From the NCBI GenBank assembly GCA_009192285.1, contig WBVU01000003.1:3441973-3505972 (forward strand): a stretch of 64,000 nt of DNA, read 5' to 3'. This document shows positions 1 through 64,000 of this stretch, in pieces; positions within the stretch are counted from its first letter, which is position 1; every line of letters starts with the position of its first letter. The notes under the pieces are model-generated. The model was not told where the DNA came from. It saw only the letters and a program-made list of their open reading frames with translations, and did no database searches. A program made the translations under genes and the position numbers. Source of the stretch: Morchella semilibera. Taxonomy: Eukaryota > Ascomycota > Pezizomycetes > Pezizales > Morchellaceae.

Positions 1-1631
1 TGGCTACGAAAGCCGCATGGTTAAGCCTCATAGGAGAAGGGGTTTACTGTGTTTAAGATTTTCCGTAAACGCCTTGTGCAGGAGCCATGGTTAATGCATG
101 CTCATCAAGGCCGATTAGCGGGATATTGCTGGTGGGAAAGGGGCACAGGTGGTTGCAAATCCACAGATTAGGTTCTACTATTGGATTCAGATAAGGGCTT
201 TTGTGCATGGCCATGGCCTTATCGAAGGTGGGTATGCTGGGCTGTTACATCTTGACCGCGAGGATATTTGAGCGTCATGTTTGAGAACAGGATTTTTGAA
301 ACAATTATGAGGACGGAAATAAATACACTCTCACAACATTTTTTTAGAGTTCAACGGAAGGTATCACAAACAGTAATAAACTGTTCCTGGAAAACAAAAA
401 ACTATGGTATGGGAAATACCGTTATGTCTATATTATTCGTGTCAACACAGTTCTGAGCTTTATTATATGTAAGTCGCATAATCATGCAGGTACATACGCC
501 TAACCTCTTTTGTAAGGGAAGTACTGACAGGGAACAGGTAGAATCCTAGCTAACATTTGTGACGGACCGGACATGTCATGCAATGCCTGGACCATCTAGC
601 TATAGCAAGAACCGCTGGCAATACCCCCCCCCCCCTTTTCCCCCTCCTCCACCACATGGATCAAGCGTCACATTCACGCAAGAAGATCAATGCCATCGAT
701 TCAGCATTATCACTAACAGAAACCCATGGGGGAGGAGGGGGGTATGAAAGCAAACAGGGCCTAGCTAGGCAGTATTATCTGCGCACGGTTTTTGACCCCT
801 TCCTCACGCCTCCCCCACTTACTGGGAGTTGTGAGATCCAGGATTCTTGACAGGACGGCTGGGGTGTCGGGATTATAATTGGTGAGAGTATTTGTGTATG
901 TACGTACCTACCTAGAGTACGGGGAATACTGCGGGTCGGGATGTGTTGAGGCTTTTGACCCAATTGTCGATTAATTAAGCACTCTCGACATGGAACGTTA
1001 AATCGAGGTACATACATCCTCCTGTCACATTTATACCCCCATCCCCTACTTACATACGCAAGGAGTAGTAAGCACCTTCCTCCTCCTCATCCCGCCACCC
1101 GCATACATAAGAGTAGTATACGCAGATATCAAATCTGCACTCCTTGGGCCTTTGGGTAAATGCACTCCCCCGAATTTCTTTCACTATGTAGCCCGATAGA
1201 AAATATGTCGAAGAACTCCCCTGGAATTTAAATGAGCCCTTAATAAAAGTATATATCCTAATGTAATTCTAGTCCGAGGATGCTGGTTGGCTAGTGCCAT
1301 ATCGGATGACATAAAATAGGTCTGCTACTTGAAGCCTCGTCGCACGTACGTATTGGAGTTTTTGTTTATATGGTATTTTAATGGTAGTTCTGTTCTATCA
1401 TCATCTATATTAACCAGACTGTATACACAGCCTACATACACTTAGAATAACGGCTTTTGTGACATGAGAATAACCAAAACCGAAGAGGTAGGAAATAAAA
1501 ACAAGAAGACCACCAGAGGCAGTGATGTCATGAACGATGCTGCCGACAAAAGAAAAACGAAAATAAGAGTAGAAAGCTAGTTAGTAAACATAACGGAACC
1601 GGGTGTTTTCCCTATCGGTCACTGTGATTCG
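1..1631. other. Gene-free stretch
   Basis: I see no credible coding exon on either strand. The stretch holds a pyrimidine-rich block with a C run near 626-640 and scattered TACATA/GTAC-type words. The short open frames on opposite strands near 560-1010 overlap each other and lack protein-like composition. Confidence 0.6.
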
Positions 1632-1676
1632 TCAGAAAACTGGAGCATGCGCAGGGTACCAGAGAGTAGTTTAGGG

Positions 1677-3619
1677 CTAAGGGAACTTACTGTTTCCCCA
1701 CTTGAACTCCTCAGAAATAGCGTCATCAGTCTGCTCGTTCAGCTCCTGCGAATGCTTCTCCTTCAGGCTGTTTTGGTAGCTGTAGTAGATCCTCAAAAGC
1801 ACTGCAAACAACGCTGCGCCAGCCTGAGTGACAAGCACTGCAATCTTTGCAGGATAGAAGCTGTACCAAAATTAGCACCAATTTTTCTAAGCTGTATTAG
1901 GTAGACTTACTTAGGTGCGTCCTTAGCCTGGAAAGTTTGAGGGCCAATGATATTTCCAATCGAAAAGGCACCGGCAATGAGAGACGTGGCGATAGACCGC
2001 TTCGTGTGCCCCGCAATATTGGAAGCAGCCCAGTTGAAGACAATGATCAACACCGCGACGATCTATCGCATAAAAAGTGAGTCAGACATTCATGTCGATC
2101 ATACCCCGCACATATCAGAAACATACCGAATTGACTAAATAGATACCCGCTAGAAGACCGCCCTTATTGCTGTTTGGTAGGAAAGACATCAAGGCTCCGC
2201 CAAGAGCTCCTGGAATGGCTAGTCCGGCAATCCACAACCACCTATTTGAGCTCATGCCCACCGCGATACCCGAAAGTATGGTGACTGTGATACTGACGAT
2301 ACCAGAGGGCATATTGAGCAGTGCCGCAATTGGTGAAGTGTATCCAAAATTCCTGATAAGGGTGGCCGAGTAAGTCGTAATGACACCACTTGAGACAGAA
2401 CACTGGTTTAAAAAAACATTAGAGACATAAGCCACATAAAATTAGACAAAAAGCCTACGCAAGGAGAGCCGCCTTACCAAGACAGTGATCATTAGCATAA
2501 GATAGATCTGCGGGTCCATTGCTAATTCAATCGCCTGCGACATCTTGAACGTCTTATTCTCCACACCAGTCTGGTTCTCGCTGACACGTTCAAGCACACG
2601 AACAATTTCTCTCTCCTCGAGAAAGTCGGCGCTCATGGGGGTGTCTGGCAGGCAGAAGTATGTCCAGACGCCGATGGCAATGGTCACGAGCCCAAGGACG
2701 ATGAACATCACTCGCCAACCCTCGAGGGAGGCATTCTTGATGTGTTGGAAGCCGTATGAAATGATACCACCTACGATTTGGCCGAGCCCGAGTCCACAAT
2801 ACCAGAACCCAAATCGAGCGGGTTGCTCCTTTTTAGTGTACCACATACCTATATGTTGTCAATACCTTTCTCTCGAGCACACTGAGTATCAGAGGAGTGG
2901 ACTCACTTGTGATGATGGTAAGACAAGGCGCAATTGCGGCCTCGAATATGCCCAAGAAGATTCTGGCAACAAGCAGCCCTGTGAAGCTCTTACAAGCAGC
3001 TGTGCATGCAGTTGCAACACCCCAAAGCGCTACATTGATAGCCAAATACTTTGCAGCTGGTACCTTCTGAAGGACATATCCTGCACCTCACTCTCAGTAC
3101 CTTTCTTCTAGTCCTGAACTAATAATTATGTAACGTACCAGTGGGAATTTCTGCAATCAAGTAGGCAATAAAAAACGAAGTTGCAGCCCAAGTAAACTGA
3201 TTACCCACCAATTTCAGATCCTTTGGCAGTCCCATGACAGCCGCATACTATAATACAATCAAAACATTGTCAGCCCAAAGCAAAAACCTCCCCTCCCGTA
3301 GATCTCTCTGAAAGTAAGGAGCCGCTTAAAGTAAATGAAAATAAGAATATAAAAAAAAGGGACTCACATTGATGAGGACTTTATCAACAAATTGCATAGT
3401 GTAGCACGCAAACATGATAGGAACAATCCTCCAATCAATCTTCCTCAGCAGTGACCTATCACTCAAGCCAGCTGCCTCATCACCATTGCTTCCGGCGTTT
3501 TGAATGTAAGCCAGTGCTGAATCCATGCCCGCATGTCTGGGTTGGCCGATGGTGGTCGGTGAGGGTGAGCTGCTGCTGGATGCATCTCCAACTACCACTG
3601 AGTGCGTATCTTTCTCCAT
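1677..3619 (-). CDS. MFS permease, Dal5/allantoate (anion:cation symporter) family
   Basis: Predicted plasma-membrane transporter of 505 aa that would import a small organic anion (allantoate, nicotinate, pantothenate or similar) by proton symport; substrate inferred from family only. Seven exons on the minus strand: 3619-3368, 3247-3139, 3080-2907, 2848-2478, 2402-2127, 2062-1911, 1860-1677. All six introns (50-120 bp) are GT-AG and the exon lengths sum to a whole number of codons. Family marks in order: the first helix with RIVPIMFACYTMQFVDK, then INYAAVMGLPKDL, the RIFLGIFEA segment, MWYTKKEQPARFGFWY after helix 4, the WRVMFIVLG helix, a central loop with FCLPDTP, and a late helix ending NIIGPQTF. 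The ATG at 3619 has a good context; an upstream in-frame TTG is not a likely start. The last exon may instead splice to a donor at 1690 and end near 1632. The C-tail is short for the family. Confidence 0.9.
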
Positions 3620-5520
3620 GGGTAGTTCAGAAAAAAACGTGGTGGTGATATCCTGCAATGGAATGTTTTCTTCCCTTCTTCTTCCCTTCTCTTGCTGACG
3701 GGGGTGGGGGGAAAAGGGAGTTAAATGTAGGGGGGCAGAATAAGTATAAAATATGAGAGAGAAAGGATGTAGACAACGGAGATATGTAAGTAGGTAAACG
3801 TAGGCAGTAATATATTAGAGTGAAGTAGTGGGCGTAGAAGGAGGCCTATCCTTAATTCACCCATTGGAGGAAGTCTCTTCCAAGTCTTTTGTGGATCCTT
3901 TTTCCTATAATTGCTTTCTGCCCCCCCCCCCCCCCGCGCGCGCGCTGGAAATCACATCTTAAGGGTAATTATCATTACGCATTACCTATATCATTCGCTA
4001 GAGTAGTACTGCAATAGCATTGCGCATGCGTTTATACGCGGCTCAGAGTAGTACTACATACATGTACTAGACCTCGCTCGCTTATGATTATTGCAAGCAT
4101 CAAAACAGCAGCGAGGATACAGTTTAAGTACGTGCCAGAAAAAAATAACGCAGAAAAGAGGCAAGGCAACAGATTAGGAACCTTCTTGGCCAATAGTTCA
4201 TAGGGGCTGGGGGCTGGAGCAATCGATATTGTCTGCAGGACAACGGTCGATTGTAATGCACAGGCCGTTATTAAAGTATGGCAACGAATAGATGGGTATC
4301 GTAACTCTTATTCCTTCAAACCTCAAACTAGCTTGCCATGGAGAACGTTTGGTCAGAGGAGGAAGGAGGAGCTGAGGGTGTGCCGGAAGATACCTACGAG
4401 AAATAAAATGCTGCTGGGGCACTCAAATCCCCGGCTATTCCATGGTAAACCCTGAAAGTCAAATATAGTTAGCCCGCCAATGATATGCTGTCAGGTTTCT
4501 AGGTTCAGGGAGCGGCGCGACGATCACAAATCGATCTGCCGAATAGTAGAGCACTACGGACGAAAACCCGAAACCCTGTCACCATACACTCCTCGCAGCT
4601 AGCCAAACCAAGGGGAGATTATATGTGCCTGCCTATGTGCCCACCAGTTGACTTTGGCGGCGCAAGCATCTCGATGAGCATCACTTAATTTTTTTTTCTT
4701 TTGAGCAATTTTAGGACTGCAAGTTAAACCGTTATCTGCCTATCCATATAATGTACCTACTCTACATTCATGCACACCATAGAGTAAGGAGTAGGGAAGC
4801 TGATCATATGTTTGATTAACTTCCCATCAATCCTTGAAATGGGCCGAGGATAGTTTTTTGTCATGCTAGAAGAATTTCTTTACCTCAGCTTCGTTGTGGT
4901 CTCCCCTCATTCTATTATCCCCTCTCCGCCTACTCTCCTTGCCATAAGTTTGTAGATCAAGGGGTCGTCCGGACAGATATTTGTTGTGTAGTAAGGGGGG
5001 GGGGGTGTAAAAGTCTAGGTTGGGGAGTTGGAATGTTCTGCTGCTGATTATATGATGCGCACCTGTCACGCTTCATTCGTTTCCAAACCCAGTGGTTCCT
5101 ACTCGAGATATTTGGGGTCCCAACCTTTTAAGTATTAAGCACCGCCCTGCCGGGTCGTCCACCCCAGCTATTTGTTGCGGTTTCTTTTCTTCTCTAACTC
5201 TTTCTCATTTTCTGCCATGTTGGATGGGACAGATTTCGAATTTAGAAAGTGAAAAAAAAATTTACCGAACCCCGGATCAAGCAAACATCACCCGGGAGCA
5301 CTCGCGTCATGCAATAGAGTGACCGATAATCCGAGACAGACCGTTGCCCCTTAGCCTTGTCTAAGGCTACTATTATCTCGCGCTAGTTTAAGATCAGTGA
5401 ATTTCCGAGTCCCGTTTCCAAGAAGTCAGCGAGAAAGAAGCACCATTGATATATAGCAACATCCACGATATTTTCTTTGAAATCTCACAATCAGATCTAT
5501 AGTCATCTTTTCATCAAACC
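3620..5520. other. Intergenic, divergent promoter region
   Basis: This separates the MFS gene (minus) and the rhodopsin-domain gene (plus), so it must hold both promoters. It contains a C run followed by alternating CG near 3930-3950, a G run near 4996, and one TACATGTA at 4059. No coding exon is seen. Confidence 0.55.
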
Positions 5521-7045
5521 ATGCAGTGGGTCCACAACCTGGAGCCGGGCATTGTGTCCCAGGCCCCCATGATTATTCCGGTCTGCGTGGTTCTTACAAT
5601 ACTTGCCGTTACAGCAACACTTCTGCGGTGCTATGTGAGGCTGTACATGTTGAAGACTTTTGGAGCTGATGACTGGGTTATCGTTTTCTCTGTGGTTAGT
5701 TAACATTAAGGTAACCGCAATTCAGATATGTTTGTGCTAACTTGCTTTTCCATGTAGATTTGTAGTATCATTTACAATGCCCTCACCATTGAACGTATGT
5801 ATATGAAGGATCTTCATCATGAATCACTCGGGTCTGACAAACAACGATAGAGACACGATGGGGATTGGGCCTTGATCTAAAGTACAGACCGAAAGTGAAT
5901 GCAAACAAATATTCAGAAGTATGTTTGCTACCAGAAAACTGCGTTGAGTTAGGACTGATAGGCTGTTCATTAGGTCAATTTTGCCGGGCGGCCATTTTAC
6001 ATGCTCGGTATCACGGGATTCAAAGTATCGCTGTGCCTGGCATACATCAGACTTGTGAACAAGCAGAAGACTTATAGACGAATTACCTGGTGTATTCTCT
6101 ATAGCTGTGTTTTGTCCCACATCGGTGGCATTCTTGTCTTGATGTTCCAATGCAAACCCGTGAGTACCGAACGGCCGCGCGGCGGTCCACCCAGACCATT
6201 GATCAGGATGATTACTGACCATCTTTTGTAGGTGCAAAAATCGTGGGCTCCTGCAACAAAGGGTACCTGTCTTCCTAACGATATCACATTCTATGTGCTT
6301 GCAGGTATGTATTGGCCCTCGTATACCTACATGGCGCAGGTTCTCACCCATTGCAGCAAACACCATCTTCTTCGACATCTGTGTCATCATCCTTCCAATT
6401 CCCATTTTTCTCCGAACGCAGATTGCGAATAGGAAGAAAGTAAGGCAATCTATTTTATCAACGCATGCTGCGGATTCATCTATTAACGCCGATTCCAGGT
6501 GGCCTTGATTGGCCTATTTGCTCTCTTTAGCTTCACCACAATTTGTTCTATCATGCGGATGGTCCAGATCATAACCATTGCAAAGAACGGAAACTCCACG
6601 ATGCTTGTACTCTGGGGCACAATCGAGATGAACGTCGGGGTAAGTCCAATCTGAATCACTTAAGTGCTTACGGGCACAAAGAGGCACAGTTAAAGTCAAA
6701 ACACTAATCCCGTTTCCCCACACATAGATCACGACGACCTGCATTCCAACGCTGGCCCCGTTCTTCAAGTATTTTTCTGAGCGAAGCCAGATCTCACACA
6801 AGCCCTCATCTCTCGGTTATGTCTCAAATAACTCCCATCGCTCGAAACGTACCATGGAGCTTAGCTTCATCCGCGAGCAGAAGCGCTCGGGAGCCTCAGC
6901 TTACTGCGCCCACACCGGAAGTACCAGTCGTGATTGCGACAGTGAGGAGAATATCCTGGCGGTGACCCCGGAGGCTCACCATCGGTTAGATGGGATTCAG
7001 ATGAAAAAGGATTTCCATGTAGAGATTTCTAGTGCGCACTCTTAA
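5521..7045 (+). CDS. Fungal rhodopsin-domain (PTH11-like) integral membrane protein
   Basis: Predicted 359-aa seven-helix plasma-membrane protein of the Pezizomycotina rhodopsin-domain family (Fung_rhodopsin, related to SAT20/PTH11-like receptors). Members are thought to sense external signals; no ligand can be given. Eight exons: 5521-5694, 5758-5794, 5851-5918, 5974-6159, 6232-6304, 6357-6439, 6499-6639, 6728-7045. All introns are GT-AG, 52-88 bp, and total 1080 coding bases close in frame. Family hallmarks: an N-terminal helix ending in RCYVR, then FGADDWVIVFS, the TRWGLGLD loop, FYMLGITGFKVSLCLAY, an extracellular loop with a Cys (KGTCLP), ICVIILPIPIFLRTQI, LIGLFALFSFTTICSIMRM, and ITTTCIPTLAPFF as helix 7. 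The cytoplasmic tail (about 100 aa) is Ser/Lys-rich and carries a basic RSKR patch. The start lies right after a TC-rich leader. Confidence 0.9.
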
Positions 7046-9705
7046 TGGCGACCACCGCGGGTTATTCCCTGTGATTTCTTTTGTTTCTTCCCAGCCAGCC
7101 CAAGGCAAAAATGTATATTAATACCCCCCCAATTCTCTTTTGTCAGATTATCATTATTGTTTATGTAGTGTATGAATCAGTGGGGCGGAAGCAGGAAAGG
7201 CCTCTAATATTAAAGAGATATGGCTCGCCCGTTATGACTTTTTAACTTCAAAGGTTTGTTCGATCTTTCTTCTGACTTGCATGTGCACTTACTTGCGATC
7301 GATCCTCACCCTCCTAATTCGCCTAGGTGAGTAGGCGGATAGTTCCTTACTGGGTGGGTGCTGTCGGCCTATTTGTTACTCGGTCAGATTGTTTAATCTT
7401 TTCGAAAAGCAAAGCCAGCGAGGTGGCCAGTACTAGTAGGGTGTTCTCTTTATTTGAAAACTCATCATGTCACAACTGTCGCACTCGGGAAGAGCGCCAT
7501 ACTGGAACCGAGTGCATGTTTCGGTTTGCACTCTTATGATCTTCATGATCGCACATATATGTTCTACCATCCAATGTGGGTAAATTTTAAGATTAAGGTG
7601 GTCATGAGCCACCTGCCGAGTGGAGTGATCTCCCGTCGGCCGGGCCAAGATGACACAATTAACTTGCACCTCTTACGGGCCCGGTATTTAAAACTCTCGG
7701 TGAGTTCTGCATGCGGTACGACGAGTCATTTTCGATGTTGAATAAGCAATTAACAGTGGCTTTCCAATTCCAGTTTCGCGGGTCTAGGGGCAGAAGATGG
7801 GAGGATAAAAAATTCTCCGGAAGGGCACTTTAACCGGCTATATATTATTCTCTACCAATTTAGCCGCGGAAGATGCAGAAGTAGCCGCACACTTCGAGTA
7901 TGTATATTAGGGTACAACGTGTCTGCGGTCGCAACCTCTTTACAATTTACTCTAGGTATGTACCTACATCTTCCCTATTTCTAAAATCTAGCGTTCCCGC
8001 CCCTAGACCACGTTAAAAGGAGGCGTCCAGGAAACCCGGTCAGCTGAAGACGCCACCACTAAAGCTTATGTTTTCATGGGAAAGGGTGGTAATTGGTAAC
8101 TGGATTGGTGGAGTCGTGACTGTTGATCCTAGCCCAAATCTGTCAACCGAGTGACCAATCATGAGTCTCGGCAAGAGATCAGATCAGTGGACGACAGGGT
8201 CAACGGCTTGAGGGCACGTACGTACTCGATACGACACTTTCTCCCTTCCCATTTATCTCAATATCCCTTCCTTCTAGATAGGCAGCTGCTAAGGATCTTA
8301 CGATTCCCACAGGCACTGGGTGAACTAGACCGATCGCGATCGGCGGTTCGGTTTTAGCTGAGCTTATTGACTATAAGCGACCAATTGGAGATACGCGCTG
8401 GTGAGAGGAATGTCCGTGCGAAAGCGCGACCAATGAGCCTTGGGAGGTTTATCATACCCCTTCCTGACCGTTGGGATATTTACGCACGGCCTATCAAGTG
8501 GGATAAGAGTAGTTTGTTTGGGGAAACAACATGTGCTGTTGATACCGAACGACAGGATGCGCTCTCATCTCTGCGGAATTGAAGGAATCTCGGGTGGAAC
8601 CAGTTGGATTTCTCACTCGCTTGAGATGAATGCATACATCGTCATAAGCTTCCTGTACTCTTGTGGCTGCACCCTCCAACCGACTAGGGCTTCCTGGATT
8701 TGTCCATTTTGACACCCTGTCCAGGAGTTACTTGTCGAAGTTCATGGTTGGTTACTCGGCTCTCGGGCTATTGACAAAGTTGATTTGTAGCCAGTCAGTG
8801 CTGGGTAGATGTCGTTGCATGGGTTTCTTTTGGGGGGCCGGCGAAGATTCATCTTAACACATTAGGATCAGCATTAGTGAATCTTTCTGGAGTACTTCCT
8901 TATTAACTAGGTTGATTGTTAATTGTTTGATTTTGTCACACACGCGCCCGGAAGTCCTTTAAAACTTCGCTTATTTGAAACGGCCTCACCTACTCACACC
9001 AAATCACTGCTGTCCAGCGGACCAAAGACTGTGGGTTGGATCTGTTCCAGTGTGGGCAGTCTTTAACTCGCATTTGTCTCTGGACCATGTGTTCTGAGGA
9101 TGGGGTGTGGGTGGCATGGAAGTTCAGAATACATGTAGATTAGGACACAGTAATACTTGCCAGGCTGTCAATACCATGTTATAAAAATCCCCTCGCAAGG
9201 CAGTGTTCGCTGCGGCGGGAGGACCTGCCTAAGAAACTACATACTTCTGAAGACGAGTGATGCTTTATGATCACATCACCCAAAGTTATATTCCCATTCT
9301 CTGTTAGCGTGACTATTTCTGATACAATCGAGTAGATCCCTTATCTCATTGCCCACCCTGACTAGACAATTATTATTATGATACGCTATTTGGGAGATTG
9401 TTGTGTGCGTTGCATACATGTATATTGGGCATCAATTGAGAAATTGGTTTCTTTGCACATGCAATTACAAAGTACATACATACATGTACATACCCTAAGC
9501 TCGTTCCCAGCCCTCATACAGAGAACAGCACGGCTCTTAGGGACGGGTACGGGACTACATGTACCCGTGTTTTCTTGTAATAACTATAAAAACTAACTTT
9601 AAAGTTTGGGGGTGTGCATGTGCGCCATTCTCTCCAACCTCACCTCTATCCCCACCAACATCACTCACCGAAAAATCACTTCCCCCAACACTACATAGCG
9701 GTCCA
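7046..9705. other. Gene-free stretch
   Basis: No exon recognised. It holds a perfect 14-bp palindrome (CCGATCGCGATCGG, 8330-8343) and the first cluster of TACATGTA octamers (9130, 9415, 9481, 9556). Several overlapping short open frames around 8.15-8.86 kb on both strands look like chance. Confidence 0.55.
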
Positions 9706-9710
9706 TAATA

Positions 9711-9840
9711 GAGCGTTTTGGCAACCAACTTCTGAGTCTAAATTTTTGGTTCTTGGCGGCCGGTTTTTGGTGTAGATAGCCCGCCAAGAGCTCAAAATCT
9801 GGGCTCAAAATTTGAAAATTTGGGTGTTGCCAAAACGCTC
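9711..9840. mobile_element. MITE family A, copy 1 (TA-flanked)
   Basis: A 130-bp foldback element. The left end GAGCGTTTTGGCAAC is repeated perfectly as the reverse complement at the right end, and both sides are flanked by TAATA. The interior carries CTTGGCGG and its near-complement CCGCCAAGAG. It has no coding capacity. A diverged relative lies at 21192-21313 in reverse orientation. The TA target suggests mobilisation by a Tc1/mariner-type transposase; that is inference. Confidence 0.85.
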
Positions 9841-11113
9841 TAATACGGCTTGTTACCATTGTGCTTAAGGCTTCGCCTTATTTCACAAACGCACATGGGC
9901 CTGAGGACTACGGCCACACTGAAGCGGGCTGTTGATTGTATGAAACATAATGACCCATCAACCTTGATAGTATTACTTTCCTCGACTAACAATCCCGTAT
10001 TTCCACCACATCCAATAGCAATCGTGAGCAAGAACATCCCCAGTTCCTAGAAACAGGGAGGAAGATAACTCTGCTTAACCAGCTCTGGTGATGATCGAAT
10101 TCACTATGATAAGAAATTGAGGGGGAAAGAGAGTCATCTCCGACAATTGGATGCCCTTTTTAATTCTTTGAAGTGGACTTGGCGAATACGTAATTCGCAG
10201 TTGGCCATCTAGAATCACTCGGATCCCATCTATCCATCGAGGGATATGGCGTAACGAACAACAGAGGACTCAAATTGTTTCCTTGTTTCTACAACACATG
10301 CACCGGGTTCCGTAAAGCGGTCATGCTGGGACTGGATTCCTACACTAACCCGACATTTTTTACGACTAATTCTCCGCTTTGTAACCACAACCCCGCAATG
10401 TCTGCAGCTAGTTCCTCTAAAGTGCTGTCATGATATCATATGAATGAGCTCTCACATGACAGGTATCTAAACTCGGACTGTTCGCCGGGCTGAATGAGCT
10501 CCCGTGTGGAGAAAAAACAGGGTCATTGCATATCACTCGGCTTCGGACATCGACATGCACATTTGACCGCCCGTGGAATATGGAGCCGGGTCCGAAGTTT
10601 TAGGAATGTGGTACAAGATGTACCTGTACGGAGCGGGAAACACACCGCTCCCCGGACTCGGCACTCTTGCCGTTCTGCTTTCCGGAAGCCCAGTACGTTC
10701 GGTGGGGTTAAATAGCGTCGTGTCTTTTAAACGTGTGTCTCGTCTGTGGAGTACAGAACATGGTTGTTTTGTATGGGGATTGCGCTTTCTCGCTCTTCTG
10801 TCACGATTTTCCATGGGGCTTGACCAACACTACAAGTGAGTAGGGCGCCACCCGTCAAAAAGTCAAGACGTCAAGCAAAAAGAAAAAGGAATCCGCACAA
10901 TCAATAGATATTAAGCTTACCGTAGACAGGGGAGATTAGATATTGCAATCAATCTAGCCACTGAGCCGAGTCGCCGTACTCAAGTTACATGGTAAAGTCA
11001 ATTCAGCGACCAGCGTGAATTCTAGGCCCGTTCTGGAAAGCCACAATATAAAAGTGTCTTCTCGGCCACTAAACGGCCTGAGATTGACTTAAATATTAGT
11101 CTGAATTAGTTAC
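9841..11113. other. Gene-free stretch
   Basis: Nothing convincing. Two opposing frames of about 90 codons overlap at 10.5-10.84 kb, which argues for chance openness in GC-richer sequence rather than genes. Confidence 0.5.
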
Positions 11114-11348
11114 CTTCGCTTTGGGCGTCGCAAGGGCCTCTACGATTTCCCAATGCTGTTGCTCATTGAGTGTCTTCACAGCACCTTTCGGGCCTCCTCG
11201 ATAGCTAAGACGTGAAGAGACATATGGTTACGAGCCTAATTACGAACTACTGCCGGTAAAAAGGAGATTTGTATGACAATTACAAAATTAAGCTGGATAG
11301 TTGAGTTACCTACCAAACATATTGGATAATCCACAAGTCAAAACGAAC
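11114..11348 (-). CDS. Possible exon pair of an unrecognised gene
   Basis: On the minus strand 11348-11314 and 11214-11114 read as two exons joined by a GT-AG intron, giving FDLWIIQYVCYRGGPKGAV followed by KTLNEQQHWEIVEALATPK. Both outer boundaries also look like splice sites (TAG before, GTAACT after), and the composition is protein-like with no stop. I do not recognise the family. A further upstream segment beginning MSRLATMFGGPPDAK near 11.6 kb could be a first exon, but no continuous model is found downstream, where frames close quickly. It may be a decayed gene or transposon remnant. Confidence 0.25.
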
Positions 11349-12034
11349 CTAGGAAAATAAGATCCTAGTTAACACACTCGAGTTTTATCCAAATAATCCG
11401 ATACCATAGTGCCAAGAGGGCTACAAAAATGCTCGTTTCTGATAAGAAACACCGACATAAATCTCGGGATATCCCTTCCAGATATTCAATTTTATATACA
11501 CAAAACTAGGAGGTTCTAGATTTTCGATTATTCTGCAATTTTGCCTCTTTTTCTGGGTGTCAGTTTTATTCGACTATCCATACTTTTGCATCCGGAGGCC
11601 CCCCGAACATAGTAGCAAGCCTCGACATCACCTGGGAAGGTACTAATAAGTAGCGATAGCTATATATAAGGGGATTACGCAAAAAATACACTCTCGTGTG
11701 CAAGGGATCGGACTTTATGCTACCGCCTGGTATCCATAGAATTCAGAAAGTCTCAAATTATGTTCACGCTGGACGCCTCACAAGACGCGCTCTATTGCGA
11801 GAGGGACGTGTTGAACCCTACGGTACAATTGGAAAAAGGTAACTTACCAGAATATGAGGATAAGTTGTCCCATAGCGAGTTATCCTTTAAAACAACCTTA
11901 GTTATCCAGGTTTTGCGGTGAACTCGTCCCATATCGCTGAGGAAGGATAAGTCACAGGGGGCTACAGGAGGCGGCAGGAGGTGGCAAGAGGTGGCGGCAG
12001 GAGGCGGCGATGGGTAGTGGTGCGCCACACAGAA

Positions 12035-12098
12035 CGGGCACGGTACAGGGCGGGCACGGTACAGGGCGGGCACGGTACAGGGCGGGCACGGTTCAGGG
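12035..12098. repeat. Minisatellite, 16-bp unit x4
   Basis: The unit CGGGCACGGTACAGGG is repeated four times head to tail without gaps; the last unit differs by one base (GGTTCAGGG). It lies inside family-B copy 1 and echoes the GGTACA of that element's ends. Confidence 0.95.
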
Positions 12099-12182
12099 AC
12101 AGCGAGGCTGTGCTAGTAGTCTGATGAGCGCAGGACGGCATAGAACTGAAAACCTCTAAGTCCCAAAACCCATCTAGCATAA

Positions 12183-12225
12183 TCATCATCATCATCACTG
12201 GCATCATCATCATCATCATAATAAG
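12183..12225. repeat. CAT trinucleotide microsatellite
   Basis: Interrupted CAT repeats within family-B copy 1, matching in position an ATG array near 20.26 kb in copy 2 (opposite orientation). Confidence 0.85.
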
Positions 12226-12580
12226 AGAGTATTCTATAAATGCGGGCATATATGCCCGTATTTTCCAGATTTATGTGCATACTCTTCTTTGAGCAATTGT
12301 ATTCCCCAACTTTTACAACCCCACTGATGGAAGAGATAGTTTGAAGATGTTATTGATAGAATTAGTTATTGATTTATGTAACTGGTGATGCTCGGATGGG
12401 GAGGAGAGATATCATCATGATACTCGACACTTATCCTCCCAGCTGGATAAGTTTTCTGAGATATCCTGATATCCAGGTAACTTATATTTTTGCCCAGAAT
12501 CATGTGATTTTACTATTTCTTATCCCTAATAAAAGGATGACTTATCCCGTTTACACTAAAACGATTGTACCATAGGGTGA

Positions 12581-13214
12581 TGTCCCGGCGTCTTGGCATC
12601 TGTCCCGACAGTTCGGTGGGTAATGCACGGTTGTGATGGTTGGGGGAATGTTAAGCGAGAGCAGGGAATGCGAGGGGGAGGGTGTCGTCATAGGTTTCTA
12701 GGAAGTTCGATGGCGTGATGGATTGGTAATGTAAATAGCGGAGATGGTGGGGAGGATTACGAGGTGTGGTGGCGACGGGCTTCTATGAGATTCTGTGGAT
12801 GATGATATGTAGTCTTGGCGGACTGGTGGAGGGGGTATGTTAAATAGCGGGGATAGATGTTTCCCTTAGTTCTTTCTTTCTTTTCTCTCTGTCTCGTCTT
12901 CCTGTTATCTCGGTACATAGGAATCTACTCCTATTTCTGAAGCCATAGTCTCTCGTCCCACAGACTCGATCCTCTGACAAGAGGAAACTCATAGTATCCC
13001 TCATCGTTCTCGTTGAGGTCCATTCGGTCCTCACCCTCCCTGCTCTGTGCTCTTGTGCCCTTGCTCTTGCCTTTGTCTTCGCCGGTGCCTGTGCTTGTGC
13101 CTGCCCGGCGTTGTCCCTGTCTTCATCGGCCCCCTCGTCGAGTACACTGTGCTCCTCGAGTCCCTCTGCGTCATCATTGTCATCTTCTTCTTTGCGTCGG
13201 GTTACTCCGTCACA
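12581..13214 (+). repeat. Left LTR of gypsy element
   Basis: 634 bp, TG...CA boundaries, same length as the right LTR and near-identical. It should carry the element's promoter. A TC-rich block near 12.87-12.90 kb and a CTTG-rich block near 13.05-13.1 kb are visible. No standard tRNA-complementary primer site (TGG...) directly follows the LTR, so the priming mode is unclear. Confidence 0.95.
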
Positions 13215-13275
13215 CTAAGACGAGACCATCCTCACTCGACTGGCACAGTTCGAGTTCCTCGCACTATAGTTCACC

Positions 13276-14517
13276 ATGACCTCTCCAGCTACCAATGCAT
13301 TTGATTATCAAAAGCTCCATACGGATCTCGAAGGGTTCTTTGTCGCTCACCCTGAAGTGGACCCCGCCGCAACGGACGAAGCGAAGCAAGCGTATGCCCT
13401 CCTCCAAAGAGCGCACGGAGGGGTCCAGCAATATGCGGTCGACATTACCACCCATCACTCCGAAACCGAACAAGGCCGGGCTGAGTTCCACAAAGAAATC
13501 CAGGGACTACGGGCTAAGATCAAGAAGTTGCAAGAAGGAGTCAAAGGGAGTCTAGAGGAGATCCACGACGACTTAACCAAGCCCTCCAAGTCAGAGAAAC
13601 TTCCCGACCCGGAGAAATACCGGGGCGATCGCAAGACCCTTCGGACCTTTCAGAGGCAACTACAAATTAAGCTCACGGCCAATCTTGATCGATTTCCTAC
13701 CTCAGCACAACAACTTGCGTATTCCATTTCTAGGTTGGAGGGACCGGCGGCGGATCAATTTTTAGTTTATATTACGGACGAAGGAATCGCTCTTGACTCC
13801 ATGGCGGAGTTCTTTGAGATTTTGAATAATGCTTTTGGGGATCCAGACCGTGCCGCCACTGCCGCTCGTAACTTGAGGGAGATCAGGCAGCGTCAACGCA
13901 CTTTTTCTGAGTACATGGCAGAGTTTCAGCGATATGCTGCCGACTCTGAGTTCAACGAGGCGGCCAAGATCGAATGCTTGTTGGAGGGACTTAACCAGGA
14001 CCTAATGGCCCTGATGATTCAGAATGAAACACCCACTACGATTAAGGACTGCGGGTTGCTCCTCCAACGTCTTGATAATAAGCAACGGGCATTACAGGCT
14101 AGGATGGGGAGATTTCGTTTTCAGATTCCAAGTGCTCCTGCCCCGCGTTTATTTGCTCCCCGTCCCCCCGTTGCACCAGCAACATCCCCAGTCGTACGGG
14201 GGCCACCTCAATCACCACCAAAGAATGCTGCGCCGGCGGCCCACCCTTCCTATACTCCAGGGGGAGCTGTCCCTATGGATTTGTCTAATAGTTATCGTCG
14301 CCCGGACCCCAGGGAGAGAGAGGCACGCCGTGTGGAGAATCGTTGCTACTACTGTGGGGGGGTTGGACATTTGGTCAGGGACTGTAAGCTTTCGCCCTCG
14401 GGAAGGGCGGCACCCAGGATGAGGGGAGCGTTATTGGAAGCAAGAAAGGAAAAGAAGGAAAAGGAAGAGGAGGGATTGTCGGATGAGGAGGAGTTAAAAG
14501 ATTCGTCCCTGGCCTAG
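13276..14517 (+). CDS. gag of the gypsy element
   Basis: A 413-aa capsid/nucleocapsid-type protein. The N-terminal half is helical and charged. The central retrotransposon gag segment contains YRGDRKTLRTFQRQL and MAEFQRYA. A Pro/Ala-rich linker follows, then one CCHC zinc knuckle (CYYCGGVGHLVRDC) near residue 357 and an acidic/lysine-rich tail. The pol frame is offset from gag by -1, an arrangement for which this family commonly uses programmed frameshifting. Confidence 0.93.
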   Translation: MTSPATNAFDYQKLHTDLEGFFVAHPEVDPAATDEAKQAYALLQRAHGGVQQYAVDITTHHSETEQGRAEFHKEIQGLRAKIKKLQEGVKGSLEEIHDDLTKPSKSEKLPDPEKYRGDRKTLRTFQRQLQIKLTANLDRFPTSAQQLAYSISRLEGPAADQFLVYITDEGIALDSMAEFFEILNNAFGDPDRAATAARNLREIRQRQRTFSEYMAEFQRYAADSEFNEAAKIECLLEGLNQDLMALMIQNETPTTIKDCGLLLQRLDNKQRALQARMGRFRFQIPSAPAPRLFAPRPPVAPATSPVVRGPPQSPPKNAAPAAHPSYTPGGAVPMDLSNSYRRPDPREREARRVENRCYYCGGVGHLVRDCKLSPSGRAAPRMRGALLEARKEKKEKEEEGLSDEEELKDSSLA

Positions 14518-14555
14518 GCGGCATAGCCCAGGGACCTCCAAAGGTTTTCTCTCAG

Positions 14556-17500
14556 GTGTCTATTTCAACGTTTTCAGTATCAGAAGGGGAGATGGATGGG
14601 AATCAACTGATTGTAGTGTGTTCTATTTCACAAAATAAAAAATCTATTGTACCCACTTATGCCTTGATTGATACTGGAGCGTCGGGATATGCATTTATTG
14701 ATGAAGACTTTGTGCGCCGCCATGAATTAAAGATGAAAAATTTACGGACTGAGAGGGAGATTGATGTGATTGATGGAAGGCCTATCGAGTCTGGGAAGGT
14801 GACCAGGAAGGTGACGTTGGAATTGGAAATTAATGGACATGTGGAGGAGTGTCCTTTCTTTGTTACAAAGTTGGGACATTATCCGATTGTGATGGGAATC
14901 CCTTGGCTGAGGAAGCATGGAGTTTTGATTGATAGTGGAAGGAATGAGATTCGCTTCCAATCATCAGTGTGTCTTGAACATTGCATAGCCAACCACAAAT
15001 CTATTGTTGCTCGAGGAATTTCAATTTCACCACCCGAAAGGCCTGTTACAAATATTTCGGCAATTACTCCTCGATCGTTTAAGAAACTTTCGCAAGACCC
15101 TACTGTGCAAATTTATTCGACTACCCTCTATGCTATCAACAAAATATTGGAGATGCCTGCCAACCCTGATGGAACGATTCCAATTGATTATCAGCGGTTC
15201 CGACAGCTGTTCGATGAGACCAATGCTTCTAGACTACCACCACATCGTCCCTATGACCATGAGATCAAACTTCAGGAAGGAACAGTACCACCCTTTGGTC
15301 CCATGTATAGTATGTCACGGGAAGAGTTGAAGGCGTTGAGGGATTATTTGGCCGACAATTTGCAGAAAGGATTTCTTAGATCTAGCAATTCTCCAGCCGG
15401 CGCCCCGGTGCTATTTGTTAAAAAGGCTGATGGTTCCTTACGCTTGTGTGTTGATTATCGAAAGCTAAACGCTATTACGGTCAAGGATCGATATCCTCTT
15501 CCCCTTACACCAGAGACGATGGCCAACTTAGCCCGCGCTAATTATTTTACCAAGCTGGACCTATGATGGGGATATAATCAGATTAGGATTAAAGAAGGGG
15601 ACGAGTGGAAAACGGCTTTTCGAACACGCTATGGACATTGGGAATATCTGGTGATGCCTTTTGGTCTAACTAATGCTCCTGCTACCTTTCAACGTTGGAT
15701 TAACGATATTCTTCGCCCCTTTCTGGATCGTTGCGCTACTGCTTATCTGGGTGATATTCTTATTTATTCGGAGACCTTGGAACAACAGCAACAGGATGTG
15801 CGACAAGTACTGGAAGCCTTGGAAGCTAATGAGGTCCATCTAAAACCGGAGAAATGCGAATTCAGCGTACAAGAGACAAAATATTTGGGCATGATTTTGA
15901 CCCCTGGAGGAATGAAGATGGATCCTGCTAAGGTACAGACAATTGTGGACTGGGAAGCGCCAAAGACAGTGAAGGAGGTTCAGGAATTTCTTGGGTTCGC
16001 CAATTTTTATCGACGTTTTATCTATGCTTATTCCCGAGTGGCTCGGCCATTGACTACTTTGACAAAAAAGCATGTACGATTTGAGTGGACCAAAAAAGTT
16101 GAACAAGCCTTTCAGAAACTCAAGACTGCTTTTACCACCGCTCCCATATTGATGCATCCTGATCCCGAAAAAGAATTTATTGTAGAAACCGACGCGTCAG
16201 ATTATGTGTCGGCAGGGATACTATCACAACAAGATGATGAAGGAATCCTACACCCGGTTGCTTTTTTCTCCAAGACACACTCGCCAGCAGAATGCAATTA
16301 CGAAATTTACGATAAGGAGTTGTTGGCCATTATTCGTTGCTTCGAGGAATGGAGACCTCATTTGGAGACAGCTCAATTTCAAGTCAAAGTACTTACAGAT
16401 CATCGCAATCTTGAGTACTTTATGTCGACTAAATTGCTGAATAGGCGTCAAACTCGTTGGGCAGAGTTTCTATCTCGGTTTAATTTTATGATTCAGTATA
16501 GGCCGGGAAAGCAGGGAAGGAAGGTTGATATTTTGACTAGAAGACCTAAAGATCTACCGAAGGAGGGGGATGAGAGATTGAAGCAACAAAGCCGAGTGGT
16601 TTTGAAGAAGGAGAATTTGGATTTTAAGATAGGTTTGTTAGCGGGTTCTTTGGCAAATGAACCCGCTGAAGGATCGTCTCCCGTACTTGATTTGTTTAAC
16701 AAAGCTTACCAGAGTGATAGCTTTCCAAACAAAATCCTATCCATGATCCGAGATGGCGTTCGACATTCAAAAGAGATTTCGTTGGCGGAGTGCAAGGAGA
16801 GCAAGGAGGGGCTATTGCTTTATCGGAATACACTCTATGTCCCCGATTTCGATGAACTTAAACTCTATCTGCTCCGAGAGTATCACGACAAACCCTCGGC
16901 GGGACATCCTGGACGATCAAAGACTTTGGAACTTCTTAGCCGGGAATATTATTGGCCGACCATGCGGAAATATACAGATCGCTATGTTCAGAACTGTCAT
17001 ACCTGTCGGCGAAGTAAGACGAACCATAATCCCTTACAAGGAGTTCTACGCCCATTATCGGTGCCTAAAGGACCCTGGACCGATGTTACGATGGATTTTG
17101 TAACGGGACTTCCGGAGAGTCGGGGATTTAACGCCATTCTGGTAGTGGTGGATCGGTTGACAAAGATGAAGCATTTGATTCCCACGACGGAGAATGTTAA
17201 CGCCAGAGATCTGTCTCGTCTATACCTGGAGCAGGTATGGAAACTACATGGGTTACCCGAAACTATTGTTTCCGATCGAGGGACACAGTTTACTGCCGAA
17301 TTCTGGAAAGTCCTCTGCGAACGGTTGGAAATCGCCCCTCGTTATTCCACAGCCTTTCATCCTCAGACCGATGGGCAGACAGAAAGGACCAATGCGATTA
17401 TGGAGCAGTACCTCCGCAGTTATGTATCATATCAACAAGATAATTGGGTGGACCTTTTACCTCTGGCTGAATTTGCTACTAATAATCATATCTCCGAAAC

Positions 17501-18152
17501 TACTAATATGTCCCCCTTTCAGGCTAACTATGGGAGACATCCGAGAATGACATTTGGACCCTTACAGCACGGGCAGACGGTGAATGCGGATCAGGCTAAT
17601 GGGTTGGCACGAGAGATGTCTCAAGTGGTTGACTTCCTGAAGAGCGAGATGTTCAGGGCACAGAAGATACAGGAGGAAATGGCCAACTTACACCGTACCC
17701 CCGCACCTCGATATACAGTTGGTGACTCCGTCTGGCTTTCTACCCGGAATATTGAAACCAAACGACCGTCGAAGAAACTTGATTGGAAACAAATTGGTCC
17801 CTACCCGGTTAAACGAATTGTGAGTCCTTATGCTTATGAGCTGGAACTACCCGCCTCTATGAAGATACACCCGGTATTCCATGTTTCATTATTATCCCCG
17901 ACAGTTGGAAATCCTGTTCCTGGACAAATTGTTGAACCGCCTCCACCGGTGGAAGTCGAAGGAGAGACCGAATGGGAGGTAGTGGAAATACTGGATTCGC
18001 GAAAGAGGGGGCGACGTGTGGAGTACTTGGTTAGATATGCTGGATATGAAGAACCGTCCTGGCAACCTTCGAGTGATTTGGAGCATAGTCCTGATATTAG
18101 AAAAATATTTCATGACCAATATCCTTCGAAACCTCGGCCTATCAGGAGCTAG
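14556..18152 (+). pseudogene. pol of the gypsy element (PR-RT-RH-IN-chromodomain), broken
   Basis: Domains in order: aspartic protease around 14.67 kb (DTGAS), reverse transcriptase about 15.2-15.85 kb (LCVDYRKLNAIT, MPFGLTNAPATFQ), RNase H about 16.15-16.5 kb (ETDAS), integrase HHCC zinc region about 16.87-17.02 kb, integrase core about 17.05-17.5 kb, GPY/F region about 17.75-17.9 kb, and a chromodomain about 17.97-18.12 kb (EYLVRYAGYEEPSW). The chromodomain places it among chromoviruses, whose integration is known to be biased to marked chromatin. The frame appears interrupted at about one place, so this is a fossil. Confidence 0.93.
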
Positions 18153-18173
18153 GCCCTTGGAGGGGACCTGATC

Positions 18174-18807
18174 TGTCCCGGCGTCTTGGCATCTGTCCCG
18201 ACAGTTCGGTGGGTAATGCACGGTTGTGATGGTTGAGGGAATGTTAAGCGAGAGCAGGGAATGCGAGGGGGAGGGTGTCGTCATAGGTTTCTAGGAAGTT
18301 CGATGGCGTGATGGATTGGTAATGTAAATAGCGGAGATGGTGGGGAGGATTACGAGGTGTGGTGGCGACGGGCTTCTATGAGATTCTGTGGATGATGATA
18401 TGTAGTCTTGGCGGACTGGTGGAGGGGGTATGTTAAATAGCGGGGATAGATGTTTCCCTTAGTTCTTTCTTTCTTTTCTCTCTGTCTCGTCTTCCTGTTA
18501 TCTCGGTACATAGGAATCTACTCCTATTTCTGAAGCCATAGTCTCTCGTCCCACAGACTCGATCCTCTGACAAGAGGAAACTCATAGTATCCCTCATCGT
18601 TCTCGTTGAGGTCCATTCGGTCCTCACCCTCCCTGCTCTGTGCTCTTGTGCCCTTGCTCTTGCCTTTGTCTTCGCCGGTGCCTGTGCTTGTGCCTGCCCG
18701 GCGTTGTCCCTGTCTTCATCGGCCCCCTCGTCGAGTACACTGTGCTCCTCGAGTCCCTCTGCGTCATCATTGTCATCTTCTTCTTTGCGTCGGGTTACTC
18801 CGTCACA
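18174..18807 (+). repeat. Right LTR of gypsy element
   Basis: 634 bp. It is identical by eye to the left LTR except for about one G/A difference. It is preceded by a purine-rich tract (GGAGGGGA) that fits the plus-strand primer. Confidence 0.95.
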
Positions 18808-19117
18808 GCTGAATAGATTGGGCGCCCATAGTAACCTGAAGGCCCTAGTAAGGTTCTATAGGTCTAGAATCTTGAATTCGATATATAGTACCAATTTGGA
18901 ATTATGAGGCCCGCTTTTGGCTTTAGTGAACATTCTAGGACGGTATAATCTGTTTCAGAAGATGGTTTGTGAGTGGAGGGTCTCCCACCGTGGCGGTAGA
19001 CCCCCGGCTAAGGCGATGGGGTCTGTTCGGGTTGGTGACTAAGGCCTAATAGCTATGTAGAGCGCCGAAAATACCTATAAGGAGATAGAGTATTTTTTAT
19101 TGCTTTATAGTCATATA

Positions 19118-19304
19118 CAGTCGCCTCTCGATATAAGGATACGGTTGGGACCGAAAAATCTGTGCTGAATATATCCTTATAAGCCGAGTATCACTATAAG
19201 AAGTAAGGAGATACTGGTAAAAGGGTATTTCGGGACCGCCGATTGCTATCCTTATAACGAGAGTATCACTATATGAAGTATCACTATAACAAGAGCCGGC
19301 TGTA
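19118..19304. mobile_element. pogo/Tc1-like MITE (TA-flanked)
   Basis: A 187-bp element with ends CAGTCGCCTCTCGATATAAG (left) and, as reverse complement, CAGCCGGCTCTTGTTATAG (right). It lies between ATA and TATA, as expected for TA target duplication. Interior repeats of the form GAGTATCACTATA and TCCTTATAA recall the CAGT...CTCGNTATAA ends of pogo/Fot1-class elements in fungi. It has no transposase and looks moderately old from arm divergence. Confidence 0.75.
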
Positions 19305-19664
19305 TACCCAAGGACAATAATTAGATGGTTATACACAAATAATTTAACAACAAGATACACGCATGCGACTTTTGTTATTTGACTTTTGGAGAGGATGAAG
19401 TAGGAAGTTTGAGATTTGATTGATAACCTAGCTACAGGACTATGCACAGTGTTAATAAAGTATACTATATCCTTATGTGATTACATATATACCAAACAGT
19501 CCTAGCTAACTACATGTAGGCACTTTTACAGACTTCTAGATACCCCTGGGGTACATCGATTTGTATGGTGACGCGGTAGTCTATCCTGGGTACGGGGATA
19601 AGAAATGATAATTCTGCATGTTTTGGGCTCAAAAAGTGAAGTTATCTTTCGTACTGGATAATAC

Positions 19665-19820
19665 CGATATATATCGTCCTGTCAGGATATATATCATACT
19701 GTTAGGATATATATCATCCTGTTAGGATCATCCTGTTAGGATATTATCCTATCAGGATAGGTGTTTCTCGGGAGCATGGATATCCTGACAGGACAATATA
19801 TATCCTGATAGGACGATATA
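19665..19820. repeat. Palindromic minisatellite
   Basis: Three to four head-to-tail units of about 20 bp (ATATATATCRTCCTGTYAGG) are followed by their reverse complements, so the whole block can fold back. It sits inside family-B copy 2. Confidence 0.85.
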
Positions 19821-19822
19821 TA

Positions 19823-19959
19823 CATCAGCAAACTCAACTTGTGACTGGAGTCTCCCAGCAGTCTCCCAGGTCTCCTGAGACTCTCCTGAGACCCCTGGAT
19901 ATTTTTTGAGTCTCCTGAGGCTCAGGAGACATCAGGAGACAAATGAAGTCTTGCTGATG
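19823..19959. mobile_element. MITE with internal GTCTCC array (TA-flanked)
   Basis: A 137-bp element, ends CATCAGCAA and its reverse complement TTGCTGATG, flanked by TA on both sides. The interior is a dense array of GTCTCC/GGAGAC and CTCCTGAG words in both orientations. It is nested in family-B copy 2 and absent from copy 1. Confidence 0.65.
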
Positions 19960-20616
19960 TAGGCGGGTTACGCCCAATCACCCCTAGCCGCGCCTAGCTG
20001 CCGCACTCTGCCGAGCCATCATGAACTTTTTCAGCTTCATCACCCAATCATCACTAAACCACTATATGCATCACCGCATCTATGAATAGCATCTTCAAAT
20101 CATCTCTTCTATCATTGGGCTTGCCAGAGTTGAGGAACACATTAACTACAAGAATTATTTGCACATGAATCTGAGCAAAACAGGTTGGGGTTTATCTACA
20201 ATGATCTTGATAGCCGGCATTCATGATGGTGAAGATGAGAAGCTGATGGTGATAGTGATGGCAATGATGATGATGATGATGATGATGGTGATGTTAGTGG
20301 TTTAGCTTGCTGCCCTGCCGTTCCCGCCACCCTGCCGTACCCGCCGCCCTGCTGTCCCGCCACCCTGCCATCCTGCCGCCTGCATGATAGCTTATACCCT
20401 CCTATATGATAGCTTACCATACAGCGATGATAGCAGGGCTCTAGAAATCGTATCTTATCGGGGAGTGGAGATATACCTATCCCGAAAACTCGTGAAAGTG
20501 CACGAGTTACGCAACTGGAGGTATAAAGCATCCTTAGTTTTAGGATACATTAGTATGGGAGATTTTCATCCTCGATAGACAATAAGTTATCTTTTCGACT
20601 CGTGTACCACAGGGAT

Positions 20617-21191
20617 ACTACATGTACTCAACATGGCTGCGACCTTCTCGTGCCTCGGAAGTCCAAAATCAACAACGACATCCATGGTGCACTCGAGTGA
20701 TAAGATATGACCTTGCTAAGACGCTGAAAATCCATTTACCGAGTACCTGGTACCTGAGTTACTTAGCCAAAATACATGTACCGTCTACGGAAGGCGAATA
20801 CCGGCCAAAAGGATCGGGACGACGGCACGATGACACTTAATTATGGAAACTGGAGTCGACGACTTCAATGAGAATTTATTAAATATACTTTTAGAGTGCT
20901 TGCCACATCATGAAATTACATCCACATGCGACCACGGTAGTTCTAACGAGAGCCACGTAAGCCATGGATAGAATACAGCTACAAACAACCAGAGCAGCAT
21001 TTGGCTAGGGTTTATGCATATTTCGTTAGAATAATTAGCAGGCCCATACGAATTTACCTTGCCATAATCAACGGTGCTGTGTCTGCAATGCCAAGCATTC
21101 AATCACTCTCTACTAATTTACCCAAATAGGCTAGCCCAGAGGGTCGTCTAATATTAGCAGAACAAAGCGGCCTAAAGAAGGGTTCAAAATA
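20617..21191. other. Gene-free stretch
   Basis: No gene. TACATGTA occurs at 20619 (directly outside the family-B end) and 20773. Confidence 0.5.
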
Positions 21192-21313
21192 GAGTGATTT
21201 GGCCAAGCCCTGTTTTTAAAATTAGCTCAATTGAGTTCTTGGCGGGATTTTCACACCAAGAACTATCGCCGAGGACTAAATGTTTAGATTCAGAGGTGGT
21301 GGCCAAGTCGCTC
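21192..21313. mobile_element. MITE family A, copy 2 (TA-flanked)
   Basis: A 122-bp element, reverse orientation relative to the copy at 9711-9840. Ends are GAGTGATTTGGCCA and, as reverse complement, GAGCGACTTGGCCACC. Shared interior in the same order: CTCTGAATCTAAA, TTGGTGT, CCCGCCAAGAACTCAA. It is flanked by TA. Arms and body are more diverged than in copy 1, so it is older. Confidence 0.8.
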
Positions 21314-22931
21314 TAATAAGCGATGAAAAGAGTTTAAATTCACGCTTATCTAAAGTAGGATTCTTAAGATCTTCGAGATCAGATTAGAGAGCCGCACAAG
21401 TTAACCCCTGCCTACCCGCAGTTTCAAAACGGTTCAGATCGAGACCTACTCTTGCAGATTGGATTACCGTTCGAGTTTTTTTTAACGTAGGTTTTATGTA
21501 CTCTAAACTAGTGCAGTAAATACAAGCGAGAGCACCAGTTATGTCTTTTGAAACTCTCCAGTCGGCTTTAGACACCAACATCTTTTGGAAGATGCACATG
21601 TAGTTCCAGAAGAGTTTCATCTTTGAATAGAGATTGGCGGTCGTTAGCATTGCAAAGATATGAATTATTAGAACTTCCTGTTTTAGGATATACATACTCT
21701 AGGAATGTGGATGCTTTAGCTTCTCCAAAACTCAATATGTGATTGGCTGCGACTGGGGCTTGGGGCCTGCAACTGGGGTATGAAAGCTCACCAGTAAACA
21801 GCTATTCTGACTATAGACAGCGGGTTAATCCTGGCCTCATCTCAAAACACCTATCGTTTCTGCTGCTAAAGACGTGCACAACTATGTGGAAAACCAAAGC
21901 ATTAAGGATCTTAAAAATACCCGAGCTCATAGCGTTGCGGACCTTGGACCCATTCCTTGGTATAAACCAGTACTAGAATGGCGAAAATACATTCTATCCT
22001 TTGGCGGCTAACTACAATCAAGTGTCAAATGCTTCAAATCAGTGTTTCATGTCGGTACCTCACCCATGAGTGCCTCCAAATCATGTTTTCTGTAGTACTT
22101 GCTGTTACGTGTGAGGGTTTCGATTGACGTTGTCAGGTCAGATAATAGAAACTACAGATTACGGGGCTTAAGCTGATCTGTTTCGTTTGCAGGGGAGTAA
22201 TTGAAAAGCTTTGATCTTTGCTGTTAACAGCAGATAATGAAGTAATACATATTATACTTGATCATAATATCCAAGAGATCAAAACCAAGTGCTAGTTTCT
22301 CACAACACACATCCACCCTCAATCAACACTAGCCGTGTAGTGAATGATACGCGGCTATTCACCGTCAAAAATCAACAATGAAACAACAGGGTACATGCAC
22401 GTAGCTAATAGGTCATCCCTGTTTCCAAGGGAGAATATATGGGATCGATCTATAGACTCTTATCGATCAAGTGAAGTTTCAGACTAACCAATAGAGAAAA
22501 TTCATAGAGATACACCTGGGGGCAAGTAGCCTATGGTCCCGCATTAGTGGTAAAGTCCTCAGTTAAGCTGTCCTATCTGGCCCGGCTTGTAATTATTTGG
22601 TTTAACTTAAGGCCTTAGTAAGGGGAGGGTATTTACTGGGTCTCGCAGTCAGTTTTAAATTTATTGTGATATAACCAAGCGGCGTGAGGAATACATACTC
22701 TCCGGCGGCGGTTGGCCAAAACCTAAGACTAAACTCCCTACTAGGGTAAGATCGAATGAGATTGCTTTATGGTGTTAAATCAAGATTTGTGCTGGTTGTT
22801 ATGGGTTTTGCGGGGCCTTGTAGATGTAGATAGGCGCCATGGGGAGCTCCTTGGAGATTAAATATGGGATCAGATTTCTCAAGTACTCACTTCTGAGGAG
22901 CTCCGGAGGTGAGTTAGGAGGTTTGTTGGTA
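21314..22931. other. Gene-free stretch
   Basis: No supportable exon on either strand and no clear repeat. AT-rich, probably decayed repeat-derived sequence. Confidence 0.45.
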
Positions 22932-23216
22932 AAGCCCCTACCCAAAAGCCTCCGCGAAGGGGCCAATTACCACCTAAACTAGTTGGAACTAGGTTCTAAG
23001 TATAGAACCACAACGCAATCAATTATAATGGTGAACAGAGGTAAAAAGATTTTACCCCCAGGAGAAGCCTTTTGCACATTTTTGAGTTAATAAAAAGGAG
23101 TGGTTAAGGTGTAATAGAATATTGTAGTGGAGAACCCTGTTGCTAGGTAGATTTTGTATGAGGTTTCACCATTCAACTACTTTCGGGCTTTCACGAAAAC
23201 TTTTGGGTAGGGGCTT
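22932..23216. mobile_element. MITE, 285 bp (TA-flanked)
   Basis: The ends AAGCCCCTACCCAAAAG are perfect inverted repeats over 17 bp, with weaker pairing beyond (CGCGAAGGGGCC against CGTGAAAGCCC). Both sides are flanked by TA. No coding capacity. Confidence 0.8.
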
Positions 23217-24147
23217 TACATACTGCACACCCTGGGAGTCTGGTGTCTTGCTGCAATCTTCGGGTATCGCAAAGAAATAGAGCGCAGCCCGTATACACAG
23301 CTTCATGTGCTTGTGGCTGGCACTGGTGCTGTGATTAAGCCGTTGCAGAGTAAACAGGAAGATCCGACCTCAAGCTATAGATTGCAGTAACTGGTCAAAT
23401 ACAGAAGTGGTGACATAGGAGATAAACGGGAAATGGCGTCAATGTGATACTGTAGGTTGGATGCCGGGGAAGTGTGGAGGGTAAAGCGCTGTTTTTTTTG
23501 TGCTGGTATCGCAGGTGACTCGAGCACGAAAAGAGATATGTATAATAAGGAATTGATGTTGGCGGTGTTGGTGAACGTTCATTCGTGTTACCGCTCTTGA
23601 TCCGAGTGATTGGTGCCCTAGGGATAGTGGTGTGAACTGCGAGTTGAACGCGTGGTAATTGGAAGTAATGAGGAAAGTCTATTGCATACTTCTGTCTTCT
23701 GTGAGATTGGTGTTGCGGTTGCAGTTGCAATCGAAATCGAAGCTGAATTTGTTGCGATACCGTCATCAATCTAATCTGCAGAATACTGGACACCTTGATG
23801 GATTAAACAAAAAAAATAGAAAAAGTGAAATGAAGATTGGATCATAAGAAATCACTCGATATGGAATTATGGGTGCTCACGCAGCAATAAGCCAATGAAA
23901 AATACATAGATTGGTCTCAAAGTACCCGGGTGTTGTTGGGTATAGATACATACATTTATTTCCAGGACTTACTTATGCATGTAAATATTACATGTACATG
24001 TACCTCCATAGAGGCCGCGGCCGCGGCTTGATACATTGAATATCTCTCGAGCTCGTAATCAGCAACTACTAGGATGCACAATGCCTTCCTCACAGATTAT
24101 GCAACCGTCCGTATCAAGCACTCCATCCCCTTCTCTCTCCCCATCCA
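23217..24147. other. Gene-free stretch
   Basis: A minus-strand Gln/His-rich frame at 23395-23760 lacks an obvious start, splice sites or recognisable domain; I do not call it. Overlapping TACATGTA octamers lie at 23989 and 23995, and a 14-bp palindrome GCCGCGGCCGCGGC at 24014-24027. Confidence 0.45.
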
Positions 24148-24387
24148 TCAGTCCCGATTACTCCTCCTCAGCTTCAGCACCGACCTTGTAACTCCGCATC
24201 CACCCGCAAATGCAAACAGCCCAAGGGGCACAGTGTGAAGTAACGTATCTCCATAGAGGACGATAACGATAGCAACTCCGATCGAGAGCGTAGATGCGAA
24301 GAGTGTGAGGATGATCTGGAAAAGTTCGGTTTCTCCTTGTGCTTTGCGAATCTCGTCTGCGGTAAGTTTAGGCGGACGAGATGACAT
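24148..24387 (-). CDS. Possible small two-helix membrane protein
   Basis: A 79-aa frame from an ATG at 24387. A short charged N-terminus (KLTADEIRKAQGETE) is followed by two hydrophobic segments (FQIILTLFASTLSIGVAIVI and TVPLGLFAFAGGCGV) and a basic tail (KLRRSNRD). The frame stays open upstream for another 82 codons, but that part is not protein-like, so I chose the internal ATG. No family recognised. Topology would be an N-in/C-in hairpin by the positive-inside rule. The frame could be chance. Confidence 0.4.
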   Translation of the reverse strand: MSSRPPKLTADEIRKAQGETELFQIILTLFASTLSIGVAIVIVLYGDTLLHTVPLGLFAFAGGCGVTRSVLKLRRSNRD

Positions 24388-26212
24388 CTCGTGGGTGTGT
24401 ATTGATTTTATTCGGAGTAAGTGAAGTGGTTCTGGAGTAGCCAATATGTAATTTGCAAGACTTTTTAGACTTAACGTTCTTAGTAAAGCTTGGGGGCGGA
24501 GGGGGAGGGAGGGGCGTAGAATGAGTTGAATCTGGCGATGCGTCGTATAAGTGCATTGAATGCGCACGAAGTACAATGCTTGATACCGCGATATGTTTAT
24601 GCATGTATAGAGTAGTAGAGGCGCCAAATACATAAATACATGTTCATGGACGTAAGACAGTTAATGAAGTTTGGCTATCGAGTTTAAGCTAACTTATTTA
24701 CACCACGAAGGATATATTTACGCTATTGGATTGTAGGTACATGTACTTAACGATTGTAAACAAATTGATACTACATGTACTTACTATGTACGGATCTAGA
24801 GATACATGGGTCGGAACACTTTTCAAACTACATGTATATAGTACTTTAACGCTGCATAATACATGTATGCAGATACTACAATCTCGAGCTTGCCTAATAT
24901 ATACGGCAATGCACTAAGAGTTTTTCACTCCTTCAGTGCATAGGAAGACTTGTTCTATTTTGACATCAGACTCTATTTTCCGTCTTAGTTTAATACATGT
25001 ATGTAGATACCTTTTTGGCCCTAGAGTTTGAGATGTGTGCCATATTTGTGTGCACAAGAAAAATTGTATCATAGGGCTATATGCGCTCATTTAAGTACAT
25101 GTAGTTTCTTAATAACGAAACAAACTAAGTGCAACGTTGCTGCTCCTTACGTCTAGCAACGCCTCGACACCCCGTGGATCCTACAGCCCTACATTTGAGT
25201 CCACGTCTCCATCCAACTCTGAAAATTCGAAGGTCTATTTTTTATCACCCTATGGTTCAATTAAGAAGATTTATCACTATCGCTTTTTACTTCTCACTCT
25301 CATTGAAACTCCTTGTCCGATTCTCCCACGTAACCTACCTGACCCAAACGAGTTCCTCAAAGTCTGAATTCATCCCACGGCATTAACACCCGAGTCTTCG
25401 AAAAAGGTCAGTGTCTTGTATTTATGAACATGATTGGCCAGTAAATTTGGCAGAATTCTAGACTTTCCATATTGATGATACATTGACAAATAGAATCATC
25501 AACTATTTGACTATTCATCATTCTTTGACTAACAGAATCATGACCCTTCTCGAGTAGGTTTAAACGGCATAAAATACTAGCAACAATACCCACAATCCAG
25601 GCCCTTACTCTGATGGAGTACTGAGTTCTAAATTCATTGGTCAAATCCCAGTAGCCACTTGCTCGAAACAATCGGCATTCCTTCCCAGTCCAAACCGCGC
25701 CACTTGGTTTGGGGTCAGAATCTAGATGTTTCTTTATTTCTGAGAATTAGTTGGAGAGGTTTTCTGCAATGCGTAAAGCTCAAATGAGATGACTGATTAG
25801 TTCAACGATTGACCAAAGCATGATATGTTACTGTCTCATACCCGGCCGGTGGGGTGTAACCTTTTCATGGGGAAAAGAAAATATTCCGCCAGGTACCAGG
25901 TAAGGCTGAAATCCGGGCCTTGTGAGTCAGTGTTTCGGCCTCCCTCGCAAAAATCTTCACCGCTGACCGAACACAGAGACTAGGCGTTCGGGTCTAGCCC
26001 GAGCCATGAGGTTCGGTGAACATGAGCAAGGCCCAGACCACTTTTCAGCAGTTGAATTTCGGAGGAGCAGAAGATATCACAAAACATCGTACCTATCATA
26101 AAAAAGAAAAATAAGGAGAAAAGCGCCGGGCAAATCAGAATGCTCTGGTTGGGTTATTATTTACGCAAGGGATCTTACTGTTGGTATGTAGTACAGACAA
26201 GTAGAACGAGTA
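24388..26212. other. Gene-free stretch rich in TACATGTA
   Basis: Six TACATGTA octamers lie within 24738-25103. A basic, hydrophobic frame at 25129-25386 has no family features. No gene called. Confidence 0.5.
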
Positions 26213-26320
26213 CAGCTATGGGTAAGATTATTGTAGAAGCATGAGAAAAGCCCTATTGGTCTGCCCGCGATCTAAACCCTGTTTTTAGACCTCTATTTCT
26301 ACAATAATCTTACCCAGCTG
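26213..26320. mobile_element. Foldback element, 108 bp (TA-flanked)
   Basis: Left arm CAGCTATGGGTAAGATTATT and right arm (reverse complement) CAGCTGGGTAAGATTATTG match over about 24 bp apart from a 2-bp indel. Both sides are flanked by TA. High arm identity implies youth. Its right TA abuts the Helitron-like end at 26323. Confidence 0.8.
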
Positions 26321-26322
26321 TA

Positions 26323-26350
26323 CTAGGTATCCCCGTTGCGCGGGGCACCT
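26323..26350 (-). mobile_element. Helitron-like 3' terminus
   Basis: On the minus strand the sequence reads hairpin CCCCG-CGCAA-CGGGG, then ATAC, then CTAG followed by T. A short GC hairpin a few bases before a terminal CTRR, inserted 5' of T, is the hallmark of Helitron 3' ends. The body would extend toward higher coordinates. I find no Rep/helicase frame there, so it would be non-autonomous; the 5' end (TC after A) was not located. Confidence 0.45.
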
Positions 26351-27059
26351 CTCCCGTGTTTTTTTATTGAAAATAAAATACTCTAGAATAGAGGATAACA
26401 TTTATTGTTAGTCACTCGTGCAAGATAAGAAAGATCTAATCACTTGGCAGCCATCCCTCCGGTCGCTGCCAACTACATGTATCTAGGTGGGTCGAGGTCC
26501 ACCATAGGGCCCCTCGATGGCCCGCCATCTCCTCATAATCCTTGACCAACACCTCGCCCATTGTATGGGTGGTTAGGTTAATGGAACCGCTTCAGCTCCA
26601 CTTGAACACAGTCGGGGCGCCACCCCTCATTGACACTTTCCTTGGGAGCACATGTATTGAGTAACGTTCTACCGTCCATAATCGTTTTTTACTGGAAAGA
26701 TTGCTTAAATACATTCTGACGACCACAAATCCATTAGCCGTTATACTATTCCCGGTGAGTGACCCTAAAGCACTCGGAGGTTAGATACGATATCCGTTGG
26801 AAATCCCATGCGTGGTTGTCCCACAATCGGATGTCTTTCCTAATGTCCGTATATGGGTTTCACTCCCTAAAGAATACCTAATTTTCCTTATATATATACA
26901 TATCTAAGTATTCTAACATAAGTATGGCTCTAAACTCTAGATCAATCACCCTAGATCGTATGTGGGACAAAGAAAATGGATACTTAACTGGGAGTACATC
27001 AATCATTCTTTCTGCCCAAGTACTGGTTGAGACTACTTTTAGATAGTGTAATATAACTT
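26351..27059. other. Gene-free stretch
   Basis: No exon seen. Possibly the interior of the non-autonomous Helitron ending at 26323. TACATGTA at 26474. Confidence 0.4.
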
Positions 27060-27200
27060 CTCTACTTTAGAGGCTGGAACCGAACATCCAGGGACCGGGC
27101 GCCGAGATCCTCCCTAGGACTAATTCTTCATACCGAGAACCCTCAATTCTAGTCGAATTTGCAAAGACGTTCACCCAAGTCAGTTAGCTGATTGCGCCAC
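27060..27200 (-). repeat. tRNA-like sequence, possible SINE head
   Basis: On the minus strand from about 27200 the sequence TGGCGCAATCAGC matches a pol III A box closely. About 40 bp further, AATTCGACTAG keeps the TTCGA core of a B box. The spacing is tRNA-like, but no acceptor stem closes, so it is not a functional tRNA. A tRNA-derived SINE or decayed tRNA pseudogene is the likely reading; its tail was not identified. Confidence 0.35.
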
Positions 27201-29804
27201 TATATATATACGAAAAGCATCCGGTATTTTATATCAAGGCAAAATAAGTCACGTTTAGCATAATTGTTGCAGTAATTTCAGATAAGAAGTTATAACTTTT
27301 CTTTCTTTTTATTAATTACCCCAAACCGAAGAAAAGGCGAAACGCGTTAAACACACACTGCATGGCAGATTCACTGGCTGGACCTTTAAATAAAAACAGG
27401 AACGGATAGATGAGATCTCGACCCAGTATCCAATTTCACCTTGTCTTGCATTGTCTTATGTAGTCTTGGCTAATACGAAGCGGATGTAGAAACCCCGCTT
27501 TTCCGGGTGCCGTGTATCGGTACAAGCGCTCATTGTAAATCACGTTGGTTGAGGGAAAATTAACAGTTATTAGGTCTTATCGATAGACGGTTTCTAATAC
27601 AGGTTCTATGTATGTGTTAGCAAACGTATCGTCGGATAAGGGATGTTAAGTCCCTGAGATTTGTTCGAGGTACTGAATGTTCTACGTCTGGCATGTTGGC
27701 GCGCTGCTGTCTTTCCATTCTAAGGATCGTAGGTGCATGTATTCCTGTGTAGGGATGAGATGGCGCATGGTGGATTACGCGCATGTAGGTGCAAAACGAG
27801 TGCAGATTGCCACGCTACTACAGGCGCGCACCGTCTGGACTATCATCCGAGATCAACAAGCGATAGCCAGGAGCAACCTCTATCCGCTGTCACCGATGGA
27901 TTGTGCATTGAATCACGGAACTCAATGATTATTGTGGAAATATATCTCTGTATTTATATCACATTACATGATCGGGGCGAAATTAGGATATGTTAGTCAC
28001 ATCTAGACCAGGGCACTCCTAATTGACTGACAAAAAGATATTCTCAATACCTGAGGTGTATGGATCCATTACCCCCTGATGGGTTCATGAGCGGCTCTAA
28101 ATATTGTGCGTGGGTTGTGTGGCCCTTCCAGCCTTAAACGCCCGGTGTTGGTATCCTGTTGTTGACGTGACCCCCGTAACGAAATCAGGTACGTTCGTAT
28201 CTTGAACCCGCTGGCCTTGAGTCTCGCTCTCTCGCTAAAGTAAGGGTTTAGGGAGGGGAGAGTGTGCTTCAGGAAAAAACACGGGTCTGATAGAGGTTAT
28301 GCGGGTGTAGACCTCCAGGTGGCTTCAACCTTCCAAGAACCGAACTGAACCGGGGCGCTCTGTTTAGAGTTCGCGTTGCTCAAGAAAGATCGGATTCTTG
28401 CAACATCTCTATCCTTGATGGGGTGGGAAATCAAAAAGAAAAAGAAAGAACACTTACCTGGATGATGGATCCTTTTCTATGTCCTAAATATTATTTTTGG
28501 CCTGGTAGGCGTCGTATTTCGAGGGTTCTTCCGAGAGGGCAAGGATCCGCAGGTACACTGCTAAGTTATTTTTGGGTTCTCCCTCGATATAGCGACTGCA
28601 CTGAACCGAGGAAGGAAATTGAGGTGATAATCACATATTTGACAGGGGAGAAAAAAGCACAGGCCAGGTAGAGGCTCGAAGGCTGGCTGCATGCACCACC
28701 TGCTCTAACGGCACCACGGTCCAGATTAACGAACGCTGCACATACTCAAGTACATACCAACCAACGGATTCGCAGTGGCAGCGCTACGCACCTCCCCCCA
28801 TAGCTATAGAAACCTGCTAAATTCTTGAAAGGGGTTAGTTAGCAGTTGAAAAGGAGGGCGTTTAAAGGTAGATTAATTGTGAGGTTTTTTTTTCCTGCTT
28901 AACATTACCCTTTATTGATTCTAGATAAATTAATATGGTGTGCAGTACAAAGTTATGGCGTGAACTGAATCATAGAGTTATGTTATACGCAATGGATTCC
29001 AGAAAACTATGTAGGATTCGTGAAGCAAGACATGATTGAACGAATCCAAAGCTTTCCCAGAAGATATCTAAAATACTCACCGAAGTATGATTGTGTTCAT
29101 ACAGCTCTATTTACCGACCGATCTACGCTCGCTTCGTCGTGGCGCTCTGGGGAAAATCAAAATTAAGAGGTGGGAAGATGTCCTCGACTAACACTTGCTT
29201 TTTATGGATGGATGGCGTTCCTGCATGGGTCCTCCACATGTTGGTGATTGTATACGCATCAAGACCCCAGTTGCAGAATTTAACAGGTGCCATGCTCGCT
29301 TGATCTACGCCAATAATGACGGTCAGAGTGGGTCCTATCCTTTTCATGGCCTGTTAGAACCCCGCTCACTAATTCCTACTAATTGAACCAAATATTACGC
29401 GATTCGATAGGAGTGTATATAGTTGCATGCCCGTCCTGGTCAATTTACTCACTTCAAACTTCACGGACCTTGAACAGTTTCTCGGTCCAATGTCCATTTC
29501 CTCCAAGGCCCTTCTATTTTACTTTTCCTTATGTTTTTTTTAATTATATTCTAGCCTTCTTTCATTCTTTACTTTTTCTTCGATTTTCCCCTTCCGTATC
29601 TATTCACCGTTATTCTGTAATGCACTTGGTCTTTTTATTGCCCAGGCGGCGTCCTATCATTTACACTCTTTTTGTTGTTTCTTTGCTTTTCATAGTCCTA
29701 AGCATCTAGACATCTTCTATAGACCTTGCCTGGACTTTTACAGGGAATTATATCTTCAGCAAGGCCGGCCCTTTCAATTAATACCTCAACCACTGAAGTT
29801 CAGC
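27201..29804. other. Gene-free stretch
   Basis: Frames at 27.68-27.99 and 28.42-28.67 kb are short, overlapping and featureless. The last 300 bp are pyrimidine-rich and probably contain the promoter and leader of the gene at 29805. Confidence 0.45.
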
Positions 29805-31328
29805 ATGGCTACCAAATGTTCCTTCCTCGTCGCTTTCTTGAGCATTTTTTGCCTCTTGCTCAACCTTACATTCACTATAGCTGCCGAGGTCGGGTATGGC
29901 CCTGGATTCGACACATGTGGTGACAACTGCCAGACACAAATGGTTTCATTTTGTACCGTTGGACGCAACCAAGTTCAGATGACAGCATGCTGGTGCGAGG
30001 AGGCAGAATACATAATTCGCATGGATGCCTGCTTGGGGACTTGCGATCCAGCGGTTAGCAACATCGATGAACAGAGAAATCAGTTACTGAGATATCGAAA
30101 CTTCGTATGCGAGCCATCAACTGCTACAGCGGATACGGAGTTCACGGAGTACTATCAAACTAGGTTTGCCAGTGTGGAGGGTGGCTTTGTACCGGCGGTT
30201 ACCAGAGGCATTCCACCGCCGACTGCGAGTCCGCGGGACATCCAGACCACAGCAACTGAGACAACTGGGACTGTGGTTTCGACCTCAAGACCACCGGGAA
30301 GTAATATTTATACAAACCCCCCACCTTCATCTACAATTGTAACGGCCAGACCTACCAGCAATATAACTACCAGCACAGTCTCTACCACAAACCCAACTGC
30401 ATCCTCATACGTGACCGCCTTACCCTCTACTGCAGCTGGTCCAACAATGCTTAAAACTGGCCTTACCACTGTTCAATTAGCTCTCATTATCTCGGGGGTC
30501 GCTCTCTTCACATTAGTGCTATCATTATCGATACTCTACTACACACGGCGCCATGAACCACCCAAGCGCCCAATCTGGAATCCCCCTCCCCCTCCCCCAC
30601 TCCCCCGTCCATCCCCAACAAGTTTTGTATACTGTCATCCTACCAGTCCCCCTCCGATATTCCTTTCCCCCAGTCGTAAGAGCTTCGATCTTGATCTTGA
30701 ACCTCATGCAATTACGACGTCCACATCCTCATACTACTCCCACGATAGCGAAAGCGTGATCTCACCTCCCAGCCGTGGAAGAGGCCGTTACACATACTTC
30801 CCACCAAGAGAGTCACCATTGCCTTCACCTGAGCTTTCAGAATTCAATAAGTACTTCCAAAAAGCACCACCGCCACCTCCTGCTCCTTCGTCGTCCTACT
30901 TCTCTGCGACACCCCCCACAACACCAGCTGTACCAGCATCGCCACCCACGCCTTCCGTATCCCAGATTACCTCCACTTCTACTATCGCCGAAACAGTTGT
31001 AGCACAGCAAAGAGTTAAACGTCACTCCACACATACCCTCATTGATGCCGAGCCGCAACAGGCAGTAGTACAGGGCGCCGTGGGACGAAGTGAGAGCAGG
31101 AGCAGAAGCATAAGCGGGCCTGATACAGGAAGGAGTAGCAGGAGAAGAGATACTGGAATTGAGAGCGAGTGTTGTTATGGATATGAGTGCGAAGAGGACG
31201 ATTGTAATGCTAGCTGTGAGAGTTGGAGTGAGAGGGGCAGCTGCTATTGGTATGAGGAAGATGCGAATTGGTGGGATTTGAGGGAGTCGCAAGTTATGGG
31301 GCCCATACTTGGAGGCTTGGATTCTTAG
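29805..31328 (+). CDS. CFEM-like single-pass cell-surface protein with Pro-rich tail
   Basis: An intronless 507-aa protein. Residues 1-27 form a signal peptide (SFLVAFLSIFCLLLNLTF, cleaved after AA). Residues about 28-115 hold eight cysteines spaced C-x3-C-x7-C-x11-C-x-C-x11-C-x3-C-x(~25)-C, close to the fungal CFEM pattern; the usual Asp is not evident, so CFEM-like is inference. A Ser/Thr-rich, probably O-glycosylated stalk follows, then one membrane helix (about 217-241, LALIISGVALFTLVLSLSIL) with YTRRHEPPKR as stop-transfer. The cytoplasmic tail has polyproline stretches (PPPPPPLPRPSP, PPPPPAPSS), an Arg/Ser patch and an acidic, Cys/Trp-rich end (CCYGYECEEDDC). The architecture suggests a wall-associated sensor or adhesin with SH3/WW-binding tail motifs. 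Confidence 0.85.
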   Translation: MATKCSFLVAFLSIFCLLLNLTFTIAAEVGYGPGFDTCGDNCQTQMVSFCTVGRNQVQMTACWCEEAEYIIRMDACLGTCDPAVSNIDEQRNQLLRYRNFVCEPSTATADTEFTEYYQTRFASVEGGFVPAVTRGIPPPTASPRDIQTTATETTGTVVSTSRPPGSNIYTNPPPSSTIVTARPTSNITTSTVSTTNPTASSYVTALPSTAAGPTMLKTGLTTVQLALIISGVALFTLVLSLSILYYTRRHEPPKRPIWNPPPPPPLPRPSPTSFVYCHPTSPPPIFLSPSRKSFDLDLEPHAITTSTSSYYSHDSESVISPPSRGRGRYTYFPPRESPLPSPELSEFNKYFQKAPPPPPAPSSSYFSATPPTTPAVPASPPTPSVSQITSTSTIAETVVAQQRVKRHSTHTLIDAEPQQAVVQGAVGRSESRSRSISGPDTGRSSRRRDTGIESECCYGYECEEDDCNASCESWSERGSCYWYEEDANWWDLRESQVMGPILGGLDS

Positions 31329-32016
31329 TCAGTTCGTACCGTTTTTTCTTTTCCCTTTTTTTCCATTTTTCCTTCCCTTTGTTAGTTTATTGGGTGCGGT
31401 ATTTTTTTTCTTCTTTTTTTTTAGGGTCGGTTTGCGTGGGTTTGCGATTTCTTTACGGGTTTGGAGTTTTTATTTCATGGGTATTAATATTCATAATGGC
31501 CGGGTTTTTTTTTTAACTTTATTTCCTAAGTATGTTTCCTATGTTTCCCTATGTTCCCTATGTTTCTTATGTTTCTTATGTCTCATATTTCCTATGTCTC
31601 CTATTCCTTATTTCCTTTGTCCTTCTTTTCTTCTCTCTTTCTCTCATTGGACCTATATACGGGGGCAAGTACGCGAGTACTCGGTTGGTGTTTTCTGCTT
31701 TTTTTTTTTTACTACTTCCTTTCTAGTGGGATGTCTGGTACTCTCCTCCTCTTAATAATTTCTCGTCTGTATAAATTAGATACACACTCTTGTTTTGTAT
31801 ATATACATCGCTGGGACGGTTTTTATATTCCCTTGTTTATAGCTAGCATTGGATGGACGCATGGACGGATGGCTGGATGGCATGGCATGGCATATGGTTT
31901 GGAGGCATTTGGAGGGGATTTGTAGCAGCTACAAGTTGTTTTCACTCCACCGCATCATTGTATGTATTTGTATTTACAAATAATTCGAGCGTAGTGGATT
32001 GAATCTACTTGACGTA
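31329..32016. other. 3' flank with simple repeats
   Basis: T/C-rich sequence. At 31530-31600 a roughly 10-bp unit (TATGTTTCCY) is repeated several times, imperfectly. GGATGGATGGC-like repeats occur near 31.85 kb. No gene. Confidence 0.55.
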
Positions 32017-32088
32017 GTAAAACTCTTCTTACAAAAGAAAAAAGTCTACCTATCAGAATATCCCGCCTAAGATAGGGAGGAGTTTTAC
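32017..32088. repeat. Short inverted-repeat element (TA-flanked)
   Basis: GTAAAACTCTTC at the left pairs with GGAGGAGTTTTAC at the right (one mismatch, one extra base). Both sides are flanked by TA, total 72 bp. It is small, so assignment as a MITE is tentative. It lies 20 bp from the tRNA gene. Confidence 0.5.
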
Positions 32089-32108
32089 TAGATATAGATA
32101 TCACCTGA

Positions 32109-32201
32109 TGATGGCGGCGAGATTCGAACTCGCGCTCTTTCGAACTACGGTTTTGACCAATGTCCTAAACGTAGCGCCTTAGACCACTCGGCCACGCCAC
32201 C
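32109..32201 (-). tRNA. tRNA-Leu (anticodon UAG), intron-containing
   Basis: Minus strand. Acceptor arm GGTGGCG pairs with CGCCATC (one G-T pair), discriminator A. D arm GCCGAGTGGTCTAAGGC. Anticodon stem CTACG/CGTAG with loop start TTTAGG giving anticodon TAG. An intron of about 13 nt (ACATTGGTCAAAA) sits in the canonical place one base after the anticodon. The 11-nt variable arm is typical of a class II tRNA, and the T arm is GCGAG-TTCGAAT-CTCGC. The gene reads CUA leucine codons. The A box (TGGCCGAGTGG) and B box are intact. Confidence 0.95.
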
Positions 32202-32729
32202 TTAAAAGTTTGGGTAATATCCTACGTTTTGTCGTTGTCTAGTTAGGTTTGATACAGTGTTCGACAGGGATCGCGGGTTGGTGGGTGGTGGATGATGATG
32301 AGGCTCGAGGTGCGTGGTGTAGGTGATCTATCGGGTTTCGATAACAACCGGAATTTCAAAAGTGGTGTTTGGGTGCGTCGACTGGAGCAACGCGCAACGG
32401 TATATGACAGCTTGGCAAACGAGAAATCACGGGTTAGTACCTGCGTCGTGTAACGTATAAGTATGGATTAGATCTTTTGATAATCAACGCAATGTTTTAC
32501 TACATGTAGCTGACTGTGCATGTGCTGTACGTATATATACATGTACCGATTGATTTATAAATTGATTCATTCTCTGTACAAGATGTACCGTGAAAAGGCC
32601 CATTGATGGACAAATCACTAGACATGCACCTGCACGTACGTATCCTTGTATACATGTAAGTACATAGGTTCTCGCCCCAGCCCCCAGATCAAGACGCTGG
32701 GGACTTTTGACCCTCGGCCTCATCATCTA
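32202..32729. other. Gene-free stretch 5' of the tRNA
   Basis: No gene. TACATGTA at 32501, 32538 and 32651, within a run of TAC/GTA words. Confidence 0.5.
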
Positions 32730-32807
32730 CTTGCCGAATTTTCAAGTTTAGGACGGTTGCCACCCAACCTTTGGTTATATCTCGTCCTAACTTAAAAATC
32801 TGGCAAG
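32730..32807. mobile_element. Foldback element, 78 bp (TA-flanked)
   Basis: Arms CTTGCCGAATTTTCAAG and, as reverse complement, CTTGCCAGATTTTTAAG continue to TTTAGGACG/TTAGGACG, so about 25 bp pair with a few differences. Both sides are flanked by TA. Confidence 0.7.
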
Positions 32808-32848
32808 TATACTAATTGCAGTTACGCCTAGGGGTATAGATGTAAAGC

Positions 32849-32997
32849 CAATTTGGGGGTAACGACGAACCTGGGGCAACGACGGAAACACAGGTTTCAG
32901 CCAATCAAGCGACTAGATACCAGCCTGAGCGCCTGTGCTTTGTCCGCCAAATATCCCTGTTCGTCGTTCAACCAGTTTCGTCGTTGTCCCCAAAATG
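32849..32997. mobile_element. Foldback element, 149 bp
   Basis: Left arm begins CAATTTGGGGGTAACGACGA and the right arm, reverse complemented, CATTTTGGGGACAACGACGA. Pairing continues for about 38 bp and includes a second AACGACG. No clear target duplication seen. Confidence 0.7.
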
Positions 32998-33152
32998 ACT
33001 TTATGGGAGGACCCATTCGTGGCTATCTTTTACTCCTCAAGAACTAGCACCGGAAGCCGTGGGTGCCACCTCTACCACTAGTTGGGGATAGTATAAAGAA
33101 ATTCCTTCTTTCAACTTAGCTATCTAGTGCCTAGAGCATAGTCCCCTTGCAG

Positions 33153-33259
33153 TCCTCTCAGCGAGACGATGAGTCCCCACCCCTTCAAACTTAGGGTATC
33201 AAATCAAGGCTTCATACCCACGTGCACACTTGATTTGATCCCACGGTTCGCTAAGAGGG
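33153..33259. repeat. Inverted repeat around a 14-bp hairpin
   Basis: GGGTATCAAATCAAG pairs with CTTGATTTGATCCC (one bulge) across a 20-nt loop. An outer weaker pairing, CCTCTCAGCGAG with the complement of CTAAGAGG-type sequence, suggests a decayed foldback element of about 107 bp. Confidence 0.45.
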
Positions 33260-33378
33260 GATGTTGCGCGATGGTAAGGCCAAAGGTTAGAGAGAAGCTT
33301 GGGCCGTATTAGCTGTGGCAATAGTTTTGAGGTCTAGATGAATGGAACGCGAGGAGAAGGAGGACCGACGGTGTGAAG

Positions 33379-33690
33379 CTAGAGCTTGGGGGCAGGCTTT
33401 CGTTGTAACTCCATGTAGTAATCACCCTTTGTGAAGAGGTAAGCTCCCCACCAGTAACGAAAGCTCATTGGCAGGGAATAAAGGCGTTCAGAGTGCAGTA
33501 TGTATCGACGTGTGCTGGTGAGTAATTTGCGAATGTTCGATCTTCTCATCACGTCCGAAAGGTCTTCGACCCCCAAAAACGTGGGTATGATGTCAGCCCC
33601 CCAAAAAACACTCGTTACAAAACCCAATAGATCTACCCTCCCTACATACCAAATAAGCCCAAAATCTACATGTACTTTGCATATAACCAT
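33379..33690 (-). CDS. Possible small protein, unrecognised
   Basis: A 103-aa frame from an ATG at 33690. The C-terminal half is protein-like: basic helix (MRRSNIRKLLTSTRRYI), then MSFRYWWGAYLF and a charged end (QRKPAPKL). This composition would suit a small mitochondrial or membrane-associated protein, but I cannot name a family. It may be the last exon of a longer gene: the N-terminal 30 residues look less convincing and could be intron or leader. It could also be chance. Confidence 0.3.
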   Translation of the reverse strand: MVICKVHVDFGLIWYVGRVDLLGFVTSVFWGADIIPTFLGVEDLSDVMRRSNIRKLLTSTRRYILHSERLYSLPMSFRYWWGAYLFTKGDYYMELQRKPAPKL

Positions 33691-33699
33691 GTAAGTATG

Positions 33700-35002
33700 C
33701 AGTTAGCACTGCATGATAGTCCTCCCAACCGCCGATCACAAGCCATCACTCGACTTGGCATTTCCATACTCACTAACATCATCCACCCAAACAAAAGCAA
33801 ACTCACGGTTACTCACCGCACACCGGATCGTACGCTCCGGGCAGCACCAACCCCCGAAAAATCAATGTCTCTACTCCGATGCCAAGCCCCCTCCGTCAGA
33901 GACAAAAAAAAATAAAAAAAAACAATCGCTAGATACTGTCTCACCGCTGAACCATTCCCGCAGTCTCAAAGTCACGTGACACACCTCTATTTACTTTTTC
34001 TGGTAGGAATTAGGCGCCGGGCGTAAATTGCGATGGTGGGTTTATTGGTGCTGGGCGAATGCCGGTAGCCGTCGCACTCTTTTTTATTTTTTCTCGTCTT
34101 TTCGGTCAGGGGTTGTGACGTAGAAGAAGGGGGGGGGGAGGGAAAGGGGTGATTTGGTTGGTGTATTTTGGCGAACGCAGCAGGTGCGGTCGAAGGTCGT
34201 TTTTGGTTTTTTGGGGTATGTATCATATCATAGGGTCTGGTACGGTCGGGGAGAAGGGGACAAAGGAACGGAGGAGGAGAGATATGCGGCTGAGACAGGT
34301 ATGTGTAGGTTTACAGGCTGTCAAGCTACAATAATATATATGGCTGGAATTAAGTTTATGGACGCACACCATCAAATTATCAATCACCACAACCACCACA
34401 ACCACCACCATATGCATCACCATCACAGCAACAACAATAAAGACAACAACAATAATAACAACCAAATGAAGGCAAAACTCCTAGGCCTCAGATGGGGCGT
34501 TCGTCCCTTTGTGAAGATGAGTGTTTACGCCCGTACTCCACTCAGCCCATCGTGGCAATTGATTAATTTAACGGAGCTGCATATATACATGTAGTTTAGC
34601 TTAGCTTGTTCTTGTCCGTACAGGCGCCTTCTGAGGAGCCTAAATATACTTTTTCTCAGGTACATACCCCGTACGGGGTGTGTGTGTGGGATACCCAGGC
34701 ACACTATAATCAGGAGTCTGTAAAACATCGTGAAGATAGAATAGGGACTCGGCTATAGAGTTTCTGGAGGTTTGAAGAGGACAAAGAGAGAGAGAGAGAA
34801 TGCCCGGAACTGGACAGAGCCGCCAGAGTTTATTTAGACTTCGTATATAGTATTCCCATTATAAAGGGCGATATGTCTTCGTCCTCTCTTGACATGATCA
34901 TCACGATAATAATTACAGTCAATTCCAATTCTCCTCCTCCTCCCAAATTTCAATCTCCACATCACTCCTCTTACCCGTTAATTAGTTAATTAATCGATAA
35001 TT
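33700..35002. other. Gene-free stretch with simple repeats
   Basis: Holds poly-A near 33.9 kb, a G run near 34.13 kb, and an imperfect CAC/AAC/CAT array at 34379-34465 that yields a spurious His/Asn-rich frame. TACATGTA at 34586. The last 150 bp should contain the promoter of the next gene. Confidence 0.5.
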
Positions 35003-35676
35003 ATGCACCTCTCTATCACACTCACCCTCATCTCCGTTGTAAGCCTTGCACTCGCTGCGCCCACTGCACCTGCACGTAATGTCGCCACCAGTGACAACCA
35101 CCAGGTCAGTTGGGGCCTGTTCGCGAACTCTGATGACTTTACCGGCATCCCGGTGGTGCTTGGAAGTCCCGATACTGAGAACGCTGGATATGTATGTATC
35201 CGCCCCCACACCGACCCCCCACACCATCCCATTTCCGTTTTTTTTTGATTGAACTGGCTTTGGATGATAACTAATTGGTATGCCCTAATTGACAGCTGTG
35301 GCTGTCAAACACCACCGCCCCAACAGATGAGCAGGTCCGCCTCCGCTTCCAGCTCAAGAGGAACGGGAAGAGTGGTATCATCGAGGCAAAGGTCATGGAC
35401 CTTGCAGATGAGAATGCCGATGTCATAATGTTCCAGGACGCCACGACGAAGGAGCTAGCTTATGGGCCCAGGTCCCCCAGTGGAACGGTCGACGGGAAAG
35501 AGGGCTCATGGGGGTATGAGAGAATCAATGGCAACTGGATCCTCATGCTCAGTAAGGATACCAAAGCGAAAGCCGTTTGGATGGGAGACATGGGGGCGTA
35601 CAAAGTGTTCTTTGGAAGCGATATTCCCGAGTATGTAGATGGTAAAACCGTGGCCTTGGAAGGTTCATTCTTGTAG
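35003..35676 (+). CDS. Small secreted protein, unrecognised
   Basis: A 189-aa product from two exons (35003-35191, 35296-35676) with one 104-bp GT-AG intron. Residues 1-18 form a clear signal peptide (HLSITLTLISVVSLALA), cleavage before APTAP. The mature part has no cysteines. It contains alternating polar and hydrophobic stretches (VRLRFQLKRNGKSGIIEAKV, NWILMLSKDTKAKAVWM, AYKVFFGSDIPEY) that look like a beta-rich fold, and is rich in Asp and Gly. Length and secretion signal fit a small secreted protein or effector-type candidate, but no family is recognised and function is unknown. It lies 557 bp upstream of the mannosidase gene, same strand. Confidence 0.8.
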
Positions 35677-36232
35677 AATGATGGATGGGGTTCGAACTTG
35701 ATAATTTAACTGGTGGGGTAAAAATCTGGTTGGGAGGGTTGGAGCAAACGGCGTTTCTTTCTTTTCCTCTTTTATTATTTTCGGTTATTCTTATTATTTA
35801 AGGTTTCTTTATCTACTATCAATAGAGATAGATGAGATGTAAATACAAATTCACAGCTCATCATTCGTGAAAGCAAAACACAGAACATCACTCGCAATAC
35901 ATGACCCCTAACCCTGGCTTATTAATTTCCCGTAACTTGCAACCGTCGCATCTTCTTCTCAACAGGGAACTGAAGCTCATGGCACTTCTGATACCAGACT
36001 TCTCTACACGATAACTCTTCTCCTCCTCATCTTCATCTCCTCTTCCTCCTCCTGCCCAGGACTCTCTCTCTCTCTCTCTTTTCTTTTCATCTCCCCCCCC
36101 CCCCTCGAGCTCATTCATCTCATCATATAGCTCTATTTTCATATATTTCCTTTCTCTATTTCTCTTTTCTTAACTAGACCCTTTTCCTTTCCTTTTTACC
36201 CGTTAACGACTCCCCATGAAAACCAACCCTCC
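35677..36232. other. Intergenic with CT tract
   Basis: Contains a CT dinucleotide run (about 36062-36082) followed by T- and C-rich tracts, then pyrimidine-rich leader sequence up to the ATG at 36233. Pyrimidine blocks of this sort are common in fungal promoters. Confidence 0.6.
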
Positions 36233-39200
36233 ATGGCACTCCCTCCGCTATCCTTGAGAGCTCACCACCACAACTATCCATGCCTATGGCACCTCCTCGT
36301 CCTCCCTCTGCTGCTCTGCATCCTGCACTGCTCCGCCGGCGCACACGCAATGACGAATACTCAGAAGCTGGCGCTGCGCGAGGAGGCTCGCGCTATGTTT
36401 AGGCATGGGTGGGAGAATTATATGCAGCGGGCATTCCCGGAAGATGAGGTACCCCCCCCCCCCCCAAAAGAAAAAAAAAATACCCACCACCATAAGCATA
36501 AGCATAACCACAACTACAAGTAGATGGCTAATGCGTATTGCTTGTGGGTGTGGCCGGACAGATTAAACCAATCACATGTACGCCACACCACCGTGACCGC
36601 GAAGATCCCAAAAACATTGGGCGCAACGACGCCATGGGCGACTTCTCGCTGACGGCCGTGGACACACTAAGTAGCCTTGCGGTGATGGCGGCGAGCAGCG
36701 AGGAGGATGCGGAGCGGTTCTGGGCCGCGACGGAGGAGATTGTGAGGATTTATTGGTTGGTTGGTTCCACGTTGTTGTTTTTCGGGGGTGATAGGCGGGG
36801 CATGGGAGGGCAGGGGAGGGGGTGGGATGGGAAGTTTGGGAAGTAGGATGATGGGCTGATGATTGGGTGGGTGGATATAGGTATAACGAGCCAAAGGAGT
36901 GCGATAAGGCAGCTGGAGAGGACTGTGATGAGAAGACGAGCTCGTGGGGACGCTTCCAGAATCGGAGTCGTGAGTCGAGGGGGTTTGATATCGATGCAAA
37001 GGTCCAGGTACTTATTACCCCCGCACCCCCCGGGAGAGTGCATATGGAAATGGAGGTTCACAAGAGGCGCCGCTGGTTGTGGAGTAGATATTCGAGACCA
37101 CGATCAGGACTCTCGGCGGCCTGCTATCGGCCCACCAGTTCGCAGTGCGCTCCTTGCCGTCACTTCCGGAGAGTGTCCGTCCAAGAAGAAGGTACAACAA
37201 CGAGCTGCTACACCTAGCGGAGGACCTAGGGGCCCGGTTGTTGCCCGCGCTGACAGAGTCGCCCACGGGTCTGCCGTATCCGCGGATCAACCTCCGGTAT
37301 GGCCTAGCCAACAAGTCCAAGAACCCCAAATATTACAAGTACCCCCGGCAGGCGCCGCACCCGCACCCCATGCCCTGGGCCCCACAGGGTGAGCACGAGA
37401 GCGAGAAGAACTGGAAAATCTCTAAAAGCGCCGCGCGAGAGAGCCCCTCGGAGGAGATCACCGAGACGTGCACGGCAGGCGCCGGCTCGCTAGTCCTCGA
37501 GTTCACGGCGCTCTCCCGGCTCACCGGCGACCCGAAGTACGAGAAAGCGGCTAAGCGCGCGTTCGAGGCCGTGTGGGAGCGGCGCAGCCAGCTGGGTCTG
37601 TTTGGCGGCGGGGTGGACGCGGAGACAGGGCTATGGAATAGTCCTATTGCGGGAATTGGTGCGGGCATGGATAGCTTCTTCGAGTACGCACAGAAGGCGT
37701 TTGTGCTATTTGCCCGTGGTGGCGAGCAGCGTGGCGAGGACGCCTGGTTTTGGAACGTTTGGGAGGAGAGTAGTGCCGCAGCGGCAGCACATATGAAGAT
37801 GGATACCCCCGCGCACTGGTGGGGGAATGTGCACCTGGCCACCGGCGCGAATATCATGGGTGCGAGCGCCTGGATCGATTCATTGAGTGCGTTTTGGCCC
37901 GGGTTGCTGGTGGGAGGCGGGCAGGTGGAGGAGGCGACGAGGAGTAATTTATTCTACACAGCTCTGTGGAGTAGGTTTTCCGCGCTACCAGAGAGGTGGA
38001 ACGTCAGGACGGGGACGGTGGAAGGTGGGCTTGGGTGGTATCCAGGGAGGCCGGAGTTCATCGAGAGCACATACTTGCTGTACCGCGCGACGAAGGATCC
38101 ATGGTATCTTCATGTGGGCGAGATGGTTATGAGGGATCTCAAGAGGAGGTGCTGGAGTAAGTGTGGGTGGGCGGGACTTCAGGATGTTAGAACGGGAGAG
38201 AAGCAGGATCGAATGGAGAGCTTTTGGCTGGGCGAGACTTGGAGTTATCTCTTCCTGTTGTTTGATGAAGGTATGTTGTTGAGCACTCGAATTTTTTGGT
38301 TTTTGGGCTTTCTGACATTTCCCCCAGATCACCCACTGCATAAAGGTGACGATCCTTGGGTTTTTACCACCGAGGGACATCCACTCATCTTTCCGAAGGC
38401 GTCTACACCTTCTGCAAATAAACCGGTGGTGTACCAGCCGTTGCCGTCCTCGCTATCATTGACATGTGAGAACCCCCGAAATAGTAATATATCATTCTTT
38501 TCGCCCACTGCTTCTCGACCGGATACGTTCCATGCTGCGCAATTCACCCGTCTACACTTATTACCTAAAACTCCACCACTTGGTCTGTCACCTCTACAGC
38601 CATCAGATCTCGATATCCATGCCGAGAACTCCTACTTCTGGTCCCCGACAAACTCGACCTTTTACCCCTGGACACTCCCTCCACACCTTATTCGCCCCGA
38701 CGCCGTTTGTGCCCCGCTCCCCGGCCGCGAATCATTTGAGCTCATCTTCCCCTCTGCCTCCTCTTCCGCTACCAGTGGCGACGGTACTGCCGGCGTTGTA
38801 AAGCGTGTCGTCAACGGCGTCATGGTCACTGGCAGCATCCGTGGCATCCGGATGGGCCTCCTCAAGGAAGACGACGACCTCCTGCGCGTCACCAGCGTCG
38901 GTGGCACATCTCTCGGCCGTGGCGAAACAGTGTACTTTGAGCCCGGCCTTGTCGAAAAGGGCGCCAAGAACGACGCCAACTTCCAGGTTATCGCCGACGA
39001 TGACTTTGTCGACCTGATCATTGAGGTGGAGGATGATACCGAGCATGATACCGAGCACCCAGTAGAGCCGGAGGACAACGAGGGCCATGGATATCGTGGG
39101 TATGGCGGGTTCGAGTTCCCGGAGCAGCTAATTGGTGGCCAGAATGCGCCACTAGGTGATAAAGGGACGCTCGGGGATCTGCTGGCGAAGCTGGGGCTCG

Positions 39201-39814
39201 ACCTGCAGATCAGTGATCTGCTCGCACTCGTAGGCGGCGAGTCCTCCGCTGCGGCGATGGAGCAGCGCGACCGTGAGAAGCGGACATATGCCATCGACCC
39301 ACTCACAACGGCCTCCAACATCCCTAAGCCACTACCCAGAAAAAAGCACAAGACCCTCCCTGCTGTCCTAGCCACCGGCGAGAGCTCCTACCCGCCCCCC
39401 GATAAACCGTATGCCCCCTCATCATCAAAGACAACCCCGCCCCAGCTGGCATTCACAAACCTCTACTTCTCACCGGGCACGGGCTGTACGCCGGATCCGG
39501 CGCTGCCACCGAGCGCCAGCATCGTGTTTGTGCGTCGCGGGGAGTGCACGTTCTCGCAGAAGGTACGTCATGTGCCTGATAATCGGGGTGTGAAGCTGCT
39601 AGTTGTCGTGGACGCGGATGCGGAGAGCGAGGCCGAGCTGTCGAGGCCGCTGTTGGATGAGAAGGCGGAGAGGAGGTGGGCATTACCGGTGGTGATGGTG
39701 GCGGCAGGGAGAGTGAGGGAGGCACTGGAGGGACGGGTGGGGGCTGTGGGAGTGAGGTGGAGGTGGAGGGCTTATGTGAAGGGGGGGCTGGTGGGGAACT
39801 TGGTGGTGCTGTAG
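36233..39814 (+). CDS. MNL1: EDEM/Mnl1-type ER alpha-1,2-mannosidase (GH47) with PA domain
   Basis: A 1068-aa ER-lumen glycoprotein-quality-control mannosidase. The family (yeast Htm1/Mnl1, animal EDEM) trims N-glycan mannose on misfolded proteins to mark them for ERAD. Five exons: 36233-36448, 36562-36755, 36881-37007, 37088-38270, 38328-39814; total 3207 coding bases close in frame. Signal peptide to about residue 38 (LLVLPLLLCILHCSAGAHA). GH47 marks: FRHGWENYMQRAFPEDE, FSLTAVDTLSSLAVM, FETTIRTLGGLLSAHQF, TCTAGAGSLVLEFTALSRLT, IGAGMDSFFEYAQKAF, and the Ca-binding end WVFTTEGHPL. A very acidic spacer (about residue 800-830) leads to a C-terminal protease-associated domain (about 930-1055, VFVRRGECTFSQKV), as in fungal Mnl1 and EDEM3. 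Exon 3 adds a Cys/acidic insert (NEPKECDKAAGEDCDE). Intron 4 is 57 bp and stop-free. Confidence 0.93.
38271..38327 (+). other. In-frame, stop-free intron of MNL1
   Basis: GTATGT...CCCCAG, 57 bp, divisible by three and without stops. The family sequence LFDED-HPLHKGDDPW is restored only if it is removed (FDE + DHPLHKG), so it is very likely an intron. Retention would insert 19 hydrophobic residues before the Ca-binding region. Confidence 0.8.
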
Positions 39815-40521
39815 TGGGTAGTTGGGGCTGTAGAGAAGAGTGAGTGAGGGCAGGGGCGAAGGGCGTTGGGCGTTGGTTTTGGTTTTGGTTTTGGTTTTGG
39901 TGTTTTTTTTCCCGTGTTTTTTGGATATGGTGATAGTGGTGAGTTTTGAGGAGGGAGAGAGAGAGGAAGGGAAAGGGGGGCGGAGTGAAGTAAAGAGTAG
40001 AGTGAAGGCTGAGTGGTGAGTGATGAGGTATGATGCAGTTTGTGTGCCGCGCTGTAATTGGACGAGTACTGCCCTGAGCCAATAATGGATTCCATTCGAG
40101 CTCGGAGAATCTGATTGGGACTCGTTTCCCAACAATCCTTACTGCATTGAAATCTGAAGCAGGCCATGCATGATTCTATGATGGCCTACAGACTTCTTCT
40201 TCTTTCTTTTTTCTTTTCCGGTCTCCAAGTTCACTGCGCAGGCTGTGAATGCGTCTATAGATAGGGTCAGGTGTAATTTAGTAGTTTTACGGCCCAGGGT
40301 TAGGTGTATTTAGATCAACAACTACAATACATAGCATCATCATCATCATCATCACCATCCGAATCTAAGCTCAACCTCACAACGTTACATTCTCATCCAT
40401 TACCCTTTATTTTCAACATCCTTTCTCTCTTCTTTTCTTTCATTGTGCATATATTTTTAGGACGGTTTCATACGTTGCACAAGAGGCACAAAGTCTCAAG
40501 ACCTTGTTACGAGCTCTTCTA
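39815..40521. other. 3' flank of MNL1 with GGTTTT repeat
   Basis: A GGTTTT hexamer repeated about four to five times lies at 39875-39900; purine-rich sequence follows to about 40.0 kb. No gene. Confidence 0.6.
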
Positions 40522-40657
40522 CACGCTTACCAGCAAAAGAACCAGAAAATGCAAATACGGAACCAGGGATTATTTGTATGAGAGAACGGCGCCACTCCAT
40601 ACAAATTATCCTTGCCCTGAGCAACTGCATTTTCTGGTTCTTATGCTGGTAAGCGTG
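40522..40657. mobile_element. Foldback element with near-perfect 32-bp arms (TA-flanked)
   Basis: The left arm starts CACGCTTACCAGCAAAAGAA and the right arm, reverse complemented, starts CACGCTTACCAGCATAAGAA. The pairing runs 32 bp with one mismatch (ending GAAAATGCA). Both sides are flanked by TA, total 136 bp. It has no coding capacity. Arm identity implies recent activity. Confidence 0.85.
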
Positions 40658-41913
40658 TACAAGACAAGGCTGGTTAATTTATTCATCAAGACAAGATAAT
40701 AATATCTCGAGACCAGTTTTTCCAAGGCATTGGTCCGGCGCCAGATTACGTTCACTGTTCCTGAAAACTGCCCGGTACAACAGTGCTTGTGCTTTGGGAA
40801 ACTACATAGGATGGATTGCCTTGGTACGTGAACTATCCTTACTGAACTTTACCTCTTCCAGGCACTTTAGGAGGTCCTGAGGGTTACTGCCCCGAAATGT
40901 TCTGCAAGGTCTGACCGAGACCTTTCAAGCCTGCAACTACTCTGAGAGGGGATGTCTCGTCAAAAGGTGGGGAGGGGGAACTGCCCTCGAAGCTCAATAA
41001 CTATTCCTACTAAAAAAGTTTCGACCTGTGCTACGGAGCACGCAATAAGATGGGTTGATATTAAGAAACAGTTAGTAGAGTGTTCATTCGCAAATCTTTC
41101 TGAATGCGTACACGACGGACAGACTCGATCGGCGTTCTGAAACCCAGCTGATTTCATTGCGGCCTTGGCTGGTATCACATACAATTGCGTATCTCTATAT
41201 CTTATGAAAACTTATATATTTTAAGGAAATTACACCCAAAAAGAACCGATACACCCCATAAACTATACCTACCTGCTGTACTTTAATGCATCCCAACTAT
41301 CATTATCGTACAAAGACCATCTCGGCAAATGTTTAAAACACTCAATTACACATTCGCCATTAGATACTAAACTACATTTATATCTAGAGGCCTTTTCTGA
41401 CGGCACATTTTTTGCTCGGTATCGATCACAAGACGTCTTGGCTGATGTTTATCGAACAACTCCAAAAAGTCATGGGGACGTACCGGCTATATTAAAGAAA
41501 ATGCCTACGCGCGAGGTCCGCGGCAGGCTCAATCCCCATATTCGTCTACACTTGATCCGGTTGTCATGAACCATCACTCGCCACCCTCTTTTCCGTCTGT
41601 TAGCGGGGGGAGAGAGGGCTCGAATATGCCGCTCATGAAGGAAAGAAAAGAAAAGAAAGAGAGGGCCCATCTCCACCTCGCTTACGCCTGACCGCCTGTC
41701 ATGTCAAGGCAAAAAAAAAAAAAAAAAATTACCCGGAAGTCAGCTCCGGTACGATCCCATGAACCATGTCCTCGCTCCCGATTCCCAATCGGTCCTCCGA
41801 GCTGAAAGTGTTCATTTGGGACCGTGGTGGCTTGTTTTATTATGAGGTAACATTATGAAAAACGTTTATTGGAGGTTTCCCTAACTGATATTGTGTTCAA
41901 TTACTTACCCACA
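40658..41913. other. Gene-free stretch
   Basis: Nothing recognised; an A run of 18 at about 41710-41727. Short frames on both strands at 40.95-41.18 kb overlap and are not called. Confidence 0.45.
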
Positions 41914-42297
41914 CTAAGCTGCTGCCCCCAGGGCATAATCGCTACATACGCCTAAGGAACATGTGGCGTTATGATAATAATCAATCCATGTGCCGAAACC
42001 TGCATTTCGTGGCTGAAAATTGCAAGCCTGATATCCGTGCCGCTCCGTGTACCGACGGACGGTATGTGCCTTGTGTATTACACTTAGAGGACCTCTTTTT
42101 ACGGCATGTTCGAAGGGAATTTTAATTCCTACGACGTTCAAGAGGTTCGGAACTTTTTTGTGCCTGAGCCATTTCGAGCAAGCAACATCCATGTCTTTCC
42201 CGACTAGGATTTTCTCGAAAGCATGTGCGTGCGCTCCCCCACCCCCCGAAGAACGGGCCGCCACTTCGTACCAATGGTACGGGCAAAAAGAGTCCAT
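41914..42297 (-). CDS. Possible hypothetical protein
   Basis: A 127-aa frame with an ATG at 42297. It includes FEKILVGKDMDVACSKWLRH, NVVGIKIPFEHAVKRGP and a Tyr/Cys-rich end (WIDYYHNATCSLGVCSDY). It is protein-like in composition and the longest clean frame in this 9-kb gap, but there is no signal peptide, domain or splice evidence. It could be a relic exon or chance. Confidence 0.25.
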   Translation of the reverse strand: MDSFCPYHWYEVAARSSGGGGAHAHAFEKILVGKDMDVACSKWLRHKKVPNLLNVVGIKIPFEHAVKRGPLSVIHKAHTVRRYTERHGYQACNFQPRNAGFGTWIDYYHNATCSLGVCSDYALGAAA

Positions 42298-45200
42298 CTA
42301 GGTATTATTCTCCACTTCAATATCATCTTTGAATTAATAACTATAAGACTGCAATAGTTTAGCTGCCTGCAGTCTTACCTGTCTGTCTGTCCATGTACCT
42401 ACACGTTGCTGTCAAAGATTCCCTGTATGCATAAGGCCTCTTCGAGACAGGGACAGACAGGTCCAACAACACTCATGATCGAAATCAGATCAGGGGACTT
42501 TCTTCATGGATAGACGTGTATAAAACTGCTGCACGAACAAGGGAAAAATCGGTATCCCCTCGCTAATCAGATTTTTTTTTTCTTCCTTGACCTGGGAATT
42601 TCATGGAGGTTCGGATTAGCTGGCTAGCACGGACTGCGGCGGGGCATGTCCTTTCCGCGGAGCTTTTTGGGGAACAGCTTCCCTGTCAGCCAGCATGCGC
42701 ACAAACCCCAAAGGCAGATTCAAGGCCCAGTCTGGCAATTGTTCGGCGTCTACATGGGCATTAAACCTATGAATTGGCGATCATCTACGGGACAAATCTA
42801 CATTCAGCTTCCCTGACATTTTTCTTTTTGCTGGGAGAGGGTTAAGAGAAAGAAAGAGAAAAAAAAAAGAAATGCAGGGGAAGAAGAAAATATCTAAAGC
42901 GTAAAGGGTGAGAAGAACTGTAATATTCCAGAAAGACCCACACATAGGAGTAGAAGTGTATCGACCAGGGAAGGGAAGCAGGGAGATCAACAATCTTCAA
43001 GTTTCGACCAATCCTGCTGTCATCGCTTTATCATTGATAGCCGGTCAACATTTCTCCTGCATACATTAGTTACAGGAAAGTTATTGCTTCCCTGCATCCC
43101 GGACCGGTGGAAGACGCAAAGGCCAAGGTACCGGTGATTGATTGATTCGCACTTGGACCTAGTAATTATTGGGCGGGGCACAAACCCCACGCCATGCCCT
43201 CAAATACTTTCCTGTGCTACCAATTCAGGAAGACGATGGTGAGGAGCCATTTGTTAATATTAATAGCATCGAACCTGGGCTATTTTCATATGCCTGAGCG
43301 GAAGAATAAGGCAAGAAGCTCATGTCTGTCTTGTCACGAGACAGCAGCAGATATATCATCTTCGCTTGGAACCACTGCTCTCCGCTCAACTCCCCTTAAT
43401 GATTATTTGCAGGCCACACTATTACAGGCTCTACAGTCGTTCATGCGGTGAAGACTGGTTCCTGTTCGGCGGCGGGCAGGGGTCTGTGGCATATGGGGGT
43501 GAACTCACATTTTTTTAGACTACTCCGTGCTCAATTGCACCGTAAACACCCGTGTGGCCTCGGAGAGGATCTGCCGTCGACTCGATGGGTGGAGACGGCA
43601 ACCACCCGACCGACGCGGACGCTTGAACTTTCGATTGCGGTGCTACTACATAGTTAGGTATGAAACACTGCTTCGAGTGATTTTTTGTGATTTTTCAGCC
43701 TTGGGGGTACTTAGCCACTCGGGGGTGGAGATAATCCTTGGCATCATTTAACAGTTCATCAGATCATGTTTAATTCGCCGCATGATGGAATCCAAGCGAT
43801 ACTTCCTAGTTCTACATCGACATGATCGGTATGTACCTCAGACATGCGATCTTCGAGTGATGTACACCTTTGTAGCAGCACAAAGCTGAGGCACATACAT
43901 AAGGTAAATCATACATGCGTATTAAGGGCACACCTATGCTGTTCAATTACCCTGTTTTCCATTTGTCCGGTCAAAACAAAACATACGGGGCTGGGAGAGA
44001 GTGATGATCTTGATCAGTATACGTAACGTATAGCGAAGATTATACGAATTAACTATTCATCAGGGGGCGCATCGTTTTGTTTAGGGGATTCAAGCAACCT
44101 ATCCTATTAATTAACGTCATATATAAATATTTCAAAGGGGTAGGTGATCCAGAGTTATATATGCTATAGCTTCTGAATCATATCATGACCATTGCCCAAC
44201 GTACGCGCTTAACCCTAGGACTCCTGAAATCTAGTATCCATGGTCTGGGCCCGACTGACATGGCAATATTGATTCAGATCATGTTCCTTGTCTCTCAAAT
44301 AATATTCATGAGGAGAATTGCATGTTTCGTAACTTCCCCATATAATAATTCACTTTTGGGATTCCTTGTTGGGTTGTGCGTGGTGGATGGTTTATCGCGG
44401 CTAAGACAATGCTTTGGCACACTCATCGCGTTTATTTCACTAGATTTTTTTTTTTTTTCGTTACCCCTTCTACAAGCTAGATATGGTGGAGTAGATCTAG
44501 AAAGAAAAAGAAAAGGGAGCACGGATAGAAAGCCGTTTTTTTAGCGCTTTGGCTGGATATGAACATCTTGGTTAATCATTTATCAGAAAAAAGCCTACCC
44601 GTTCGCCAAGGCAACGATAATAGGCAAACCAACGCTTTTGGCTTGTTCAGCTGTTCGCCACTTTGAGGCCTCATGTGACGCATATTCCCCCTCCAGCCTT
44701 GAGAAGAAGGGGGAGGGGGGAGGGGGTAGATGCTAAAACTCGATTGTATCATGGGCACGTAGCCTTTTCCCTTTTGTGACCGGGCATACATTGTATGGAA
44801 AACATGAGTATTGTTCTAGACGTTGTTATCTGATACGTTACTTTTTTATTTTATTTTTTTATATTGTTAGTTACTTGTATGCAAAGCCGCCGCGGCCTCG
44901 TTTTAATAGTAGGGTGCAAACTTGCCATATCATACATTGATAACTCAGTGAGTGATCTTCAACAGTTCATAATAATAATACTACCCATTATAAGTAATTG
45001 AGTAGCCATTTGGGCAAACAACTCAGAGAATCTGAATCATCTGTAGAATACCGTACATAAATGCCCTAGCTGTACTGTGAGCATTATGCCACGTGGAACG
45101 GATGACTGAACTCTCTCTCTCTCTCTTTTTTTTTTTTTTTAATTGATCTTTTCCCAGAACTGACTGTGAGAGAGAGGGAGAGATGTCGTTTCAGTAACGT

Positions 45201-48200
45201 GTAAAACTGGTGAACAGCACAACGCTTTGTAAACCAAGTTGCGGCTGTGGTGTAGGTTGCCTAGGTACTTTACACGATCGCAACGTCATGCACAGCTCGA
45301 CAATTCTTTCTCTTGTCAGTGTTTTATGCCAAAAATATTGTCACCCAGGCAGGTATGCGTACCTTCTACCAGCAGTGGGGGGATTTTCGACTAGCTTTGA
45401 AAGAAATTACGCGATTGGGGAACTGACACTCAATCATGCCAGCGCTGATGTGGAGGTGATGCGGGTACCTCAACTATCTGGTCCAACTGTCCATGGGTAT
45501 TGACAGCTAAATAATTCGGGGTGTACATAAGAGTACATATGTATCTAGTGCCATGTCAGGGTTTACTGGTGGCCAGCGAATCAGGTACTTGGCTTTTTGC
45601 CTCTCTCGCTCTTCTCACATACAGTGGAGCGCATTACGCGTTAGAGGACGTACATGACTCCTTGGGGAAGGATTTCCGTCTTTTTTCTTCAGAATCGGGG
45701 AATACGGTAATATGTCTCAAACCGAACATGCAGCAGCCTCTGATGAGCAGTCGAACAAGTAATCATTTTTTATCTTTTCCTGTTAACTGGCGCTGACATG
45801 AGTGAGGAGTGAGGAATTGATCCGAAGTTCTCCTGAATTTAACGGCATGCTTTCCAAAAACATCAACTGTGCTCCCTATCTGCACCACGCATAAACCGCT
45901 GGAACCCACGCATTGTACATGAGAAGTCCGTGGTGCGTAGTATAAGCTATCGGATAGCGAGTAGAGAGTAAAGTGGGAGAGACTCAGGCCACAGACTCTC
46001 TCTCCTGTCTGCCCTGCCTCGAAAGGCTTGGTGATGATGTGATTTTGGGGGATCCATTGGAGCGTACATATTGCAATTGAGGTTGAGAGAACATATGGTC
46101 TGTGCATCAAGCTTAGAGTGTCTCAAGCCCTGTAAAGCCTTTGTTGGCTTTAGCGTCGTCGGCGACAACAACAACGACAGATTAAGTCAGGCGTGAAAGC
46201 AATTTAACTCTCCGCTCACAATCAATCAATCAGCAACCTCGGCGGTAAGACCCCGACAAAATATCCTCGATAGCATAACCAGATTCAACTGAATTGACTC
46301 CATCTGTGGTAGAGGCTCTGGGTGTTAGCCAAGACCGTCCTTCAAAAGTAACTTTGGTGTACTGCTAGATCTAGATACAGACAGCATATGCCATGCATCT
46401 GCCTGTGGCTACAAGAGTAGTAACTGGTGGGTACCTTCCTTGAATGTAAGTACTTACATATACTGGTAACTTTGTCATAATGCGGGGGACTGCAGCATAG
46501 ACAAATGTCTGCTCGAAATTGATTTGGTGTTTCCCTCTCCCAGCTCTGTATGTGTACCTGTCTTTGGTACGCTATTCCTATTAACCACATGTTGTTGCGA
46601 CAGTACATACAATAAATTCACCTCATTGGACTGTCGTCTGTTCCCGCATGTCGTGAAACCTTCGCCAATCTTTCGCTAATGTCCCCCCTACCAAGAAGCA
46701 TTGGGGCGGAGATCCCTCTGCATGATCTGAGGATTAATGATCGGAATTTCAGCTCAGGATTTGGAGGATCGTCGTTGGATAAGAATGACCACCCTCAAGG
46801 GGATTTTCCACAGCCCCATGGACGATATTTGGCCGAATGATCAATGGTATGAATCAGGGGTCAGCGCGAGCCCGGAGTAAAGACCCGGCGGGTATGTTAG
46901 GCAAGTAGGTAATTGTACTTTCGTTTTCTTTCCCGGTACAAAAGGTGAATACGGTGCATTCCGTAGAAGGAGTGTAAGAAGCCGTGACCCTCATACGGCC
47001 GAGAAGGGTCGAAAAAAGATTTGCGGGGGAGGGAAGGAGAGGGAAAAATTGGGGTCTGGCTGCAGATCAAGGTATGCAGACTGCTACATATCCTATAGTA
47101 GTTCAGGTACTCCCCTCGTACTTACTTGGCCAACCTCCTTCGGGCCTCATGTCGAATTGAGACAGGTATTACCGTCCGCCGTCAGCCCTCTCTTATCACC
47201 CTTTCTTTAATTATTCCTCGCTGTACTAATTGTGGCCCTCTTCCTTGTCGGTTGTTTATCCCGTCGGAAACAAAGCAGCATGGTAGAGCAAGAAAGCAAG
47301 ATGATGGTAAATGTTTAATACGAAGGAAACGATAAATCACGCAACCCACTAATTACGGTATGATATGGCGAATAAGACTTATTAGTGAAACGCTCGAATT
47401 GGCACGGCAGCAGCACTTTACAAGCCGATCTAGGCCGTAATCGGAATGGCTCAATTAGTCAACCGCCGGGTGCTTTACTAAAAGGTGGAATAAAGGGCCG
47501 TCGGCCATGCGATTTCGCGATTGATAGATCAATTCATGGATCCTTTTGTGGAAGTGATATCACGGAAGGGGTGGTCGTGGGTTTAAAGCAATGTAGATAC
47601 CTTCCTTTCCTTCTACTTGCCAGGCTATTCCAGGGGTCCAAGAACTCTCATTAATGATGGAGCAAGCTTCTATTTGCGTAACCCCAATTCTTACTTTCCA
47701 ATGGCTGGCTAATTAGGGAATCAATAGCTGTACTCTAGATCGGGTGGGAGGTCGTATGCACAAATACAAACTCTATGATCTAAATCTGTACATGACAGCC
47801 CATTGCACATTGAGCGAGCACAAAGTGCTTATCGTTTTGCATCAAACCAAGCCTATGGAACCCCTATGACGCCAGAAGATGGAAATGATTTCAATTGACT
47901 GGTTTTTTCTTTTTTCGACCCCTTATTTCGTGGGAACTGCCATGGCTAGGGAAAATACCGTACCCTTTTTTGCCTTCCTAATAATAACGATCACCAAGGC
48001 CTTCAATTGGTCCACTTATCCTAATGATCTTGATCGACGCCTTGTTTGGTGGTACCATAAAAGGACTGGGTATTAACAGCTACTCTACTCTACTCGATGA
48101 CTGTAGCGAAGTTCCGAACCCATGCATGCATTACATGCGCCGCGGGACAAAAAAGCAAATCCAAGAAGCCATGCGACATAACTTAGAGTACCTACATACA

Positions 48201-49458
48201 TAATTTTTAGAGTACCTATTCCAGACCCAGGTAAAGGCAACACACCAAGAACAACCACTACACCAGCACTACATACCATACTTCTCTGAGTAAAACCACT
48301 GTTTTTCCTCGTTTTTTTTCTTTTTTCTTTTTTTCTTTCCTTTTTTCCATTTTTTCCTCTTCTGTTTCTTATGGTTTGTTTTTTTTCCCTTTACCTGTCC
48401 GCCGCGCACTCAGGGGACGCTCATCAGTCAGTCAGGAACAAGAAACATTGCTGGTTCCCAATCTCGTAACCCTTTTGTGATTAAGTAACAAACGGCTTTC
48501 GCCGAATAAGTGGTAGATGCTCTTGGCTAATCCACTCGCTTCTGGAAACGTGGTGAAGTTTAACTCGGATACTACCGATCGAGTGAGTGACGGCTGTGCT
48601 AACGCCATAGACGACGCACGTACCGGGTTTTACACACATCCGCTTAATATCTTAACATGTCTTAAGTAATTAGAGTATGGCCTTATTTTTATTTTTATTT
48701 TTATTTTTATTTTTATTTTTATTTTTATTTTTATTTTTATTTTTACTTTTATTTTCCTCTTTCTAGTCGCGTTCAATCGCAGAAGTGATGGTGATTCGTT
48801 CGGAGGTTGATCTGGACTGACTATCTATCTATTCACGGCAAGTCCCTACTTTGCTTTTTCGACCTACTTCAGGAAAAGAACACGTTTGGTCACAGGAGCG
48901 GTAGTGCAGCAAGTGTAGCGCTTCAGGTGCGTGTCTGTGTGAGTGTGTGTGCGGAATTCGAAGGCTCAGTAAAGCATCCCCTGATTCCCATTTGGGTGTA
49001 AATAATAGACATACATAGTCACAAGAAGAGTTGTAATACTAGAATGGGAACAGAAGGAGATAAAAAGGGTCAATAATACACAAAAAAAAAAAAAGGAATA
49101 GATCCCCCCCCTAAAAATAAATAGTAAAGGGAATAAATAAGAGGTAGATAATAGAAAAGAAATGAAAAACGACGATGATGATACCGGCTTGCGAAAGCGT
49201 GGAAATTTAAATGTTGAAAATAAAAGGAAAAGAGATATAGTGGAGCTTGAGGATAGATCAATATAAGAAAAAGGTATTTAAGGAAAGACAAAGAAAAACA
49301 TTAAGAAATAAAACCAGCAAACACCAGTGTCCCCGATAAATAAAAAAGAACCGTCTTTGATTAACCCCTGATGACCCAAAATGACCCCAAAATGCCCCTC
49401 CCAAGATCCCCCCCCCGACCCCGCCCCCAATGAACCCTTAAGTCACTTCCGGTTACAA
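42298..49458. other. Gene desert
   Basis: No credible gene in about 7 kb. Contents: a weak inverted repeat ACCTGTCTGTC...GACAGACAGG (about 42378-42462), CT/T tracts near 45.11 kb with a GAGAGAGAGGGAGAG mirror near 45.17 kb, a pyrimidine block at 48.3-48.4 kb, and an (ATTTTT)n array. A hydrophobic frame at 44185-44544 is not called. No TACATGTA octamer occurs here, in contrast with other non-coding parts of the window. Confidence 0.45.
48683..48752. repeat. (ATTTTT)n microsatellite
   Basis: About eleven uninterrupted hexamers ATTTTT, the last units degenerating to ACTTTT. Likely polymorphic between strains. Confidence 0.95.
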
Positions 49459-50453
49459 TCATTCTCTGTCAAAACCCTCGTCACTTGAGTGTGATTGTTC
49501 TCGCTTCATTTCGTGGCATTGGACAGGTGTCTGTGGTGCCTGTGGTTGCTGTGGTGCGATTTCCTTCCACTTCTTCTCGCAGGTTGATGCCGGTATCTTC
49601 TTTTTACAGCCCAGCTCTACCATCTTCTGAGAAATAAGCTCCCATTTTTGCTTCTCTAGGTGCTCCTTTGCTTCCTTCAAAAGTTGGACCTGAATATCAA
49701 ACTCAATGTTAGCAAATATACTCTCCGAAGTGGCCAGATATACGAAGGATGGCTTACATCTTCGAGATCCCATACCCGCATTTTCTCCTTGAGTCGTTTG
49801 TACCTCATTTGTAATGTCGGTACCCTGAATTCTCCTCTGTTCATGTCTCGGAACTTCTGGGCAATTGCTTTCCAAGGGAGGCCCTCCTCATCCTTCAACT
49901 TTAGAAGCAGATTGTCATCTTCTGTCATGGTCCAAGCTTCCTTGCTAGTTGACTTCCGGCGCTTTGCGCTGGGAATTTGCGAGTTTTGGTGCCCTGGAGA
50001 AGATGTTGGTGTTGGGTCTGGCTGGTATGGTCGCTTGAAAGGGTTCGAAGGAGTATGTGGTGGGGGGTTGGTGGGATGTGGGAGAGCGTAATTTGATGAC
50101 TGATTTGATAGGAAGGCAGAACTGGTACTGAATGGTTTTCCTCGTCTTGTAGATCTCGCTCACGATCTTGGCCAAATGATGGGCTCGATAATACTGTCAA
50201 TGGTTGTTCTAATACTGCGCTTGTTGGGTGAGAAATGTGTTGCGAAGGATAGGTGTGGTGCTCTATGGAATGGTGAGCATCCAATGGTGGGTGGTAGTTT
50301 AGAGAGGACTGTAAAATAAAATTCGTGTTAGTGATCGCTTTGCAGGGAAACGTGTATGTTTGTACAAAACACCAAACAAATCCACCATCATGACAGAACC
50401 AGGAATTCGGAACATACTGGCATAATCCATTCCTCATCGTCGTATTGATTCAT
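49459..50453 (-). CDS. Myb/SANT-like transcription factor
   Basis: Predicted nuclear DNA-binding protein. The C-terminal model is firm: exon ...49758 and exon 49689-49459 joined by a 68-bp GT-AG intron. It gives a Myb/SANT-like repeat (W-TMTEDDNLLLKLKDEEGLP, then WKAIAQKF and TLQMRYKRLKEK), preceded by a basic, NLS-like SAKRRKSTSK. A second helical unit follows (KWELISQKMVELGCKKKIPA, STCEKKWKEI), and the tail is Gln/Pro-rich. The N-terminal half is less certain. A short first exon from ATG 50453 (MNQYDDEEWIMP) splices by a 109-bp intron to 50308, giving a His/Ser/Pro/Gln-rich region. A further intron between about 50.21 and 50.07 kb is needed to reach the Myb frame (for example after EQPLT to SSNYALPH). 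Target genes unknown. Confidence 0.72.
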
Positions 50454-52473
50454 TCGGTAATGACTTTGTGCAATATAATCAATAAATGGCGGTGATGAGA
50501 GCACTGGGTAGCTGTGGGCCGAGTTGGGAGCCACAAGTGAGGTCCACGGTAAAGACCGTGGGATAACTTCGAGGTCCTGAATTTTGAAGGAGTTGAAGGG
50601 AACTGGAGGAGATTGGTAGGAGAGAGAGCAGTAAGCTTAAGTGCTTTAAGCTTAATGCTATTATACTTGTTGGGGTTGGTTGCTGCTGTTGGTATCAAAA
50701 GAAAGTAGAGCTGACTACTTCTTATAGTAGTAGGTGGAGCTTGGAAAAGAAGGTATCCAACAATAAGTAGAAAAATAAAAGTATGACGGAAGTGGTTTGT
50801 GGGTGGATATGGGCGAATTGATAAAGCAAAGATTGGTTGTAGTAGGCTAACACACGCACACGCAGTAATATGTAGTTGGGGGTCCTGGGAAGTTGAAGAG
50901 AGTTTGGGCTTCGCTAGTTCATTTAAGCTTGGACTCGAAGCGGTGACACTGCATTTGAACGGGAGGGGGAGACGTCTCTCTCTTATTTGTTTTAAAGACT
51001 AGCAAGAAAAAAAAAATAGTTAGATTCTACCCCTTCCAAGAGTTTTGCAGGGGCCGCGGCGCAAAAAACGCCTCCTCCTCCCTCCCTCCCTTCCCTTCCC
51101 TTCCCTCCCACACTCTCAATCTTCTCCCCGTCTCTCTCTCGCGGACGCCCCTCGTCTCTTTCCCCCCACCTCAACCCACCACCACCCACCCAATGCACTT
51201 CTAGGTTTCATAGGGATCTTGAGCTTGCTCGGTAGGCACTAGGCAATATGCAAGCCAAGGCCACAAATGGCTGCCAATGTGCCTCACCCTCTAAGCGCCC
51301 CTGGGTGTGCACGATCTTCTAAACTCTAGAAAAAAAAATTATAGAATACAGGAATTGATTGGCAGACAGTCGATGACCACACTTGCAGGGAGATGAAGGT
51401 CAGTTAACTGTTCTTCAAGCTTCGCTACCAGTAGTAAGTGATGAATGTGAGTGACTCTCTGTCTATTAATCCCTTGACTCCCCCCCTCCCCCATCTAGAC
51501 ACACCTTGACACTTTACCTAGACATCTAATGAACCTAGACCTCCTGGTAAGAAGTAAGTACGTGACATATTTTCCATGCTATACCTACGCGCGGAGGGAC
51601 AGTCGGAAAGTCCTGTTACAAGTGAATCATTTGTTTAACACCATTTAGATGGCTGCAGGCAAGTTCCAGTTTGAGTATGTACATGGGGACTCACTTCACT
51701 TTACAATTATACAATGTAGCCTGCTGAGTACTGTACAGAGAGCCTCTGATCTGGTAAATGTTCAAGGTCCGCCCGTACAAGTTGCCTGGGGTTAAGCGGC
51801 TGTGGATAAGTGTACAGATCACTTCCAATTGTAGTAGTTCGTATAGTACTTTCCCAAAGTACTCTTCCACTTTGCTCTTTCGACTATTTGGGTCAATCAA
51901 GTCAAGAATTGGTTGCGTACATATTTTGTACAGTTCAATATCTGATTCCCCCCCTGGGCGACCATTGGCTGTCCACTAACCCCATTAACCACACACTAGA
52001 TGCTGCACCCCTACAGCACCTCTAGATTAGCAGGGTGGTATACACCCCCCCCCCCCCCCAAATCCATCCCCGGCCCGTATGTAGAAGACATAGAGTAGAG
52101 TACCTACATACGCCGTCAACCATACAAATTGCTGGCGTACCAGGCAAGAGGCTGTGATCACTGCGCATACATACCGTACCTGTCTCTTTCTTTCTCTATC
52201 CCTCTCGGCTGCCCAGAAGAAAAGGGTTTAGGCGAAGACCACCTGACTTCTGCCATATGCATGTACAATCCCCGCTACTGACGTGCTACAGCACTACGGA
52301 GAAATAAGTAATGCAGGCTGTTTTACCGAAGCGGAACCAGCCCTGAGCCTATAGATTGCAATCGACGGAAAACTTGGGTTTAAATAAGTTTTTGTATTTT
52401 TCTTCTTAATTCTTCATCTAAGTACATTGTATTTTGCATGTATGAGGTACAAGCTACAGCATACAATAATAGC
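50454..52473. other. Gene-free stretch
   Basis: The first 200 bp stay protein-like upstream of the proposed ATG at 50453 (SFKIQDLEVIPRSLPW), so the transcription factor may begin further upstream. Beyond that there are C/T-rich tracts (51.06-51.19 kb) and a C run near 52045-52060. No gene. Confidence 0.4.
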
Positions 52474-55400
52474 TACATGTATGTATGTACACTTAGCTAC
52501 AGTACCACCGGATTCTACCTCTCCATCTCCCTCTCTCTCTCCCCCCCCCTGCTATTTGCCTTTGCCTTTCTTTTTTTCTCCCTTTGCCCTGCGTACTCAC
52601 CCGCCCGTCTGCCTGCCGGCACACAATTGGGGTGCTCAGGGTGGCTGCAGTAGATGAAGAATAGGGCAGATCAGGATCAGGGAATAAGAAAAGCTAAGGG
52701 GGAACAGTACAGAGGCTATAGCAGAAACGGCATCAAAGTAGATCAATTTATTGTGCAAAAACCACCACCACTACCACCACCGCCACCCCGTTCCGATTAT
52801 ACATTACCAGCTCTGAAAACAATGGTGCTACTGTTACTGATCCAGGCACGGCGGATATTGAACCCGTTACGAACGCAAGTATATGTGCGTACCTGGGGTT
52901 AATGACAGGCCAACCACACTCCCACTTTTCTAATCCATCTTCATCTTCCCCGTTGACCTGTCGAGACTTGTATTCTCCTGCAAGTTACCTGCCTGGAACA
53001 GCAAATTTCACTTCCAAGTCAGGTGAAACTTCATGCTGCTTCTCCGGCCGCCGGTATCATGTAATGTAGGTAAAGCAGTGGAGTACGAACTCCGAAAACA
53101 AGTTTTTCTTTTTTCTTTTTTGTTTTTTTCCTTTTTCCTTTTTTTTTTTTGTTTCTAACGTACCTCAACGGTATGTGGCAGTTCAAAACATCCGTGAAAT
53201 TCTAGATCCCTCATCTCGATAGATCACAAGGGTTGCATCCATGCCCTCACTCCCTTTATTCTCAATATTAGGGTTTCCTTTTTTCCTTTCTTTTTTCGAT
53301 TCCACTTTTCGTTTCGTTTCTTTTTTTCTCTCCCTCTTTTTTCTCTTCTTTCCTTTTTTTTCCCTGCTTTTCCTCTATTTTATCATTTCCCCTTTCCCTC
53401 TAAATAAAAAAATCTCATAAGCCTAGATTTCAATTTCTAGGAGGGAAAGATATAGCGAAGGCGGAGTGTGCGTGCGTGCGTGTGTGTGTATTGCGTGCGT
53501 GCTCTCACTTCCTTTGAATACATGTAGCTAAACTATGTAGCTAGACTGAAATAGAGTAAGAGCCCCATGAGGGTCAGCATTTACATGTGGCACGTGTCCT
53601 TGATCCTATAAGATCGATTTCTTATGCCTAATCGCTGATCATGGATCGAGAGAAAGTATGGTTTTCTTCCGCTGAATGTCTCTACATACCCTATTGGCGT
53701 ATCTGTACCTTGCCTAACGAATGTTATTCTATTTCTTGAGATGGAGTGTGTTTGCGAAGATGAGGGGTATCTGATTCGGTCGAGACATCCCCCTAATCCG
53801 ATAGGGACTATATCAGATATAGTAGGAATTCTGAACAGAGAAGGCAAAGCTATAATAGAGGGTACACCCATATATTACTATATGATATCACAACGGTCTT
53901 TTCGGTATCGGTAATGGAACCGCGCGCGATAATGAACCAAACCCATGTTTATCCCCCCCCCATTACTGCAGCCCTGATTTGGTCTTGATTCGCCAAAAAC
54001 CTGGGTCTTGTTAGCTAGCATTTCCCTTGGTATGTAATCTAGATACTTTATCTGCAAGCAAATTTTTTGCTAGTCAGTCTTTTTTTTTTTTTTCCCTCTC
54101 CTTTGCAGTTAGGTGTGGCCAGCCAGTCAGTCAGTCAGAAGCCTAGCTCCGTCGATCTCGAGATCACAACCGCCCGCTTACTCCGCGCGAATCGCCCCGA
54201 CACTAATACTGCAGCGCAGTGCAGTAATTACCAACAAAACTAGGAAGCAACAACTTACATAAGTGCGTATCTACCCCATCCTATCTCCGGATTGTCCTGC
54301 GGTCTAGTTTCTGGTGCTCTTCGGATAAGGTAGTGAGAAGAGGTTTCTTTCCCCATTTCTGCCCTATGGAAATGATACATCGGGGCGGCAATGGCTGTCA
54401 AAGTCCTGACAATTAAACGACAGACAGAGTCTAGAAGCGCCCTAGAATCTTGAATCCTAATTGTCCCCATGTTCATCATCGCGTTCATTATCCTCGTCGT
54501 TTGACGCCATTCAATAGTCATCTAGGAACATGGAAGTATGTTTCTAAAGCTCTAGAAGTTTGAGGATTTCATTCTCTCGTATCCATTCATATAACCTTCT
54601 CCTTACCATATCCTTCCCTATCCTACCCTGCTCCGCCATACTACCTGACATGTCACGTTTCAGCCTGACAGACATCAACTCCTCAGTCGGAGATCTGATC
54701 GATGGATTGGTTGGAAGTTACGACATTAGCCCTTCGGCCTTTTTCTTCTTCAAACATCTAAGAGTTTCTTTCATTCCCATTCGCTTATGTATCTCTCTAT
54801 GTAGACATTAATAGGTGGTAACTGATTAGTAGAATTAGTAGAAATCCTTGAACCGATCTCACTCACCATAAACGTTTTATCCCTTTTGTACTGTTACCAT
54901 ATATGCCTGTACCATGTCAGGATCATTGACAGCAAAGGGATTGATCATGTCTGCCATGGTCTGCCATGTTACCCACCACCGGACTCAGCAGGCCATAATA
55001 GTTAGTTATTCTTATTCCATCCATATGCAATGCACCCTTATCCCCGTCCACTTTTTCTTACCCCTTTCCCATGTCAATGTCGTACGTTTAACCTCCGGCC
55101 ATAAAATCCTGGTAACCTCCAATCATTGATACTACGATGAAGACCGAAGTAGAACCAGAGGACCGAGGAGAAACCCGTTGGCCAAATTATTGCCTTTTAC
55201 CGGAGGAAGATATGGGGGCGCAGGCTTAGGGCCGATGGGCATCTAGAGTACGTATGTATAAAGTGGAGCATCTCTCACTCGGACTTTGTTTCGCCGGGGG
55301 GGTTGGAATGGCAGGCACCACCTACACCCAGAACGCCGAGATGTAGGGTAGATAAGTGAGTGGAGGTGGTGTTGATAAGCCGGGCCAGCCCTGCAGTAGC

Positions 55401-58400
55401 TGTTGTGCAACCAAGGGCTCATCCAGTAACCGAGTCGATCAACCTACAGACAGGCACACCTACTAGCTTAATCTGGGGTGCCGTACGCTGCTCTAGGCGC
55501 CTTGCTCTCAAAAAAGCGCGCGCATGCCCCCCAGGGCAGAAAGGCAGCAAGAGCTAACTTTTTAGCGAATATTTGCTCGGACTCAGTGAACCGGGTGTGG
55601 AACATGGCGTAGGTGCTGTTTAGTATCTAGAGATGATGATAGGTGAGTAGACTGTGTAGGAATTGAAGTTGAAGTTCGGAGTGAGGGGGATCCCCTATGC
55701 CATGCCACCCATCCCAATCGATCCCTACCGAAGAAGAAGAAGGGGGAAAAGCTTCAATCGATGGTCGGCCATGAATGACCATGAGGAATTTGAATTTGAA
55801 TTTCATTTCCTTTCCCCTACCCTTTTCTCATGACTAAAATAACTCTCCCCACTCACCAGTGATGTGCTACTTACCTCACTGCCATTCATAAACGTTTCCC
55901 CCCAATTCACCGTTTCCTATTTGTAAGAAATCAGGCAGAAAAAAACAATCTAATCCTAGGTTCCTTACAATCCGGCGAGCACGGACCGCCATCCCACTCA
56001 AACACTAAACGACTAAACCAGATGAACACCACTACACCACCTCCTCCACCACAACACGAGCCACTCTACGGATGGATTACTTGGCTACGAATTGAGACTT
56101 GGAAGGGCCCGAGATTTTTGAGGGGAAGTCTTGACCAGTATGTTTGTTATTGTTGTTTGCCTGTTGTATGGTTCTCGACCTTCTCTCTCCACAGCCTACT
56201 ACTATGAATAGCTGGTTTTGTTGATCATGATCACCACTAGCCGTGAGAGCCGAAATTCAGCACCGTATACCTGCTAATGATAGGCTGTAAACAAATGAAT
56301 AAACGAGATTAAAAAGTTCTTCAACCCCACGAGAAACAAAAAAACAAAACCATCACATGAATGGCGAAAGCTACGATTTATTACGTACTTCATTACCAAT
56401 GAGAGGTGCGCATTTCTCCATGGACCACCGTGCCAGACCGACCGAACTGACCGACTGACCGACTGACTCGAAGTCCTTGGACTTGAAAAGAAAAGAAAAC
56501 ACCTCCCTCGGTCAGAGGGTCACTGGCAAGGTTAACCGCGGCTGGAGCGCTGTCGTGTCGGCCCGTCCGTGGCCTTGCCTCAAGGCTTTACCTTTTTGTA
56601 AGATCTTCAATTGGTAAAACATGGCAAATGGTAGCTAGAGAGAGAAAATTTCAAAGAATAAAAAAATCGCTAGCTAACTAGCAGCAGCAGCGCGGTCGGG
56701 CCAACGCGGGATGGGAGGGAGGATAGGATGATCAGCTGAATGCCGGGGGTCGACGGGTATGTCTAGTATAGTGAAGGGCTCACCGAGAACCAACGGAGAT
56801 CTCCAGGAGCTTCCCGAGCTCTCCAATTAGTGTACAGTGAGTTACTGGAGTACATAGCTCGAGAGTTAGTTTTTTCTTTTTCTTTTTGTAATTGCTTTTT
56901 TTGAGAAAGGACGAAAAGGGGATCAACTCATCGTGGTCGATATCGTATTAATTGGCCCTTGGCTCAATAGGTTGGATCGCTGAGATATGTTTGCTCCCCC
57001 CCTCCCCCTCCCTGGTCTAACACCATCTGATCATGTGATTGTTGTTTATATAGATAGGGGGTTTCTATATGGGGGGTTACATGTGGTGCTAACGTGACTG
57101 TGCCTGCGCCAGTTATCAATATTAGCTATCACTCGACCATGGGCAGAAAACGTCAACTTCAGGGGTCAACACTTACCCAGTAAATTAATCAATCGGTACT
57201 TAGGTCCTCGGCTACCCCCTCCGTAGGTAGGTAAAGGGATCTAATACTTACTTCATAGAGAAATAACACCAGACATACAAGACAGAGAATCTACTCTCTT
57301 GGGAAAGCATTAAGCGCTGCGCTTGATCTATGAAAAAAAAAAAAAACGCTAACCGCGAGCTAACTTTTTGTTTTGGTTGAAGGCGGGGTATGCAGTTCCC
57401 GTTCCGCTCCGTGAAAAGAAAATTGTGCAAATCTTGCGCAGGCTCTTACGATACATTACGATCTCGGCTGAATTTCAAATTGTTAGGGCTAACCGGGTAG
57501 TTCTACATATTTACTTGGCTAGATAAACCTGAATGTAGGTACTGGGGATGACCTGACAAATCTCCGAGATTTTATACCATCGCCAATGGTAGAGGAGAGT
57601 AGGTAGTTTAGCAGGCCTTTTTTACCAGGGCCTCCTTGATTTCATATAGGGTACGTATGAACATTCCAATGACCCTAGATAGCCATCAATTGACCATCTT
57701 TTAGGAAGTATTGATAGTCGAATGATTGCTATGTGATAGTGATAGTGATGTGATATATTGAATACCATCCATCTTACTATCTATTCGCATCGCTCGCAGG
57801 CTCTACCGGCTCAAAGAAGAGGATATACCTGTTCTAGCCGCAATGTGACTGTACTTTCCGGCCCTGGAAGAAGGGAAGCAATATCCAGGATATAAAGCCG
57901 TACCCGAGACCATGGAAATGCAGATATAAATGTGCTGTTCAGAAGATATTTTGGTTAGTCTAACTAGGCTAGACCCATAAAACACCGCCATATGTTTTTC
58001 TTTTGCCGAAGCGAGAAAACATAACCGTCACCCTATATGCGCGTTAACAGCTAGAAACAGATTTAAATAAACGGGTATTAGGATGACTCGCGAGTTTATC
58101 CTCCATCCACTTTGCGCGTGAACCTTCTCTATTTAAAAGAGGATTTAGCCACAGGGGCTAGTTGTCCAAGCACATCGGAGGTGTAACCAAGCTTTTCTGT
58201 CCGTAAACTAATATGCTGTGGAGCGCCAAATGCTTTAAAAACGACGCCTCATCTTTACCGGGTCCGTTATTAGGTGGGGTTATGTACATAGATTCCTGCC
58301 GGGAAGAGGTTCATTGAACCTGTACCACCTATAATCTACATAGATCAGTAGCTGAAATTACGATCACTGGGGGCGTGGATGCGAGTACGACTCGCCGTAA

Positions 58401-60494
58401 CTTAATAAAGTCTTGATATATGATATTCAAGCAGATGATAATCTACCGGATCTTCATTGTGTCATAGAGTAAGAGGCGTGAGGGTCAACCAGCGCAGCCA
58501 GTGTCCAAGAATTTGGTAAATAATTGTCTTGCTTGCTTCGCCGCAGTCTGAGAAGGAAAGAAGGTGCAAGTAGTTAGGTAAGTACATAAAGACCTCCGGG
58601 TTTGCGGTTACCGACTAACACTAAACTCTCCAGTAGTCTATAAGAGTCTAGTATGTGGGGAGTTGCGTCTGCTATCTCCGCAGCTCATATACATATGTGC
58701 AGACATGTACCCTGTTTTGTAATTTCATATTGGGTGCGTAATTGCAGAAACAGCTCCGCCCGTTCGTCATTTGTGTAACAAAGAGCTACCCATAAGCGAA
58801 GTGGGCAAAAACGTGTCGCGCGCCATGCTTCCCTCCCGAGGGAGATGTTGATTCACGTTGAGTGGTTCATCCATATCTAGGGCTTCGGTAGGAATAGCGA
58901 TCCATTCGTCCTAACACGTTAATTGTCGGCTCAAATTCTGGTTTCCTTCACGTCGCCTGAAACAATGCTTGAATGCATGAGACATTGTTAATCTACCGAA
59001 CTTGTCTTTTTAGGTCTCAACGTCTGCCTTGAAAGTAAGGAATTACCTTACTACCGGTGTAGTTCTGAATTATGAAGGTTAAGATTTCTACCATTTGTGC
59101 AACGGCCATCTAAAATCGGAAACTACTACTATGTCATGCCAGATATATGCATATAATGAAGCGTTAAAGCCCTAGGTCTAATAATTAGTAGCGGGACTTG
59201 ATATTATGAACTTGAGTCAGTCCTTACGTACGATTTTTCAAACCAATATCTTGGAGGCCAAAGATGTTCAGAATTTAAGGAGAGATTTTAGGTTCGCATC
59301 TTGTTCTCGGGGCCGGTTGATCTGCCACTAGTAAATCCGGTAGTTAGCCTAGACCTCGACGCAAAAGCTGTGGTGGTTCATACTGAAACGACCATAACTT
59401 CTTGAGCTCGAGAGTTGGAGGTGGATCCGTCCAGAGCAAGGAACCCTCGGACGGGTAATCAATTACGTAGGGTAAACCTTGGTTTGTTGTTACTTTTTTT
59501 CACGTTTGTACTGTAACTATCTTAGCGTATTTCATGTCTCAGTAGCAGGTATGAGCAAGGATAAATCGGCTGAAGGCATGCACACAGCTTTCAGACTAAG
59601 TTAGTGCTTGTGATAAAAAACGAACTGAACGTTGCCGATGACTGTTTTGATGATAAAGATGAAGATGATGGTGGATATACTGCCGCCTCGTTATATAATA
59701 TCATAGAGCGCGAGATATCGGATGAAAAACATAATTGTGTGGGGTTGCTTCGACCATGAATAGGGCTGGAAACTGGCTCGGGTGCATGCATGCAGGCACG
59801 GATTTAATGCAGCAGCATGATGCACGGATGGAACCTGGGTATCGGGAGCATGCATCCTATCATGTCAAAGACCTTTTACAAGGATACCCAAGAGAGAAGG
59901 AAAACTTTACCTGCAAGATCCTGGCTTGGCAGTTAACTAGATACATACATGTACTCAAATCCCCGTTTAGTTCAAATAAGTCTTCCCCCCCTTATTTGGG
60001 GGGGGGGGGGAGAACGTACATTGATCGACATACACCTTTTATTCATTCGCCAGTGACGTCTTTTAAAATAAACCCGTAATGGTATGCCCTGAGGATCGTT
60101 CGAGGAGGTATTTCCCTTTTGGTAGTCGTATTCGCGTTTCTTGCCTTGTAACTCAGCGGCGGAGTAGTTGGGACTCTGTTTACTCATATCCTCGATTCGT
60201 TGAGTTGCATATGCATATATGGGGGGCGTAAAAATGATACGGTGCTTGGGTATTGTTGAGGTTCTGGTAAGTGTGGGGGAGTGAAATACGATGCCGATGC
60301 TGTCTTAGGGATAAAAGAATTACTACATGTAGATGCACATATCCATGGCTAGCGTGCTTTTAGTTACCACATGTAATGACAGATATAAGAAGTTGAGCTT
60401 TCATGTACGTGTCAAATAGTATGTACATGTATTAGTGTAACCTACATACATGTACTAGTACATGTACATATACCATCAACGGTTAACCTTGATA
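52474..60494. other. Gene desert with low-complexity tracts
   Basis: About 8 kb without a convincing exon. Contents: CT tracts near 52.53 kb, T/C-rich blocks at 53.1-53.4 kb, a GTGCGT run near 53.47 kb, CAGTCAGT near 54.12 kb, GACC/GACT repeats near 56.44-56.47 kb, and complementary C and G runs near 59.99-60.01 kb. TACATGTA at 52474, 53519, 59946, 60324, 60424, 60447 and 60459. Confidence 0.45.
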
Positions 60495-60605
60495 TACTCA
60501 GGGCAAGTAAAAAGTACCGGACAATAAGGCTTTTGAACTACTGCAAAAAAAAAAAGCCTAGAGACAAAACCTGCATTGTCCGGTACTATTTACCTGCCCC
60601 GAGTA
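60495..60605. mobile_element. Foldback element with 31-bp arms (TA-flanked)
   Basis: The left arm starts TACTCAGGGCAAGTAAAAAG and the right arm, reverse complemented, TACTCGGGGCAGGTAAATAG. Both continue TACCGGACAAT, with three mismatches in 31 bp. The loop contains an A run. It lies in a TATA context, so the exact ends may shift by 2 bp. No coding capacity. Confidence 0.8.
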
Positions 60606-61901
60606 TATGTAAATATTGGTGTTGGTGTGTTTGTGTGGCGGGATTCCCTAGAATTGGATCCATCCTGTATCGCGTGCATGTACATGTATATACCGTCCAA
60701 TACTTGTATACATGTATGTATACTATCATGAATTTATACATGGGGAATTGAACATAAATGTACATACGGATCCGAGTACAACCATTAACCAAGTTGACGT
60801 ATTGCTTGTATGTACTTCGATGGCCGTATAACTACATGTATTTTCATATACGAGGTATCCATTCCAAGGCGATGTGAGCAATATTATTTGCAATAACAGA
60901 TGGTTTAGCTTGTTTTACCCTAGTTTGTGAATTGATTCTCTAGTAACCTAATTACAGATCATTGGTCTCAGCGCCCAAAGTCTTATATCCAGCATCCAAT
61001 CGGGCCCAGAACTCTTCATTCGCACCGTGTGAGCTTCCACGCAACGAACACCGAGTGGCGGTACTATGAAAGACATAGTGGTCTATAATATATACATGTA
61101 TCTAGATAGGATATTATTCCCGGATGAGATCGTGTATGCACAGAGACGGAGACGAGACAGATCATCCATGCGTTACTTTGATTTTCCTTGTTACTACATG
61201 TATATGCATATGCCATATTCCCACAACGGTCATCAAGAGAAAAAGGTCGAAAACGGCCTTGTACCATGGCCAGGGGTCGAGCTTTTCAGCCGTACGGCCC
61301 GTACCGCAGTACCTACATGTAAACTAAGGGGTCCGATAACTGTCACCATGTGATTTTGCATGTGCATGAGAACAAATCTATGGAAAAGTTTTCCGCACGC
61401 ACTCGACAAAACCCATCGATCAAGCTTGCTGATTACCATGAAACTCAGTATTTCCTGGCCTGGTGAAATCTGCAAATTCGGGACCCCCCAGATTTGGTGA
61501 AGTTGTTGCCTTGAAGGAAAGTGCAACGGCCAATAACAAGAAAATTTAGCAATGAGAACGGTCAAATCTCACCCCTTCTAGGCAACGAAACCGCCAAACC
61601 TGGGGTGCCCGGATCTGCTTGTATCACCAGGCCAGGGGCTAGTGTAAGAGCCCGAGGAGGCCCGTGTATGGAGAAATATACATATATGACGCATATCCAT
61701 ATATATATGTGCAATATTATGACCAGCTAATTACTAGATATAGATGCTAATACCGAATATATACAAGTACTCACTCTGCTGGAGTTAAAATGCGCCTACT
61801 TGATATTTTCACAAGTTTTAGGGTCTTTCCCACCAAATAATGCTTAATAGGCGTTGATCGGCGGCGTTTTAATTTTGGCACAGGCATAATTATATATAAA
61901 C
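60606..61901. other. Gene-free stretch with dense TACATGTA
   Basis: Six TACATGTA octamers (60681, 60709, 60833, 61093, 61194, 61314) lie among many GTAC/CATG words. No gene. Confidence 0.5.
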
Positions 61902-61904
61902 ATA

Positions 61905-62027
61905 CCGCCGAAAAATTGGCTATGCATATGAGGTCGAAATTACTATAAGCAGACCTGATCTACGCCCTTCAACATTGTGAGGAGGTAATCCCTAGCCGGG
62001 GATAGCCAATTTTTCGAGCTTTTACGG
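61905..62027. mobile_element. Inverted-repeat element (TA-flanked)
   Basis: CCG-CCGAAAAATTGGCTAT at the left pairs with the reverse complement at the right (CCGTAAAAGCTCGAAAAATT, then GGCTAT). There is an indel between the terminal CCG and the 15-bp perfect core CGAAAAATTGGCTAT. Both sides are flanked by TA. AGCCAATTTTTCG recurs at about 63963-63975. Confidence 0.6.
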
Positions 62028-63069
62028 TATATCAGAAGAGGGGTGTTCCAGCGGCGGAGTGCTAAAATATGAACCAAAGTTAGCGAAGCGAGATTAGGGG
62101 TGCATTTCAATGTCGGGCATGCATATGAGATGGTATTAGGAAAGGTTGATTCGGTATGATCCCAGCCATTTCTGACGTGTGCATACATGTAGATAGAAGT
62201 AGGGAATCTATCCGGTTCATATGTAAATGTGTGTGTGTGGGGGGGGGGGGGGAGGGGAATCAATCGATCGTTACTCGGTAAACTAACGTACATGCGTTAT
62301 GTATATAATTTGGGGGCCTTCATGTGATTCATGGGAGTTAAAGCGTTATGAAATATGCCTTCTTGCCTTCAGGCTATTAACCCGCGCCCAGGGTATCTTT
62401 TATGGAAGCTTCATTAGACCCTGGAAATGAGACAAACGTTCGTGGAAGCGCATTTGGAATCTCCGAGAAGGAAACAGCCGCGGCAACTCTTCCGCTTTGG
62501 TCAAGACATTTAAGTCTATAAGGTGGGGGTAAGATCTGCTATTGTTATTGCTATAGCTAAGTACTTGGTAGTTATGCTGTCGATTGGGATGGCAATTTAC
62601 CTACTGTATATTATAAAATGCCAAGGCTCCGACTCATCTCTCTGTATGGTAGCTAACCGTGGGGAAGGAGTGCGTTATTATTATTTCATAGGCCAGCAGC
62701 TCAGAAGTTGAGACTAGACTCTGATACCGAGTGATATTTCATGCAGGAGCCTCCAGCACAAAAAGTACGTGTGTCGCGGCTATAGACAATTGGAAGATGA
62801 GGCTGGGTTTTAGGAAACATGATTTATTTCAATCTATAACCGAGACCCGAGAGATTGAGCGGGTGGTTCTTTTTGTCAGTTTTCTACGATTTGTGATCCT
62901 CATAGACAAAGCTACATACTCTCTAGATCTTATCTTCTCATGGCGGCCACCGGTCCGTGTTCAACATTCCTGGTCGCAAGCCAACACCTTGCCCTGGCCA
63001 TGGTATCTCAATCGAGGTCATGATCACTTAAAAACTTGAAGAGGGAAAAGCAGAGAGGTTACTTCAAAT
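62028..63069. other. Gene-free stretch
   Basis: A GT/G run at about 62228-62255 and TACATGTA at 62194. The frames at 62.5-63.04 kb have no domain features and are not called. Confidence 0.45.
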
Positions 63070-63498
63070 TCATGGCGCCAAGATCGTTTCGAAGCGAGCA
63101 GACAAACAAGGTCTATCCCAGAACCTAGCTCCCTTTGTGGATAGATATATGTAGAGTCCGGGCAGACTCAATAATGAGCCTATGACTGATCCTGGTACCA
63201 ACTTTGACGCCGTTATTAGGACCGAAAGCAGTTCATTAGCGACTGTAGCAGTTGTCAAAACACTCGGCTCTGACGCTTCAATGACCTGACTTCTAAAACT
63301 GTAAAATCCCGTCACTCTAATAGTTCCTAGCTGGGAACTGTAACTTTGACCTGGGAAGGATCCCTCGGAGGTTTTCAGGCCGTTCCACCGAACCTTGCCT
63401 CTAGCCCCAACATTCTTCTTGAGATGATTATGAGTAACGAGAGACCGAATATCATAGATCATTTTGGTGTCGGGATCCCGGGAGAGATCCTGTGCCAT
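63070..63498 (-). CDS. Possible hypothetical protein
   Basis: A 142-aa frame from ATG 63498. It has a polar N-terminus (DTKMIYDIRSLVTHNHLKKN) and a hydrophobic segment near residues 85-118 (VANELLSVLITASKL, VIGSLLSLPGLYIYL) that could be membrane-associated. No family recognised, no intron signals needed. It is longer than most chance frames here but unsupported otherwise. Confidence 0.25.
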   Translation of the reverse strand: MAQDLSRDPDTKMIYDIRSLVTHNHLKKNVGARGKVRWNGLKTSEGSFPGQSYSSQLGTIRVTGFYSFRSQVIEASEPSVLTTATVANELLSVLITASKLVPGSVIGSLLSLPGLYIYLSTKGARFWDRPCLSARFETILAP

Positions 63499-64000
63499 AA
63501 CTGATGAAGACGTTGAATGATTCCCGTTATAGCTAGGGCTCGATTATATCTAGAAAGTATTGTAAAATATTATAGGCAAGGAACGTACCGTCATTAATCG
63601 CACTATACTATGAAACTCTTACTGAGCTACACACATATATTCGAGGGTTAATCCACCACAGGCCAGTAGTCAATGATCATGATTCATGTTTTATCACTCG
63701 CCAGAATTCAAATAACCTGGCGGTGAAACGGCGATCGCCACAGAGATGTACACGTGGGCAATTTTTCGATTACCTGCCAGCTGCGATGGACGAATTTCCT
63801 CATCCTTGAAAAATATATACCTTGCAATCTATGTATGTCAATTCTACAGGGCTCCTTTTCGGCTGAATCACATAATCCGCTAGCATTAGTTTTGTAACCA
63901 CCAATACAATAATAAAGAGCTGATTAATCGTAAAAACGCGAGACGGTACATACGGTGTTCCCAGCCAATTTTTCGTATAAAACAGAAAATACTTTCATTT
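63499..64000. other. Window end, gene-free
   Basis: No gene seen. GGCAATTTTTCG (about 63749) and AGCCAATTTTTCG (about 63963) resemble the arm of the inverted-repeat element at 61905-62027, so part of a related element may continue past the window. Confidence 0.35.

What the first reader, a model, noticed from the sequence alone, without database searches (positions are those of the whole stretch)
4059..62201. TACATGTA palindrome is hugely over-represented and clustered in non-coding DNA
I count 36 copies, starting at 4059, 9130, 9415, 9481, 9556, 19511, 20619, 20773, 23989, 23995, 24738, 24772, 24829, 24860, 24994, 25096, 26474, 32501, 32538, 32651, 33667, 34586, 52474, 53519, 59946, 60324, 60424, 60447, 60459, 60681, 60709, 60833, 61093, 61194, 61314, 62194. 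Base composition predicts about one. None lies in the coding exons or in the retrotransposon, and none lies between 34.6 and 52.4 kb although much of that is non-coding. Flanking bases differ between copies, so it is the octamer itself that recurs. Options: excision footprints (next finding), a binding site for a DNA-binding protein, or a decayed TACA/GTAC microsatellite.
Basis: partly seen in the sequence, partly recalled or inferred. Interest (0 to 1): 0.72.

Follow-up and report, generated by a model that had tools for sequence, protein, structure and literature searches.

The report
Genome-wide scars of jumping genes
A fungal genome carries about 22,000 copies of one eight-letter DNA palindrome, and the evidence suggests that most are small scars left when cut-and-paste jumping genes moved out, a record usually thought too faint to read.

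Summary
The count is right: 36 TACATGTA in the window against 1.1 expected. Genome-wide there are 22,206 copies in 56.8 Mb, roughly 10-30 times expectation. It is the commonest 8-mer palindrome in a 214 kb sample; 72 of 73 sample copies lie in unique noncoding DNA; 0 of 36 lie in tandem arrays.

Best reading: excision footprints of cut-and-paste transposons that target TA and have CA...TG ends. A 2-nt staggered cut leaves TA-CA-TG-TA. Support: (i) the one-ended products TACATA/TATGTA are in 1.9-fold excess, only with TA at both ends; (ii) they share TACATGTA's flanking signature on both sides, unlike 17 control words; (iii) much of that signature (A at -3, T at -4, T avoided at -1) recurs at insertion sites of MITEs in this genome, including the family of a 140-bp MITE inside the window; (iv) one-mismatch copies exceed expectation only as transitions, as if decaying.

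Main rival: a protein-binding site, as this octamer is read in Phytophthora promoters. Not shown: an empty allele, or these transposases' cut. Several side tests failed or were mixed. Confidence 0.65.

The parts
40520..40659 (.). 140-bp MITE, TA at both outer ends plus inverted ends CA...TG (TIR starts CACGCTTACCAGCA)
   Evidence: TA-flanked inverted repeat, 19 of 20 end positions matching; 42 perfect 16-base TIR ends genome-wide, 11 two-ended elements of 108-141 bp counting this one; target flanks resemble those of TACATGTA
40520..40535 (+). left end of the MITE: TA + CACGCTTACCAGCA
40644..40659 (-). right end of the MITE: inverted copy of the left end, closing TA
4059..4066 (.). TACATGTA
9130..9137 (.). 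TACATGTA
9415..9422 (.). TACATGTA
9481..9488 (.). TACATGTA
9556..9563 (.). TACATGTA
19511..19518 (.). TACATGTA
20619..20626 (.). TACATGTA
20773..20780 (.). TACATGTA
23989..24002 (.). two overlapping copies (23989, 23995): TACATGTACATGTA, possible nested footprint
   Evidence: 501 such words genome-wide
24738..24745 (.). TACATGTA (cluster 24.7-25.1 kb)
24772..24779 (.). TACATGTA
24829..24836 (.). TACATGTA
24860..24867 (.). TACATGTA
24994..25001 (.). TACATGTA
25096..25103 (.). TACATGTA
26474..26481 (.). TACATGTA
32501..32508 (.). TACATGTA
32538..32545 (.). TACATGTA
32651..32658 (.). TACATGTA
33667..33674 (.). TACATGTA
34586..34593 (.). TACATGTA
52474..52481 (.). TACATGTA
53519..53526 (.). TACATGTA
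59946..59953 (.). TACATGTA (cluster 59.9-61.3 kb)
60324..60331 (.). TACATGTA
60424..60431 (.). TACATGTA
60447..60454 (.). TACATGTA
60459..60466 (.). TACATGTA
60681..60688 (.). TACATGTA
60709..60716 (.). TACATGTA
60833..60840 (.). TACATGTA
61093..61100 (.). TACATGTA
61195..61202 (.). TACATGTA (reader gave 61194)
61314..61321 (.). TACATGTA
62184..62191 (.). TACATGTA (reader gave 62194)

Best explanation
Most TACATGTA copies are excision footprints. Cut-and-paste transposons of the IS630-Tc1-mariner superfamily, perhaps mostly short non-autonomous ones (MITEs), insert at a TA, duplicate it, and begin and end with CA...TG. If the transposase cuts the non-transferred strand 2 nt inside each end, excision leaves TACA on one side and TGTA on the other. 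Joining both gives TA-CA-TG-TA; losing one overhang gives TACATA or TATGTA. Shown here: the word, its abundance, the co-enriched partial words with the same two-sided flanks, transposons with CA...TG ends flanked by TA, and insertion-site preferences that resemble those flanks. Inferred: the 2-nt cut, the end-joining, which family is the main source, and that the set is fairly young (decayed copies are few). Copies would pile up where insertion is frequent and tolerated, which would account for the clusters and the lack of copies in exons.
For: (1) All eight positions matter: 72 perfect copies in noncoding sample DNA against 3.2-3.5 expected; the 16 transversion neighbours total 48 against 48; only the 8 transition neighbours exceed expectation, 51 against 24-25, Poisson p about 2e-6. 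(2) One-ended products TACATA/TATGTA: 209 observed, 109 expected; TACATC 0.83, TACATG 1.07, TACATT 0.94, AACATA 0.82, CACATA 0.99, GACATA 0.93 of expectation, so both TA ends are needed (bootstrap 1.89, 1.64-2.21). By z, TACATA ranks 1 of 10 TA-N2-TA words and TACATGTA 1 of 136 TA-N4-TA words. (3) 198 TACATA/TATGTA sites away from TACATGTA score high on its flank profile on both sides (z 4.0, 3.1); 0 of 17 control words do, though TACAGTA (2.9), TAAGTA (2.5) and TACCTA (2.2) do on one side. (4) Window MITE family, 11 elements, 22 flanks: no T at -1, A .59 at -3, T .59 at -4, TA at -4 in 10 of 22, z 4.0; in 4 of 11 the target TA itself belongs to a TACATGTA, TACATA or TATGTA. Tc1-like elements and MITEs, 13 elements, 26 flanks: A .58 at -3, T .58 at -4, z 4.3. 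(5) Of 9 transposase-bearing loci with drawn ends (L027, L029, L030, L034-L037, L042, L045), 8 begin CAG, L035 does not; the flanking TA was a search condition, the first letters were not. Two later families were sought with CA-starting patterns, so their CA ends are by construction. (6) L042 and L077 sit in a TA of a TACATGTA, L062 between two copies. (7) Published: Tc1/mariner ends are cut 2-3 nt inside (PMC2170065, passage); taCATGta is a rare Tc1 footprint (PMC3520976, passage).
Against: No occupied-against-empty pair was found: of 140 4-bp and 115 6-bp indels (not independent) in alignments of repeats held here, 0 carry a footprint; repeats hold almost no copies, so power is low. No element family matches at every flank position: the Tc1-like family has G .96 at -1, the window MITE family T .68 at -2, pogo-type ends match only at -1/-2 (z 2.8; -3/-4 z -0.6; all five positions z 0.9). 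Genome-wide one-mismatch copies are fewer than for the backwards control (38,153 against 41,979); in the sample 33 of 188 such control words overlap a real copy and 0 of 110 of the test words do, so the control is inflated by about a fifth; after that correction an excess of very roughly 6,000 remains (my arithmetic). Under steady neutral decay about as many one-mismatch as perfect copies are expected; the sample shows about 0.4 as many. Only 1 copy in 32 kb of repeats, and that one in an element with 86%-identical LTRs. TACATA and TACATGTA densities in 1-kb bins correlate weakly (rho 0.14, p 0.11). Two palindromic controls, TAGCTA and TAATTA, reach 1.7 and overlap TACATA's interval. Pairs 10 bp apart are over-represented (606 of 2,666 at gaps 0-30). 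Of 8 two-ended pogo-type MITEs, 6 show no copy in the roughly 30-bp flanks fetched; L056 was fetched wider because copies were known there.
Confidence: 0.65

Rival explanations
1. TACATGTA is the binding site of an abundant homodimeric DNA-binding protein, for example an Iroquois/TALE-type homeodomain or a chromatin-organising protein; copies are kept by selection and paired sites 10 bp apart lie on one face of the helix.
For: Same octamer is motif-1 upstream of 12,070 Phytophthora genes and correlates with up-regulation at 2-4 days of infection; the authors reject a footprint and point to Irx-type KN homeodomains (PMC3520976, passages). M93 in P. infestans occurs 4,150 times in promoters, p 1e-26 in hyphal promoters (PMC3597505, passages). 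Gap-2 pairs 606 against about 69 per other gap. One Homeobox_KN match in this genome. Few decayed copies. 55 of 70 copies are nearest a predicted 5' end, against 68% of the noncoding bases.
Against: Half-site TACAT is not enriched without a closing TA; TACATA shares flanks on both sides; flanks resemble transposon insertion sites; no pile-up next to predicted gene starts (3 copies in 9.1 kb within 500 bp of 5' ends, 36 in 43.0 kb beyond 4 kb; crude gene calls); the one-mismatch excess is transitions only, not tolerated positions.
Confidence: 0.22
2. A highly iterated palindrome like cyanobacterial HIP1: the word is spread or maintained by a mutational, repair or methylation process, without transposons.
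For: Sharp, palindromic, very abundant word; HIP1 itself is recalled.
Against: Does not predict TACATA/TATGTA with the same flanks, nor the likeness to insertion sites; 0 copies in 45.6 kb of unique predicted coding DNA, whereas HIP1 is common in genes (recalled).
Confidence: 0.09
3. Decayed TACA/GTAC microsatellite or part of one long dispersed repeat.
For: TA is enriched at -4 and -8 of copies, so some copies lie in TANN-rich stretches; TACATACATA is in excess.
Against: 0 of 36 copies in tandem arrays; flanks differ; flank profile unchanged for isolated copies (109 flanks); only 1 of 73 sample copies in repeats.
Confidence: 0.03

Closest known systems
Tc1 (C. elegans) excision footprint taCATGta
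   Same: Same eight letters; TA target; 2-nt terminal remains CA and TG
   Different: There called a rare product (passage); here 22,206 copies of the word, the commonest 8-mer palindrome of the sample
Phytophthora motif-1 / M93 TACATGTA
   Same: Same octamer, very abundant upstream of genes, unrelated lineage
   Different: Read as a transcription-factor site and tied to expression; partial words, target flanks and indels are not mentioned in the passages I saw
HIP1 of cyanobacteria (recalled)
   Same: Sharp, palindromic, genome-wide iterated octamer
   Different: Here lacking in predicted exons and accompanied by partial words and transposon-like flanks
Tc1/pogo-type MITEs (naming recalled)
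   Same: TA at both ends, short inverted ends, about 90-190 bp, dispersed
   Different: Here proposed as footprint makers on a genome-wide scale

Membership tests
Tc1/mariner-type excision footprint | Word is TA + terminal bases of the element + TA | tested here: met
   8 of 9 transposase-bearing loci with drawn ends begin CAG next to TA (TA was a search condition, CA was not); the window MITE begins CAC
Tc1/mariner-type excision footprint | One-ended products TACATA/TATGTA co-occur | tested here: met
   1.91 of expectation, both TA ends needed
Tc1/mariner-type excision footprint | Flanks match the elements' target preference | tested here: inconclusive
   -3/-4 and avoidance of T at -1 match in two families (z 4.0-4.3), but -1 in the Tc1-like family and -2 in the window MITE family differ; pogo-type ends match only at -1/-2
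Tc1/mariner-type excision footprint | Empty allele: TA in a sister copy, TACATGTA in the other | tested here: inconclusive
   0 of 255 4/6-bp indels in repeats, low power; 4 of 5 duplicated-contig stretches identical; no sister genome held
Tc1/mariner-type excision footprint | Transposase cuts 2 nt inside the ends | not testable with these tools
   needs an excision assay
Transcription-factor site (Phytophthora motif-1/M93 type) | Enriched close upstream of genes | tested here: inconclusive
   3 copies in 9.1 kb within 500 bp of predicted 5' ends (0.33 per kb), 36 in 43.0 kb beyond 4 kb (0.84 per kb); yet 55 of 70 copies nearest a 5' end against 68% of bases; gene calls crude
Transcription-factor site (Phytophthora motif-1/M93 type) | Correlates with expression; bound by a nuclear protein | not testable with these tools
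   no expression or binding data
HIP1-like iterated palindrome | Present across coding and noncoding DNA (recalled) | tested here: not met
   0 in 45.6 kb unique predicted coding, 72 in 136.4 kb unique noncoding
Microsatellite | Copies lie in tandem arrays | tested here: not met
   0 of 36 within the arrays
MITE (window 40520-40659) | Terminal inverted repeats, TA at both ends, many dispersed copies | tested here: met

The most novel reading that the evidence does not exclude
The genome preserves a countable record of some twenty thousand past excisions, so DNA-transposon traffic, usually thought nearly traceless, can be measured from one assembly; and the abundant TACATGTA 'promoter motif' of Phytophthora (with its sister TACCGGTA, also of the form TA-XY-Y'X'-TA) is at least partly the same kind of scar, later available for use as a protein-binding site.
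Probability: 0.35. Interest if true: 0.82.

Novelty: new variant of a known kind. Interest (0 to 1): 0.62.

Why it matters
One fungal study calls DNA-transposon excision footprints almost undetectable (PMC10691877, passage). If most TACATGTA are footprints, one genome gives the number, places, target taste and relative age of thousands of excision events, far more than the element ends counted here. It would also warn that an over-represented palindrome in promoters need not be a transcription-factor site, and it makes the Phytophthora reading testable by a simple count (TACATA/TATGTA with TA at both ends, and 4/6-bp indels between strains).

Tried and rejected
Haplotype comparison: contig pairs C9/C10, C12/C13, C21/C22 looked allelic, but 4 of 5 pairs of stretches were 100% identical (L016/L017 over 9,842 bp, L030/L031, L038/L039, L042/L043); the fifth, L019/L020, differs in repeat-rich DNA with 0 copies of the word on either side. 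Paralogue indel test in repeats: 0 of 255. I first took the lack of a one-mismatch excess against the backwards word as evidence for selection and a protein site; later the control proved inflated by flanks of real copies (33 of 188 words; hints), so I dropped that argument. A first match of TA at -4 to the Tc1-like family looked complete, but its G at -1 does not fit; pogo-type ends do not fit at -3/-4. Three-nt footprints TACAGTA/TACTGTA: 27 against 20.5, too weak to use. Bin correlation of TACATA with TACATGTA: not significant. Homeobox search: one match, not informative. Organism: a filamentous fungus, judged from Pfam content and my reading of the proteins; species not identified; the PDB search did not help. 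Paper searches for genome-scale footprint records or a fungal report of this octamer showed none beyond Phytophthora in what was listed; one search listed 40 of 290 papers and 40 of 51, so this is not a claim of absence from print.
Full report
OBSERVATION. Shuffles give 1.13. Genome-wide the word occurs 22,206 times in 56.76 Mb, its backwards form 3,723 times. Markov models trained on the sample predict 683-1,228; they underestimate related words up to two-fold, so I take the excess as roughly 10- to 30-fold. The sample was 15 stretches of 10 kb taken at one fixed coordinate per contig (of 17 answered; L017 and L020 dropped as partners of L016 and L019) plus the window: 214 kb, including about 4.5 kb of N, with 73 copies. 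Without the window the 150 kb hold 37 copies against 2.3 expected.

WHERE IT LIES. With a simple codon-based predictor, 1 of 73 copies overlaps predicted coding sequence, which is 29% of the sample; that one is in a retrotransposon-like repeat, L011. By class: unique noncoding 72 in 136.4 kb, unique coding 0 in 45.6 kb, repeats 1 in 32.0 kb. There is no pile-up next to predicted gene starts, though 55 of 70 copies are nearest a 5' end against 68% of noncoding bases. Copies cluster. The window's Ty3-type retrotransposon has LTRs 99.84% identical, so its lack of copies says little; the older element in L011 (LTRs 86%) has one copy in about 6.3 kb, fewer than the noncoding average would give.

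WHAT KIND OF WORD. Inverted TACA/TGTA pairs stand out only at spacing 0 (73 sites; next highest 13 at spacing 4). In noncoding DNA the 16 transversion neighbours sit at expectation (48 of 48) and the 8 transition neighbours at twice it (51 of 24-25) (p 2e-6). That looks like an exact word that decays by mutation. The ratio of excess decayed to perfect copies, about 0.4, is below the steady-state neutral value of about 1.1 (my estimate), so the set is young, still growing, or partly under selection. Genome-wide, one-mismatch copies number 38,153 against 41,979 for the backwards word. In the sample 33 of 188 of those control words, and 0 of 110 test words, overlap a real copy, so the control is too high by about a fifth; the corrected comparison leaves a modest excess, in line with 0.3-0.4.

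THE FOOTPRINT TEST. Tc1/mariner elements insert at TA and are cut 2-3 nt inside their ends (PMC2170065, passage), and non-homologous end joining leaves a footprint flanked by TA (PMC2874221, passage). Elements with CA...TG ends and a 2-nt cut should leave TACATGTA, TACATA and TATGTA. TACATA/TATGTA is in excess, 209 against 109, while words keeping only one TA end are near or below expectation; the bootstrap interval is 1.64-2.21, and two palindromic controls, TAATTA and TAGCTA, reach 1.7 and overlap it. TACATA sites away from any TACATGTA share the TACATGTA flank profile on both sides (z 4.0, 3.1; 0 of 17 control words show this on both sides, three do on one). A dimer site with separable halves would not predict a shared flank on the far side.

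THE ELEMENTS. DDE_3 and DDE_1 transposase matches number 69 and 96; calling these Tc1-like and pogo-type is recalled knowledge. Ends were sought as inverted repeats next to TA, so the TA is by construction; that 8 of 9 transposase-bearing loci begin CAG is not (L035 is the exception). The last matches best overall: T absent at -1, A .59 at -3, T .59 at -4, TA at -4 in 10 of 22, z 4.0; it differs at -2 (T .68). In 4 of its 11 elements the target TA belongs to a TACATGTA, TACATA or TATGTA, as expected if sites are reused.

SPACING. Pairs with exactly two bases between them number 606 of the 2,666 at gaps 0-30, about nine times the average of other gaps, with varied linkers. A protein array would explain this simply. 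Under the footprint reading it follows in part from the TA at -4 that the target preference brings: that TA can itself be hit. Overlapping copies (period 6) number 501, the form expected of a hit inside a footprint. I count spacing as neutral to slightly favourable for the rival.

PRIOR WORK. TACATGTA is motif-1 upstream of 12,070 Phytophthora genes; its authors name the Tc1 footprint, set it aside because of abundance and conservation, and suggest an Irx-type homeodomain (PMC3520976, passages). In P. infestans it is M93, 4,150 promoter occurrences, with a sister M94 TACCGGTA (PMC3597505, passages). M94 has the form TA-XY-Y'X'-TA that a 2-nt footprint of an element with CC...GG ends would have; that link is my inference. 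A fungal study calls DNA-transposon footprints almost undetectable (PMC10691877, passage).

VERDICT. Footprints explain more independent facts than any rival, and three of their predictions held when tested (partial words, two-sided flanks, the window MITE's target sites at most positions); others were mixed or empty (pogo-type flanks, 3-nt footprints, bin correlation, repeat indels). It remains an inference until an empty allele or an excision product is seen.

Noticed in passing
window 12577-18808: Ty3-type retrotransposon with gag, protease, RT, integrase and chromodomain matches; LTRs 99.84% identical; an in-frame stop splits the RT region.
   Followed up: partly
window 22930-23218: 289-bp TA-flanked inverted repeat (18 of 20 end positions match), possibly another MITE.
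   Followed up: no
window 19666-19822: AT-rich tandem and inverted repeats around TATATCGTCCTGTCAGGATA.
   Followed up: no
window 32109-32201: tRNA gene on the minus strand (Rfam), 300-450 bp from a trio of TACATGTA copies.
   Followed up: no
genome contigs C9/C10, C12/C13, C21/C22: Contig pairs that seem to hold the same DNA twice (4 of 5 stretches compared identical); perhaps 6 Mb of the assembly.
   Followed up: partly
L046-L054 (e.g. C2:1381144-1381254): MITE family of mostly about 103 bp sharing the TIR TACAGCGGTRGGTAA (145 ends, including longer transposase-bearing elements) with a strong G-TA-C target.
   Followed up: partly
sample noncoding DNA: TACTCTA is in two-fold excess (47 against 23.6) for no reason I found; TAGCTA and TAATTA also run at 1.7.
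   Followed up: no
sample noncoding DNA: TA dinucleotides recur at even distances, peaking at 4 (1.48) and 6 (1.25), even away from TACATGTA.
   Followed up: no
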